A DNA stretch of 64,000 nucleotides from Phlyctochytrium arcticum. Its lineage: Eukaryota; Chytridiomycota; Chytridiomycetes; Chytridiales; Chytridiaceae. A model generated the notes under the pieces. The model did not search any database and was not told the origin of the DNA. It saw only the letters and a list, made by a program, of their open reading frames with translations. Numbering within the stretch: position 1 is the stretch's first letter; every line of letters starts with the position of its first letter. The DNA lies in NCBI GenBank assembly GCA_025602905.1, contig JAHLKI010000003.1:744001-808000 (forward strand), given 5' to 3'. A program made the position numbers and the translations under genes. This document shows, piece by piece, positions 1 through 64,000 of the stretch.

Positions 1-201
1 TTTATCCTAGCTTAGTATAAACTCATAGCCATATCATAGTCTTTTCCCCCAGCATATACCCATAGTCTAGCCTTCCTATAAAAGGACCGTCAAAGTACAT
101 CCCACTTGTTCTGTGTGCTCTCTAATATACTTTGACTATTTCCACAACTACGTTTCTCCTGTACTCTTCCTCATTCTGAGTCTTGTGGCCCAAAATTGTT
201 T
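1..201. other. left flank of the outer Harbinger element
   Basis: No complete gene is visible. Positions 199-201 are TTA, the left target-site copy of the outer Harbinger element. A pyrimidine-rich stretch ending in AG at about 173-175 resembles a 3' splice site. The reading frame after it continues, once the element is removed, into the open frame at 6443-6625, so this may be the start of a split exon. That is inference from frame alone. Confidence 0.3.
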
Positions 202-1610
202 AGGGCGCGTTTGGCAGCAATTTGGTTTTTGGGTTGTGATTTTCGAAATTGCAATTGGTCAGGGTGCAAATTCTGAGGTGGCTTCGCGGAATTTTGGAAA
301 TTGTGGAGCGTTTGGCAACCAGCTCAAAATTTTGAATTTGAAGATCAGGATCTGGGCGGAAGAAAAAAACCAGAGGGGCCGCGGTAGAGTAGCCTGTAGG
401 AAGTTTTTAGGTAGACCACTTGTTCTAGACATTGCCCTTGAGTACCACTTCACATAGCCAATAACGTCAACCTTCTTTTCTACAGCTTGTAGTTCAATAT
501 CCCCGTCGTTCACCCTTTATCTGCAACTGATTGTTCCCTACTCTACAGCGCAGAATGTCCGATTATAGCACCTACGAGGACGAACAGTGGGAGGAACTGG
601 TACGAAAGAGTGCTCTTGTAGTTGGGGCGTGGGTCATGGTAACCTTTCCCGACAAGACTCCCTGCAGGACCTCCCCTCTCTCAGGTCAGGACTACATCGA
701 CGAGCTTTTAGCGACGGCGCACCCCAACGGAGTGTTAGAAGTATGCCGGATGCGGTTGGAGGTCTTCCAAAGGCTGTGTACCATCATTCGGGTCAGATAT
801 CTTCTGGAGGAAACAATGACCGTCTCGATTGAGCAGCAGCTTATCATCTTCCTTTACATCATTGGCAACAATGCGTCCAACAGACAGGCCCAAGAACGTT
901 TTCAACATTTAGGGGAAATCATCACCAGATACTTCCATTGTGTTCTGGAGGCCCTGGTCTCTCTTTCCCCAATTTATGTCCGACTGCCAACCAATGCAAC
1001 TGACATACCCAGAGAAATTGCAGAGAATCCCAAATTCTCACCTTACTTCAATGATTGTGTTGGAGCAATTGATGGCACCCACATCTATGCAAATATTCCC
1101 CTCGACAAGCAAGACAACTATAGGAACAGAAAGGGCTTTATCAGTCAGAATGTCTTGGCCGCTTGTTCCTTCAATCTGTTGTTTCAATACGTGCTGGCAG
1201 GTTGGGAAGGAACCACAGCCGATGCCAAAGTGTTGAGCGATGCCGTTGAAACGAAAGGGTTCGTGGTACCTGAAGGCAAGTATTAGCCTCCTTCAAAATG
1301 ATGCAGAACCTGACCGCAGAAGCGTTTTGCAGAACTTACGTCAGCGGATTGGAACCAAAAGTGGCGGAGCTGTCTTCCGGATCGCACAGGTGTATCGTTC
1401 CAGCTCGAGTTCTGATTGGCTGGCACAGCCACCTATCCTGCGTTATGTGCAGAACCTGTGCTGCACCTCGGGAGGTGCAGAAGCAGAACGAAACACGCAC
1501 ATCTTCGCAGATCCGCACACATCTTGACGCGCAACGCGACCCATCTTACGCAAATCTCACCCCAAACCCACCCATTTGCATACGTTTCTCCACCCAAATG
1601 ACCAAGAAGG

Positions 1611-2840
1611 ATGCCCCAAGACCTCAAACGGAACCGAGACATGCAACACCTGCATGATTTTATCATCGTCCGTCTTGCCCTCAAGCTCATCTGGGAAGTC
1701 ATCTCCCTCCCAATGGAACCGGAATGGGAGCTGATCGACGACATGTTGCCCAGAATATACGTTCTGCTATCCAAAATTCGATATTGGTTGCCCCGAGTTC
1801 CAGTCCCCAAGCAATCGCGCGAAGATTTTCTCCACCTTCTGGACGACGGCCGTTTTAAGGATGAAATGTGCATGTCGCGGTCAGCCTTCCACTCCCTGTT
1901 GGGATTGATTTCCCCGGACCCCCTTTTTATAACCACAAGCATTCGCAAGCCTATGACCATCCAGTTACAGTTAACAATTGCACTCTGCCGTTTTGGCCAT
2001 TCTGGAAATGCCAGCGCAATCGGCCAGACTGCACGATTTTGGGGGGTCTCGGAAGGCAGTGTCGTGAACGCTACAAAGCGTGTTATCGTCGCTATCTGGA
2101 GGCTAAGGGAAAGATACCTCTACTGGCCTCGGGCGGAAGAACGCAGGGAAATTAGTCGCCGCGTCGAAGAAGCAAGTGGATTTCCCAGCTGCATTGGATT
2201 TGTGGATGGCACCCACATCCCACTTTATCATAACCCGGTCAAAGATGGTTCGGACTATTTCAACCGAAAGATGAGTTATTCGCTCGCAGCCATGATTGTT
2301 TGCGACGATTCTAAAGTTATTCGGTTCGTTCACTGCGGCTACCCAGGAAGCGCAAACGATAGCCGAGTCTACAATAACTCCAACCTTGCTCGTCACCCCG
2401 ACACCTACTTCTCTGGCGATGAGTACATCATTACTGATAGCGGATACCCCCTTACTACGACCACTATAACCCCCTACAAGGGCGTGGAGGGTGCTTCGGG
2501 TACCAACCGGCAATTTAATCATTCGCTGGCAAAACTACGCATTTGCAATGAACACTGTATCGGACTTCTCAAGAACCGCTTTGCCAGTCTCAAGGAATTG
2601 CGTATTCTTATCCATGGACCACGCTCCAATGCGCTCGCGATGGGCTGGATACAGGCTTGTTGCATTCTTCACAATTTTTTGGCCGCTCTTGCCGGCACGT
2701 ATGAGCCAAGATGGGGTACTGATTTATCCTCTGCAGATGAAGATGAAGAGGAAGAACCTGTTACTTCGAGTACTTCAGACGGCAAGCAGAAACGGGAGCG
2801 CCTTAAACCGCTGGTTCTCGCCCATAGAAATCGCTTTTAA
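1611..2840 (+). CDS. Harbinger DDE transposase (nested element)
   Basis: Intact single-exon ORF of 409 residues starting at ATG 1611. It cuts and joins the ends of the nested element. Visible motifs: GFVDGTHIPL (first Asp, about residue 200), GYPGSANDSRV (second Asp, about 249), ITDSGYPL, and NEHCIGLLKNRF with the third acidic residue (about 313). The N-terminal third is helical and contains the usual preceding region (FGHSGNASAIG, GVSEGSVVNAT) that resembles a helix-turn-helix. The C terminus is an acidic run followed by a basic tail. No stop or frameshift is seen, so this copy may be active if its partner protein, which has a frame break, is supplied elsewhere. Confidence 0.92.
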   Translation: MPQDLKRNRDMQHLHDFIIVRLALKLIWEVISLPMEPEWELIDDMLPRIYVLLSKIRYWLPRVPVPKQSREDFLHLLDDGRFKDEMCMSRSAFHSLLGLISPDPLFITTSIRKPMTIQLQLTIALCRFGHSGNASAIGQTARFWGVSEGSVVNATKRVIVAIWRLRERYLYWPRAEERREISRRVEEASGFPSCIGFVDGTHIPLYHNPVKDGSDYFNRKMSYSLAAMIVCDDSKVIRFVHCGYPGSANDSRVYNNSNLARHPDTYFSGDEYIITDSGYPLTTTTITPYKGVEGASGTNRQFNHSLAKLRICNEHCIGLLKNRFASLKELRILIHGPRSNALAMGWIQACCILHNFLAALAGTYEPRWGTDLSSADEDEEEEPVTSSTSDGKQKRERLKPLVLAHRNRF

Positions 2841-2923
2841 GTCAAGTTGTCCTTTACTAAAGTTCTATGTGTTGTTTCTTGATTAATGTGATTTATTAGA
2901 GATGAATTTTTTATGGTACAACT

Positions 2924-3909
2924 TCATACATCTTTATTAGCCTGCGCCTGCAACTTCATCATTTCAATCTCCGCCAGCTTCAATTTTAACTCAAGCTGCT
3001 TCAATTCCATCTCTCTTTCTGCCTTTTCCTTCTCAAATTGGTACTTGCGACTCTCCTTCTCGAGCTCGAAGCGGAAACGCCGTTCATCACACTGGCTTTC
3101 CAATTCGAACTGCTTTGCCAAGCGTTCGCTTTCCAGCCGGTCCCTGCGCTTATCACGCTCGCGCCCATACCTCAACCGCGTGTCGACTGCTTGTTGGGCC
3201 GATCGCGCCAGATCTTCCATTGCTGTAGCGACAACGTTATTCGTTTTGGGTTTTTTGGTCGTTTGGTTGTCATCAGTTCCGGCCTTTCTTTTCCCTTTGT
3301 CGGATGGCTCGGCTCCTTCACCATCCTCTGCGTCTTCTTCGTCCGACTTTTCACCCTTGTCAAGCGCTGGTGTCTGGCCAGCGGAACTCTGGACCCTTCT
3401 GCACCGTCATCATTATTGCCGAGGATGAGATCTTCAAGTTCGGTCGTTTGGTCATCGGTTTGGGAGATGGTACCAGGGTTGTTGCATGTTCTATCGCCCA
3501 GGACGGTGGCGAGGCGGTCCCATTGCGGAAACATCCTCTTGATTTTCGACATGATGTTGGGCGTTTGCAACTTGTCTTTGTCCGATATACCCGAACCTGT
3601 CTTATCCAAATCTTGACGGGCTTCGCGGTATTGACCTTCGTAATCCTCAAGCTTGCTCTTGACTTGCTGCGCGGTGAGGCCAGGAAATCCCTTGTCCGCG
3701 AGGAGGGCGGCCAATTCTTGGCATAACTGGATTTTTGTTTTTTTGCTGGTGCGGTTGCGGTTTGACTTGTCTTTGTACCTGCCGCAACGGAATTGGTCGT
3801 AATTTCCTGCGTTGTTTAACCACTCAATGAGGACGTCTTCCTCCTCAGGTGTCCAGCTGTGTCGGTTGCTATTGCTTTGGCTTTGGCTGTTGCTGGTTGA
3901 GTTGGGCAT
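2924..3909 (-). pseudogene. SANT/Myb-like Harbinger accessory protein (nested element), frame break
   Basis: The second Harbinger gene normally encodes a DNA-binding partner that helps the transposase reach the nucleus and the element ends. The N-terminal part (from ATG 3909) has the SANT-like pattern W-T-P-E-E-E-D-V-L-I-E-W-L and a stretch typical of this group (GLTAQQVKSKLEDYEGQYR). The C-terminal part (to 2924) is a charged coiled coil rich in Glu, Lys and Arg, common in these proteins. The two halves are in different frames. Switching near 3383-3388 joins them through an acidic, Lys-rich linker, which points to one missing base. A very short intron is less likely. Confidence 0.8.
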
Positions 3910-5047
3910 GATGGGATTGATGGGATGATGGGATGAAGGTTGTTGAGATATAGGAATAGTGGGTAATATTTGTTTGATAATTGTTGGGGGAGATCAGCAA
4001 CCATCATTTGTCTTTATATAGCCCTCATCCAAGGACTTCAGATGTCGTCAGATGTGATACAGAGTTTCTCGAAAATTCTTAAATTTCCATCGTCTTCCTC
4101 TCTTATGGGGAGGTTGACAAAGATTTCATGTTCATCTGATGCCGTCGCATCTTGTGTATGTCATAGCGTTTCTGTATTTCTTTAAACAATCTTACAAGGA
4201 TAACGCGAGATCTCCTCGGAGATGTTTGTACTGACAATTCTGCCATGCCATCTTCGCAGATTTGCCCCTCAAAATGATTCCCACCCGCAGATTCAGAAGC
4301 CTGCGCAGACGGATAGAACCGGCAACAAACCAGTCACGGGCTACCCCGATTTGGTAACTACGCCAGGATTGAACCATGTTCTGCAAACACGTTCTGCAGT
4401 CAGGTTCTGCATCATTTTGAAGGAGGCTATTTTTTAGCTGATGCTGGCTACCGCCATAGCATGCAGTTTTTGGTCCCCTACCGTGGCGTACGTTACCATT
4501 TGAGGGAGTGGGCGCAGGGAATCCTGAGGTATGCTTTTTCTTCTCATATCTTTCAAAATTCGAAGGTGATTGACTCTTGATAGACCCCAGAACGAAAAGG
4601 AGCTCTTCAATCTACGTCACGAATCTCTTCAAAATGCTCTCGAGCAAATTTTTGGCATTAACAAGCAACGCTTTAAGATTATCAGTCCGACGCAAGTGCA
4701 ATTGGTACTTGCCCTTACTTGTCTGCACAACATCATTCGAATTGAATCACATGGTGTGGAAGATGAATTCGATGCTCAGCAATGGCTCAACGAAGCAGCT
4801 GCCCCGCCTCCTGGTGATGCTGATGGTCCCACCCTCCAAGCACAAGCTGAAACAGTCTCAAACCCGGCAGCTCGTCGAGATCAGATTGCCAATGCAATGT
4901 GGGCCAATTACATTCAGACTGCAGCTGATCGACGCAACCGATAGAAACAGACTGACTTATAACATTGACTTGTAAATGCCTCTATGAACTATGAACTACA
5001 TGCATATCTAGACTACATTATTGGCTGTTGTTCATCTTTTGCTCAAT

Positions 5048-6074
5048 TTACATTTTTCTCTGAGCGGCACCAAGACTACAAAAAATTGCAGCACAATTGG
5101 TATCAACGAAAATGTCAGCAGCCGCCATCACTGCGTCATCAATTACGAGCTGCATGGCTTGCTGGACAAGGGTGGCCTTTGGGGGCTTCTGGGCACCAAG
5201 TATTTCAAGAGCATCAGCAACGGCAGTCGCACTGGCACTGGGCCTTTGTGGCTTTCTGAAAGGGCTGGGGCTGTCTGCGGAGGCATCGCGGAGTGCACTG
5301 GAACCTTGAGTAGCGATTTGGGCCGGGGTAACGTTGTCCTCAGCATCATCCTGCATGATTTCATTCTCAACCGACCCATGGAACGCGGCGGAGCCATAGG
5401 GGGGAGGGGGATCATTGGCAGCGCCAATACCAGTACCGGATGCTGAGACGGTGGGAGTTTGTGACCCAGAGGAGGAGGACAGCGTCTGTGACCCAGAGGG
5501 GAAGCCGGTCATAGCCCCTTCGCCAATGGCAGTTCTTCCATCAAAAACGGCATCGTACTTGTCCCGCAGGGGGAAGGACTGCCCTCTGAACTGCTCAGCG
5601 GCCTTCTGCGATTGTATAAGACATTTTGCGTCAGACGGGCGGCCATATCCTATCTTCCAACCTGGGTTATCCTACCGGAGCTGCAAGGTACTCGTCCCAC
5701 ACTTCTGCACTGGCTGTAACAGTTTGTAGGATGCGATCCCATCCAAAACCTCTCATCTTCAAGAGTTTGGCAAATACAGCTTGGGTTTTTTTCGTCTGGT
5801 AGGCTGGCAAGGTGACATGTAAGTTCGATGGGCATAGGAAAATGAATAGAAAAATGCCTACCGCTTGGTAGTGGGTCTTGATTTGAGAGATAGAATAGTT
5901 CACACTGAACCTGGCATTGAACCAGTTGGTGATGTCCTGGAAGACTTCCTTTTTGAAGCCACTCTGATATCTCTGGCCAGCATTGACGGCATCGGTGAGA
6001 CGGTCCAGAACAAACTCGTCTTTTTTCGGGTTCCAAGACACGCGGGGGTTGGAGGTAGAGGCAGAGGCAGACAT
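5048..6074 (-). CDS. SANT/Myb-like Harbinger accessory protein (outer element)
   Basis: Likely DNA-binding partner of the outer transposase. Proposed exons on the minus strand: 6074-5862, 5795-5676 and 5605-5048, with introns of 66 and 70 nt whose GT and AG ends keep the frame, giving about 296 residues. Exon 1 holds a Myb/SANT-like fold (V-S-W-N-P-K-K-D-E-F-V-L-D and SQIKTHYQA). Exon 2 has the GFGWD motif. Exon 3 starts with the KAAEQFRGQSFPLRDKYD stretch usual for this family, then a low-complexity Ser/Thr/Pro linker. The ATG at 6074 is preferred over 6116 because the domain begins just after it. It is convergent with the transposase. Confidence 0.82.
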
Positions 6075-6442
6075 GCTTGTATCTGCTCTTGCGATATAAG
6101 AAACTCCGATTAACAATCAATCTATTGATCTTTCAAAAGGATATATACAAGGTCAAAGGTCAAAGTGTAGGTGGGGGCTACCGTTAGTGGTTGTAGGACA
6201 ACTTGAAGTGTCTCCGAGATCTGGGCGAAATGATCTTGACTTTTTTTGTCTGGTTCCGTCGCATCAAAAAATAAATCTGAGCTGAATTTTGACAATCACA
6301 ATTTTTCGGGGCCAGATTGCAATCCGTGGAATTTTGTCTGTGGCTGCCAAACTTGCCAGAATTTTGAAAATCACGTTTTTTGCCCAAATCATAATTCTGG
6401 CTCAAAATCAAAATTCCATGCTGGCGGCCAAACGCGCCCTTA

Positions 6443-6625
6443 GGAAAACATTCAGAAGTTGAGATCGAATGGGATGACAATAATGATGCTCTGACATGTG
6501 TTACAGACGATCCGGTTGTTATTGATGTAGTGAAAACTTATGGCCTTGAGAGCGATTTAAATATAATGGAGACATTTAAATTACATTTAGAAGAAGGATT
6601 GTATAACAGCGACGAATATTTTTGA
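6443..6625 (+). pseudogene. C-terminal fragment of an unknown gene split by Harbinger
   Basis: Directly after the right TTA copy an open frame runs 60 codons to TGA. It is acidic, with no recognised domain (contains EVEIEWDDNNDAL and ends NSDEYF). If the Harbinger element is removed, the frame continues leftward through TTA into about 176-201. The sequence is more A/T rich than the transposon genes. It may be the 3' end of a gene that the outer element hit, but the fragment is too short to identify. Confidence 0.35.
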
Positions 6626-7258
6626 GTTGCGAGAGAAGACACAACTGCGGCAGCGATTCAATGTCCATCTAAGATTCAAGCTATAGACAACTTTCTTTGA
6701 TTGCTGAAAAATGTCAAAAATATGCGTAAAAAACCCAACCACGGTGGAAAAGTCATGTGCCTTCAACATGACTCTCCACTGCGTTTAGTTACAGTAGGTA
6801 ACGCTAGCATCGTCATCGTCATCGCTCCATTTATCGTCTGTTGACTTTTGACAAATTTCTTTGCAAACAACCGCTGCGAGATATATAACGCGCAAGAAAC
6901 TACCGCAATTACGGGTGGCTGTGCTGGGGAGGTTACTGGAAACCGTCTCAGTAACCGCTAGGGCTGGGATCCTTGACATCGGCGGGCATAGTTGAGCCTA
7001 ATGCGGCCGATGCACAGGATCCAAGATCCTTGCCGTCGCCAGTCACTATTCCCAGTAACCCACCGCGCGGATCCTCGACATCGCCGCTGGGCAGCCATAG
7101 TATCGGACCCATCTGGCGCGTCAAAAATGCCCAAACTCCGCTCGCAGAAATCCTGCTCCGGACATGAATACTGTACAAACATACAAAATAAAATTGCCCA
7201 TCTTCCCATATTACTCCCCCCCCCCATACACACACACACACATCCTCTCATCACCAAA
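6626..7258. other. no gene seen
   Basis: No convincing coding region. It holds a small inverted repeat around GGTTACTGG...CAGTAACC (about 6930-6957), two diverged copies of a GGATCCT(T/C)GACATCG stretch (about 6967 and 7070), and a C-run followed by a CA microsatellite at about 7207-7232. Confidence 0.5.
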
Positions 7259-10200
7259 ATGCCTGAGGGCCCCGCCAATTAAGGCGCAACATCCCAGCCA
7301 GATGACGGAGACATTGATGATGCCCATCATGGGGATGAGCCTGTTGTCCGAGGAAACTTTCCTACTTACAACGAACTACTTCGTTTGGTCTACACAGGAG
7401 TCGACGCAACAGGCCCTGAACTCAGTGCCAACGAACGAGCCGAACGACAAACGCTGGAAAAGACGGCAGCAAGAAATTGGAACTTGAAAAACGAAAACAC
7501 CCAAAAAACATACTTTCCAAAAGTCCAAATGTGGAACTGCTGGTGTGAGCGGAACGCACCAATGGGCAATCCTGATTCAGACTACGGAAATTACCTTGTT
7601 TATCCTGAACGTGCCCACCTTTTCCTTGTCCAATGCATCATTCCGATGGGCAATACCAAATCTAACTGGATTCGAGAGGAAGAAGGTCCGGCAAAGAAGA
7701 AGAAGAAGGCAAGCCAAAAAGGGGTAAGAATCTCTTATTTACTTTCAACTTCATCCTACATATTGACAACTTTGATTTGCAGAAAGAGCCTGTCTACCAG
7801 CTGCCCGATTACCCATTCCCTAATGAAGCAAACGGTTTTGTTTATACTTACAAAAACCGACAGTACCGCTCTTATGGCTCCAACGGATTTGTTGCAACTG
7901 GGGAGCGCAATCTCAATTCCAATGTCAATGCATTGAAGTGGCTGCAAGATGAACAGAAGCGGCTCAAGTTCTTTGGGTAAGTGATCCTACACAACGTTAA
8001 TCACGCAGCCATCCCCTTATTGACCTCTTTTTGGGATGTAGGGAAAACGAAAACCCAGCCAACCCCCGCGACCTGGTTAAACCATTGATGTCCCAGCTCA
8101 TCTGTAGTCAAGAATCTTTCCGTCGCTCCCAATATTTTGACAAAGGAATCGGGACACATTTAGACTCGTACAGTACCCTGGAACATCGCAGTCTGTACGC
8201 ACACTGGCGAAATTTCAATAGCATGCTCGGGCTACACAATCTGGCCATGTTCGCGCTCCAACATTCCCTCATGCAGAGAGGGCAGTTTGTACGGATGCTG
8301 CAGCTCTCCAACATGTGGTCTGACGAGTCAGAGGATGAGGGGTTTTCCGAATGCGCCGTAATGGGATGCCCGACGCGTCAGTCAAAAACCAACCAATGCG
8401 GCAAGACAATTGTACTCGGCGCAATTCGCCATATCGATGTTGAGCTGTGTACCGTGTCGGCCGTTGCATTCTACTTTTTTTGGAGATGGCACATTGATGG
8501 CGAGAAGGAGATTGACTTTGAAGAGAACTGTAGGTGGTATGACATGTTTTTCATCAAGGTATGTATTGCCCCACGAGCCTGTGATTTTATAATGGCTCAA
8601 GGTTCATGTTACAGGTCGATGAGGCACACCAAGCAATTTCTTCAAAGCGTAAGCGAAAGACTCCTACCTCCACCCGTTCTGCTTCCAACCGCCCCACCGC
8701 CAAGGTGCCTACTGAACCCAACTCCACCCCATCCAACCAGTCATCATCACAACCTTCTTCCTCCACAACCCCGCCTCAGCGTGCACCGCAAAAGAACTCT
8801 TTGACTGCGTTCATGAACGGTTTTGAAGGCGAGGACGACGTGGTTGGCGGACGAGAAGCCATCACCCTCAACACCCACTACCGTATCTTTCAAGAGGCTA
8901 TTGGAGCCTGCAAGATCAACGTTACCAAAGTGACGCACGTCACGCGTGCAGTATCTGCCCGTATGGCTGAGAAGGCGGGTGCTGACTCGGATCAAACAGC
9001 ACAAATGGGAACATGGGCACGCGACGCCAAAAACAATCATTAAACTATCGACTATCCGCGGGAACCGATGCGAGCCTTTGCCGGATTTGCTGCTGAGAGC
9101 GGTCAGTTTTTTATCCCTCGTGCCAACCGTGAACCGCCCCTCGAAATTCAGAATCAAATTTTTCTGTGGTTGGATAAGTGGGATGGCAAGTTGACTGACA
9201 TTGCTGCTAGTAAGTGGGAAAAGAACGCTTTACACGTCAGTCTTCACGTACCTTGCCTGAACCTACAATTCAGCGAAATTTGTCCTACTTCTGAAGAACT
9301 TCAGAAAGATCATCTTGCAGGACGCCCCTTTTCTCATGCAATCGTTCCCAAACCACCCAGTCTTTACTCACAAAATATTTCGCCTCCCTGCATTTACAAT
9401 CTTTGCAGACGATCTGCGTGCGTCCGCTGTGGATGCGGTTAACCCGGCCCGTACTTCCATCCATGTGGTCGCGCCGATACTGTAATTGCCGATCAAATGA
9501 AGGTGCAACAGGCCCAGACGTCCGCGTTAGCAGCGACATTGAAGAGCATGAGTATCAGTGCCGCAAAGGATCGCGAGACTCTGGATGTAGGAATGACTCA
9601 GTAAGTGATCTACTTGAGTACGACCGGATCTGACAGTACAACTTTATTTATTTGCCACATATTTCTACTAGATTGCGGGATATGCAGCGGCAGCTGCAAG
9701 TTACCAGTCTGGCCGTTCATAACCAAGTCCGTACCTTGAATCAAGGCGTTGCCGACTATGCCAAGACTGCAGGGAATGTTCAGGACCAACAAGGCGCTGT
9801 GAGTCTCTCAGTTTTGTCCGCTCTGACCCCTGCCTTCATTGCTCTTGCCGCCACCTTAGAGTCACTGCAACTCAACCGCCCAATCACGGGAACTACCCTC
9901 TCACCACCCACCAACAGCACGCAGCGTCTTCGCCAAGTTGCCCCTGCCTCCGCTTCCCCCGCTACGAACACTACCGCTACGCGAGGCAGGTCTGTGGCCC
10001 CTTCACCTGAAGCCGACCCTGCCGCAAATGGAGCTACCTCAGAGGATGGACATGCCCTCCCAACACGGTATGAACTCTCTTCCGTGGTCAAGACAGTGAC
10101 TGATGCGTGGAGAGAGTATGATCAAGGTATCCACGGTGGACCGGCCATCAAGCGGTTGAATGAAGTGCGTGGTACCTCTTGGCGATCCGTCAAAAAGGTT

Positions 10201-10380
10201 AAGGTAGCGTATTGTCGTAGATTGGTGCTGTTCAATGCTATTTTGCAGGCAGCAAAGGACCGTGATATGCCTGAAGCGGATGTTGCTGCAGAGTTCGAGT
10301 GTAGAAGAATTGACGCCAAGCAAACCCTGTCTGTTTTCATCGCATCGTTGAAAAATCCCCCCCCCCCAAGCAGCTTGTAG
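7259..10380 (+). pseudogene. Crypton-like tyrosine recombinase (Ndc10-like core plus GCR1_C)
   Basis: Remains of a fungal Crypton-type gene that would integrate DNA by a tyrosine recombinase. Proposed exons: 7259-7723, 7783-7976, 8042-8558, 8615-9209, 9274-9600 and 9672-10380, all with GT-AG introns and matching phase. Core motifs: MQRGQ (first Arg), KTNQCGK (Lys), THVTR (His-x-x-Arg), GTW, and then, nine residues after the Trp, a TAA (9041-9043) where the catalytic Tyr belongs. The C-terminal exon matches the GCR1_C type (W-R-E-Y...G-G-P-A-I-K-R-L...S-W-R). Other breaks: a TAA at codon 8 (7280-7282) and a one-base frame loss near 9482. It is inactive as it stands. Confidence 0.85.
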
Positions 10381-10940
10381 ATTTCCGCCATTTAAACATC
10401 GTCTTTCTCTCTCAGTTGTTTTTTTATCTTTGTAGTTTTCGGTAGAGCAGATTTAGTTCAGAATATATAGTGTTTTGTTTGGCAGTTGACTCCTTTTAAT
10501 AATTTGATTTTGTCGGAAACAGTTCACTCTTTTTAATATGATTTGGTCAGAAACCCTTCTAGGCGAGTCTTGCCGCAAGGAATCATCACAAGAGCTTAAA
10601 ATTGCACAATCAAATTTAACAATTATTACCGGTCTCAGAACGGGGTGGGCGAGAGGGAAGGTGAGAAGTGGTTGAGGGTTCCGTATGGTTAACTTGGATT
10701 TGAGGCGCATTTGTTCCCACAGGTTGAGCAGTGGATCCGGCGACTTGCATAGTATAATTCTTGGTTTGAGTCCTAAGGCAAGCATTGCCTCTGGAGAGGG
10801 CAGCCAGCAAAGCATGGATGTCGGTAAAGTTTTGATGTTCCAATGCGCGAGTCTCCAGATGGAGGCGCGGATCCATAGTGTCCAAGGTCAGGTTGATGAG
10901 AGAGGTGTCGTCAGTGAAGGTCTGAAGACCACTTCAGTTA
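10381..10940. other. no gene seen; short direct repeat
   Basis: Two diverged tandem copies of about 37 bp (about 10483-10517 and 10521-10554; shared pieces AGTT, ACTC, TTTTAAT and AGAAAC or GGAAAC). A minus-strand open frame (10616-10885) has no recognisable motif. The helicase that follows seems to have lost its upstream part here. Confidence 0.4.
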
Positions 10941-12460
10941 ATGGCTGCAATGTGGGGGCAGGCTGGTACCGGCAAGAGCTTTGTTCTCAGCGCATTACTC
11001 TTTTTGGCAAGGTCATGGGGACGACCCAATGCGGTCATGACTACAGCTCCCACAGGGATAGCCGGGGCTAATGCGGGCGGAACGCATTTACACAAGCTCT
11101 TTAACTGGACAACCGAATGTTCCCGCCGTTCCAAGAAGGTCCTCGCAAGTGAAGTTCTAAAGTTTGCACCCCTGAAACTGTTGATAATGGATGAGGTGAC
11201 TCTACTAAGTAAACAATACTTGGCGCTCTTGTGCAACACACTCCGACTCGTCAAAGATAAACCCTTCTTGGAGATGGGCAGGGTGTCCATACTTATCTGC
11301 GGTGACTGGCACCAATTGTCCGCCTGGTCTGGAACTAAGCTCTATTCAAAGGCTAGCTCCAACGACAAAGTTCACGCTGCCGCTGGACACCGCATCTATC
11401 ACTCCATGCGCAACGTATTCTTCTTGAGGCAAAACATGCGACAAGGTGCGCACAGTCCATACGGCCTCATGATGAACAGAATGCGGGTTGGCAACTTGTC
11501 AACAGACGACATCAACATGTGCAACAACCAGGTTTTGCTACGCCATCACACTTGCAGCGAAGTTGGTACTACTTTAATCCGGCCAATACTGACAACTGCC
11601 AACATAACTCGCTGTGCCCTTAATGAACTGACCATGGGAAGATTTGCACAACGGCGACGGTTGACAATTTATCGATTCCAAGCAGAAGTTAAGGCAACAA
11701 AACGGGGATTTGTCAGTGAAGCTGACCGCCGCGGTTTGTCCAAGCTTCCCGATAACCGCACCGGACACTTCGCCATGCAGCTATATCTATGTGAAGGATG
11801 TCCAGTTCAGATTACCAAGAACATACTGTAGATCCCAAAAGGCGCCTACTAAACGGTACCCTGGGAACAGTTATAAGCTTCCTCATGCACCCAGGAACAG
11901 CAATTCTGGAAACGACAATTCCCAATGGTCAACTAATCCATACAAGTGATAAGCTCCCTGTGTATGTTTTTGTTGCGCTGCACGGCTATGAAAGAATCCA
12001 ACTGCAGCTGGGACTTCCTTTGGGAGTAGTTGCTATCGCGCCAAACAAGACAACCAGAGCCGTTGAAGTAAAGTTGCCGCATCGGACATTCCAGGTACAC
12101 CTGCTCCAGCTGCCCTTTGTAGTCGCCTTCTCGTTGACGGTGGACAAATGCCAGGGATTGACGCTCCCCGGAGTTATACTTGCTCCTTTGCGTACGCAGT
12201 ATCGCAAATCACCACAGCGCACCTCGATGTATGTGGCATGGTCCCGCAGCACCTGTTTGCAAGGCGATTTGGGAACTCGCCTTCTACAGCCATTGACACT
12301 AGATGACATCGCCTACTTCAAACCCAATGCCAATTTGAACAGCGAGATTTGGCGCTTGGAGAAAATTGCAGCAAATACAGAAAAAAGATATGATTCCTTT
12401 CTCAACAATGGGGACAACATGGAACGTTTTTGCGAACTTTTCACAACCAATATTCTCTGA
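10941..12460 (+). pseudogene. Pif1-family helicase fragment, Helitron type, frameshifted
   Basis: Superfamily 1 DNA helicase, C-terminal part of a Helitron-like protein or a free Pif1 homologue. It has Walker A (GQAGTGKS) at the start, APTGIAGANAGGTHLHKLF, Walker B (LLIMDEVTLL), the CGDWHQLSA motif, and motif VI near the end (VDKCQGLTLPGVIL then YVAWSRS). The frame breaks at about 11822: the first frame ends KNIL-stop while the second continues TVDPKRRLLNGTLG, consistent with one lost base. No HUH/Rep nuclease domain is visible upstream, so it is truncated at the 5' side. A viral Pif1-like origin cannot be ruled out given the neighbouring D5-like fragment. Confidence 0.8.
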
Positions 12461-12684
12461 CCTCTGCTTCCTTTATTTGTATACACTCTGTTTTCTTTTT
12501 TGTATGCTTTCTTTCATTTTCAAATTTTAATTTATATGTTCTATCTGCGAACTTTCATGCTGTGCCGGTCTTTTATGCACATAGCATTACAAAACTACCA
12601 TTAAGAACTCTGTCGCATTGCTGCTGTTTCTACGATGCTTGCTCCACTCTCCAGATTAGACCAGAGCTAATCCCCGCAACACCG

Positions 12685-13521
12685 TTAGGGGCTTTTATGT
12701 TTCATCGCAAGAAGCGCTGGTGTAGCCGCTTGAGCATTCACAGTCGGACGAGCAACCAGTGAGCTGGAAATAGGCGCAGAATAATCACCAGATGATTTGC
12801 GAATGAGCTTTGCGAGTAGAGATTTCGCATTACTACCATAGCTGTGAGATAGGAATAACAATTGATCGACACTAAGTCTATCCAATGTAGAGGCCAGCAC
12901 CATAAGTAAATAGTGTTTCAAATCGCTTCGATGACAAGTGAAATCATCTAGGAATTTGTGAATAGTATCATTCTTGTCTTGTTGATGGTCTTGATAAGGC
13001 TTGTATTCCAGATGGGTGGACATGCTCGAATAATCCAAAGGTCCAGAGTCACGGAATACACCTTTCTTGAAATCAAACACTCCAATACTGAAATGAAGAT
13101 TTTGTGGAAAACTATTAAACTTGTTTGCATCATTCATGTCTCCAATAAGTTCATATAGCGCCTGAGTTATTTCGTTTTTATGCCGTGTCGTTTTTACATC
13201 GAATTCTGCCAACTTTGCACATTTATGCCTTGCTAACCACATTGCCTTGGTTCTTTCATCGTCCCCCTCAGTTTGAAGTTTATTACAAATGAAGGATAGT
13301 TTGTCCAGGTTATGAGCCAACTTGTCAAAGAAAGGGCGGAGAATATTTGTATGGTACTGCTCCTGCCATATTCCAAACTTCATATTGAAATGTTGCCATT
13401 TGCCACGTACGGTACATGGATACACTGTATTTTGACAGAGTGAAAACATCGCTTCGGAAAGCGCCTTGTTGCGGCTATCACAATCCTCCACTAGTTTTTT
13501 GGATGTCTTGTCATCGAATGT
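12685..13521 (-). pseudogene. D5-like primase-helicase fragment (large DNA virus type)
   Basis: Open minus-strand frame of about 278 codons without an upstream ATG (preceded by TAA). It resembles the D5_N region and the start of the SF3 helicase domain of nucleocytoplasmic large DNA viruses. Around the middle it reads GVFDFKKGVFRDSGPLDY, the family's usual pattern just before the helicase. Near the end is a degenerate Walker A (SYGSNAKS, where GxxxNGKS is usual) followed by GDYSAPISSSL. It stops before Walker B. Ends are missing on both sides. Base use is more A/T rich than the flanks. Best reading: a fragment of an endogenised viral gene; a plasmid-type primase is the alternative. Confidence 0.65.
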
Positions 13522-13608
13522 CTTTTATTGGAATATGAAGTAATAAGACACAAGAGATACATCATGCATTCACGATTTGAATATTTTGCAACATTTCGTT
13601 GATATGAT

Positions 13609-13800
13609 TTGGAGAAGAAATTCACAGCACCATCCATTAGAGAATTAGCGAAACTTTTGAATATCAGCAAGGATACGGCTATGAAGCTCGTTCATGGTAA
13701 AAATTCGATATGGAGTCCATACATTACAATTCAGCAGGAACCCAAAACGCGTTTGTCAAACGCATCACAGATTTTACCAGATAAAATCTTGGTGTCATAA
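13609..13800 (+). other. short open frame with helix-turn-helix-like pattern
   Basis: A 63-codon open frame without ATG (TTG only). It contains SIRELAKLLNISKDTAMKLV, which has the shape of a helix-turn-helix. It lies between the D5-like fragment and the Cys-rich ORF in the same A/T-rich island, so it may be another remnant of the same source. Weak evidence. Confidence 0.25.
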
Positions 13801-14369
13801 GGTTAGGACAGTCCAAATGTTTAGTCTTACGAGGATCGTACGAGCAAAAGTTCAAACAAGCTTTGGTGTACAATTCTGTAGCAACGGAATATGATGATGC
13901 ACTAAAAGAGTGGATAATTTTAGAGGTAGGAAATGACTATAACTTTACCAAATGTATATGTACACATCCAATACGAGAGATTTGTCGTATAAAGAATCAT
14001 GTGAATGACAAAGTAATGATTGTGGGTAATTGTTGTGTCCATAAATACATGACTATTGAGCAAGCAGCATACTGTCAGAAAAAATTTAATGAGTTAAAAG
14101 CACGTACCAAACCATGTCTCATTTGTGATATTTGGGTTGACCAGTCTCTGAGTGGTGAAATTTGTTCACATTGTTGCGAATGCAACAAGAAATGTCAATC
14201 TTGTCTATTGTACTTTGCAGTAACAGAGTCAACGCGTTGGATGAGAATATGTATTCCGTGTTGGCAGAAATCTCGGAATATTCCAGTAACGCGAGATACA
14301 TTGCCAGATATTCACTCGAGACGGAAAACAAAGTGTTGTGAAACCATCGCCGCATGGCTTACCAACTGA
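13785..14369 (+). CDS. Cys-rich protein of viral type, 5' incomplete
   Basis: Open frame of about 194 codons from a TAA at 13782 to the stop at 14369, without an early ATG. It contains the order CICTHPI...IKNHVNDKVMIVGNCCVHKY, a pattern I know from proteins of large DNA viruses and their relatives (C-x-C-x-H-P-I...N...GN.C...). It continues with Cys pairs CLIC, CSHCCECNKKCQSC and CIPCW, which look like zinc ribbons. Function is unknown to me. Its position 260 bp from the D5-like fragment and similar A/T-rich coding support a common viral source. Confidence 0.5.
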   Translation, partial: NLGVIRLGQSKCLVLRGSYEQKFKQALVYNSVATEYDDALKEWIILEVGNDYNFTKCICTHPIREICRIKNHVNDKVMIVGNCCVHKYMTIEQAAYCQKKFNELKARTKPCLICDIWVDQSLSGEICSHCCECNKKCQSCLLYFAVTESTRWMRICIPCWQKSRNIPVTRDTLPDIHSRRKTKCCETIAAWLTN

Positions 14370-14616
14370 GGCGTCACCGCTGAACGGTCAACTCCCGATT
14401 GACCGCTACTCATATATTGCATCTCCGTACTTGGCGTATCAGATAGAATATTCAGTATGCGTAGTGAACTAGGGACTAGCTCATATATAACCTAGCATCA
14501 TTCTGTTCTCCCTCTTAGAATACCTTAAGGAGAATCCTCTGCATAATACATACTCGCACATCGTATCACAACACGTTATCAGACACCTTTTTGCTCTAAC
14601 TATCTCGCATCAAACA
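14370..14616 (+). other. probable 5' LTR end and leader of a copia-type remnant
   Basis: No ORF. The stretch ends with ATCACAACA followed by CGTTATCAGACACC just before the gag-like ATG. The TTATCAGA piece resembles the half-tRNA-Met primer site used by fungal copia elements. CATATATAA at about 14481 could be an LTR TATA box. The matching 3' LTR is not in sight. Confidence 0.35.
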
Positions 14617-15093
14617 ATGAACATTTCAAACTCCAACTCTACCTCTACTGATCCTCAGGTCCTCCCTTGTCGCCTGACCAGCATCATTTTCTGCCCTCTC
14701 AACCCCAGTGGCAACAACTACCTGGCCTGGCAACGAGCCATTTTACAGTGCTTTCCTACGCAGCAGTGGGAAATGACCATTTCACACGGTTTTAACATCA
14801 CTACATACGCCGCTCGACTCGGCCCAAACGACCCCTTCATTCTCCCCTGAGTCAATGCAGCTTTCTTGTTTCTAATGCAACATCTCCATCCTACCCTCAA
14901 GGCACAATTTGTAAACAAAAGCACCCCACTCAAAATTTGGGACAACCTTCAACTCCGTTTTCGACATCAATCGGCACTCCTCAAATCGGACATCATGCGT
15001 CGCTGGAAAGGAATGCGGCACGCCAACTATCAAACGACTTTGGAATACTCGAACGACCTGTTTGCCCTTGTAGCCCAAATGGACTTAGGGTTA
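14617..15093 (+). pseudogene. Ty1/copia gag fragment
   Basis: Starts MNISNSNSTST at ATG 14617. The first frame ends at 14850 (TGA). The next frame continues with FLMQHLHPTLKAQFVNKSTP and KIWDNLQLRFRHQSALLKSDIMRRW, the W-x-L-x-x-x-F pattern of copia Gag (UBN2/DUF4219 type), and ends in LVAQMDLG. The gene then meets, head to head, an antisense gypsy-like gag at about 15090. Only the N-terminal half remains. Confidence 0.65.
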
Positions 15094-15096
15094 GGG

Positions 15097-16554
15097 ACGG
15101 TCGGTGCTTGGCACCGGCACAACAGCTGGCAGGGTGCCCTTCTTTGCCGCAGACGAGGCACCAGGGAGGCCGCTCATCTCAACGGTCATCGCGCCGGTTG
15201 TCATCACCGCGGGAATTGTGGCGGTCGTCGCGCCGGTCATCGTACCGGTCATTGCGGCGGTCGTCGTGGCGATCGTCACGGCGGTCGTGGTTCCAAGAAC
15301 CACGCCCCTGATTGCTATCAGGCTGCCGTCCTCCCTTACTGTAAGGGGTGGCTTTCTTGTTGTTGTTGCTGCTGCTGGCCGCAACACTGGCTTTGGGGGC
15401 TTTACCACCACCGGGCTTGGATCCCTGATTGGAAGGCCCAGGGGCAGGAGTGGCGCCTTTGCCTTTCGCGGCGGGTGCGCCGGAAACAGGGACATAGTTC
15501 CCTAAGTTGTTGCATCCCCAGTTCCGGAGAATGGTCTGCACTGCCGTCTGAAGCAATTAAACGGATTGGTCGGTCAAATTGGCAAACGCAACCCGCATCA
15601 CTTGCAGAAGCTCCCCCCATGCTGGAGCCCGTCCCGGAAAAATCGACGGATCTCATCCTCATCGACGGGACGGCGGCAGGTGGCAGTGGCCCGTAGTTCT
15701 CCAGTCAACCGGTTGAAGCCAGACAGAAAGGTGGCATAGTTGTCACAGGCAAGCTGATTCAACTTCGCCACAATGCCGTCGCGGGACTTATGAGCCTCAA
15801 ATCGCTCGCGCAACATCGACACAAACTTGTCGCGGGTCTTGGGCTCGTTGGCGAAGGTCAAGGACTTGAACCAAGCCTTGGCCGTGCCCTCAAGAAAGCC
15901 TTTGAGGTACTCAACACACTTGTGGCCGTATCGCTGGTCGGCAGTATCGGTTGAGTTGTCCAAAAAGAGAAAGTGTCGGTCCAAAAAGTCCCGAATTCTC
16001 TTGTGGGCATCCTCGTCCGTGCCATCGCCATTGAAAGTGGCCTCATCCGCCCTGCGCTGCATAGACTTCAGCATGCAGTTTTGAAAGAAACTACCATCTA
16101 GGGGGACGCCCGCCTTCGAAGTCAACCACTTCAGTTGTTCAACCTCTTGCGTGAGGGTTTCGAGTCTTTTGACGTCCGGGCTGGTGTTGGTCGCAACAAA
16201 GGGAGTTCCTCCGAGAACCTGGCCAGCAGGGTGAACGTTGCCCGAAAGGGACAACGTTGCACCGCCGGAAGGTTCTTGGGGGGTAGGCTTGTCGACCTCC
16301 ATAGGTACGACACTGCCGTCCTCTCCCTTGTTGTTGCCCTCAGCGCCGCTATCTCTAGCGCTGGGACGGCCCTGCTCGCCGCTATCTCTAGCGAGAGGGT
16401 TTTCTTGCTTGGAGTCGGAGGCAGCGGAATGCTGTCCCTCCTCAATGTCCGAGCTCGCTCCTTCCATAGGTTTGGAGGACAATTCGCTCCTGACGGGACT
16501 GTCCTCGGAAACCTTGGTGGGCTTGCGGCTGCTCTTCTTGGATCCAGAACCCAT
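15097..16554 (-). pseudogene. Retrotransposon gag with zinc knuckle (gypsy-like), broken
   Basis: Nucleocapsid gene on the minus strand from ATG 16554. Order: an acidic, Ser-rich N terminus, a coiled-coil-like part, then a retrotransposon Gag core (ADQRYGHKCVEYLKGFLEGT, AKAWFKSL, FVSMLRERFEAHKSRDG). The frame breaks near 15600 with a TAA a little further on. After that come a Pro/Ala/Ser linker, an Arg-Asp repeat (RDDRHDDRR type, about 15180-15300) and a CCHC knuckle C-x2-C-x4-H-x4-C (about 15116-15163). No protease or pol follows; it ends against the copia gag fragment. The Arg-Asp repeat gives misleading Val-rich and Gly-rich ORFs on the other strand. Confidence 0.75.
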
Positions 16555-16832
16555 GGTGAAGAAGTAAGAATAAGGTTAAGTTGAAAATAGAGTTGAGGCT
16601 AGTAGGTCGAAGAGGGTGGTGCTACCATGTAGCGTTTTTGGTTAAGAGTTGGTATGGACGGTAATGCACCTTCCCAGGGTGCAAGAGTCGGTGTAGTTTT
16701 ATTAGCCTTAGCGCAGAGGAAGAGAAAAAGCGTGAAGAGTAAAATGTACAGTGCAAGGGAATGATATACAGAAGAAAACAAGAAATATACACGTGACGAT
16801 GCGCCTTAGCGCAGTCGTGCGGTCAATGCTCA
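16555..16832. other. possible LTR end and primer site of the gag remnant
   Basis: No gene. On the minus strand the sequence ...CGCTACA then TGGTAGCACCACC (about 16611-16630) could be an LTR end followed by a primer-binding site, upstream of the gag ATG. A second LTR was not found, so this stays a suggestion. Confidence 0.25.
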
Positions 16833-17438
16833 TCAAACCACGAGCCCGCTGCAGCGGGTTAATTTGCCCTCTTTGTCACATTTGTACGTAAACTGATACT
16901 TCTTCTCCTTCAGTTCATCAAGCAGTGCCTGCATCGGTTCTCGCCCGTTCAACTCTTCTGTTCTTCACCAAACCCTCTCGTTGTAAATTGTTCATGCAAC
17001 GGCCATCGCCTCGGAATCGCCTAATCTCACGCTCGTAAGCACCTCTCGAGGAGAGCTACCAGCCTTCAGACCGTTCCGAACTAATTGCTTCTGGTCCTTT
17101 GTCAGACGGCGCGCAGCTGCCAGCCCAGGCGGATGGTTGTGCTCGGGATTTCTGATGCTAAGGTGCCAAAGGCCATCCTTCTTAAGACGCGCATAGAGCT
17201 GGAACTTACAGCCGCATAAGGTAGTTGCACCCTTCCTTTTTTGTTTGTCCTCTGAAACTTGTCTGATGGGTCCTCCGCAGCTGCATTTGACGAATACTTT
17301 TCGGCCTTTGTTGGTAGAATTGAGGACGGTCACAGTGTAGCCTTGAGTGTGCGCAAAGCGTTTGACTGAGGCAAGGAGCGCATCATACAATGGATGCGTT
17401 TCCTCAGGTGGGGCAAGCATATTGGGTAGATCTCTCAA
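16833..17438 (-). pseudogene. MULE transposase N-terminal fragment, FAR1-type zinc finger
   Basis: Minus-strand remnant with the FAR1/WRKY-GCM1-like DNA-binding region: VKCSCGG, LCGCKFQLYARLKKDG and PEHNHPPG give the Cys-Cys-His-His set. It is followed by the linker usual in fungal Mutator-like transposases (TSVRLGDSEAMAVA). Then TGA replaces the expected Arg before TIYNERVW, and a second TGA follows where Trp is likely. The frame continues with MQALLDELKEKKYQFTY before ending. The catalytic DDE domain is absent. Both stops fit C-to-T or G-to-A changes. Confidence 0.7.
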
Positions 17439-17961
17439 CCAATATGAAGCGATCTACACCGAGATCTTGTTTATATCATCGGAGCCGAGTCGCCAACTCG
17501 GCGGCGCCAAGAAAGCAGCAACCACCCTCACTGTGCCACCAGGTCGCGTAAGCTCGGAAAAGTTGTGCATTTAACAACTTTCCGTCGTGCATTTAACAAT
17601 TCCCATTTCTATATCATTTTTATTGGTGGACTGCATCAACCATGATTAAACTATTTGAACTGTTGCTCTATTTTTGTTCAACTGAACATGACCACCAATC
17701 TGCCTGTTTTTTCAGTGTTTTCTTCACCTCATGATGTATGTTTGTTTTTCATTCTCCCTATGTCAGATTCCATTGTTTCTCTTTATTACCAGGATTTTAT
17801 TCTTGATTGTTGATGTAAAGTACAGTAACATCATTTCCAATAAGAGTTTCAACAAGGGCATTCCACTGCATGTGAAAAAAAAAGGGTCTGTGGAAAATTG
17901 ATCACGTGGTACTGTGGCAAAAGGTATCAGTGTGGACCAGTGGACCAAAGGTGGGCCTTGA
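17439..17961. other. no gene seen
   Basis: Contains a 12-bp inverted pair (CGAGTCGCCAAC/TCGGCG region, about 17484-17500) and two copies of TGCATTTAACAA (about 17566 and 17589). No coding sequence recognised. TGA at 17959-17961 is the left target duplication of the MITE that follows. Confidence 0.45.
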
Positions 17962-18361
17962 GAGCATCCGCACAGGTGGGGATGCAAATGACAGCAGCAT
18001 GAGTGGCAAAGCGCGTCATGTGAGGGGATGTAAGTTCCATACCGCCATAGGAAGAGTGTCTAGCAAGGGTGTAAAACCGTCATTGTTCTCAAAACGCGTG
18101 GTAATGCATCCTGATTCAGACAAATGCCCACAAAAGACGTGATTTTTTTGTGTTTTGCAAGTTTTGCATCTCCAAAGGCCAAGTTCTCAAACTTGACGTG
18201 TGGCTTGGGTTTTCGCAACTTTTTCCATCCGCGCAGCACTGCTCCGCCACCCATGTGACGCTCCAACCACGTCCTATGTTGTTGCCAACTGGGGATGGGG
18301 ATGTAAAAACGGACGGTGCCCCACTGTGCCCCACGATACATCCCCTCCTGTGCGGATGCTC
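17962..18361. mobile_element. MITE, 400 bp, 3-bp target duplication
   Basis: A 23-bp terminal inverted repeat with one mismatch: GAGCATCCGCACAGG(T/A)GGGGATG at 17962-17984 and its mirror at 18339-18361. TGA flanks both ends (17959-17961 and 18362-18364). No coding capacity. The 3-bp duplication suggests mobilisation by a Harbinger-type transposase, though TGA is not the usual TWA target. None of the autonomous Harbinger elements in this window has these ends. Confidence 0.85.
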
Positions 18362-18364
18362 TGA

Positions 18365-18915
18365 AATCACTGAAGTATGACTGGGCTATACCCTATCCGG
18401 GTGGCTGTGCCAAGACTGTGCATTCAGATTTGATTTCGGTTTAATGCTGGTGTTATTCAAACCTCTTTTCTGGTTTCAAAAAATAACGGTTTTAACCAGC
18501 CCTGAGGTCCGGGGAAGGATCGCAGCTAGTTTTCCGCTATGTTTCGCTCCGCGCACAATAACAGCTTCAACACTGCAAGATCTCGCACCGTTCTGACCTC
18601 AGGCGGAATTTGGGCATTTGGGTTATGAAGTTCCGGGATGGTTCCAAGCTCTCTTTGCCAACAAAAGATGTTCGCTCCACTAGTTCCAAGTAAGCCGGCT
18701 GTATTTGAGACACCACCTGTCTTTGCCAAAAATATGGCTATTTTTTGTGCCTTTTATCGATTTGGCCTCTTCTTCCTGGTCATTTTGGTGCCAAGTGAAT
18801 GTAAATGTTGTGTCCGGAGAACGTTTGTGGAGTTGGGCGTAATGTCTCGTTTTTGCTCACTCAAACTCTGGATTTACCAAAAAGTTGTAGCAGGCTGAGT
18901 TGGGGTCAAAAATTT
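18365..18915. other. no gene seen
   Basis: No recognisable coding region, repeat or RNA gene. Confidence 0.4.
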
Positions 18916-20024
18916 CTACCTGGCAACCCACAGCCGGTGTATGATTGTCCAACCATGGACAAGGACTGCCTCCTGTATGTGCAGGGCTATATGCATATTG
19001 TCCGGGACCGGTAGGACGTGAGGCCTGAGATTACTATACTTGGCTGATTGCAGCAATTTGTTAGCGTACATCCAAACATAGTAATCGCCAGCCAAAACCA
19101 CAAACTTACTCAATGAACCATCTTTGTCGGGATAGTTGACTTTCACCAAGAACGTCTCAATGTGGTCCATCACCGGTTCCAAATCGAGAGCGGACTTCAT
19201 AGGGTTATTGTCGCTGCCGATAATGTGGAAATCCTCTTGCGATCCGTCCTTGGTAGCCATACTGTAGGCGTACATTTTTTTGGACAAAACTTCACCGTTA
19301 CGTAGTTCCGCATACGTCTGCGTTGCGGGAACACACAGGACTGAGGGAATTAATGATGTGTCCCGCAACACAGAAGCTAGAACATCGGTGATTGCAGGAG
19401 GAAGAGGTGGCAGTTCCCTGTGAAGGTATACCGCATAGTTGGCGGTGGTCCTCGCACTCGTAAACGTTCCGGGTGCGTTTGAGGCATCGGGTACAGGGCG
19501 GATTTGACACCAATGGAAGTCATCAGCGGTGACGAGCAAGAGTGGGTCATTCTCCAAAATATCTTTCACAACACGCTCGTGGGCCGTCATGATCATATTG
19601 TTCATCCGCGTAATCGATTTTGACGGATGATAGCCCAGATTCACCCGTGAAAGCAGCCGTTCGTCTGTGTGGGATCCCGTGAGGAAGACAGATCCGAATA
19701 TTGTTTGACATAATCAGTTTTCCGGTCCATACACTGTCCCTCATAGCATATGGCAAAGATCAGGTGCCGCTTCATTCGATCGTTGTAGAGAACAGAATAC
19801 CGGCTTTCGTCATGTCCGACCATGAGTGACTTGAGCTCATATAGGCGGTAATACTGCACGACAAATTCATCCACGTGGACGAACGGATTTCCTCCGAACA
19901 GATGAGCGATGAAGTTGCGTATTTCTTGGTTGAAGTCAGCAAGAGCTGCAGGAGATGGTCCTGATGTTTCAGAGACATCAACATCATTGCCTTCAGGCTC
20001 CGGAAGCTCAAAGTCCGTCATCAA
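18916..20024 (-). pseudogene. Decayed gene, possibly DUF6589-like
   Basis: Minus-strand region starting MMTDFELPEPEG at 20024. The first frame carries VHVDEFVVQYYRLYELKSL and ends near 19641. Another frame continues with GSHTDERLLSRVNLGYHPSK and SITRMNNMIMTAHERVV, then LLLVTADDFHW and FVVLAGDYYVWMYANKLLQS, then VLPVPDNMHIALHIQ. The order (early helical part, a T-A-D-D-F-H-W type motif, then a G-D and a P-V-P-x-x-H-H-like part) recalls fungal DUF6589 proteins, which are often linked to mobile DNA. At least one frame break lies near 19700. It may be the 3' part of the ParB-like gene upstream on the same strand. Confidence 0.4.
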
Positions 20025-20456
20025 GATGTGTCACACAACTAAAACCGGACAATTGTATTTACTGCTCCGAAAATATTATGTCCGTGGGGGACAGAAAGAT
20101 CCCGTGAAGTTCCTGAAAAATGTTAATATATTGCAAAAATCATTGTCCTCGACATTCTTACGTTTTTTGGAACCTCCCACCGCCTTCCTTTTCTGTAAGC
20201 CTTCTCCTGTGTACAACGCTAACAACAGCTTTTTTCCATCAACGCCCAAAAGATCCCTGAGGTAAATATTCAGACATACAAAAGGTGTGGCAAAATGGGG
20301 ATACAAATTTACCCAAAACTGTCAGGTTCCGTTTGTCCACAGCCATCTTCATTCCACCTGTCTGCCATGCTCTCACAATGAAGTTGCTGCCTATCGGCAT
20401 TGCATAGTACCGTTCTAATCCCAAGCGTTGATAATGCAAAACCTGCCTCCCATAGG
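20025..20456 (-). other. linker between decayed genes
   Basis: On the minus strand fragments such as QRLGLERYYAMPIGSN and RAWQTGGMKMAVDKRNLTV (frame 20239-20439) look coding and probably belong to the ParB-like gene. A diverged half of the intronic palindrome (TATTAACATTTTTCAGGAAC) lies at about 20112-20135. Confidence 0.35.
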
Positions 20457-21845
20457 TCAGTCAATAACTACTGCTGTTGTATCCTCTCCGAACTTTTCTT
20501 TTGGTTGTAATTCGAGAACCGTGACAAAAAGCCTTAGCCAAAACAGCGCAGGAGCATTTAGACTTAGTTCAACTGCCTTCTGAATTGTCTTTTCTCCTAT
20601 TGCTCTCGTTTCCGTGGGTTTCCACTTAAGTGTGCTGGGATCTTCAAACATCCAAGTGTTTGTCCGAGCTCCGGCTAGCTTCAGGACCTTAAACCAAAAC
20701 ATTTCTTAGTTGGGTCTCTCCTTTGAGGTGAAGATTCCTGGGAATATTGAGACTTACACCAGGAACTCCTGCATCAATTGGTGTTGTACGTTTTGATTTT
20801 CTTCCCACAACGATGTACAGTGTGACAGGTGAGAGAGTATTGTCTTTGCCACCGGCCTTTACAGGCTTGACGTATTGATAAACGATGGGGTCTGGATAAC
20901 ATCCGAATTGGTTGAATACAGTAGGTTTTGCACCGCCCATTGAGTCTTCACAGCCCGATCCCAGACAACAAAAAGAAAGGGATGTGTTCCATTTAACTTG
21001 GAAAGTAAGTGAGCTTGCTGTCCCTGCCACGCACGGTCTTCATTGCCGGTGTAGTCCAAAACCATCAAATTCTTCTCCATGGAACTTGTGGTGAATGCAT
21101 GAAAAGTCATGTGTCCAAGTTGCGGGAAGTTTGTCCCATCCGCATTGACCATTTGTCCCTCCGCACTGATGTAAACCCCCGGTAATCCATCCAGGAACGT
21201 CAACACGCCAGCTTCATTGACTCCTTGAGCAGCCCCCACATGCTTCCACATTTGAATATGGTTCTTGGTAACATTGACTCATATGGTGGATTCCATGTCT
21301 TTCAGCTCTTTGCGTTCTATGCCCCGGTTTATGGCCCCTGCCCGGAGATCCTGAATGAGGGCCAGATGCGTCTTTGCATCTGTGATGGCTCCTTCCGCAT
21401 CACTCCTAGGCAAACCCCTTTTGTATTGCTGGTAGTGGTGATATAGGTATTTCAGGTAGTAGAGAAAGTTGTCCACATCAGGGCCAGTTGTTTCGTAGTC
21501 GGCTGGACGAAGGCGGTAACTGCAAAAGACAGTCAATATTCCTGGGAACATTGGCACCGTGTACGTTTGTACTCACCTGTTTGTGACAAGGGACTTTCCA
21601 TACAAGTTGGCCATTAGAGAGTTTCTCGAATACGTTTTTTTAAAATCCCCGAACCCAAAACGGTTTGACCGACAGGCCGGTACCGTTGAGACGCGCCAAA
21701 TGGGCTGGGGCACGTTTTCGTTTCTTGAAATCGTTGCCTTTTGTCAGCACGGTTTCGCTGACTAAGCAATGGCCGACGTGTCCAAACCAGTGCAGGTACC
21801 TGAAGCGAGTAAGATCTAGGTAGATTGCGACACCAGAACATCACC

Positions 21846-22886
21846 ATGCCGTCCCGACACGTCCTTATAGCCATCGCCCTACACCACAACCAGCAGCAGG
21901 AAAGGCAGAGAAAGGGTCCAACCATCCTCAACTGGAAGGTGCTCAGTGAGGAAAGTTTCGGGGATAAGTTTTGCTTCAAAAAAGCCGATTTCCCTCTTCT
22001 CTGCGACTCCCTGCAACTGATCCCACAGAGGATCACGAGTCGGTACTGCAGTGCCGTTGCCACGAAGGAGGAAGCGATCCTACTTGTTCTCCGCCGATTG
22101 GTCTACCCCAATCGCTGGTGTGATTTGCAGCAACTTTTCAGCCGTTCAAAAAGTTGGATGTCCGTCATTTTCAACACCACAATCACCATTATCTTTGAAG
22201 CCTACCATCCACCCCTCTTTCACTGGGATGTGCAGAGATTGGACCAAGTCTGTCATCAAGGCTTTAGCGAGGCCATCCACGAAAAGACTGGAGTCCTGCC
22301 GACGTTCATTGGATTCATAGACAGCACCGTCCGCGCCAACTGCCGTCCATCAATCCACCAACGTCAAGTTTACAATGGCCATAAGCAGTTTCATGCCCTC
22401 AAATACCAATCGGTCAGCACCCCCAATGGGATCATTGTCCACTTGAGCGGTCCTTTTATTGGAAAGCGGCATGACGCCAGAATGCTCTGTGAGAGTTTTT
22501 TGGACGAGTCACTTCTTCCAGCAACTCTCTTTGGTACAACGCGGTATGTGCTTTACGGTGATCCCGCATATCCCCTGTTGGAGTGGATGGTGGTTGGCAA
22601 CAACGGAAGCAACGTGACCGAGGACGAAGCTGCGTTCAACACGCGGATGTCCGGGGGCCGGATCTCTGTCGAATGGTGCCTCAGCAAGATCATCAGCATC
22701 TTTGCGTTTGTCGACTTTAAAAAGAATTTGAAAGTTCTTTTGCAGCCGATTGCGCACTACTACATGGTAGCTGTGTTCTTCACCAATCTCCATACTTGTC
22801 TGTATGGCTCTCAAACTTCCTTGTACTTTGGAGTGCAAGCGTACTTGCGGACAGCGCATTTGGGTAGCGATGCAGAGGTAGAATAG
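21846..22886 (+). CDS. Harbinger DDE transposase
   Basis: Intact ORF of 346 residues from ATG 21846 (the frame upstream has only TTG). DDE_Tnp_4 type: GFIDSTVRANCRP (first Asp, about residue 157), GPFIGKRHDARML (second Asp, about 209), YGDPAYPLLEW, and ISVEWCLSKI with the catalytic Glu (about 275). The variant DST in place of DGT marks the subgroup with Y-N-G-H-K-x-x-H-x-L-K. No stops or frame breaks, so it may be functional. Confidence 0.9.
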   Translation: MPSRHVLIAIALHHNQQQERQRKGPTILNWKVLSEESFGDKFCFKKADFPLLCDSLQLIPQRITSRYCSAVATKEEAILLVLRRLVYPNRWCDLQQLFSRSKSWMSVIFNTTITIIFEAYHPPLFHWDVQRLDQVCHQGFSEAIHEKTGVLPTFIGFIDSTVRANCRPSIHQRQVYNGHKQFHALKYQSVSTPNGIIVHLSGPFIGKRHDARMLCESFLDESLLPATLFGTTRYVLYGDPAYPLLEWMVVGNNGSNVTEDEAAFNTRMSGGRISVEWCLSKIISIFAFVDFKKNLKVLLQPIAHYYMVAVFFTNLHTCLYGSQTSLYFGVQAYLRTAHLGSDAEVE

Positions 22887-23005
22887 AAGTAAAGTAGGCA
22901 GCGTTTGGTTTTGGTTTGAATAAATATTTTATAAGAAAGATACTGTAAAGAAAGATGTCAAAAATGTGGAATGTGAAAGAATAAATAAATAAATAAAAGA
23001 AAAAA

Positions 23006-23950
23006 TTACAAGAATGGGCCGGGAGGTGGGGGTGGGGATGGTTGCTGTGGCTGCTGTTGCTGTAGTTGTTGCTGTAGCTGTTGCTGCTGGTTGAGGACGA
23101 GTTGGAGGAGGGTATTCATCTGGTTGGCTCTGCGGCCGTTGTCCACCACACGCCGCTCCTCGAGCGCGAACCTGCGCTCTTCCATCTCCTGCTGCACAAC
23201 GGCCTCCTGCATGGCCCAGTCTCCCACATCCAACCTGGGCTTCTTCCCCTTGTTGGGACGAGGAGCGGCGTTGTAGGGTCCGGCTCCAGTGGCCTCTTCA
23301 CCGTTGGAATCTGCAGGACAAGTCTTACGGGCCATCGTGGTCAACGCCGCGGCCCGCAGTTTCTCGCCCTGGGATTCCTCCCGGGCCACCTTTGCCTTCG
23401 CCTCCAGAACCTCAAGCTCATCCGTCATATTAATGAGCTCCGTCAGGAGCAGCTCCCTCTCCTCAAAATCCTCATCCACCCCCGTGGCTCTCAGGGATTT
23501 GAGCTCGCCTTCTTGAGGAGGAGGAGATACCGGTCGGTGCAGCGGCGGGGGTCGCAAAAATCCGCCCCGCAATCCTTGTTCTTGTTGCACGCGGCGGATA
23601 CGGCCTCCCAGGCCTCCTTTTTGGCGTGCACGGAGGCTTTTTTGGGGGGAAAATACTTGACAACCTCTTTGAGGAGGATGATCTCATGGGCAGGCTGGAT
23701 GTGGGGGCGCTTCTTCTTGCGCGGGGTGGTGGAAGATGTGGGGGTGATGGAGGACGTGGGGGTGATGGAAGACGTGGGAACGGGGAGGGGCGCGAGGTAG
23801 TGGGGGTTTGGGGTAAACTGGCTGGGGGGGCCGTCTCCGTACGTAGTGGTGGTGGTAGTTCTGGTGCCAGTGGGGGTGGTGGTTATCACTCTGGTGACAG
23901 AGGAAGAGGAACTTCCTTGTTGCTGCTGCTGCTGCTGCTGGTACTCTTCG
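23006..23950 (-). pseudogene. SANT/Myb-like Harbinger accessory gene, frame breaks
   Basis: Partner gene of the element. The upstream frame has a CAG-repeat tract, a Thr/Pro-rich linker and the SANT-like part ILLKEVVKYFPPKKASVHAK and RRCTDRYLLLLKK. A different frame continues EGELKSLRATGVDEDFEERE, a coiled coil (MTDELEVLEAKAKVAREE) and a C-terminal poly-Gln tail. The two frames meet near 23505-23515, most simply by a one-base change. The only good ATG (about 23960, before the CAG tract) is out of frame with the SANT part, so repeat slippage may have caused a second break. Confidence 0.65.
23918..23941. repeat. CAG/CTG trinucleotide repeat
   Basis: TGCTGC run on the plus strand, coding for Gln, Ser or Ala depending on frame in the minus-strand accessory gene. 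Length change here would shift that gene's frame when it is not a multiple of three. Confidence 0.7.
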
Positions 23951-24990
23951 TCATCTTCATCTCAGTATTAGTTGTTTAGGGGGGTGCCGTTGTTGTAGCC
24001 CATTTTTTCGATTTTGAGGGTTTGGAGTGCGAAGATCTAGGAATCTAGGTGATTTTTGGTCAGTTGTATACCAAGATCTGAGCAAAAAAAGTCAAAAAAA
24101 AGGCTTTTCAAACCGTTTTGACCTGACAAGTTTGGGACTCCAAAACCGTGGGAACGAAGTGGTCAACACGACTTCAACTCTCAAACCACGGTTCTGGATC
24201 GCGTTTCTTAGGGTTACCGTGAACCAAGTCGCAAAATCTTAACGGGGATTTGCAAAAACGTATTTGAGAAACTCTCTATTGTGATGATTTCATCGGAACC
24301 GTTTTCCATCATGCCCATGAGATGCTTCTCTTGCTCGAGTAGTTTCAAGGCTCTCTGGGGAAGGTGCGAAACCTGGTAGTATGAGTGCCAACTGGTTGAC
24401 CTGAGATCGTTTTTGTGGGGTGCTTTGTTCTCTTCATCAGCAACAGCCGCAAAATCATTTGACGGCACCACTTTTGTTGGATCGTCTTGCAGTTCATGAC
24501 AGACCTTGTTCAACCGAAGAATCTTATCTGCAAATGTCATTTTTACCACCCGCTTACCCGCGGGATTGAGTCCCATCCCAAGGAGCATTTGAACAACCAA
24601 TGGAGTCCCACTTTTCAGTATTTTTGCTGTTGGTGCCGGCATTCAAGGAATGGTCAGTATTCCCTGGAAGATTGAAAATCCAGTGCATGAACCCACAAGA
24701 ACTACGGAATTATCCTCGGATTGTAGCTCGCGCAGGGCCGTTGCCCGGTGTAGACCATCCACAATGCGGTACATGGGTAGATCCATATCATGAACTTTGA
24801 CAGTTTGAGGCGTAGATTTCCCCATGAGGACTAGATCGCGGTTTTTCATGAAACCTTTCAGTAGCGAGACTGTTCAAAAGAACATCAATATTCCCGGGAA
24901 CATCCAAGTTGTTTAAGAGTCTAACTCACTTCAGCTTGTCAATGTCTGGCCTGGATACTTCCCGTAATGGGGTGTGATCGTTAATATCCA

Positions 24991-25154
24991 TGTTAGGATT
25001 CAGGATTCACAGCCACATCCAATGCTGTACGATTCGGCCATAGGCCGCAGAACCACATTTCTTTAGGATAGATTGGGGACTGAAACCTATATAAGGCAGC
25101 TCATGTATACCCTTTCCCTTTAATGACTACTGTACCTAGTACCGATTCTCAACA
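24991..25154 (+). repeat. 5' LTR of copia element
   Basis: Begins TGTTAGGATT and ends CTCAACA, 164 bp. It includes a TATA box and, near its 3' end, the first ATG of gag. Confidence 0.95.
25088..25095 (+). promoter_or_regulatory. TATA box in the copia LTR
   Basis: CTATATAAGG about 35 bp before the gag ATG; identical in the 3' LTR (about 29722-29729). Likely the element's promoter. Confidence 0.6.
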
Positions 25155-28100
25155 GGTTCTGAGCACTGTTAGCACTAACAATACTTCTGCAATACTGTTG
25201 AACAACACCACCAATCATATTGATGCGGACCTTACCTCCATTCGACTTGAGAAAGTCAGCAAACATCTCTATAGAAACATTCCGACTCTGTCCACGGTCG
25301 GTACCGCTGAGGATGTCAGCCACAACCTAACAAGTTTGGCTTCAACATATCGAAAATTGGCTTCCCATGGCCATCAACCACGAGCCCAACGTGCACTCAT
25401 TAAATCGAAGTTGGACGGCAAGGCCAGTAACCTTCTACAAAGAGGCACCTAGACCACTGCGGCGGAAATTATTACCATTCTGAAGGATACATATGCTGCA
25501 AAAGGGACGGACTACTCGATTTCTTTCAACTCTGTAACCTCAAACAAGTATCAACAATCTCGGAATATAATCCAAAATTTAACGAGCTACTACAAAAAAG
25601 AGAGGAGCGACTTTTACGTACAACAACCATTACTCTATTTTTGCAAGGACTCCGGGCCAACATCAAAATTCTGACACTGAACGAAGTCAAGCAGGGAAAG
25701 ATTTATAAACTTGACCAAGTTCAGCAATTTGTTGATACTTACAAAGTTGACTCCAAGGGCTCAAAAATTACGACTTACGAGCCTCCCGTCAAACAACTCC
25801 AATACGCGACAGCACATACTTAATTTAAGCCTAACACAAGCTTCAACAAAGTTAAACCTTTCTTCAACAACAACAACACCAACAACCCTGCTGTGTGCCA
25901 AATTTGCAGGCGCACTGGACATTTGGCAGACCAATGCTACTGCATCGAGCGGGCTCAAGACTTTATCAACAAAAAAACGACCCCGCGCTGAGATGGAAAA
26001 GGCACACAACATTTCCACTCAAGAAGAGGCCAACCACCAAGACGACAAAGGTGCCGCAATCGAGTCAGACAGCGACTGACTATATGGCTGCTCCACAGAA
26101 GTTACACAACCTAAAGCTACACAACCATGGCTTCTGGACTCTGGCGCAACTACGAGTGGGATACCTTTTCAAAGCGATTTAACAAACCTAAAAACATCCT
26201 CCAAACGCATTCATGTCAGTAATAATCAATTTGTCCAAAAATGCTTAGAGGGCAACCTCACCCTTACTCTTCCGGGCACCAAAATTATTGTAAACTTGCC
26301 GACTACCTTACATTCCAACGAACTGGGTGCGCGCCTGATCTCTGTCTCAAAACTTGCCAAAGCAGGCATTTTTACGTTATTAACCGACCGTGCTGCCATA
26401 CTTCTTGATGCCTAATCCTTTCCGCCAGAATTTGCTCAACAGATCTTGGATTCTTATCAACTCGCCTCTTACCCAATGGACGATGCGGGCACTTATCAAC
26501 TACCTACGACAACGGCAGCCCCCACAATTGAGACAGCTATGGCTCTAACAACCTTTACCGAAGTACACACTCGTCTTGGACATGTCAGCAAAAAATCTCT
26601 ACTTTGCATGATTGACCAAGGCCTTAATCTACCGGATATTGACCCTACCAGCATCCTGAGCAAGCGGATTGCCTTGTGTGTGCGCAGGCAAAACTATCCT
26701 AGAAACCGTTTGGCATCGCGGAGCGCAAGACATTGGGCAACCTGCAAGTTGTCCAATCAGACCTACTGTAGTTTTCCCTCCACAAAGTACGCCTGGGCCC
26801 CACAAATGTCTGATATCTTTTGTTGACAGACACTCTCGATATACGTTCGTGGCTCCCTTAACGCACAAGACACAGGAGCAAACTCACAGCGCACTTATTT
26901 CCTACTATACGGATGTCGTCGCTCCCAAGGATGGAAAAATCATGATATTGAGGACCGACGGTGGCAAAGAATACAACAACGGACTCTGGAAGAAAGCCCT
27001 TGAAGAGAAATACATCCGCCACGAGCAGACATTGACCGACACCTCCCAGCAGAACGGAGTAGTCGAACGCTTCAATCGATCCATCATGACCATCGTTCGT
27101 TGTCTCTTACACCATGCCAGTGACCTCCCGCATGAATTTTGGTCGTACGCCGCAACATATGCCTGCGAGTTATACAACGCTGGCCCACATTCCGCTCTTC
27201 CCAAGTGCATCACTCCATACCAGGCCTTCCATGGAACGAAATCGGACCTAACTCGATTCCATACCTTTGGCAGCATTCTGTATTATCAATCCGCCGATAT
27301 TGATCTCAAGAAATTCACATCACGCGCGCAACGAGGCCGTTTTCTCGGGTACGCCGCACGACAGGACGGTATTTACGTTCTGGATGAAACCACCAAGAAA
27401 GTTGAAATGACTCGCGACTTCATATTCATCTCTCCAGCAATTGTCCGACACGAAGGCCTGCAGGAACTTCGTTCTGTAGATCAAATTGAACAACTGCTCT
27501 TGCTGGTGGACGAAACCCCTGAACCAAAGACATACGCTTCTGTGGTTGCTCCTACAAATCCGGAAGCTGAACAATGGCAAGCGGCCGTCAAATCGGAGCT
27601 GGACTCCTTAATCGAGAACGACACCTGGGAATTAGTTCCTCGACCTAAGGGCCCGTGCATTATGGGTTTTCAAGAGGAAACGTAACGCGAATCGACAAAT
27701 ATTGCGACACAAAGGCGGAGTTGTGGCTCGCGGCTTTGAACAAGAATACGGCATTGACTTCGTGGCATTTTCGCCTGTTGTCAAAATCCAGACCTTACGA
27801 TTTGTCTTGGCGCTTTTGTTGATTTTGGGATTTGATGTTGACCAAATGGATGTTGTCACCGCTTTTCTAAACGGGCTCCTGCAGGAAGAAGTTTACATGA
27901 CGGCTCCCGATGGTATAGAGGCTCCTCCTGGATTTGTGTGCCGTCTCAAACGATGCATTTATGGCCTAAAACAAGCGCGGCGCAAGTGGAACCGGTGCCT
28001 TCACAAGTATTTGCTTTCTATCGGATACATTGATCCATCTCTCTATGTCAAGCTGGAAAACGGGTACCGGCCGTGCTCTTAGTTGTCTATGTGGACGACA

Positions 28101-29023
28101 TTTTGGTTGCTGCCCCAAAGGCTGTTCTTGTGGGGGTGAAAGCCCAACTGACTGCAGAGTTCAAAATGACCGACAGGGGGCCAGTTCACTATATACGGTG
28201 ACAAGAACGGCCTCTGGATTCACGTTGGATCAACGAGGTTACATTGACACCATATCGGAAAGATATCTTGGTTCTCGGATCAATGCTTGAAATACGCACG
28301 ACACACCGGCTTTAGCCTCAGCACCACCACCAACTAAAGAAGATATGCAACCGGCTCTTGCAGACACTCCATACAGGGAGACAATTGGAGCACCAATGTA
28401 TGCTATGACCAGTACAAGACCAGATATCGCCTATTCCGTTTCTGTCGCTGCTCAGAAAATGGCTTCACCCACAGTCGGCGATTGGCGTTCAGTAGTTTGC
28501 ATTTTGAGATATTAGAAGCGGACACAAAATCTCGGCTTAAGCTTCAGCAAATTAGATCCTTCCGCGATTCGGTCTGTCCTTGGGTATTACAACTCGGATT
28601 GGGCGTCAGACAAGGAAAGAAGGCGATCAAGGATTTACGTGTTCTGTTTGGGAGACATTTCTTCGGACCACCAGATGACAAACTGCTTGTCATGGCAGAG
28701 CAACCGTCAAGTTTCTGTGGCATTATCCTCCACCGAGGCGGAATACATGGCTGCAACGCAGGCTACAAAAGAAGCTTACTGGTTCCGGCAAATATTGTCT
28801 CAGATCAACCTCCCACCAAAAGCACCCTCAACAATTATGATCGATAATGAACCAGCCGAACGCTTAGCTAAGAATCCCATCAACCATTCAAGAACAAAGC
28901 ATATCGATATTCAACACCATTTCATACGAGAGGCGGTAGAGACAAAAAATGTTACAATTCAGCATGTTCCAACAAACAACAACATCGCGGACATTTTTAC
29001 CAAACTTTTCCCTATTGGGTAAT
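25123..29023 (+). pseudogene. copia gag-pol, many stops and frameshifts
   Basis: Starts MTTVPSTDSQQVL at ATG 25123, inside the 5' LTR. TAG interrupts gag at 25450. Later parts, in changing frames: CCHC knuckle (CQICRRTGHLADQC, about 25892-25936), protease (WLLDSGATTS, about 26130), pre-integrase HTRLGHVSKKSL, integrase with SFVDRHS, RTDGGKEYNN and NGVVERFNRS (D, D, E), reverse transcriptase with VARGFEQEYG, DVVTAFLNGLL and YVDD (about 28088), then RNase H with ALSSTEAEYMAA and ending FTKLFPIG. Too many breaks for activity. Confidence 0.93.
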
Positions 29024-29159
29024 TTCAAAAGTTAAGGCGTTGCATAGGACTTGTCGAATTATGATTAGCATTAGCAGTAACGAATTTATGTATAGCTTTG
29101 AATCAACATCACAAGCCTGTATCTGTTCAACAAAGAAATATTCTTCAACAATTTATCCA

Positions 29160-29293
29160 GCTTGAAAGACAGTGCAACAACACTTGTCATTGAACTTGAA
29201 AGACAGTGCAACAACACTTGTCATCGAACTTGAAAGACAGTGCAACGACACTTGTCATCGAACCTGAAAGACAGTGCAACGACACTTGTCATC
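29160..29293. repeat. 34-bp minisatellite, about 4 copies
   Basis: Tandem unit CTTGAAAGACAGTGCAACAA followed by CACTTGTCATTGAA, with point differences between copies. It lies in the copia 3' untranslated part before the 3' LTR. Confidence 0.85.
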
Positions 29294-29624
29294 TATGAAG
29301 GCGGAGCGGAGCACCACTCGATCCTATCTAGAGCGGAACAACATCTACCACACGGCCACAAACATCATCGAGACTGACATTGCGCAATACGAGAACACAA
29401 TTCTGTACACGATTCTGCAGCTCACAAATGATGGGTGGACCGATGCGGAGAGTTGTGGATGAACCCGGCTTTAAAGAAGGACAAGGGGGGCACGACTTCA
29501 GTCAAACAACTTCAACCTGAAAGACATTATATATTCTTCGATTTCTGAGAACAACTCAAAACGATTTCAACTACTGGACCGACACATTATCCTCAAAGCA
29601 TTGGACTGTAGCCGTGCGGGGGTG

Positions 29625-29788
29625 TGTTAGGATTCCGGATTCACAGCCACATCCAATGCTGCGCTATTCGGCCATAGGCCGCAGAACCACATTTGTTTAG
29701 GATAGATTGGGGACTGAAACCTATATAAGGCAGCTCATGTATATCCTTTCCCTTTGATGACTACTGTACCTAGTACCAATTCTCAACA
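29625..29788 (+). repeat. 3' LTR of copia element
   Basis: 164 bp, TGTTAGG...CTCAACA, about 95% identical to the 5' LTR (8 differences by eye). A G-rich stretch (GTGCGGGGGTG) just before it is a plausible polypurine-like primer site. Confidence 0.95.
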
Positions 29789-30240
29789 ATCCAGTTGTTG
29801 CACGTGGAGATGTAGCGGGATCAACGTTTCTTTATAGCACTGGCCGTCTGTCTGTTTGAGTCGGCTTGGGTCAACAAACTCCCCATCCGTGATCTTAACA
29901 AGTTGGGTGCATCCGTGAATTGCCCACTTGGGCATTGCCTTGTCAATTGCATTTACTGTGGCACTTGGAGATATGGCTGCATTTGAGGTGGATGATGCTA
30001 GGAGGTGGGTGTCATTTGCTTTGGCATCCGCTCAGTTGCGTTTTCTAAGGTGAGTTTAGGTCGGGATTCCTTGGAAAAGATATGGACAAAGTGAATAACT
30101 TACCCACTTGTCCTGTCTTGCGCAGGAATGCCAAGAGGTACATCGGATTCATTGGATCTATATGCCAAAAAAGGAGGTCAATATTCCCAGACCCATTGAT
30201 CAATGATACTCGCTGAATAATGCTTACGAGCCATCAGAAT

Positions 30241-30681
30241 CGGACATGACTAGCAGAACAAAATTGGCTTTAGCGGTGGTGTGCAGTTTGGTGAGAAAAA
30301 AGTTGTGTGATTTGTTGACAAAATCTGGACAATTTATGTTTTGGAAGTACATTCGGCAAAGGGGGACGCACAACCTTAGCCATATTTATATCAGCATTGC
30401 ATCTATTTTGATTTTCATCCAATCAAAAGGACCTCCCCGCGTGTTGTGCTCGAAACGCAGTCAGCCACTATAAGACACCAGAAGACACCACAATTTACAT
30501 GGAAATTAAAGCAAAAGTTGGCGTTTTTGGCTTTGATGGTATTGGGCCCCACCAATCACAGCCGCCGTTGCGACATGCGCGTGAACGCAAAGTCCGCAAA
30601 GATAACACGGTCGCGCCCATATATACCGCTGAATGCCAAACAATTTTCGTGCTGAACACTATATACAGATAAAGCGCTATA
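30241..30681. other. no gene seen
   Basis: No convincing ORF. TA at 30680-30681 is the left target copy of the Tc1 element. Confidence 0.4.
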
Positions 30682-31015
30682 CAGTGACCTCCAAAATTGT
30701 TAATGTGTTTTGATCTCTGGGGTATATGGCTCTGTTGCACATCAAAATACTATGACATCACCCCAAGCTGTATTACATCATTTTCATTGGCCATGGGCAC
30801 TCTCCATTTTTTTCTAAGATGTCAAATCTATTACATCATGATTGACATCATTGTGGTACAAAACATGTGACCATGTCATTCGAACAATTTTGGTGCACTA
30901 CTCAAAAAATGTGACATCTCATGCATTACATCACCTGGAGGCACTGTATGATGTCACTGGTTGCTGTGCGGATATATAAGGACCCCGTCCGCGTGCTCCC
31001 ACCCCCTTTTGTAAC

Positions 31016-32040
31016 ATGCATCGCCTTTCCCAAGACACTATCAACAGTGTTAAGGTCCAGCTTCAGGCTGGCCTCTGTACTCGAAAAATTGCTCAGCAAC
31101 TACACATTAGCAACGCCAGCGTCTCAAACATCAGGTCCGAATACCTCTCTGAGCTTCCCAAACCTTTTGCTGGCCGGTGCAAGTGCCTTACCCCTTGCAA
31201 TGTCAGCCGTGCCCTTTCTCTCATTGGTTCCGGTGATGCAGAGACTGCCCCTCAAGTTGCTCAAGTCCTTCAGGATGCTACCAACAAGCCCGTTTAAGAA
31301 GAAGAAGCCCCTTTTGAAGAGGACACATGTCAAGGATCACCTGGATTGGGCTCATGAAGAGGACACATGTCAAGGATCACCTGGATTGGGCTCATGCCCA
31401 TTCCTCCTGGACTTTGGAAGATTGGAAGCGTGTTGTATGGTCAGATGAAACGAAGATCCATCAGTGGGTGTGGAAGAGGCCCAGGGAGGCGCTCACAGAA
31501 CAGTCAGTCAGCAGCACTGCGGAGTTTGGGGGTGGAAGTGTCATGGTGTGGGGCTGTATGATGTGGGATGGGGTTGGATATGCTGCAAAGATCGACGGTC
31601 GGATGGATGCTATTCTTTATGCCGACATCTTGAGGGAGGATATAGGGAATAGTCTCGAATTTTACGGTCTGAACCCAGAAGATGTGATTTTCCAGCAAGA
31701 TTGTGACCCAAAGCACACCAGCAGACTTGCCAAAGGATTCCTCAGGGACAACAAGTATGAAGTCATGGACTGGCCCGCGCAATCTCCCGACCTCAATCCG
31801 ATTGAACATCTGTGGGACCATTGCAAAAGGCAGCGCAGCTTTGCAAGTACCCTGAACCCCCCTCATCAATTCATGAACTTTGGGACCGTGTTCAGAAGGA
31901 ATGGAATGCAATTCCGGCTTCAGTGTGCCAAAACCTTATACAAAGCATGCCACGGAGGGTTCAGGCTGTCTGGAAAGCCAAGAAGAGGCACACAAAGTAC
32001 TGATTTCAGGAAAAAATGGTATGTGCATCAAAATTGTTAA
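31016..32040 (+). pseudogene. Tc1-type transposase, frame broken
   Basis: The N-terminal frame (MHRLSQDTINSVKVQLQAGL then TRKIAQQLHISNASVSNIRS) is a helix-turn-helix. The catalytic frame has WSDETKI (first Asp), VIFQQDCDPKHTS (second Asp) and SPDLNPIEHLWD (third acidic residue, DDE type). They are in different frames. The second helix-turn-helix region between them is poorly preserved. An exact 40-bp tandem duplication (31318-31357 and 31358-31397) adds a further frame shift in the linker. Confidence 0.88.
31318..31397. repeat. exact 40-bp tandem duplication
   Basis: GAGGACACATGTCAAGGATC plus the next 20 bp occurs twice in a row. The length is not a multiple of three, so it shifts the transposase frame. 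Confidence 0.9.
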
Positions 32041-32346
32041 AGTGTGATTTTCACTGTGAACTTACTTTTCTGACCTGTAGAATGGATCAATCTTGATAAT
32101 ATTTTATACAGACTTCTTGTCTAGAACACTCTTATCAAACTTACATTGGTCATAGTCATTTGTTCTTGTATTCAGTTTCTCTAGAATTGACTTTTATTTC
32201 CAATGGCAAAACACTTTAACAATTTTGGAGGTCACTGTAGCATCATGACACTTCCGACCGCTCTCCCCGAGTCCCCGTTCTATAAATAAAGGTCGTCCCC
32301 AAAGATGACATCCCTCGTAAAGTTCTAACGTCTCATCGAATCCCAT

Positions 32347-32748
32347 ATGCGCAACGTGCGCAAAGCGCTTAAACATGATACATTTGAGAAGGGCAAGGCA
32401 ATGTTTATTTCGGAATGGACATCTGAATCTCAATACATTCATGTCTTGCATGCAGATCTGGGTACTCTTGCGGAGGCTTTCGACCTTGAATGTAATCCGG
32501 CAACACTGTTTGTTCTCCAACAAGGCATATATTTGCTAGAGACCATACCGCTGGATGATAGCAAAAAGTCATGGTCGTTCCAGCCAGGCAAAACGTACGT
32601 CGTTGGAGGTATCCCAACACGCGCACCAACCGTTGTTTATCAAAAGGTGCAAGAGGAGATGAACAGGCTGCCATCCTACCGAAACGACCTCAAACTACAA
32701 CCTGCAGAAGTTGACATTGCCAGATGCTATTTTTCCGCTACTGTATGA
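32347..32748 (+). CDS. unknown open frame
   Basis: A 133-codon frame from ATG 32347 with balanced composition (contains KGKAMFISEWTSESQYIHVL and LLETIPLDDSKKSWSFQPGK). I do not recognise it. It lies between the Tc1 element and the second Crypton-like gene, convergent with the latter. It could be a host gene exon or a remnant. Confidence 0.3.
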   Translation: MRNVRKALKHDTFEKGKAMFISEWTSESQYIHVLHADLGTLAEAFDLECNPATLFVLQQGIYLLETIPLDDSKKSWSFQPGKTYVVGGIPTRAPTVVYQKVQEEMNRLPSYRNDLKLQPAEVDIARCYFSATV

Positions 32749-32800
32749 CTGCTGTGCGAAAATACCTCGATCCTAATCGTGGGGGATATTCAAAGGGCAC

Positions 32801-34163
32801 TTAGTTCATGAACGCTTGCCCTGCGATCTGGCACAGAGGGCTACTTGGATTCATTGCCTGCAACACCCGCAAAGCCTCATCGGCATCGGGGAAGATCTGA
32901 TTATGAAGAGATGTGGGGGGTTCAAGACCAGCCCTTGGCAAATAGAAGGCGCCACCTTTTGCGTCAAACCCGGATAGTGCCCGCATGACTGGGCGAGGAA
33001 GTGCTGTCAGGTAGCACCCTTCCATCTTGGACTTATTCCAGTGGCCAGCTTGCCTGATCGCTGCTTCCCCAGCGTGGTTTGCCTCCGCTAGCCACGCCCC
33101 CGATCCTCTCATGGCGTGGGTTACTTTAGATGCTGCAATGCTGCACGCCGCGAATGCTTGTTTGATGGGCGTTGCTTGCGTGTCGTAGCAGATTGGGTTC
33201 ATTCGGTCTTTGCCCTTCAGGAGATGGATGTCGTACCAAGTTTTTCGTTCACTTGTGTCGGGAAAAGGCTCATCGGTCATGTGGAGTTGGTAGAACAAGT
33301 ATAAGAAAAGGATGCCGATGGCACACGTGCAAACATCCTTTGATCGCATCGCTCCTCCGTACTCAATGCGATTGTGCTTGTTCATCTTACCCCTATTCAT
33401 TACAACAATCAAAGCAACGCATTCGGTGGGGCCCTCATCCTTTAGCTCCAACGTAAACAAATCCGCTAATTGATGTTCACGACAGGATTCTCCCCGCGTG
33501 TGGGTATGGTGACCTAGCAGGATATCCGTATTATGCCTGAGTCCCTTAAACTTGGGCAGCGACCAGTTATGGCCCACAACCGTAATCAGTTCCTCCTTGC
33601 TATACCCATCAAGCATCGTTCCCTGCCCGCGCTCTTTGAAATTGATTCAATCGGTAACATGCTGACTTTGTGAGATCGAGTCCAAGAGGCTGTTCAATGC
33701 CTTTCCCCGGGGATGCGGATGTGAGTTCTGGCCCAATGCTGTTTGTGTTTTGAAGACATCGACAATAGCCTTCGCATAGGTTTGCACCCCTCCAACCACG
33801 GGCGGAACCGTCTCGACTGTCCCATCTGCATGCACCTTTCTCAGGTTCTTGTTCCCTCTCGGGATTACCACAGTTCTTAAGAACAGGACTAGCTTATCTT
33901 CTTTGACGGTGCAGCCATCTTGGAAACGCATAACGTTGGTGCACCAATCCTAATCAAGTACAACTGTATAGTTAGAATTACTAGTACTGTACCGTTCAAT
34001 CACATCTTTTATCACTTACTGTCCATTCTGCAGCGACGGGATCATAAGCGGCCGCAGTGCTTTTAGGACGAGCTCTAGCGGCATCAGCTATTGTCATTTG
34101 GACAGCGCTGGCCAGCGCCATGTTATTGCCGATATCATGCTCTATTTGCTCTGGAGTAGGCAT
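32801..34163 (-). pseudogene. Crypton-like tyrosine recombinase (Ndc10-like), one nonsense
   Basis: Second Crypton-type gene. Exon 1 34163-34020 (ATG at 34163), intron 34019-33950 (70 nt, GT-AG), exon 2 33949-32801. Together about 430 residues, with a single in-frame TGA at 33647-33649 where the context suggests Arg. Core motifs: LLGHHTHTRGES (first Arg), MNRGKMNKHNRIEYGGAMR (Lys), VTHAMRGSG (His-x-x-Arg), GHW, then Tyr nine residues after the Trp (GCYLTALP). The end reads MRALSGFDAKGGAFYLPRA. Unlike the copy at 7259-10380 the catalytic Tyr is present. A GCR1_C part is not seen, so the 3' end may be lost. Confidence 0.85.
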
Positions 34164-34547
34164 TTTTCGAGTGGAAGATGTAGGGGGTTACACCCGCTCA
34201 ACAATTGGGTGTATGCAGTTTAGAGAGGGGACGATGGTGATGGGAATTATGGACGGTAAAAGCGATTTTTCGGTCAGTTTGTATGTCAAGGTAAAGGCCA
34301 AAGTTTCATTATTCATGCGGTCAAAATTTCAAACAGTGCATGTACTGTAATTTATGCGAAAGCGGCTAAAGCACTGAGGCAAAGTCATTCAAAATGACCT
34401 GAAAACATGTCCCAAATCATGCCCTACACCTGAAACACAGCCTGTCAAGTCAGCTCCGGACCTGATTTACAAACAAGTTTTTCACCTTGTTCTAATTGAG
34501 CTCATGTCCCAAATTTGATGCGTTTCGGACCCGAACACCTTCTTCAG
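34164..34547. other. no clear gene; upstream of the intron-rich plus-strand gene
   Basis: No convincing ORF. The 3' portion may be an exon leading into the intron at 34548, but I cannot place its start. Confidence 0.3.
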
Positions 34548-35213
34548 GTAGGCAGCCCTCAATGTTCCTGGGAATGTTGCCTTGATTTTAACCTTCCGAT
34601 CAACAGGTGGGCATCCTCAAACATGAGATCTTGCCGGGAACGTTGACCCTGTGCTAACATTTGCAACAGGGTGCCATTGAGCGATCTCATCCTGAAACCA
34701 AAAAGGGCCTATGGGCCAAACTACGTGCAGGAGGGGCAACTACACACCCAAACGTCCCTTTTGTCGTATTTGTATAAATTTCTTGTTTTTGTCCAGCCGA
34801 CAATAAAATTTTGTATTACTGACCAAAGACGCGCTTTTGCTGAGGTAATGTCGGACTTTACAACCAGACAGCAACAGATCTCATGTCCAGGCCACAAACC
34901 GACATTTTGTAAATTCCACAATGTCAATTTGGTCACATCGCTGTCTGCCAAAAATTACATCCTATCCACAAACATTTCTATGTTGAATAAGTAAAGATCA
35001 AACAGTCGTGTCCATTTGACAATTCACCACTTTGTTGCTTCTATATCCAGATTTGTGTCGGCTCAACAAAGTGAATCTGGGCCCGTTTTTTTCTTCACGC
35101 CCTGCCACTGGAAAAGTGTAATTTCGTTGCTCAAGAAACTCACTCAACCCATCCGTGAGCGTAAATCGCTAGAACATGCCTTTCTGACCCATCTTTTTTT
35201 CCCGACCTTCAAC

Positions 35214-38200
35214 ATGCCACGTCTTCCTCCCGTTGCCATGGAGGGTTCTTCCAGCGACTCGGACTCGGACCAACACAGTAGCGACTTCCTCGCGGGCGAG
35301 TACTCGAGCGTCTGGGAACCTTCCTCAGCTGGCCTTCTGCGTTGCACTGTGTGTAATGAAACCTCCCAACACTACCTTTCGCGCCTACAACGACATGAGC
35401 GGTCCAAATCCCATCAAATCCGTCTCAGGCAAAAAGGCCTCCAGGAGTTTGATTCAACCAGATCGGCCACTCCCTCCACCATAGATCAAACCCCCACCGA
35501 GCATAGTTCCTCGCCAAACTCGCCCTACAATCCCTCCACCAGTACCCAAGCCCTCCCCGAGCCCTACATTCCCGGCTATGTGCCGTTGTCTCTTTTCACA
35601 GAGGACACCGCCCAACCAAACGATTTCAATTTCAACCTGCATGCTCACCTGGAAGATATCAGATTTGGTGCAGCCGATGAAGAGCTAGCTGCGTTCATTG
35701 CCTCTTATCAGCCTGAAGATGACTACTTCTCGGACGATGAATCATCAGACAACGGGAATCGGATGGAAGCTCAAGCATTGGATGCATCCTCCACAACTTC
35801 CCAGAGTGATGATGATGAAGAGGAGCCCTCACAAGCTGGTGCTGACCCTTCTTATTATCCTTTCGCCAATCGATCTGAAGCATTGATCGCCATGCTCATG
35901 CACATTCCAAGGCACCACATGTCTGCAAAGGTTCTGGAAAACGTTTGGTGGTGGGGACGCCAACACAAAATAAAACTCTCAGCCGTGAAATCGATTAAGA
36001 AAAAGCTGAAAATTTATCAGGAAAAGGTATTGTGAACTCATTTAATATGGTAACGTTCCCAGACTAATTTGTTGCTATCCGTGCAGATTGGTGTCGAATC
36101 ATTTGAAACAACTACAAGACATGGTGTGCCCCTCACCATCAACAAGCCTTCTGCCATCGTGAAGCAGGAGATTGCCAACCCAATTGTCATGAGGCAGCTC
36201 AACACCCAAGCCCAACAGCTCTCGGGCATGATCTCTGAGCTATATCAGTCTGAAAAATGGACAACCAATCCCTATGTGCGTACCCCCATGATCAAACAAC
36301 GCTTTTTTGACTACTATCTTGGGGAGTTTGCGAAATTGAAGACTGGAGAGATCATCTGTATCGAAAACTTCTGTTTGGTCGATACAGCCCTATATGTTGA
36401 AGGATCCGAAGTGGTTGACAAAGGTGGAAACTTTTGGATAAATAAGCGAGCAAAAATCCGACGAGAGGTCAATGTGCTCGAAGGAAATGTTACTATCGAG
36501 ACGAGTACCTTGAAGGGATACATCTTTGACGGCCCATTGGGCATCCCCCAACGCCGATATTACAGCGAAATTGCCTCTCTCAACCTGACAAAACTCAATG
36601 AGCTTTGTGTAAGGGCAGGTGGTCATCGAGTCATCCTTGTCCCTTTGGTACTCTATTGCGATAATGCATCAGGAAACGTTTCCAAAAAGTGGAACGGTTT
36701 TTACAATTGGTACATGCAACTCGCCGGACTACCACATGACGAAATGAACAAGGATTTTAACACACATTTTACAGTATTGCTACCAGCAAAAAGTCAAGTG
36801 CTTTGGAAATGGCCGATGCAGTTGTCGATGACATTGTTGAAGTCCTTGAGAAAGGAATTGTCGCCTTCGACAGTATTGCGCGGGAGGAAGTCCTAGCCAT
36901 AGGCAGTGTGTTTTGCATCGAGGGTGACAACCCCATGCACGCCAAGCTTTGCTCTAACACTTCCATTGGCTCGGGTCTACACTTTTGTCGGTTTTGCCAC
37001 GCGAGTGGGAAGCTACATAGCGTGGAAGCATTGACGGCGTACCTGAGCTGCTCCAGGCCCAGATCCTGGGATGCAACGCGAAGTACTTTGGTCGAATACC
37101 TGAAACTCGCCGGCCAGCCTCGAGGGCAAAAGCAAATTCGGAGTGAAGATACAGCAACGGGCACCACATGCGCGTATACTTCCTACAACTTAACCACAAT
37201 TGCCGAATTTGCGGAGACTCCCACTTGGGAGGAAACAGCGGCTTATTGTCAGACGCTGGGACCCGATGATCCCATCATCAACCCCATTTTTCGATTAGGA
37301 AGGTGATTTGACGGACGTCGGGACACTCCCGTTGAGGTCCTCCATACCTTTTTCTTGGGAGTGGTCAAGTGGCTACTGCGCGCATCGCTCGACCAGATGA
37401 GTGCAGAGAACAAAGTCGCCTTCCTTGAAAATTGATGCTCTGCAGTCCAAAGGATTCTCCCGACCGCTGAAAGGCAAAGACTATATTCAGTATGGTTGCT
37501 CGGGAGTTGGAAAAGACTTTCGTACGCTGGTCCAGATCGCTTACTTAACCTTTGATGGAATTCTGCCCCCAAACTGGGTCATGGCATGGAGAGCAGCGGC
37601 AGAGCTCGGATCATTGATATTTGTCCATCAGATCAACAATCTGGATCAATATATTCACACTCTCCGTAATGCCACACATCAATTCTTCATTGCTACAGGC
37701 AATATAGCCCCGGACTTGTTTGGACGCCGCAAGTACCATATGCTTGTTCATCTTCTCAAAACGGTCAGGACATTTGGACCTGCGCGTGGGACAGAGTCCC
37801 AGAAGTTTGAGTCATACAACGGGGTAACTCGGGAGCAAATCATCCACACCAATTGGCAGTACCCATCGCGCGATGTTGCCGCATTTTTTATCAACTACCG
37901 CACCGTCCGACATATTTTTTGCGGAGGTTTTTGGAAAGAGGGTGATCACTGCACGCGTGGGGGTGATGGTTTGCATGAACTCTTCGACGATCAATCAATG
38001 CAAGAACTGCTAGGTAATTATATCGTTGTTCGATTCGCGTCATTTCACCTTAATTGATCTGGTTTGTGATTGATATAGGATTCAAAAAGAGCTATGACAA
38101 TGAAGGCAAAACAACACTTGGCTCCATGTGGGGGAAACGTGATAAACATCCAGTGCCTTTCTCAAGCACAGAGGCGTATCAACGAGGGTGTATTCAGCTC

Positions 38201-39123
38201 ATCAGGGGAACTGGGAAATTCATGCGCTGGAGACGCCTGACATTGGACGATGGTGGTAAATGCCATCCGAACATCATTGTAGGGCTTCGGGAGATTTTGG
38301 CCAAGTCTTGGAAATTCTTAGTGGCACGGCAAGCAGCAATGCAAACGTCAATGCACATAGGTGGATCTTGGTGCAACCTTATGAGCTGACCCACGAGTCA
38401 CACTTGGGCTGTCCGATTTTGCGTGATTCACCTGCTTTTGTGCTTCTTCCACCGTCGCAGATCATCGGCATCGCCAACATGCAACATCATTGTTCAGCTG
38501 TGGGTTGCGGAATGCAGACAGTTGACAATGCGCTGGGGAAAAGCACAACTTGGACCCACAAGGATGAGTCTGTGTTTGTGTTTAATCGGTTTGCTGGAGC
38601 ATCTGGCTGGGTGCGAGCTCATTACCCACACATGATCGAGCCAGTCAATATGCAAGATGCTGCCAAGGACATCTGGAGGAATTGGGAATTTGAGCTGAAA
38701 GCGGTTGCTGTTGCAATGGCAGAAAAGAAAGTCGAAAACGAAAGGAAGGCAGCAGAATGTTTGAAAAAAGCTGAGGACAAGAAAAAGGCTGCTGGACCGA
38801 AAAGACAAAAAGGAATTCATGCAAGTATTAGACCAGACCCTCAAGTTTTTCATGCGCCCCAGGACATCATCTTCCGGCAGTCACATGCGTTCAGCATACC
38901 CACATCCGGTACCGGCAGTATCTACCACGTATCCATACATCAGCAGCCTGTTCCATTGTCGAAGAGTCTTTGGATGGTGTTGATGGCAGATCGTCGCCAC
39001 AAATGGCACCAACATTGGGTGCCAAATGTGGACGGAAACGCAAGGGCTTCCTTGCACCAGCTTGCCGGAAATTTAACCTTACGGATCAGTGAAGAAGAGA
39101 CGTGGACAACCTCCCAAGAATAG
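35214..39123 (+). pseudogene. Plavaka-like transposase, copy A
   Basis: Exon 1 35214-36026 starts MPRLPPVAMEG and has a C2H2-like finger (LLRCTVCNE...LQRHERSKSH) followed by an acidic Ser/Asp-rich region. Intron 36027-36086. Exon 2 from 36087 has the hallmark of the family, VPLVLYCDNASGNVSKKWN (about 36640-36700), and HFCRFCHAS. Then an extra ACAGT-like 5 bp at about 36770, a TGA at about 37304 and further frame shifts near 37420 and 38290 break it. Later parts include TFGPARGTESQKFESYNGVT, an intron at about 38014-38079, then ELTHESHLGCPILRDSPAFV and a charged C-terminal helix. Related to the KDZ/CACTA-like transposases of basidiomycetes. Confidence 0.78.
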
Positions 39124-39229
39124 CCTTGGCGGAGGTGATGGGCATGGACCGACTGGATCTGGTTCGCGGCCATCTTGAGTGATTACATAAGCACAAATTC
39201 CGCCTGCCATCTTTTGAGCCACTTCGACG

Positions 39230-39600
39230 TACTCGAGTATACGAGCGTCCTCTGGAGCTCGTTGAGCCGCTTGGAGGTATCTTTTGGAGCATGTTGAGAC
39301 TAGACTTGAGCCGTTTCCAAAGTATTTGTGCCTGTTGAGCCGCTTGGAGGTATCCTTTGGAGCATGTTGAGACCAGTTTTGAACCTTTTCAAAGTACAGG
39401 TATCCTCTGGGGCAGTCTGGCCCCGGTTATAAGCCGCTGTAGAATACCATCTGAAGGATGTTGAGCCGTTCCAAGGTATCCCGCATGCCGCCATCATCTG
39501 GCCTGACCTTTTGTTAGATTCCTTCTTGAGCAGCGTCACCTGTATCATTCCCGCCTGGCCTTTGTTAGATTCCTTCTTGAGCAGCATCACTTGTATCTAT
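39230..39600. repeat. short direct repeats downstream of transposase A
   Basis: Two diverged units containing TGAGCCGCTTGGAGGTATC and TTTGGAGCATGTTGAGAC (about 39260-39302 and 39337-39374), and two units of about 48 bp with TTGTTAGATTCCTTCTTGAG (about 39512 and 39562). Counterparts occur in copy B (about 47940-48250). Confidence 0.6.
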
Positions 39601-39752
39601 CGTGATCTTTGTCATTACCCTTTGCAACAACTTTTTAATCACATCAGCTTTTCATTGTTGGTACGCATCAGTGATTGGGTCCAGAAACAGAATTCATTGA
39701 TCTACTGTATTTCTACAGTATCTCAGAACAAGAAGAACCAACTGCCAAGGGC

Positions 39753-40986
39753 ATGGCAGCCACAGCCGAAACTCTAATGGCATCGGCCAAACAACGGCGC
39801 ACCGCTTCTCGCCCGGCCAACATTCTTACTGCCGACCAGCTTGTTTTGGGTCCCGAAACCGGTCCGGATCCCGACCCTCTCGGTCCACCTGTTACACCTC
39901 TCCGCATCCATCCCCGCGCAACCACCGACCCAGAAGGGGTGGATCACAACCCCTTCTCAGACTACGGACACCCCCTTTCCTCCATGGAGCTTGGATTCCC
40001 CCTTCGTCCCTCCCAAACAGCTGCGATCATGCAGCTGCTCACGACTGATCCCATGAGACCACAATCGGTATGCAATTTGCAAATACTGGCTTGGGGGAGC
40101 AGCTGCTCCGAATCCACCACCAGAACATCCAGTACTCCCGAAGGTTTGATTCCTTGGAAGAGCTCCTTCTGCGAGCTTGAGAACCATCGGAGGCCCTGAA
40201 AGTAAGTGATTGGTTGACCGCATGGTAGACTCTGCAGGTGCCTGTATACTAACCACCGTTTAATACGTCAACATCCGCACCTATGTGTGCAAGGTAACGT
40301 TCAACTGCCGCCAGCAAATGTATGTCAAGGAGGCAACGCGCCTGGCTGACAAGATGTTTGAGAAGGAGCTGGGAGTCAGCAAAAAACTCAAAAAAGATGC
40401 CAACATCCGCAAGCAGGTCATTTACTTGTGCAGCCGGGAGATTACCCAGCAGAAGGGTGTTCTCAAGAGCCGCCTGCTCCCCAATGGGCCAAACGCGGAA
40501 GTCACCCATTTGCAACTGACACGCCTGATATCAGTTATCTACGGACTGCAGGAGAAGGATGTCTGACCGGACCAGAAAACGCGCGTGGCAGTCTTGGTAA
40601 GTTTAACAATCCCTGGCGTCCTGAATCTTTCCTCATCACTGATCATGTTGCTCTATGTCTCATAGCGCTGCCTCACCGACGCAATGTTGCACGCGGACAG
40701 GGCAGGCAAGAGGTACTGAGGCAAGATTACTATGGATTTGACCGAATACGTCGGTATGCCCGCGGACCTCTACAGCGGGTAAGTACAAACCGTGTTTCCC
40801 GCTACCTTTCAGTCACTAACCTGGAGGCAAAGGCTCCTGCACCAGACATACACGGATGACCTGAAAGAGTACCAGGACATGGACTTGCCGGCCGGGGTTG
40901 ACCCTATTCTTCTGTCTGACAGCGAGGACAAAGAAACTTCGCATCCACGGGTCGGGCGTGGTGTTGAAGAGGATGATGAGGCGTGA
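39753..40986 (+). pseudogene. Unknown second gene of the Plavaka-like element, copy A
   Basis: Multi-exon gene without a domain I recognise. Exon 1 has MAATAETLMASAKQRRTASR and a Pro-rich part. A later exon has CRQQMYVKEATRLADKMFEK and KQVIYLCSREITQQKGVLKS, then LLPNGPNAEVTHLQLTRLIS. The last exon ends in an acidic tail (VDPILLSDSEDKE). Copy B has an ATG further upstream (MSEQEEPTAK), which is ATC here (39720-39722), so this copy uses a later ATG or is dead. A TGA after LLLRA is present in both copies and may be a real exon end or an alternative product. Confidence 0.55.
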
Positions 40987-41739
40987 GACGGAGTAACAAT
41001 GTTGTATTAATACCTATTCTATTTATTCTTTGGATTCGTATCAGTTTTTCCATTCACTTGTTTATTCATTTTTTACACCATTTTAACAATATATTTTATG
41101 AGCAGCACGCCGGCACCCAAAGGCTGACAATTTACTGGAATTTGAACCGCGCAGTTGAGATTTGCGCTGCAGTTTTTTTGGTTCAGAGTCAAGCTAAAAG
41201 CGCGTTTCGAAAATCCGGGGCCGCGCTGTCGGTTCAGCTGGGTTCAACCGCGGCCACCTCGCAGGCGCCTGGCGTCTCCCGCGCTTAGCAGCCCCGGCGG
41301 CTTTACGTAAGCCGATTTTAAGGCCGCTTTGCTCGCGCCGCGCTCACAAACCGTCAAATCTCAACCTACCTCGCGAGCTTGGTTGAGGTCGCAAGACGCG
41401 TCGGCGACAACCAACGCGTCAAACAGCAAATTTTCCCTAAATCCAAAAATTCTCCAAAATGTATTATCTTGATTGGAAAAAATGCACAATGTGCAATACA
41501 CAATCCACAATGCTTCCCCAAGTTCCCCAGAACAATCTGCCCTATGAAACGACGACATTTGATGCATTTCCACGGGCCAAACGCCTGCAAAGCACAGGTT
41601 GCGGATGAATGAAACAGCCAAGGCCAATGTCCATTCCCCACCATGGTTAGAAAAGGGGCTGTTACCCGGCTATAAAAGGAGCAGCCTGTCTGCCAGTTTC
41701 TCTCCCTCAAGTTCAACTTTACCTGCCTGCAAAGCCATC

Positions 41740-43070
41740 ATGCCTAGCTCAAGCGACTCTTCCGACTCTTCCGACTTTTCCAAATCTTCCCACTCTTCCC
41801 GCACTCACGCGTCTGGACTCTCTGGCAGCTCTATTCCAATCGATTGGAGCCTCTCTCCCGGTCGTGTTCGTGATCCGACTGTCACCCCCGAATCGACTCC
41901 GCCGCCTCTTGATCCAGTTGTCAAATCTGGTGCACGCAAAAGTACCCAAGAGAAAAGGGCATCGGTCAGGGAATTTCCCAGCGACCAAGCCTCCGGGTCA
42001 GCAACTGTAACCAAGGCACGAAAGAAGCGGCGGACTGGCGCTGAGATGGAGGAAGACAGGATCGCCAGCGATCTCGCCAAGCACCAGCAGCTGTTCGCCA
42101 AGGCTGTTGCCAAAGGAGCCCAAATTGCCACCAAGGCTCAAGAGGCAGCCGCCAAGAAACTAGCCCAACAAAAGAAGAAAGAGAACAAGCAACTGGCCAA
42201 AGAGGCAGCGGTGGCCGCCAAGCGACAAGCCAAGGACCTCATTGCCCAAAACAAAGCCGCGGAGAAGGCGCGGAAGGAACAAGAAGCTCAGGAAAACCTC
42301 AGCACGTCGCGTCCTTCCTGGACCGCTCAAGAAAGCTCGGCATTGGTGGAACTCTACAACAAAGCGCGCGAACATGTCAAGGCAAAGTTCCTGGCCAGCG
42401 ATTTCAATGCCGCGTACACTGTCCCGGAACTCAACAAATTCCTTCAACTTCGTTGGGGGGGAAGCAGGCTCGCGGAGAGGTGGACCCTGGAGCAATGGTT
42501 TCAAAAATGGCGAAACATCTTGAAGGACTACAAGGCACCAAACTGAGTACTACTGGGAGCGAAGGAGTTGGGGCCTCTCGGCTCCGATACCCTTGGTGGG
42601 ATACGATGGTGTTGATGATGGGATCGTCGGCCGCCACCCGCCCGGATGCCATGGTTGACAGCCTTGGCGGCATTGACTACGACCTCGCCAACATGTTGGG
42701 AGAGTTAGGACCCTCCTCTTCCGCCGGACCCTCCTCCTCCGCCAGACCCTCCACTGCCACTGCCGCCGGACCCCCCTCTGCTCCACCCAAAGCCCGAACC
42801 TCGTTGAGGTCGGACAGCCGCAAACAGAAGGAGAGCCAGGCCGAGGACGGACAGCAGTCCTTCATCAGAGCGCTAATCGACGCTCAAGACGCCCGTGAGG
42901 ACCGGCGCCAGGAGATCGAGCTACAGAGACAGGAGGAAAGGGATGACGTCCGACGCCGAGAGGAGGCAGCCAGAGATGACACCAGACGCCGAGAGGAAGG
43001 CGCAAGAGAGGACAGATTCCTGGCCCTCATGGCGAGGTTCGCACATAGACTCCCCCCTCCACCAAATTAG
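41740..43070 (+). pseudogene. SANT/Myb-like Harbinger accessory gene, one frame break
   Basis: Starts MPSSSDSSDSSDFSKSSHSS at ATG 41740. Order: Ser-rich and acidic N terminus, a long Ala/Lys/Gln coiled coil, then the SANT-like part (PSWTAQESSALVELYNKARE and QLRWGGSRLAERW...WRNILKDYK). The first frame ends at 42546. The next frame continues STTGSEGVGASRLRYPWWD, then Ser/Pro-rich sequence and an Arg/Glu-rich coiled coil to 43070. A one-base change near 42535-42543 would join them. Confidence 0.75.
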
Positions 43071-43181
43071 TATCAGAATAGACTAGACTACCATATATAG
43101 TTATAGAAAATATATTATGCTCAACCTAACTTCAACAATAAACTAAAAAAACTAAAATAAACTCTCAACGACGGCCTTCTC

Positions 43182-44360
43182 TCATACGTATTTCAGTCGC
43201 GGTGTTCCCGGTCCAGATCTCATTCGCAATGCAGTTGCGCAGCGCAGCCGCGGGAATCTCATCGCGAGTGAGATTGTCGGGGTCGAGAGCAGCGGCACTG
43301 GTAGGACAGATGTCCACCTTGTCCCATTCCCCTCCTGATACGTGCTGGCTGCGTTATTGGACGCCAGGTTATGCAATATCATGCACGCGTGGGCGACACG
43401 AACTACAAAGCCGACATCTTCCTGCTGCTCGACCTTGAGTATTCTCCAGCGGCCCTTCAAACGGCCAAAGGACTGCTCGACAATAATGCGTGACGAGTGC
43501 ATGAAATTGAAATTGAGCTGCTTGGCGGATGGGTTGACCAGACCCTTGTATGGTACCATCATATATGATGCTAGTCCGTAGCCTGAATCCCCTAGCAAAA
43601 AGTAGTTGGGAGGAAGGATAGAGTTGCTGCTCCTCAGAGACTGACCGAGCTTGGAATTGGTAAAAACACGGCTGTCATGAACGCTTCCTGCCCAGCCGAT
43701 GTTGACCTATGCAATGAGAAGACGCATGAGCGCGGGATGAGGTGCACACTGGTAAGAAGCAACATACATTGCGAAAGAGACCTTGCGCGTCGCAGACCGC
43801 CTGGCAAATGATGGATTGCTGCCCTTCTCGATCGGTATAGGCATTGTCAATCTCGTCGCCCACTGGCTTTCTCAGCCGGAAATGGGTGCCATCAATGGCG
43901 CCACCAATGCCAATGATGTTCCGCTGAGCAAAATCAGCGGAGATTTGCTCCCAGCCTTCTTGGCGATGGCTTTTGCCACATCCACGCACGCTACTCTGAC
44001 GGCAGAGATGGATACTCTGAAGACGTCTGCCACTACTGGCTCCGACGCACCATGGCCCCACCAGTAAAGAGCGATTGCCAGACGCTTTTCCACCGCGTGG
44101 CCCCCTCTGGTAGGATTCTTCCAAAGTAAGTCGGCGGTCTTGGCCGCTACCCTCTCGAAGAGCTGCCGGGATAGACGAAAGTGTCTGAGGAAACATTCGC
44201 GGGTGTCCGTCAGAATGCACCTCTCCCAAAGACCGTCAACGGGGGTTTGACGGGTACCAGATGGGCAGATCTTGCGGGATGGTTTGGGCGGCTTTAGTAA
44301 ATAAAGGAGAACAGCTGGGTTAGTGAGGATAGAGCGTGGGCGGGATCGGGCCTTGGGCAT
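43182..44360 (-). pseudogene. Harbinger DDE transposase, one-base loss
   Basis: Minus-strand gene from ATG 44360 (MPKARSRPRSILTNP). Exon 1 to 43768, intron 43767-43707 (61 nt), exon 2 43706-43182. Motifs: GAIDGTHFRL (first Asp), WAGSVHDSRVF (second Asp), GDSGYGLASYM, IVEQSFGRLKGRW (Glu). The frame breaks near 43956-43960 between VDVAKAIAKK and GWEQISADF. One lost base there also explains why exon 1 is one short of a multiple of three. Otherwise it is complete. Confidence 0.85.
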
Positions 44361-46532
44361 GTTGGGTGAGGTTGGGGTGAGTGTCGTAGTGAAGATGTGT
44401 GTCAAGATTGGTGCGCGACCTCACCTCCAAAAACATTGATGCGGCCAGACCAAAAATCCTGCCAGGTGGCTGGCAAGACTCTTTGGGCGCGCCATCCGCA
44501 ACCCGCCGGTCCGGTAAATTGCTGGTTGAGTAAATTGTCGGTTTCAACCGCCCAAAAGTCTGCAAATTCCTGAAACAAAAATCGCTTATGAATATGCACT
44601 TTTTTGGCCTGCGCAATCTCAACCGCGCGGTGGAGTTACTAATTTGTTTTGTATCTGGGACAATGGCTGTTGATTTTGAAGATCTGGTTGTGGGCAGCCA
44701 TTGTGGATTTGACAAAAGCCAGTTTTGTGATACTGACAAAGATTGCCCCGGTTGCGTCTGGACAAAACGCGGTTTTGTAGCTCCCACAAAACTCAGTTGT
44801 CCTGACAGCAAAAAATCTGACGTCCAGCTTACAATAGATTATTTGGGTGTGTAGGTTCACAGATGTCGTTCAGCTAAACAGTTTTCTAAAAGAAACAACA
44901 ATGGCGTTCAATCACGAGCGACATAGCGTTCATTGGCATGTCCCTTTTGAGGTGAGTAGCAGCATCAATCTTCCAGGGAATATTGCGTTCTCTGACAGAT
45001 CTTGAATCAGGTTTTCCATGGCCGCACCAACTATGGATACTTTAATCCCACTAACACAAAGATGGACCAATATTTTACCGAGTATCAATTGGAAAACATC
45101 AATTGTGAAATGGATACACGACTGAGAAAGCGATCGGCACAAGATGTGAGACGCAGCATTCAGAAAAATCGTATCCAGAAGGGCTTCCGCCATTTTGCGA
45201 GCGAGTGGGATGGAAAAGGAAGCCGAAATCAAAGGAAAATCCCCAAGGGATATCCAGGGTTACGTTTTACAGGACTGGCAACACTTGTTGAAAAAAAAGG
45301 GGAGAGTAACAACTGGTCTATCAAATGGCGCTCCGTACCAAACGTTGGCCTTAATTGAGCGAGTAAAGAAAAGATTGGAGACAAAGCTGACCGACAATAC
45401 CACGAGCGTCTTTTTGCAAGGATACCAAAGCAAATAAAGAGTCATCAATCAGATCACTGTTGGAGGAAGTAGTGCGACCTGATGAGCTCTTTGATGTTGA
45501 ATGCATCCTTGCAAAGTGCTGGAATGAAGTTACTGGTGGTGAGTATCTGTCTGCGGTTTGAAGTCAACTTTCCCAGGAATATTGATATCTTTGTTTTTGT
45601 AGACTGGGAGTGTCTTGTTCTTTGGGAAGGCTGGGACCCCTCGTGGGCCAATTGGGAGCTGGTTGATAATGTCTTTGGTGGCCACCAACAACTCAACAGA
45701 CTGCCAGATGTTACCCTTATGGCAGAAGACAATATTGATGAGATTTTGTGGGACACACAATGGGGGTCAAATGAGCGATCTGGGGTAGGGGATCAACAAC
45801 GTGACTCTGATGACAATGAACATCCAAGATCCATGTTGGATACCCCCGGTGATATGTCTGAATAGAATGATGATTGGTGGGATGCAATTGATTATGACGC
45901 AACCCAAATCCAAACATCTACCATTGTTCAAAACGCAAACTTCGATATTCCCAGGAAGACTGACACAACCGCCACCTTCCCCCCCAAGTCGACACCTGCT
46001 GTTAGAGATGCTTTGGTATCCAAACTATTTAAAATTAGCAAGGGCACCTGACCAACCAAAATACCAAAGCCAAAAAAGAAAACAAAAATCAAGATTATTG
46101 CAGAACAGCCGCGTACCATCCGCATCCCAACAATTCAGGAATTGGCTCAAGGTTGGTCGACTGAAACCCCAGTCTGCACTGACACCTACACACCCAGATA
46201 ATCTATTGTCAGCTGGACATAAAATTTTTTGCTGTCAGGACAACTGAGTTTTGTGGGAGCTACAAAACCGCGTTTGTTCAGACAGCAACCGGGGCAATCT
46301 TTGTCAGTACCATGAAACTGGCTTTGTACAATCCACAATGGCTGCCCACAACCAGATCTTAAAAATCAACAGCCATTGTCCCAGATACAAAACAAATTCT
46401 TATGGTGCCAGCGTGCTGCTGATGAAGTATATTGTTAAAATGGTGCAAAATAAATACAAAAATGTGAAAGGAAAAACTGATCCAAATGCAATGAATATAT
46501 AATAGGGTTTAATACAACATTATTACGCCGTC

Positions 46533-47802
46533 TCACGCCTCATCATCTTCGTCAACACCACGCCCAACCAATTGATATGAAGTGACATTGTCCTCGCTGT
46601 CACAGGGAAGAATAGGGTCAACTCCGGCGGGCAAGTCCATGTCGTGGTACTCTTTGAGGTCATCCGTGTATGTCTGGTGCAGGAGCCGTTGCCTCCAGGT
46701 TAGTGACTGATAGGTAGCGGGGGAAACACGATTTGTACTTACGCGTTATAGAGGTCCACGGGCATACCGACGTATCCGGTCAACTCCATGGTAATCTTTC
46801 CCCAGTACCTCTTGCCTGCCCTGTCCGCGTGCGACATTGCGTTGGTGAGGGCGCGCTATGAGACAAAGACCAAAATGATCAGTTATGAGGAAAGATTCAG
46901 GACGCATGGGATTGTTCAACTTACCAAGACTGCCACGCGCGTTTGCTGGTCCTCTCGGACATCCTTCTCCTGCATTCCGTAGATAATGGACGTCAGGCGT
47001 CTCAGTTGTAAATGGGAAACTTGCGCGTTTGGCCCATTGGGGAGCAGGCGGCTCTTGAGAACACCCTTGTGCTGGGTAATCTCCCGACTGCACAAGTCAA
47101 TCACCTGCTTGCGGATGTTGGCATCTCTTTTGAGTTTTGTGCTGACTCCCAGCTCCTTCTCAAACATCTTGTCGGCCAGGCGCGTTGCCTCCTTGACATA
47201 CATTTGCTTGCGGCAGTTGAGGGTTACCTTGCGCGCATAGTTGCGGATGTTGACCTAATAACTGGTGGTTAGTATACAGGCACCTGCAGAGTCTACCATG
47301 CGGTCAACCAATCACTTACTTTCAGGGCCTCCGATGGTTCTCAAGCTCGCAGAAGGAGCTCTTCCAAGGAATCAAACCTTCGGGAGTACTGGATGTTCTG
47401 GTGGTGGATTCGGAGCAGCTGCTCCCCCAAGCCAGTATTTGCAAATTGCATACCGATTGTGGTCTCCGTGGGATCAGTCGTGAGCAGCTGCATGATCGCA
47501 GCTGTTTGGGAGGGACGAAGGGGGAATCCAAGCTCCGTGGAGGAAAGGGGGTGTCCGTAGTCTGAGAAGGGGTTGTGATCCACCCCTTCTGGGTCGGTGG
47601 GTGCGCGGGGATGGATGCGGAGAGGTGTAACAGGTGGACCGAGAGGGTCGGGATCCGGACCGGTTTCGGGACCCAAAACAAGCTGGTCGGCAGTAAGAAT
47701 GTTGGCCGGGCGAGAAGCGGTGCGCCGTTGTTTGGCCAATGCCATTAGAGTTTCGGCTGTGGCTGCCATGCCCTTGGCAGTTGGTTCTTCTTGTTCTGAC
47801 AT
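46533..47802 (-). CDS. Unknown second gene of the Plavaka-like element, copy B
   Basis: Better preserved copy of the gene at 39753-40986. It starts MSEQEEPTAKGMAATAETL at ATG 47802. Exons are separated by short introns, visible at about 47258-47303, 46858-46924 and 46688-46742. The frame has VTLNCRKQMYVKEATRLADK, KQVIDLCSREITQHKGVLKS, LLPNGPNAQVSHLQLRRLTS, IIYGMQEKDVREDQQTRVAV, then HADRAGKRYWGKITMELTGY, and a final exon ending DEDDEA. A TGA follows LLLRA at the end of exon 1, as in copy A. No known domain; likely a mobility-associated accessory protein by position. Confidence 0.6.
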
Positions 47803-47879
47803 ACTGTAGAAATACAGTAGATCAATGAATTCTGTTTCTGGACCCAATCACTGATGCGTACCAACAATGAAAAGCTGAT

Positions 47880-48260
47880 GTGATTAAAAAGTTGTTGCGA
47901 GTGGGTTATGACAAAGCTGACAATAGATACAAGTGATGCTGCTTAAGAAGGAATCTAACAAAGGCCAGGCCGGAATGATACAAGTGACGCTGCTCAAGAA
48001 GGAATCTAACAAATGGTCAGGCCGGATGATGGCAGCATGGGGGATACCTTGGAACGCCGCAACATCCTCCAGATGGTGTTCTGCAGCGGCTTAAAACTGG
48101 GCCCAGACTGCCCCAGAGATACCTGTACTTTAAAACGGTTCAAAGCTGGTCTCAACATGCTCCAAAGGATACCTCCAAGTTCCTCAATGGACACCAATAC
48201 TTTCGAAAACGGCTCAAGTCTAGCTCAACATGCTCCAAAAGGTACGGCTCAAAAGATGGC
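47880..48260. repeat. short direct repeats in copy B
   Basis: Counterpart of the repeats at 39230-39600: two units with AAGAAGGAATCTAACAAA (about 47945 and 47996) and units with CTCAACATGCTCCAAA (about 48150 and 48224). Confidence 0.5.
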
Positions 48261-49380
48261 GGGCGGAATTTATGCTTATGTAATCACTCAAGATGGCCAC
48301 AAACTAGATCCAGTCGGTCCATGCTCATCACCTCTGCCCAGGCTGTTCTTGGGGGGGTCGTTCATGTCTCTTTTTCACTGATCCGGAAGTAGGTTGACTT
48401 TCCGCCAAATTGGCTTCTGTGCGCTGCAAGGAAGCCCTTGCGTTTCCGTCCACGTTTGGCACCCAATGCTGGTGCGAGTTGTGGCGACAATCTGCCATCA
48501 ACACCATCCGAAGACTCTTCAACAATGGAATAGGCTGCCGACAATTGGGATGTATGGGATACCTGATAGATACTGCCGGTACCAGATGTCGGTATGCTGA
48601 ACGCATGTGACTGCGGGAGGATGATGTCCCGGGGCGCATGAAAACCTTAGGGGTCTGGTCTACTGACATGAGCTCCTTTTTGGCGTTTCAGTTCAGCAGC
48701 CTTCTTTTTGTCTTCTGCTTTTTTTCAATCGTTTTGCCGCCTTCCTCTCCTGCACTTCTTTCACTTTCCCTGTTGCTCCAGATGTTCTTGGCAGCATCTT
48801 GCATATCCGCTGGCTCGATCATGTGTGGGTAATGAGCTCTCACCCAGCCAGATGCCCCAGCAAACCGATTCAGAATATGCACAGACTCATCTTTCTGAGT
48901 CCAGATAGCACTTTTGCCCTGCCTATTATCAGCTATCTTCATTCCGCCACCAACAGCGGAACAATGGTGTTGGATGTTGGCAATGCCAATAATCTGCAAG
49001 GGTTGAATAAGCTCAAAAGCAGGTGCATCACGCAGAATCGGACAGCCCAAGTGTGACTCGTGGGTAAGCTCAAAACGTTGCACCAAGATCCAGTGCTGAA
49101 ATATGGTGACCAATGGTGCCCGCCACATGGTCACAATTGGTACTCCAATCCATCACTCACCAGTGGTCACCACTGGTGCGCCGCACCACCCAGCACCATA
49201 TGGTGGAGAATTTTGAGTGGAATTGGTGGTAATTGGTGGTGGACCACTGGACCGGCAATGCATACATACCGGTCTATTCTTCAGAAGCGACGCAGTGTAA
49301 ATTCTGTATGGGAAAAATTTATTGTGGGGAGAAATAAAAAAAAATGTGTATTGGAAACAATACTGGGAAAGAAAAAAAAG

Positions 49381-49475
49381 TGAGACGAGAGAGTCAAGCA
49401 AAGACGAGATGGAGACGACAGAAACAAGCAAAGACGAGAGTGAGACGAGAGAAACAAGCAAAGACGAGAGGATAA
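49381..49475. repeat. purine-rich minisatellite, unit about 33 bp
   Basis: About three diverged copies of GAGACGAGAGAAACAAGCAA followed by AGACGAGAGT. Non-coding end region of the nested element. Confidence 0.75.
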
Positions 49476-49800
49476 AAATGAAATCAGAAACAAAACATGA
49501 GCCTGCGCAAAGTGACAACCGATACTGCTCCACCATTGAAGGACGGGACTGAGGGTACTCAAGGCAAGCACGCACAGGGCAAGGGCGTATAATCATCTGC
49601 GTCGAGCTAGGCTGCGCCTGGATCATCCGAGAGGTTGTCGGGTTCATCTGTTTCAGAGTCACCCAACAACCCCCCCCCCAAGACAACGGTTGAGCTCAGG
49701 ACCAGGAGAAACAGAGGGCGTGCGGGATACCAAGCCCGACGCGCCTTCTGTTTCTTGACTGGGACCCCCCTGCTCCCCAGCATCATCGCCAGAACCTTCG

Positions 49801-50056
49801 CCATCCTCAGAAGGCGAAATGCTCTAGAGGCCGCCGTGCTTACGCTTTTTCCCCACAAATCGCGTCTCGTGGTAGTTGTTGGTGTCTTGCCTCAAAAAGT
49901 CTGTGGAGAAGTTTGGTGGGTAGACGAACCATCCTCAGAGGGCGAAATGCTCTAGAGGCCGCCGTGCTTACGCTTTTTCCCCACAAATCGCGTCTCGTGG
50001 TAGTTGTCGGCGTCTTGCCTCAAAAAGTCTGTGGAGAAGTTTGGTGGGTAGACGAA
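49801..50056. repeat. 128-bp tandem duplication
   Basis: Two nearly identical copies (49801-49928 and 49929-50056), differing at few positions. It doubles the end of the last exon of the minus-strand second gene. Confidence 0.9.
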
Positions 50057-51042
50057 CTTGCCGGCAGCAACATTTTTGAAAAATTTGCTTGTTTCTGTAA
50101 GGGGGCACTTGTTGGGATATTTTCGAAGCGACTTACGCTAAAAAAGGACATCAGCCAAACTTGTTTGAGTGCAGCTGAACGCGTGCTTGACTTACTAGCA
50201 GGGCGGCCCTCTCCAAATGATCGTTGTTGGTATGCTCCGTTTGGAAGTGTTGTGGGGTAAATTCGTTTAGTAGCAATTTGTGAATGGGTTCTTCTTTGGC
50301 AACCTCCTTACCTTGCAACTTCAGTGGACAGAGTTAGAACAATAGAATATTGAGAGAAAAAAAAACGCTGTCTTGATCATACCTTTCTTTTGAAAACAGA
50401 GTTGTTCTCAATTACCTTGGTTCGAACTCGGCTGATGAAAGAATCGTACATAGGAGTGCCCTCTCGAACGGGCTTCTTCTTGGCAGTGATGGCGAGGGCC
50501 GCTTCCAGCAATGGCTCGACACTGTAGCTCGGGGCAAGAGGATTGAGGACAACGCGGTGGGCGATGTCCACAGACTTCCCCTTCAAAGAAGAGGAGAGCT
50601 CCACCGGCCTGGCAGACATATACTGCCTGATTGTGGCCATGGAGGCTAGGATGGAATCCATCTTATCCTCCTGTCTATCCATCTTCTCAGACTGTCGGTC
50701 CATCTCCTCCACCAGTCTGTCCAGGCGGGCCTCTTGCGCCGCCATTCTAGCCGAATGATTTTCCACCTTGAACAATTTTTGTCAATATGTTTGGGTGGGT
50801 TCAAGCGAGGAAAGACTCACATGGACTGGAGCGGAAAATTGCGCCTGAACTGGCTGCTGTTCCCTTTGACAGGGCGGAGGCCGTTGAGTATGACGGGTGA
50901 GGGAGGAAGAGGAGCCTTGCGTTGGGGTCAAAGGCTGGGACCATGCTTGCGTCTGCCGGGCTTGCGTTTGGTCATTTTCAGTCCTGGTGGTTCTGGGGGT
51001 AGAACTTGACGCCTTTGATCGATTCTTTTTTGGGGGGGACAT
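49840..51042 (-). CDS. Second gene of the nested Plavaka-like element, unknown product
   Basis: Starts MSPPKKNRSKASSSTPRT at 51042. Exon 1 ends at about 50821; an intron of 54 nt follows. Exon 2 has a heptad-like coiled coil (LDRLVEEMDRQSEKMDRQED) and PMYDSFISRVRTKVIENNS, the kind of C-terminal helix seen in element-encoded accessory proteins. Further exons carry EVAKEEPIHKLLLNEFTPQH and FVYPPNFSTDFLRQDADNYH, ending KKRKHGGL. Splice sites GTATGA, GTAAGT and CAG or TTACAG are plausible. No domain name can be given. The tandem duplication lies around its end. Confidence 0.45.
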
Positions 51043-51911
51043 CTGGTGAACGACGTTTAAGAGACCTTGCTTAGAATATCTAACTGCAGGTAATGTTGCA
51101 AACGACAGACGTTTAATGCTATTTTATGGTAAATATGATATTACAGAGACGAGAGCCAAAGAGATGGAGAAAAGAAAACAAGAGTGTCGGGTTGATGCAA
51201 TGGAGAGAAAGAAACGAAAGTGTCAGATTGACATGATGATAGAGTGGAACAGATGAAGGTGAAGCTGCACTGAAGCAGGAAAGTCAGATCTAAAATACCC
51301 GTAGCTATAGCAACGATAAATAAAGTGTGGGTACTGCGCACCTTGGATCCGTTGCTCTCACCTCTACGGGGCTAAGCCCCAAACAGAGACAAATGTAAAC
51401 CAAACACCGATATCCTCTTTCTCAGAAGATATATGTTTCGATGGAAGTCTGCCAAAAATTAGCAGAGGTTCCATATACAGAATGCCCATTGGCACATGTG
51501 TCATACTTCATCCTTAAAAATTTGGGGTGGCATTGATTTTTTTGGGTAGGAAGAACTCTTGCCCCCCCGCAGTTCATACTGAGTTTGATCTCAGCTCAAT
51601 GCCCCTGGGCTGACCTGGGAAATCCCGAAGCAAACCCAACTGAATCCTACGGGTTTTGGTTTCTCTGCAGCCACAATCTCAAAGATGTAAGTAAGCTGCA
51701 CATCAATTCTGCTCAAAGTTTGAAAAACTCCCACAGACGGGCATTCCCGTGCCAAGAAAGAGAAACCAAGGTGGGAAACCTGTCTTGAAAAAATCCCTCA
51801 GATCGCACTGGAATAGCCCTCAGAATCGCACTGGAATAGTCCTCAGATCGCACTGGAATAAGCACTCAGATCGCAATGGAAGAAGCCCTCACTTGGCACT
51901 GATCCGACACA
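51043..51911. other. intergenic part of the nested element
   Basis: No gene recognised. Contains a CGGGGCTAAGCCCC hairpin (about 51366-51376) and a short tandem repeat of CAGATCGCACTGGAATA units (about 51800-51880, four diverged copies). Confidence 0.45.
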
Positions 51912-54835
51912 TTAGGCCACTACATCACGGATAGCATCCGCCAGTTGTCCGTCGCTGGCGTCCGCAGGAAGCCAATCTTCGGGAATGAATTTGGCAAAGC
52001 AAAATCTGTCTTCGTGGTCGACGGTATCAACTTTATTGGAGGCGACTTCCCGCTCCTTTCTGACAATGCCGATCGCTGCCCGTGCACAATTAGCCGTGGC
52101 ACAATAATGCTGAACATTGATTTGATTGCATCGCCAAAGTTTGATGCATCGGGGGGTGCGACCGTAGACACGCCGGATGATGGGGCAGCCGTAGAAATGC
52201 TCGTCCTGAACACGATCATACCTACAGACGTGCGCCGTGTTATCATCAATGTCCACTATATTCCCCACCCAGTTGTCCACTAGGCAGAAATACCCAATGT
52301 GCCATTTCCGGTTCCCCATGATTGACAGATCATCTTACCAACCGAGTCACTTGGCCAGCTCTCCCTGTCTGACCGTATTCAGGACATGATTGGATGCCTG
52401 CTGCACCGCGCCATCTTTGTCGACCCAAACCCCACCCGCGAGAATGTGCGCGAGAACGGCAGAGGACCCCATCCTACGCGCAATATCCAGTGATGCTGCA
52501 CGCCGGTTGCTAAAGATAGACGCTTCCCGAATCGGTTGATTGAATCTCTCAAAATGCTCTGACATAAAGAGACATGCCGGGCCAAAGCGATTGATGTGTT
52601 TGGCGAGATGGAGAAAAATATGAAACTTTTGTTCCTTGAAGAACTCGACGTCTGCGCGGACAGTGGCAATGAAGAAGTTGTTTGTTTGAAGGTGGTGCGG
52701 TTATGAATTGTTTGGCTGTAGACCAAAACATGCAATGCGGCAAGGGTATGCCACACATCCACCTACAAATCGTCCAAAAGGCCATGAAATAGGAATACTC
52801 CTACTTGCACAAGGCCTTTGAAGTCCGTTCCAGATAAAGAGTCATAATTATTGATGATGGATTTGACTTTGTTGACAGGAATGTTGACGTTTCTTTTCTC
52901 AACGGCATGAAGCCGGGCTGCCAGCTCCTTTTTGGAATCCGGCTCCAGCTCTTGCATCGTGGCCAGCGTGAGATATTTGGCAAATCCCAAGAGGAAGTTG
53001 TGGAGGAGCTCGGCTGGAGTGTCTTGATGGCCGTCAAACTCGGGCAGATCAAAAATGGATTTAGCCAGTTTTCAGCCGGGCCAAGAGCTTCAATCATGGC
53101 GTCCTTTGCTTGTTGCCCCAAATCTGACGCTTGTGCAACTTCGTCAATATAATGTTGTGCAAGCTTGCACTTGAGGCCATGTTTTTTTTGAACGTTTTTG
53201 ATTTTGGTTTTGGTCTTTGGCTCCAGTGCCAGCGCCATTTGCTGAAGCAATTGGGCACGGGTGCTCTCAGAGCCGCCCGTCCACTGCCGGGGTGTACTGA
53301 CTTGAAGAAAGGAGATCAGCCCCTCAGTATCAGATATCGGGGCAGCTTTCACGTCGCAATGCCGGCAGGGTTTCACGGCCTTTTGGATACCTATATGGCA
53401 GCCAAGGTCACTTTGCATGGGGTTGTCTCCTACGAAGCATATCACACCGCCGATGAGGAGAACTTCCTCTTTGGTGATCCCGTGGATGGCAGAGATGCCC
53501 TTGGCCAGTCCGTTATTGATATTGTCGATGACGGCCCGTACCATTTGCAATGCGGAACAGGTATTGCTGGTGCAAATAAACATTATGTTGCAGTCTCGCT
53601 GCTGCTGCTCCCGAAGGAGGCCGGCCAGTGTTGCCAAAAAGCTTTCGTGCTTGTTCCATTTTTTACCTCGGTTACCCGAGGTATCATTGGCATAGAGGAC
53701 GATTGGCACGACTAGAACTTCACGTCCAGCTGCTGTCGCGCGCATAGGATGTTGAGCGTTGTGGATGGGCCTGTAAGTAGGATCGTCAGGAGAGGCGATG
53801 CAGTCGGTAATTTGGAAAGAAGGAGGGTACAATCTCAAACCCAAAGTAGCTTCGCTCGCCTGTCACTCCATCATCGTAAAACCGTTAAGCAGGATAAGGC
53901 AGTTCTCCTCAAAGAGACAGGCAATTTCAGTAATGAAAAAGTCTCCATGGTCAGTGCGGACCATGGGAGCTTGGAAAACAGGCGAACTTTGCCATTTCTT
54001 AGCATGGTAAAATTGGGAGGGGGACAAAACGTGGTAGCAAGGGTAGAAGTGGAGGTTTTTCACGACCAGAGGATTGCCGACTGCCAGACGGATGCTGTTG
54101 CTGATACTGTTCATGTAGAAAACGTCGCCTAGTACAGTCTCACATTTCTTTTTGGATAAACCGACGACCTTTTGCAGACGAATGAGCTCCATGTTGAGTT
54201 GACAATACAGTAGGTGGGGAGAGGCTCGGCATCCAGGATCTTGATGGCAGCGCGTATGAGTTGCGAGAAATGTGCCCTCGAAGGCGCAATCAGAGACTGG
54301 CAGCGCTGAGATGTGCCTTTGACAAAAAGGGGAATACCGCTGTGTTTTCGCTGTTGGATTCGGTGATGGGTTCTCTGGTGGGTTCTCTATCCCCGTCAGT
54401 GGACTCATCGCTACTGGAGTCAGAGGACAAATATCCCATGAACGAAGCTGGTCTTCTGTCACTGTCGCTCCCTCTGCCAATGATTGAATCAGCACCATCC
54501 GAGCTTGCAATATCAATGTCGTCCATGTTGTTGTCTGTCCAATTCGCGGCAGGGAGATCATTGTTGGAGGGCGACCTGGAGGACAAAGTTGAGATATCCA
54601 TAGGTTCAGGATTGGAAGGGGCAGGTGCAGAACTCGGAGGTTGCTGATTGAGGATTGGGAATCTGATCTCATAATCTTCAATCATGTCATGGTGCCTCAC
54701 ACCACCTGAATGGACTCTAGTATGGTATCCAGGCAAAGGACGACGCACTTTCGCATTACACATTTTGCACCAACGGTTTCCATCGTCTCTTGTCTCGTAT
54801 TGCGACTCATCGATCAAGTTGGTTTCGTCGGCCAT
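51912..54835 (-). pseudogene. Plavaka-like transposase of the nested element
   Basis: Starts MADETNLIDESQYETRDDGN at ATG 54835 with a C2H2-like finger (WCKMCNAKVRR...YHTRVHSGGVRHH) and a Ser/Asp-rich acidic region. The conserved central part reads VPIVLYANDTSGNRGKKWNK (about 53690), the hallmark of the group. It is followed by VLLIGGVICFVGDNPMQSDL and HIGIQKAVKPCRHCDVKAAP. The C-terminal part (to 51912) has HIGYFCLVDNWVGNIVDIDD and a Cys-rich segment. Several frame changes (about 54290, 53000-52800, 52350) suggest introns plus decay. It is a different subfamily from copies A and B (ANDTSGN rather than CDNASGN). Confidence 0.7.
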
Positions 54836-57800
54836 GTTGGTTTAAAGACACTGTACTTCCGCAGTTAGCATGGACACACGGACAAACTATGCGGGTCAGC
54901 AAAGGACCATATATATCCCTTGGACAGGATTCACAGGAAGGTCTGCACTGTATTGCTTTGTGTGTGTGTCAGATTTACAAGGATTCTCTGTTGAGTTTTT
55001 TCCATGGCATTGCAAATAAAAGGCAAAGTATATTTAAGCAAAAACGTCCAAAAATTGGTCGCATTTTGATAGATTGCTATGTTTGGGGAGTCTCCGTGGC
55101 CTTGAAGCCGCACCACCCCACACCATATGGTGCAATGGAGTGGTCACCAGTGGTGGGGCCCACCATATGGGGCCAGATGGTGCGGATTGGTGGTGACCAG
55201 TGGTGGCGCCCACCACTCCCACCATGGTGGTGACCACATGGTCACCACTGGTACAACAATCCAAAATGGTCACCATTGGTTCACAATCCCGCTGTATACG
55301 TTGAAGTTTGCGTTGTTGCTTGCCGTCCCATTAAGAATCTCCAAAACTTGGACAAATCCTCCATCCCGCAGCCCCACAATGATGTTTGGACGGCATTTAC
55401 CGCCATCATCCAATGTCAGGCGTCTCCAGTGGATGAATTGCCCAGTTCCCCTGACGGGCTGAGAACAACCTCGCTGATACGCCTCTGTGCTTGGGAACGG
55501 CACTGGATATTTGTAACGTTTTCCCCATAGTGAGCCAGGTGTTGTTTTGCTGTCATTGTTGTAGGTCTTTTTAAATCCAAAGCCAATCATGAACCAGATC
55601 AATCAAGGTGAAATGATGCGAATTGAACGACAACATAATTACCTAGTAGTTCTTGCAATGATTGATCATCAAAAAGTTCCTGCAAACCATCACCCCTACA
55701 TGTCCAGTGATCACCCTCTTTCCACCAGCCCCCGCAAAAGATATGTCAGATGGTGCGTTAGTTAGCAAAAAATCCGGCAACATTGTGCGATGGGTACTGC
55801 CGATTGGTGTGGATGATTTGCTCCCGAGTTACCCCGTTGTATGACTCAAACTTCTGGGACTCTGTCCCACGCGCAGGTCCAAATGTCCTGACCATTTCAA
55901 AAAGATGAACGAGCATATGGTACTTGCGGCATCCAAACAAGTCCGGGTCTATATTGCCTGTAGCGATGAAGAATTGTTGTGTTGCATTACGGAGAGTTTG
56001 AATATACTGATCCAGAATATTGATCTGAGCGACAAATATCAATGATCCGAGCGATGACCCAGTTTGGGGGTAGAATTCCGTCAAAGGCTAAATATGCAAT
56101 CTGGACCAGTGTACGAAAGTCTTTCCCAACTCCCGAGCGACCATACTGAATATATTGTAGTCCTTGCCTTTCAGCGGTCGGGAGAATCCTTATGACCGCA
56201 GAGCATCGATTTTCAAGGAAGCAGCGACTTTGTTTCCGGCACTCATCTGGTCAAGCGACGCGCGCAGGAGCCACTTGACCACTCCCAAGGAAAAGGTATG
56301 TAGGACCTCAACTGGAGTATCCCGATGTCCGTCGTATCCTCTTCCAAATCGAAAAACGCGGTTGATCAAGCGATCATCCAGTCCCAGCGCCTGACAATAA
56401 GCCGCCGTTTCTTCCAAAGTGTGGGTCTCCGCAAATTCGGCAATTTTGGTGATGTTGTAGGAAGTATACGCGCATGTGGTGCCGGTCGCTGTCTCTTGTG
56501 TACGAACTTGCTTTTGCCCTCGCGAGTTTGAGGTATTTGACCAAAGTGCTTCGCGTTGCATCCCAGGATCGAGGCCTGGGGCAGCTCAGGTACGCCGTCA
56601 ATGCCTCCACACTATCTAGCTTCCCACTCGCGTGGCAAAAGCGACAAAAGTGTAAACCTATGCCAATGGAAGTGTTGGAGCAAAGCTCAGCGTGCAAGGG
56701 GTTGTCACCCTGGATGCAAAAAAACACTGCCTATGGCTAGGACTTCTTCCCGTGCAATACTGTCGAAGGCGACAATTCCTTTCTCAAGGACTTCAACAAT
56801 GTCGTCAACAACTGCATCGGCCATTTCCAAAACGCTTGACTTATTGCAGGTAGCAATAAAATGTGTGTTGAAATCCTTGTTGATTTCGTCATGTGGTAAT
56901 CCGGCCAATTGCATGTACCAATTGTAAAAGCAGTTCCACTTCTTGGAAACGTTTCCTGATGCATCATCGCAATAGAGTACCAAAGGGACAAGGATGACTC
57001 GACGACCACCTGCCCTTACACACAGCTCGTTGACTTTTGTCAGGTTGAGAGACTCAAATCTCGCTGTAATACCGGCGTTGGGGAATGCCCAATGGTCCGT
57101 CAATAATGTATCCCTTCAGTATGCTCCTATTGATAGTAACGTCTCCTTCGAGAAAGTTGACCTCTCGTCAGATTTTCCCTTGCTTATTGATCCAAACGTT
57201 TTCGTCCTGGACAACCACTTCGAATCCTTCAACAAATAGGGCTGTTGTCACCAAACAGAAGTGTTTGATCCAGAGAAATCTCTCCAGTCCTCAACTTGGC
57301 ATACTCCTCAAGGTAGTTGTCAAATGAGCGATGTTTGATCATTGGAGTACGCAAAAACGGATCAGACGTCCATTTTTCAGACTGATACAGCTCAGAGATC
57401 ATGCCAGACGAGAGCTGTTGGACTTGGGTGCGGAGATGGCGGATGACAATTGGGTGGGCGATCTCCTGCTTCACGATGGCAGACGGTTTGTTGATTGTGA
57501 GAGGCACACCACGTCTTGTAGTTGTTTCAAATGATTCGACACCAATCTGCAGGGATAACAACACATTAGTCTGGGGTATCTGGGAATGTTAATATATTGA
57601 AAGAGTTAACTTTTACTGTTTCCCGATACATCTTCATTTTTTTCTTCATCGATTCCACGGCCAGGAGTTTTTATTGATGTTGGCGACCCCACCACCAAAC
57701 GTTTCCCAGAACCTTTTCGGACATACGGTGCCTTGGAATATGCATGAGCATGGCGCTCAATGCTTCAGATCAATTGGCGAACGGATAACAATAAGGATCG

Positions 57801-59157
57801 GGGGCCTCCTGTTCATTGTCGTCACTCTCGGAAGCTGTAGAGGACGCATCCGATGATTGCACTCCCATCCGACTACTGTCATCGGATGATTCATTGTCCG
57901 ATGACCAGGCACTTTCAGGCTGATTAGAGGCAATGAACACAGCTAGCTCTTCATTGGCTGCACCCAGTCTGATGTCTTCCAGGTGATCATGCAGGTTGAA
58001 ATTGTCTTGCTGGGCGGTGCCCTCTCTGAAAAGAGACAACGGCTCGAGGTGGTGGGTGGGTAATGGTGGAATGAATGTAGGGCGAGTTTAACGAGGAACT
58101 ACGCTCAGTGGGGGTTTGATCTATGGTGGAGGGAGTGGCCGATCTGACTCAATCAAAGTCCTGGAGGCCTTTTTGCCTGAGACAGATTTGCTGGGATACG
58201 GACCACTCATGTCGTTGGAGGCGCAAAAGAAAGTGTGGGGAGGTTTCATTACACACAGTGCAAAGCAGAAGGCCAGCTGAGGAAGGTTTTCAGACGCTCG
58301 AGTACTCGCCTGCAGAGAAGTCACTACTCTATTCCTCCGAGTCTGAGTTGCTGGAATAACCCTCCACGGCAACGGGAGGAAGACGTGGCAAGTTGAAGGT
58401 CAGGAAAAAAAGATGGGTCAGAAAGGCATGTTTTAGCGCTTTACGCTCACGGATGGGTCGAGTGAGTTTTTTGAGCAACAAACTTTCACTTTTCCAGTGG
58501 CGGGGCGTGAAGAAAAAAACTGGCCCAGATTCACTTGGTTGAGCCGACACAAATCCGGACACAGAAGCAACAAAGTGGTGAATTGTCGGAGCAACAAAAT
58601 GGTGAATTGTCAAATGGACACAACTGTTTGATCTTTACTTTTTCAACAGACAAATGTTTGTGGATGGGATGTAATTTTTGGTGGACAGCGATGTGACCAA
58701 AATGACGTTGTGGGAATGTACAAAACATCGGTTTGTGGCCTGGACATGAGATCTGTTGCTGTCTGGTTGAAAGTCCGACATTACCTCAGCAAAAGCGCGT
58801 CGTTTGTCAGTCATACAAAATTTTGATGTCAGCTGGACAAAAACAAAAAATTTATACAAATACAACAAAAGGGAGATTTGTGTGTGTATGCATCAAAACC
58901 TTTATAAGCTGGGATCCCGGAAAGGGATATATTGCCTCCGCGAGATTGTCTAACTCAGGACCCCATTCATACCATGCATTACAAAGGATGGCTGGACGAT
59001 ACCATCATCAGCAAATATCTTAAGTTGTACATCGAATGCTCTGAAAAGCGGATATTCCTGATGGATTCTCTGATCCCAACAGGTGCTTGTGACATGTTGA
59101 GTTCAAAGAAAGATCATGTGCCCACGAATATTGATTTCATTTACCACAGGGACTACA

Positions 59158-59340
59158 CACTATGGCACAGATGAACTTCATTTATGAACCGTGATGAACA
59201 CTATGGCACAGATGAACTTCATTTATGAACTTGGATGAACCAGGAAGTTCATCATTAATCATTTATGAACAGGGATGAACCATTTATGAACATGGATGTT
59301 CATCACAAATCATTTATGAACACAGGTGTTCATCACGTTT
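59158..59340. repeat. CACTA subterminal repeats
   Basis: At least five TTTATGAAC units, several in the form (GT)TCATCAC...CATTTATGAAC, in both orientations, plus a direct repeat of the terminal 41 bp. Typical of transposase binding sites near CACTA ends. Confidence 0.75.
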
Positions 59341-59649
59341 CATTCACAAACAATTGAGTCATCAGCTGCGCACCGCGCAGTCGTCGGCGGGGTTGTTAAA
59401 ATTTATGATGCACGACTTTGATGATGAAGACCTTGCAATAGCTTGAATTTTGGTATGCACAAGTAAAGAAATAAGAAAGAATGTAGCGTCTCTTTCCTTC
59501 GGACAGTCCATGGGTGGTCGGTATCTTGAAAATTTGCAACACGTGATAGAAACTTGAAACACATAGAAAAAAAAAAGTACAGAAAGTCAATGTTCTATTG
59601 ATTATACTTTAAAGCATACATACATTCTTCAATACTAAGTACCGATACA
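59341..59649. other. 5' leader of the CACTA transposase gene
   Basis: No ORF of note. ATTATACTTTAAAG at about 59602 could act as promoter. The ATG at 59650 follows AGTACCGATACA. Confidence 0.4.
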
Positions 59650-62600
59650 ATGAACAACACTGTCCAAGTCCCCTGCCCCATTCCCAACTGCCTAAGTACT
59701 ATCAGAGTGCATGATGGCGTTCTCTCGAACGTTTACAGGCATATCGAGCGTTGCCTGATGCGACGAAGGATGACAGACACCCAGCCGGAAGCATACCACT
59801 GTCCAATGTGCGAGACATCTCGATCCTTTGCCGCAAGAGACTATGCTCATTTTGTCCGAATACACTACCCTGCGCACATCCGCCCTGTTCGAGACCTAAC
59901 AAGCGAGGGGAGCCAAGTCAATAATCCAGGTACTGGTTTCAATCCTTACCTGCTAGTAACATTCTCTAACAACAGAAAATGTTTAGATCCTCTGAGTTCC
60001 GCACTATCCCAATTCGACAATTTGATTGCAACGACAGGGAGACCGGCCCACGACGGCTTCAACCAAAATTTGGGCGCACCTGAGCCAGAGCAGCAGGCGG
60101 ACGAGATGTCAAACCATTTTGCGGACTCCTCAGATATTTACGATGGCGATGCTGGTTTGGGTAACGATGACCCATCGCACGGTTCCGAAAGCAATGCAGC
60201 ACAGGAGGGTTGGGATAGTAACGACATATTCCATGGTCCAGAAGAAAATGCAGCACAGGAGGGTGTTGACCGCGATGAAATAGACCCCGGGGACGAGAGC
60301 AGTTCGGAAACTAGTACAAGTTCGAGCTCCAGCAACCACTCTTCCTCCCGCGATGAACCTGACGACGACCAGCCAAGCGACGGAAACCAGTTGACAAACA
60401 CTGGCTATGCTAGCCAGCAGATACTTTGGCGTCCAAGAGTTGCGCAGCCATTGCGCTTCACTCATAGGGATGAAGAGTTTGCGGAATTTATGCTGCACAC
60501 CTTGAAGCAGAAGTGGACACGGAGACAATACGAGTCGTTTTTTGCCCTCAAATTCATGACAGAAGGCGCCGCAAGTGGTCATGGCCTTCCGACAAAGCAC
60601 GAGACCGCCAAGCGAAGAGTAAAAAGACTGACATCTCCAGTAATTTCCATCAAAAAACTGCGCATCAACAATGTTAAATCACCGCTTCCGTACGTGCCTG
60701 TCAGCCAAGTGATCCAGTTCTGGTTCCTTCACCGTCATCTGGCAGAACTCATTGCTAGCGCGAATCGAGACTATACCCAGGCTCTGATTGCAGACGGAGT
60801 GTTGAATATGACAAGGGTGCAGATTCAGGAATACTACGCGCGCAAGTTCCCAGTAAAAACGGAAGCCCACACGGGGTATCAATGGGCCCTCAGCATCGTT
60901 GCAAGCCAAGACAAGTGGAGGTCTTGCTATGACCAAAACAACGGCAATGTCTTTTTCGTCCATCTTGTTGTGTTCATGGATGGTTTCAAAATCTACAAAC
61001 ATCGTTTGAAGAATATGCATATCCTGGCAATCAGCTTAGCAGAATTCGGCCACGGCATCCGCAATCGTTCGACATCCCATGCGATGGCACCAATAAGTCT
61101 TCTGGAACTAAGCCATGAGCTGGTTGTTGGCTTTGAATTTTGGGCAAACTTGCTGACAACTGAGATGGAAACCCTGAGTCGGGGATTTGATCTTTACAAC
61201 AGCGTGAGCGGACGAGTGGAGAAGTGCATACTGGTTATGCATTCCGTGATTGGGGACGGACCCGGTCGCACCAGCTTCCTTGGATTCAAGTCAAGTTCAG
61301 ATTTGAGTAAACGTATGTGCCACGACTGTGGGATCTTGCGAGAGCATCATCTTGAAATGTTTTTAAACCACGACGACCACCAGCAAAGATGCGAATGTAC
61401 TGCGCATCGGTGCTCAGAGCAGAGGAACGAAACGGCGGAAATCGTTACCAGACTCCGCGAGCAATGGCACAATATACGCCATGCAACGCATCCTCTTCGT
61501 ATTCACGCCGAACTCTTCGGAATTGCATACCCAAGCTCAGCCTGGCGATGGCCCGGACTTGATCCATGTTGCTTGGCCGCCGTAGACTTTCAGCATGCCG
61601 TTGGAGAGGGAGAAATCCAAAAGGAGTGGAAGGAGTTTTCGGAGGCGCTGGTCCTGGAATACGGTGAAGAGGGTTTCTGGAAACAATTCGACAAAAAGTA
61701 TCGATCTTTTGCATCCCAGCCATTTAATCGAATTTCGCAGCCGCAAGTTTCTAGTTGGAATCATTGGCGATTTGGCCAGACACATGAAAACAAGCTTACC
61801 TTCATCGTGCGGTCTATCGCAATCGTCCATTACTTCGTGCGCGACAAGCCCAATTTGAAACACAAGTGGGAGTCTTGGCTGGGTCATCGTACACGGGTGG
61901 AAATAATGTTGCGCCACCACCTTGAAAAGGAACTGCTGGGGCCACTGTACAGAATGACTATCGACGGAATTAAGCTTGGGACCGTGCTTTATGACGCTGG
62001 ATTCCTAACTATCAACTCACATTACTGTACCCATATTGCCGAACATACGTTGAGATTTGGCTGTCCGAGGGAGTTTTCAACGTTCGGATTCGAATCCTTG
62101 ATCTCGAAATTCAGTATGGGCAGAACTCGGAATACGAATCATCAATCACTGGCAAACTCAGCACTGGAAAATTTCTGGGTAGCAAATGTACTCGAAGCAA
62201 CAATCAATCCCCGAATTGGCGTGCGCGAAGACAACATGTGGCCTAACGAGTGCTCATACCTGGACCTGCCGGGGAATGAAGAACTGAGAGATATTGTCGG
62301 TCAATACTTAATGGATGATTGGCAAAACGCCAGCGTCCACTTACGATTTCGTCTCAGGTTCGTGGACTATCGGGAAGGCGACATCGTGGCATATTCGAGA
62401 AGAGCCACTGATCGAGTACAAATCAATTATCGTAATGTCCTGTTCGGCAGGCTGGTTTCGGGGGTTCATACTGAGTTCGCATCGGTGCTCGTTCTTCGTT
62501 CTTTGCCTGATTGCACCAATGACCCGCAAACACTGCTTCCGCGGCTGTCTCTGCAGGTCGGACCACTCGTAGCAGTTCCAGAATCTCGAGTCAAAGGTAG

Positions 62601-62688
62601 AGCTGGGGTTTGCCGGTTGGAGGCGGAGGGTGATGTTGAAGAAATGGGTAGTCTAGATTACTTAGTCGTCCATATAAACGGAATTTAG
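59650..62688 (+). CDS. CACTA/EnSpm transposase, intact
   Basis: One open frame of 1012 residues, the longest in the window, without introns or stops. The N terminus has two zinc-finger-like blocks (CPIPNC...HIERC and CPMCETS...HFVRIHYPAH). Then an acidic Ser-rich linker (about residues 150-255). The core contains VFFVHLVVFMDGFKIYKHRL (about 430-450, D-x-F-K of Tnp2-type transposases), VMHSVIGDGPGRTSFLGF, a Cys/His block MCHDCGIL...CECTAHRCSEQ, and near the C terminus HIAEHTLRFGCPREFSTFGF then NHQSLANSALENFWVANVLE, matching the H...G...E part of CACTA proteins. It cuts and joins the ends that begin CACTA. Probably functional. Confidence 0.85.
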   Translation: MNNTVQVPCPIPNCLSTIRVHDGVLSNVYRHIERCLMRRRMTDTQPEAYHCPMCETSRSFAARDYAHFVRIHYPAHIRPVRDLTSEGSQVNNPGTGFNPYLLVTFSNNRKCLDPLSSALSQFDNLIATTGRPAHDGFNQNLGAPEPEQQADEMSNHFADSSDIYDGDAGLGNDDPSHGSESNAAQEGWDSNDIFHGPEENAAQEGVDRDEIDPGDESSSETSTSSSSSNHSSSRDEPDDDQPSDGNQLTNTGYASQQILWRPRVAQPLRFTHRDEEFAEFMLHTLKQKWTRRQYESFFALKFMTEGAASGHGLPTKHETAKRRVKRLTSPVISIKKLRINNVKSPLPYVPVSQVIQFWFLHRHLAELIASANRDYTQALIADGVLNMTRVQIQEYYARKFPVKTEAHTGYQWALSIVASQDKWRSCYDQNNGNVFFVHLVVFMDGFKIYKHRLKNMHILAISLAEFGHGIRNRSTSHAMAPISLLELSHELVVGFEFWANLLTTEMETLSRGFDLYNSVSGRVEKCILVMHSVIGDGPGRTSFLGFKSSSDLSKRMCHDCGILREHHLEMFLNHDDHQQRCECTAHRCSEQRNETAEIVTRLREQWHNIRHATHPLRIHAELFGIAYPSSAWRWPGLDPCCLAAVDFQHAVGEGEIQKEWKEFSEALVLEYGEEGFWKQFDKKYRSFASQPFNRISQPQVSSWNHWRFGQTHENKLTFIVRSIAIVHYFVRDKPNLKHKWESWLGHRTRVEIMLRHHLEKELLGPLYRMTIDGIKLGTVLYDAGFLTINSHYCTHIAEHTLRFGCPREFSTFGFESLISKFSMGRTRNTNHQSLANSALENFWVANVLEATINPRIGVREDNMWPNECSYLDLPGNEELRDIVGQYLMDDWQNASVHLRFRLRFVDYREGDIVAYSRRATDRVQINYRNVLFGRLVSGVHTEFASVLVLRSLPDCTNDPQTLLPRLSLQVGPLVAVPESRVKGRAGVCRLEAEGDVEEMGSLDYLVVHINGI

Positions 62689-62874
62689 CCAGTCATGGTC
62701 GTTTTTGGTGATGTGTTTGCACTTCCAAAAGTTCTCGAAATTCCGGTTTTTCCGAGATTTAAAAAAGACGCGGTCTGAGATCATCTTCCCCCACCAACAT
62801 CAACCAATCACAACATCATCTACCAACTTTTCTCTCTCCACAACACCTTCAATCTTTCACACCCTCCACTCAAC
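62689..62874. other. spacer between CACTA genes
   Basis: 186 bp with no ORF; pyrimidine-rich before the next ATG, as expected for a fungal promoter or leader. Confidence 0.5.
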
Positions 62875-64000
62875 ATGCCCTCACAACGAGCTACTCGCTT
62901 CGCGAATGTCGATGAGTTCATGTCGCAAAACTCATCTGCCCAGAGATCGACCGCCACGACACCCCCGTTCCTCCAACCAGAGAATCGAACCCCGCGAAGG
63001 TCTCTGCCCCATTTTGGAGCAGAGAATCAAGCGAATCCTGTCACCGAACTCATGCTGGATCAATCTCTGCAACAATTCCGTGAAGATCTGTTATTCGACC
63101 TCAAAGACTTGTTCAGAGAACAGGTGGAGGATTTTGTGAATGACGCCTTGGATTCTAAGCTAAGAGTCCTATTGAAATCAATGTGTCAATACATTGACAA
63201 CAAATTCGAAACTTTTAACCAGTCCCCAAATAGCAAACCTCAAGCAGCAAAGGCTGGTCCACCCAGAGAAATGCGTCAAATCGCTCGTGACTTTTTAACT
63301 CATATCCCGAACTTCTCTTGTCTGACTTACGACAAACTCATACATTTCGGAATGAGTCGCAGTAATATTCCTGAATTACTGGCCTCACTTGTGGAGCGGG
63401 AGCCCACGAAAGATTACTCTTTTCTTGACGATGTCTATAACAAATACAGCCAACGGTTCCCAGACATTTTAGAACACGACAAAAAACATTTCTACACGGC
63501 AGTTCGGGACATTGTTTACAACAAATTTTTCAACGGCAAGCGTTCTCAACAAAACACGCCAGGGCCGCTGAAGGATGTCACGAATCTCTTGCGTCCAACA
63601 CCTCCTACCGCTACCAATGCCAACACCAGTTCCCGGACATTGCCATGCGCCCGAGTCGATGCTCGCCGTACCTCATGTGACTTATCTGACTCGGACGAGG
63701 AGCCGTTGCAACCAAGCCGCAAACGACGTCACCAGGACCAGGACCTCATCCAAACTCCACAGAAACGATCCACCCCCGAAACGTGTCCCACCCCCGAAAC
63801 GTGTCCCACCAACGATCCTTCTACTCTCGACCCGTCTGCTGGATTACCTCCAGCTCGGTCATCTCCCGTTGACAACGACACCGATGCAATCAATGCGATC
63901 CAATCTCTTCTTGAACTACAACCGAATTCCCGGCCTCATTCTTCCCAACCTCATCACCACTCTCGCCCCGCTCGTCCCAATCAAGATTCCCAACCTCGCC
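62875..64000 (+). CDS. Second ORF of the CACTA element, unknown, incomplete
   Basis: Open from ATG 62875 to the window end (375 codons, no stop). It starts MPSQRATRFANVDEFMSQNS. Residues about 60-115 form a Leu/Phe/Asp-rich helix (LQQFREDLLFDLKDLFREQV). A compact domain follows (REMRQIARDFLTHIPNFSCL, LIHFGMSRSNIPELLASLVE, DDVYNKYSQRFPDILEHDKK, HFYTAVRDIVYNKFFNGKRS). Then a Pro/Ser/Thr-rich, probably disordered tail with a KRRH nuclear-signal-like stretch and a TPETCP direct repeat. I know no family for it. Position and orientation suggest the DNA-binding accessory protein of the CACTA element. Confidence 0.6.
   Translation, partial: MPSQRATRFANVDEFMSQNSSAQRSTATTPPFLQPENRTPRRSLPHFGAENQANPVTELMLDQSLQQFREDLLFDLKDLFREQVEDFVNDALDSKLRVLLKSMCQYIDNKFETFNQSPNSKPQAAKAGPPREMRQIARDFLTHIPNFSCLTYDKLIHFGMSRSNIPELLASLVEREPTKDYSFLDDVYNKYSQRFPDILEHDKKHFYTAVRDIVYNKFFNGKRSQQNTPGPLKDVTNLLRPTPPTATNANTSSRTLPCARVDARRTSCDLSDSDEEPLQPSRKRRHQDQDLIQTPQKRSTPETCPTPETCPTNDPSTLDPSAGLPPARSSPVDNDTDAINAIQSLLELQPNSRPHSSQPHHHSRPARPNQDSQPR

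Follow-up and report, generated by a model that had tools for sequence, protein, structure and literature searches.

A 22-bp palindrome dispersed through the introns of a Ginger-like DNA transposon of Phlyctochytrium arcticum: candidate protein-binding sites in duplex DNA

The window, the whole stretch of 64,000 nucleotides analysed here, contains a broken copy of a DNA transposon. The minus-strand and the plus-strand gene seen here form a divergent pair within a single element, which six insertions have split (Table 1). Gene 1 encodes a Ginger-like DDE integrase and gene 2 a protein with a ParB-like signature. The best copy of the element, on contig C17, served as the reference for the window fragments. 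The initial annotation of this DNA had noticed that both genes carry a common palindromic motif, but had not recognised them as belonging to one element.

Table 1. Fragments of the element, nested insertions and palindrome sites (window positions; mismatches are to the palindrome consensus).
Feature	Position	Strand	Basis or remark
ParB-like gene, 3′ half, methylase-like region, introns P6 and P5	20139–21614	-	about 94% DNA identity to C17; tblastn
ParB-like gene fragment, GLHRATALREL signature, introns P4 and P3	24278–24990	-	90% DNA identity to C17; tblastn
ParB-like gene, 5′ part (introns P2, P1), and part of intergenic region	29789–30681	-	88% DNA identity to C17
Integrase gene, first part	32235–32800	+	93% DNA identity to C17; 88–90% protein identity, query 1–139
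Integrase, abutting introns I1 and I2, then exon with region of last catalytic residue	34545–34742	+	97% DNA identity to C17; exon match
Integrase, C-terminal part and chromodomain-like region, introns I3 and I4	44852–46188	+	C17 DNA match; tblastn
Further 3′ part of element, downstream of integrase frame, past an insertion	58887–59160	+	83% DNA identity to C17; putative gene assignment
Nested Harbinger-type element (DDE_Tnp_4)	21615–24277		domain match; flanks adjoin in C17
Nested LTR element, 164-bp terminal repeats, Copia-type by eye	24991–29788		repeats; flanks adjoin in C17
Nested DDE_3 element	30682–32234		domain match; flanks adjoin in C17
Nested Crypton-like (NDC10_II) insertion; about 620 bp of element missing	32801–34544		domain match; comparison with C17
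Large insertion	34743–44851		flanks adjoin in C17
Large insertion	46189–58886		flanks adjoin in C17
Palindrome, intron P6, adjoins donor	20729–20750	-	3 mismatches
Palindrome, intron P5	21533–21554	-	3 mismatches
Palindrome, intron P4	24654–24675	-	3 mismatches; acceptor AG lost in window copy
Palindrome, intron P3	24885–24906	-	3 mismatches
Degenerate palindrome, intron P2, TTCC-NN-GGAA core kept	30061–30082	-	9 mismatches, hand count
Palindrome, intron P1	30178–30199	-	5 mismatches
Palindrome, intron I1	34559–34580	+	4 mismatches
Palindrome, intron I2	34625–34646	+	7 mismatches, hand count
Palindrome, intron I3	44965–44986	+	3 mismatches
Palindrome, intron I4	45564–45585	+	3 mismatches
Palindrome, open frame or possible 63-nt in-frame intron	45942–45963	+	4 mismatches

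The integrase is Gypsy-like, with an H2C2 zinc domain and a DDE core, though both profile scores lie under the curated cut-offs: in the integrase parts scanned, rve gave E 3.5e-7 and 30.9 bits (cut-off 32.6) and H2C2 gave E 4e-4 and 20.9 bits (cut-off 25.5). A DD35E spacing was counted by eye. The chromodomain match on the C17 integrase was below cut-off (E 0.14), no OTU or Ulp1 domain was found in the protein parts scanned, and a protein homologue search with the integrase returned two weak matches. The short elements have terminal inverted repeats (TIRs) with TGT ends. Both ends were found in 6 of the 11 short-element loci examined, and all of these except L016 are flanked by equal 4-bp target duplications (CATA, TCAG, ATCT, AAGG and CAAA), none of which is the CCGG or CCGT of Ginger1. 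Target duplications were seen only in short elements; of the integrase-bearing copies, C17 shows one TGTCA end and L014 has TIR-like ends.

The second protein carries the ParB-like signature YRIVDGLHRATALREL, read by eye, and perhaps a degenerate DNA-methylase-like half; both labels are pattern readings that no library confirmed. In the methylase-like region the catalytic motifs look lost. No ParB match for this protein was found in Pfam, PHROGs or NCBIfam; PF02195 gave no match in the genome at E values up to 10, while its control matched in 11 of 14 genomes. No homologue appeared among 7999 scored candidates, and a pattern scan of IMG/VR gave no match. Phage and plasmid tblastn searches with the ParB-like pieces gave E values of 0.8 to 10 only, with no ParB name among the matches listed (40 of 95 records in one search). 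Two lines of evidence were dismissed. PF01555 as methylase evidence has two genome matches (C3:84342 and C1:1498389), which are below cut-off, lie outside the element and resemble other methyltransferases in their letters; the PDB match of the ParB alignment, to leucine-rich repeats of designed proteins, is a sum of repeats.

The palindrome, TCAATATTCCCGGGAATATTGA, has the core TTCC-NN-GGAA. Allowing at most 3 mismatches, it occurs six times in the window, at the sites so marked in Table 1, compared with none in 100 shuffles, and 45 times in the 31.5-Mb genome, compared with none for the reversed pattern. With the motif masked, the flanks of 42 of the 45 genome copies are homologous to a single transposon group, the assignment of L018 and L020 resting on flank matches of 41 and 38 bp only. 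One of the other three lies in the related L022 gene (38% protein identity) and two are unexplained. At this mismatch level, genome-wide counts thus suggest that the palindrome is confined to the element group. These counts bear on the proposal that a host transcription-factor or chromatin site was captured by the element as a set of intronic enhancers. Intronic enhancers exist, and the palindromic core is typical of dimeric factors. However, a host regulon with the strong form of the motif is not visible, only three matches lying outside flank-recognised element DNA, one of them in the L022 gene; weaker host sites would be missed. We regard such a capture as improbable.

All 11 places at which the motif had initially been reported in the window hold it or a degenerate form, and 9 of them are consistent with GT...AG introns when the sequence is read by eye. 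The copy listed at 30060 in fact occupies 30061–30082, and its C17 counterpart has 10 mismatches. At P4, the acceptor AG is intact in C17 (GCAGG) compared with GCCGG in the window copy. The copy at 45942 had been considered as proof, from coding sequence, of a role in DNA. This was dropped, since the stretch can also be read as a 63-nt in-frame intron (by eye, donor GTTCAA, then ACTGAC and the end AAG).

In C17, where introns were modelled from sequence alone, 13 of the 15 modelled introns hold the palindrome, with one site per motif-bearing intron; P2 has a degenerate form and P7 none. The stretches of the element that were scanned contain 13 copies with at most 5 mismatches, 12 of them in modelled introns. 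The introns are 49–83 nt long, and the distance from the end of the motif to the acceptor is 13–33 nt in 12 of 13 cases and 41 nt in P6, close to the 10–30 nt given initially. Similar lengths, a common motif and the number of introns would fit an introner-like birth, in which all descend from a single intron that moved or was duplicated inside the element and of which only the palindrome can still be recognised. P8 and P9 are indeed near-copies through a tandem exon-intron duplication, and I1 directly adjoins I2, with no intervening exon. However, comparison of the 13 motif-bearing introns revealed no overall similarity outside the motif: flanks scored a mean of 7.94, compared with 7.65 when shuffled (114 comparisons), at a motif identity of 74%, P8 and P9 being the exception. 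Moreover, two intron positions are common to element groups A and B, whose second proteins are only about 30–50% identical. Those introns are therefore old, yet their motif is still near consensus. There is also no spread beyond the element group at the mismatch level used, save the three matches, where introners would be present in many unrelated host genes. The flank test and this confinement do not support introners as the main account, and the initial suggestion of introns that spread as units is likewise unsupported. Descent from a single intron within the element seems to us quite unlikely. The alternative offered at the same time, a conserved intronic binding site, survives, with both splicing and binding deduced from sequence.

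Whether such a site would be read in DNA or in RNA was addressed through its symmetry. Pairing between the two arms is below that of column shuffles in group A (n = 25, P(≥) = 0.997) and in group B (n = 22, 0.988). The lack of arm covariation is consistent with half-sites that are read independently, not with a hairpin. Six introns folded no better than shuffled sequences (z of -0.3 to -1.6), and no Rfam match at gathering score was found between 20 and 47 kb of the window. An RNA hairpin is therefore unlikely. The uneven form TTAATATTCCCGGGAACATTRA is found in both orientations relative to transcription, in B introns iv and v. Over 14 C17 copies, both halves are informative (13.4 bits on the left, 17.3 bits on the right), although the branch site overlaps with the right half alone. 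Both findings speak for a binding site in duplex DNA. At position 23, 20 of 25 unique A sequences and 22 of 22 unique B sequences have C or T, as a branch site requires.

The branch-site overlap leads to the main rival to a binding site, namely that the motif acts in pre-mRNA as an element-wide splicing signal, its 3′ half being the branch site and the rest being read by a splicing factor. Joint removal of the introns of the element would then require that factor, a situation comparable to the Mer1 meiotic splicing regulon of yeast. The near-exclusive placement of the C17 copies in modelled introns (the exception is readable as an intron), their distance to the acceptor, the pyrimidine at position 23 and the lack of any copy between the two C17 genes all fit. 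Strict intron placement and branch-site overlap suit a role in RNA equally well. However, two-fold symmetry is not expected of a single-stranded RNA reading, and neither covariation nor folding suggests a structure. The motif of P6 abuts the donor, 41 nt from the acceptor, I3 has a separate CTAAC (read by eye), and P2 and P7 lack a good motif. In the L022 gene, the motif is missing from two of the three introns that could be placed. Finally, copies exist in terminal repeats. We consider the splicing signal rather unlikely, though it is the strongest of the alternatives.

A palindrome copy lies in a terminal repeat at seven loci (L007, L008, L009, L014, L016, L021 and L029); in the B majority sequence it stands 88–110 nt from that end. 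The motif is thus found in introns and in terminal non-coding DNA, as are VANC-type motifs, the C17 intergenic region being negative. That region, of about 500 bp, holds no copy with up to 6 mismatches, and a second scan, complete except for about 20 start positions at a border, found none with up to 7. The gap counts against binding sites, because nothing there would hinder an array of them. Also against them, the core has been lost from one terminal repeat in several copies that nonetheless show target duplications (e.g. L013 and L011). In an alignment of 17 B copies, only two of the four sites exceed most of the element in conservation (96th and 93rd percentiles); the remaining pair, to which the terminal-repeat site belongs, rank at the 34th and 30th percentiles.

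Taking these data together, we tentatively favour, at somewhat short of an even chance, dispersed binding sites in duplex DNA for a protein of the element or the host. The apparent confinement to the element group, the single site per motif-bearing intron, the symmetry without covariation and the terminal-repeat copies in some relatives, all of them features of the sequences, are consistent with this. A two-fold symmetric protein would recognise the palindrome as double-stranded DNA across the two-gene transposon. Nearly every intron would hold a copy because introns are the free non-coding space of the element, and the 3′ half would often double as branch site. The likeliest binder may be the ParB-like second protein; other candidates are the integrase and a host factor. 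The bound protein would tag the transposon throughout its length, with a role in anti-silencing, self-recognition or expression control. In a more specific and doubtful form of this proposal, the accessory protein (ParB with a degenerate methylase) would load on the intron palindromes and coat the whole element in a ParB/parS-like manner, with most introns borrowing a half-site as branch point and binding thereby coupled to splicing.

Among known systems, Ginger DNA transposons are described as having a Gypsy-type integrase (zinc and DDE), TIRs, 5′ TGT ends and 4-bp target duplications (Bao et al. 2010, PMC2836005), all of which are found here. Unlike Ginger1, the element shows neither CCGG nor CCGT duplications, nor OTU or Ulp1 in the parts scanned. 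It also has an extra divergent gene, and its two genes contain 15 modelled introns compared with 0–4 per element in the Ginger table rows compared. Fungal introner-like elements and sister stwintrons, as presented in PMC8469720, share with our case intronic inverted symmetry and repeated introns. However, there whole introns are alike and occupy new positions across the genome, whereas here only 22 bp are common, within one element group. A motif common to many introns thus need not mean mobile introns, whichever of the DNA and RNA readings is true; if the RNA reading is true, the motif would be a transposon-wide splicing switch. In open-access literature, judged by titles and abstract openings for the terms used, no report of a comparable intron motif in a transposon was found.

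The second gene resembles the accessory gene of Sola1-1_Ec32 of Ectocarpus, which encodes ParB and a DNA methylase opposite the transposase (PMC12477816): both lie on the opposite strand, and a ParB-like signature is followed by a methylase-like region. The transposase is of another type, and here the domains come from pattern reading and the catalytic motifs look lost. For such genes of algal transposons it has been noted that their products may bind, and modify, the element that encodes them, with no target or binding motif named in that paper's account of them (PMC12477816). The present element offers a candidate target for ParB-plus-methylase proteins: the consensus is clear, and a single genome supplies some dozens of natural variants. 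The putative sites are most like the VANC motifs of Arabidopsis VANDAL elements (MULEs). There too, a transposon with an accessory gene carries a short motif repeatedly in its introns and its terminal non-coding DNA; VANC21 is described as concentrating on introns and on non-coding DNA of intergenic and terminal regions (PMC5735166). In that description VANC motifs are tandem repeats and intergenic regions are bound too, whereas here there is mostly one 22-bp palindrome per intron and no copy was found in the C17 intergenic region. The palindromes may nevertheless serve this transposon as VANC sites serve VANDAL elements.

The 22-bp near-palindrome is present at all 11 window positions for which it had initially been reported, two of these copies being weak. 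With up to three mismatches, TCAATATTCCCGGGAATATTGA occurs six times within the window and never in 100 shuffles; genome-wide (31.5 Mb, 91 contigs) it occurs at 45 places and the reversed pattern at none. The genome's size, its short introns and the kinds of transposon it holds point to a fungus. A looser pattern (the motif followed by a C, up to two mismatches) gave 59 matches per strand across the genome, and the control was again zero. Once the motif was masked, 42 of the 45 matches had element-homologous flanks (best match to group B for 23 and to group A for 19), with locus L018 resting on 41 bp and L020 on 38 bp only. Among the remaining three, L022 lies within a third gene type, L010 resembles the motif-bearing locus L030, and L012 is unexplained. 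The L010 motif stands amid GTCGAACG repeats.

Group A consists of an integrase gene (gene 1) and a second gene (gene 2), or pieces of them, on contigs C17, C25 and C6, in the window and in relics. Group B elements span about 0.9-1.7 kb, have the terminal repeats TGTCAC... and contain second-gene pieces. The second protein of L022, the third type, is 38% identical. Element ends were sought in 11 loci and both were found in six, five of which have equal 4-bp flanks (CATA, TCAG, ATCT, AAGG and CAAA), L016 being the exception. The motif-bearing pieces of the window align collinearly to a single stretch of C17, which holds the best copy. This indicates that the minus-strand and plus-strand genes of the initial annotation are the divergent gene pair of one element. 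Insertions into the window element comprise a Harbinger-type element (DDE_Tnp_4), an LTR element, a DDE_3 element and a Crypton-like element (NDC10_II), and two further, larger insertions also split it. The C17 copy contains a large insertion of its own, putatively Helitron-like to judge by the protein letters.

Gene 2 carries the signature YRIVDGLHRATALREL, which we take to be ParB-like, and downstream of it a layout resembling N6/N4 DNA methylases, in which the usual DPPY and GxG letters are absent. Neither label was supported by any library searched. A ParB and methylase accessory gene opposite a transposase is published for Ectocarpus (PMC12477816), and this precedent makes it plausible that gene 2 would encode a ParB-like and then a methylase-like part. 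The gene 1 product is identified by its sequence features as an integrase, with an H2C2 zinc domain (E 4e-4) and an rve core (E 3.5e-7), both scoring short of the Pfam cut-offs, a DD35E catalytic spacing counted by eye and, in its later part, a weak chromodomain match (E 0.14). In how it works the element resembles a Ginger transposon (PMC2836005), with which it has the integrase, the TGT ends and the 4-bp duplications in common, but the target rule of Ginger1 is not obeyed; the element is classed as Ginger-like rather than Ginger1.

In the C17 copy, 15 introns were modelled from donor, acceptor and frame, and 13 of them contain the motif with up to seven mismatches; P2 of gene 2 has a degenerate core only and P7 has no motif. 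Within the scanned C17 stretches, 12 of 13 copies with up to five mismatches fall inside modelled introns, and the other is readable as an extra 63-nt in-frame intron. One additional place outside introns has seven mismatches, and no copy was found in the scanned region between the two genes. The spacing first proposed, 10-30 nt before the acceptor, largely holds (13-33 nt from the end of the motif in 12 of the 13 motif-bearing introns), except that the P6 copy abuts the donor. The right end of the motif often provides a branch-like TTRAC or TTGAT; intron I3 of gene 1 has a separate CTAAC after the motif. In the L022 gene, one of three placeable introns carries the motif. The abutting introns listed in the table are possibly a stepwise (recursive) splice point.

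Coordinates of element junctions, repeats and particular motif copies
Location	Feature
Window 21614 and 24278	Adjoin in C17
Window 24990 and 29789	Adjoin in C17
Window 30681 and 32235	Adjoin in C17
Window 34742 and 44852	Adjoin in C17
Window 46188 and 58887	Adjoin in C17
Window 32800 to 34545	About 620 bp of element absent relative to C17
Window 29155-29290	34-bp tandem repeat close to 3' end of nested LTR element
Window 31315-31394	Perfect 40-bp tandem duplication in DDE_3 transposase reading frame
Window 34545-34667	Two introns abutting with zero exon letters between (...CAACAG/GTGGGC...), one motif each; pair also in C17
L025 2311-2400 (C6)	Diverged form of the abutting pair
L024:6251-6453 (C17 concatenate 16152-16354)	Gene 2 tandem exon-intron repeats; the introns are P8 and P9, with a separate motif copy in each
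L012:4933 (C13:279532)	Lone motif copy, 2 mismatches; flanks without recognisable element
L010:4958 and L030:1023	Alike across two contigs; motif with tail resembling intron 3' end

The proposal that these introns spread as units is not supported by a comparison of intron sequence outside the motif. There the mean local score was 7.94 against 7.65 for shuffled sequence (114 comparisons, C17), with a maximum of 15 in both, and C17 intron sequence beyond the motif is by this measure unrelated; motif-to-motif identity averages 74%. Groups A and B have two intron positions in common, one following RATALRELQYED... and the other following GKxLVTN, although identity between their second proteins is mostly 30-50% across exon pieces (47-51% in a hand-typed four-row alignment). 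Positions kept between groups so diverged mean that the introns there are old, with a motif still near consensus, which argues against recent intron copying. By the tests applied, these introns do not qualify as introners, and that reading was rejected as the main account. An RNA hairpin is also unlikely, because arm-arm pairing lies below that of column shuffles (group A, n = 25, P 0.997; group B, n = 22, P 0.988; the sequences being related, these are not strict probabilities) and because the folding of six introns is unremarkable against shuffled sequence (z -0.3 to -1.6).

The best fit is a symmetric duplex binding site, which would be read half by half: both halves are informative (left 13.4 and right 17.3 bits, from 14 copies in C17), the uneven forms can face either way with respect to transcription, and at seven loci a terminal repeat holds a copy. 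Against it count the C17 intergenic region without sites, two of four group B sites conserved no better than their surroundings, and the loss of the terminal-repeat motif core in some copies. The intron-only placement in group A would suit a splicing signal equally well. On this balance duplex binding, a form of the conserved binding site proposed at the outset, is kept as the leading candidate, at somewhat under an even chance, and a splicing role is less likely, at little more than one chance in four. For duplex binding, the nearest working parallel is the VANC protein of Arabidopsis VANDAL elements, which is reported to sit on their intronic, intergenic and terminal non-coding parts (PMC5735166).
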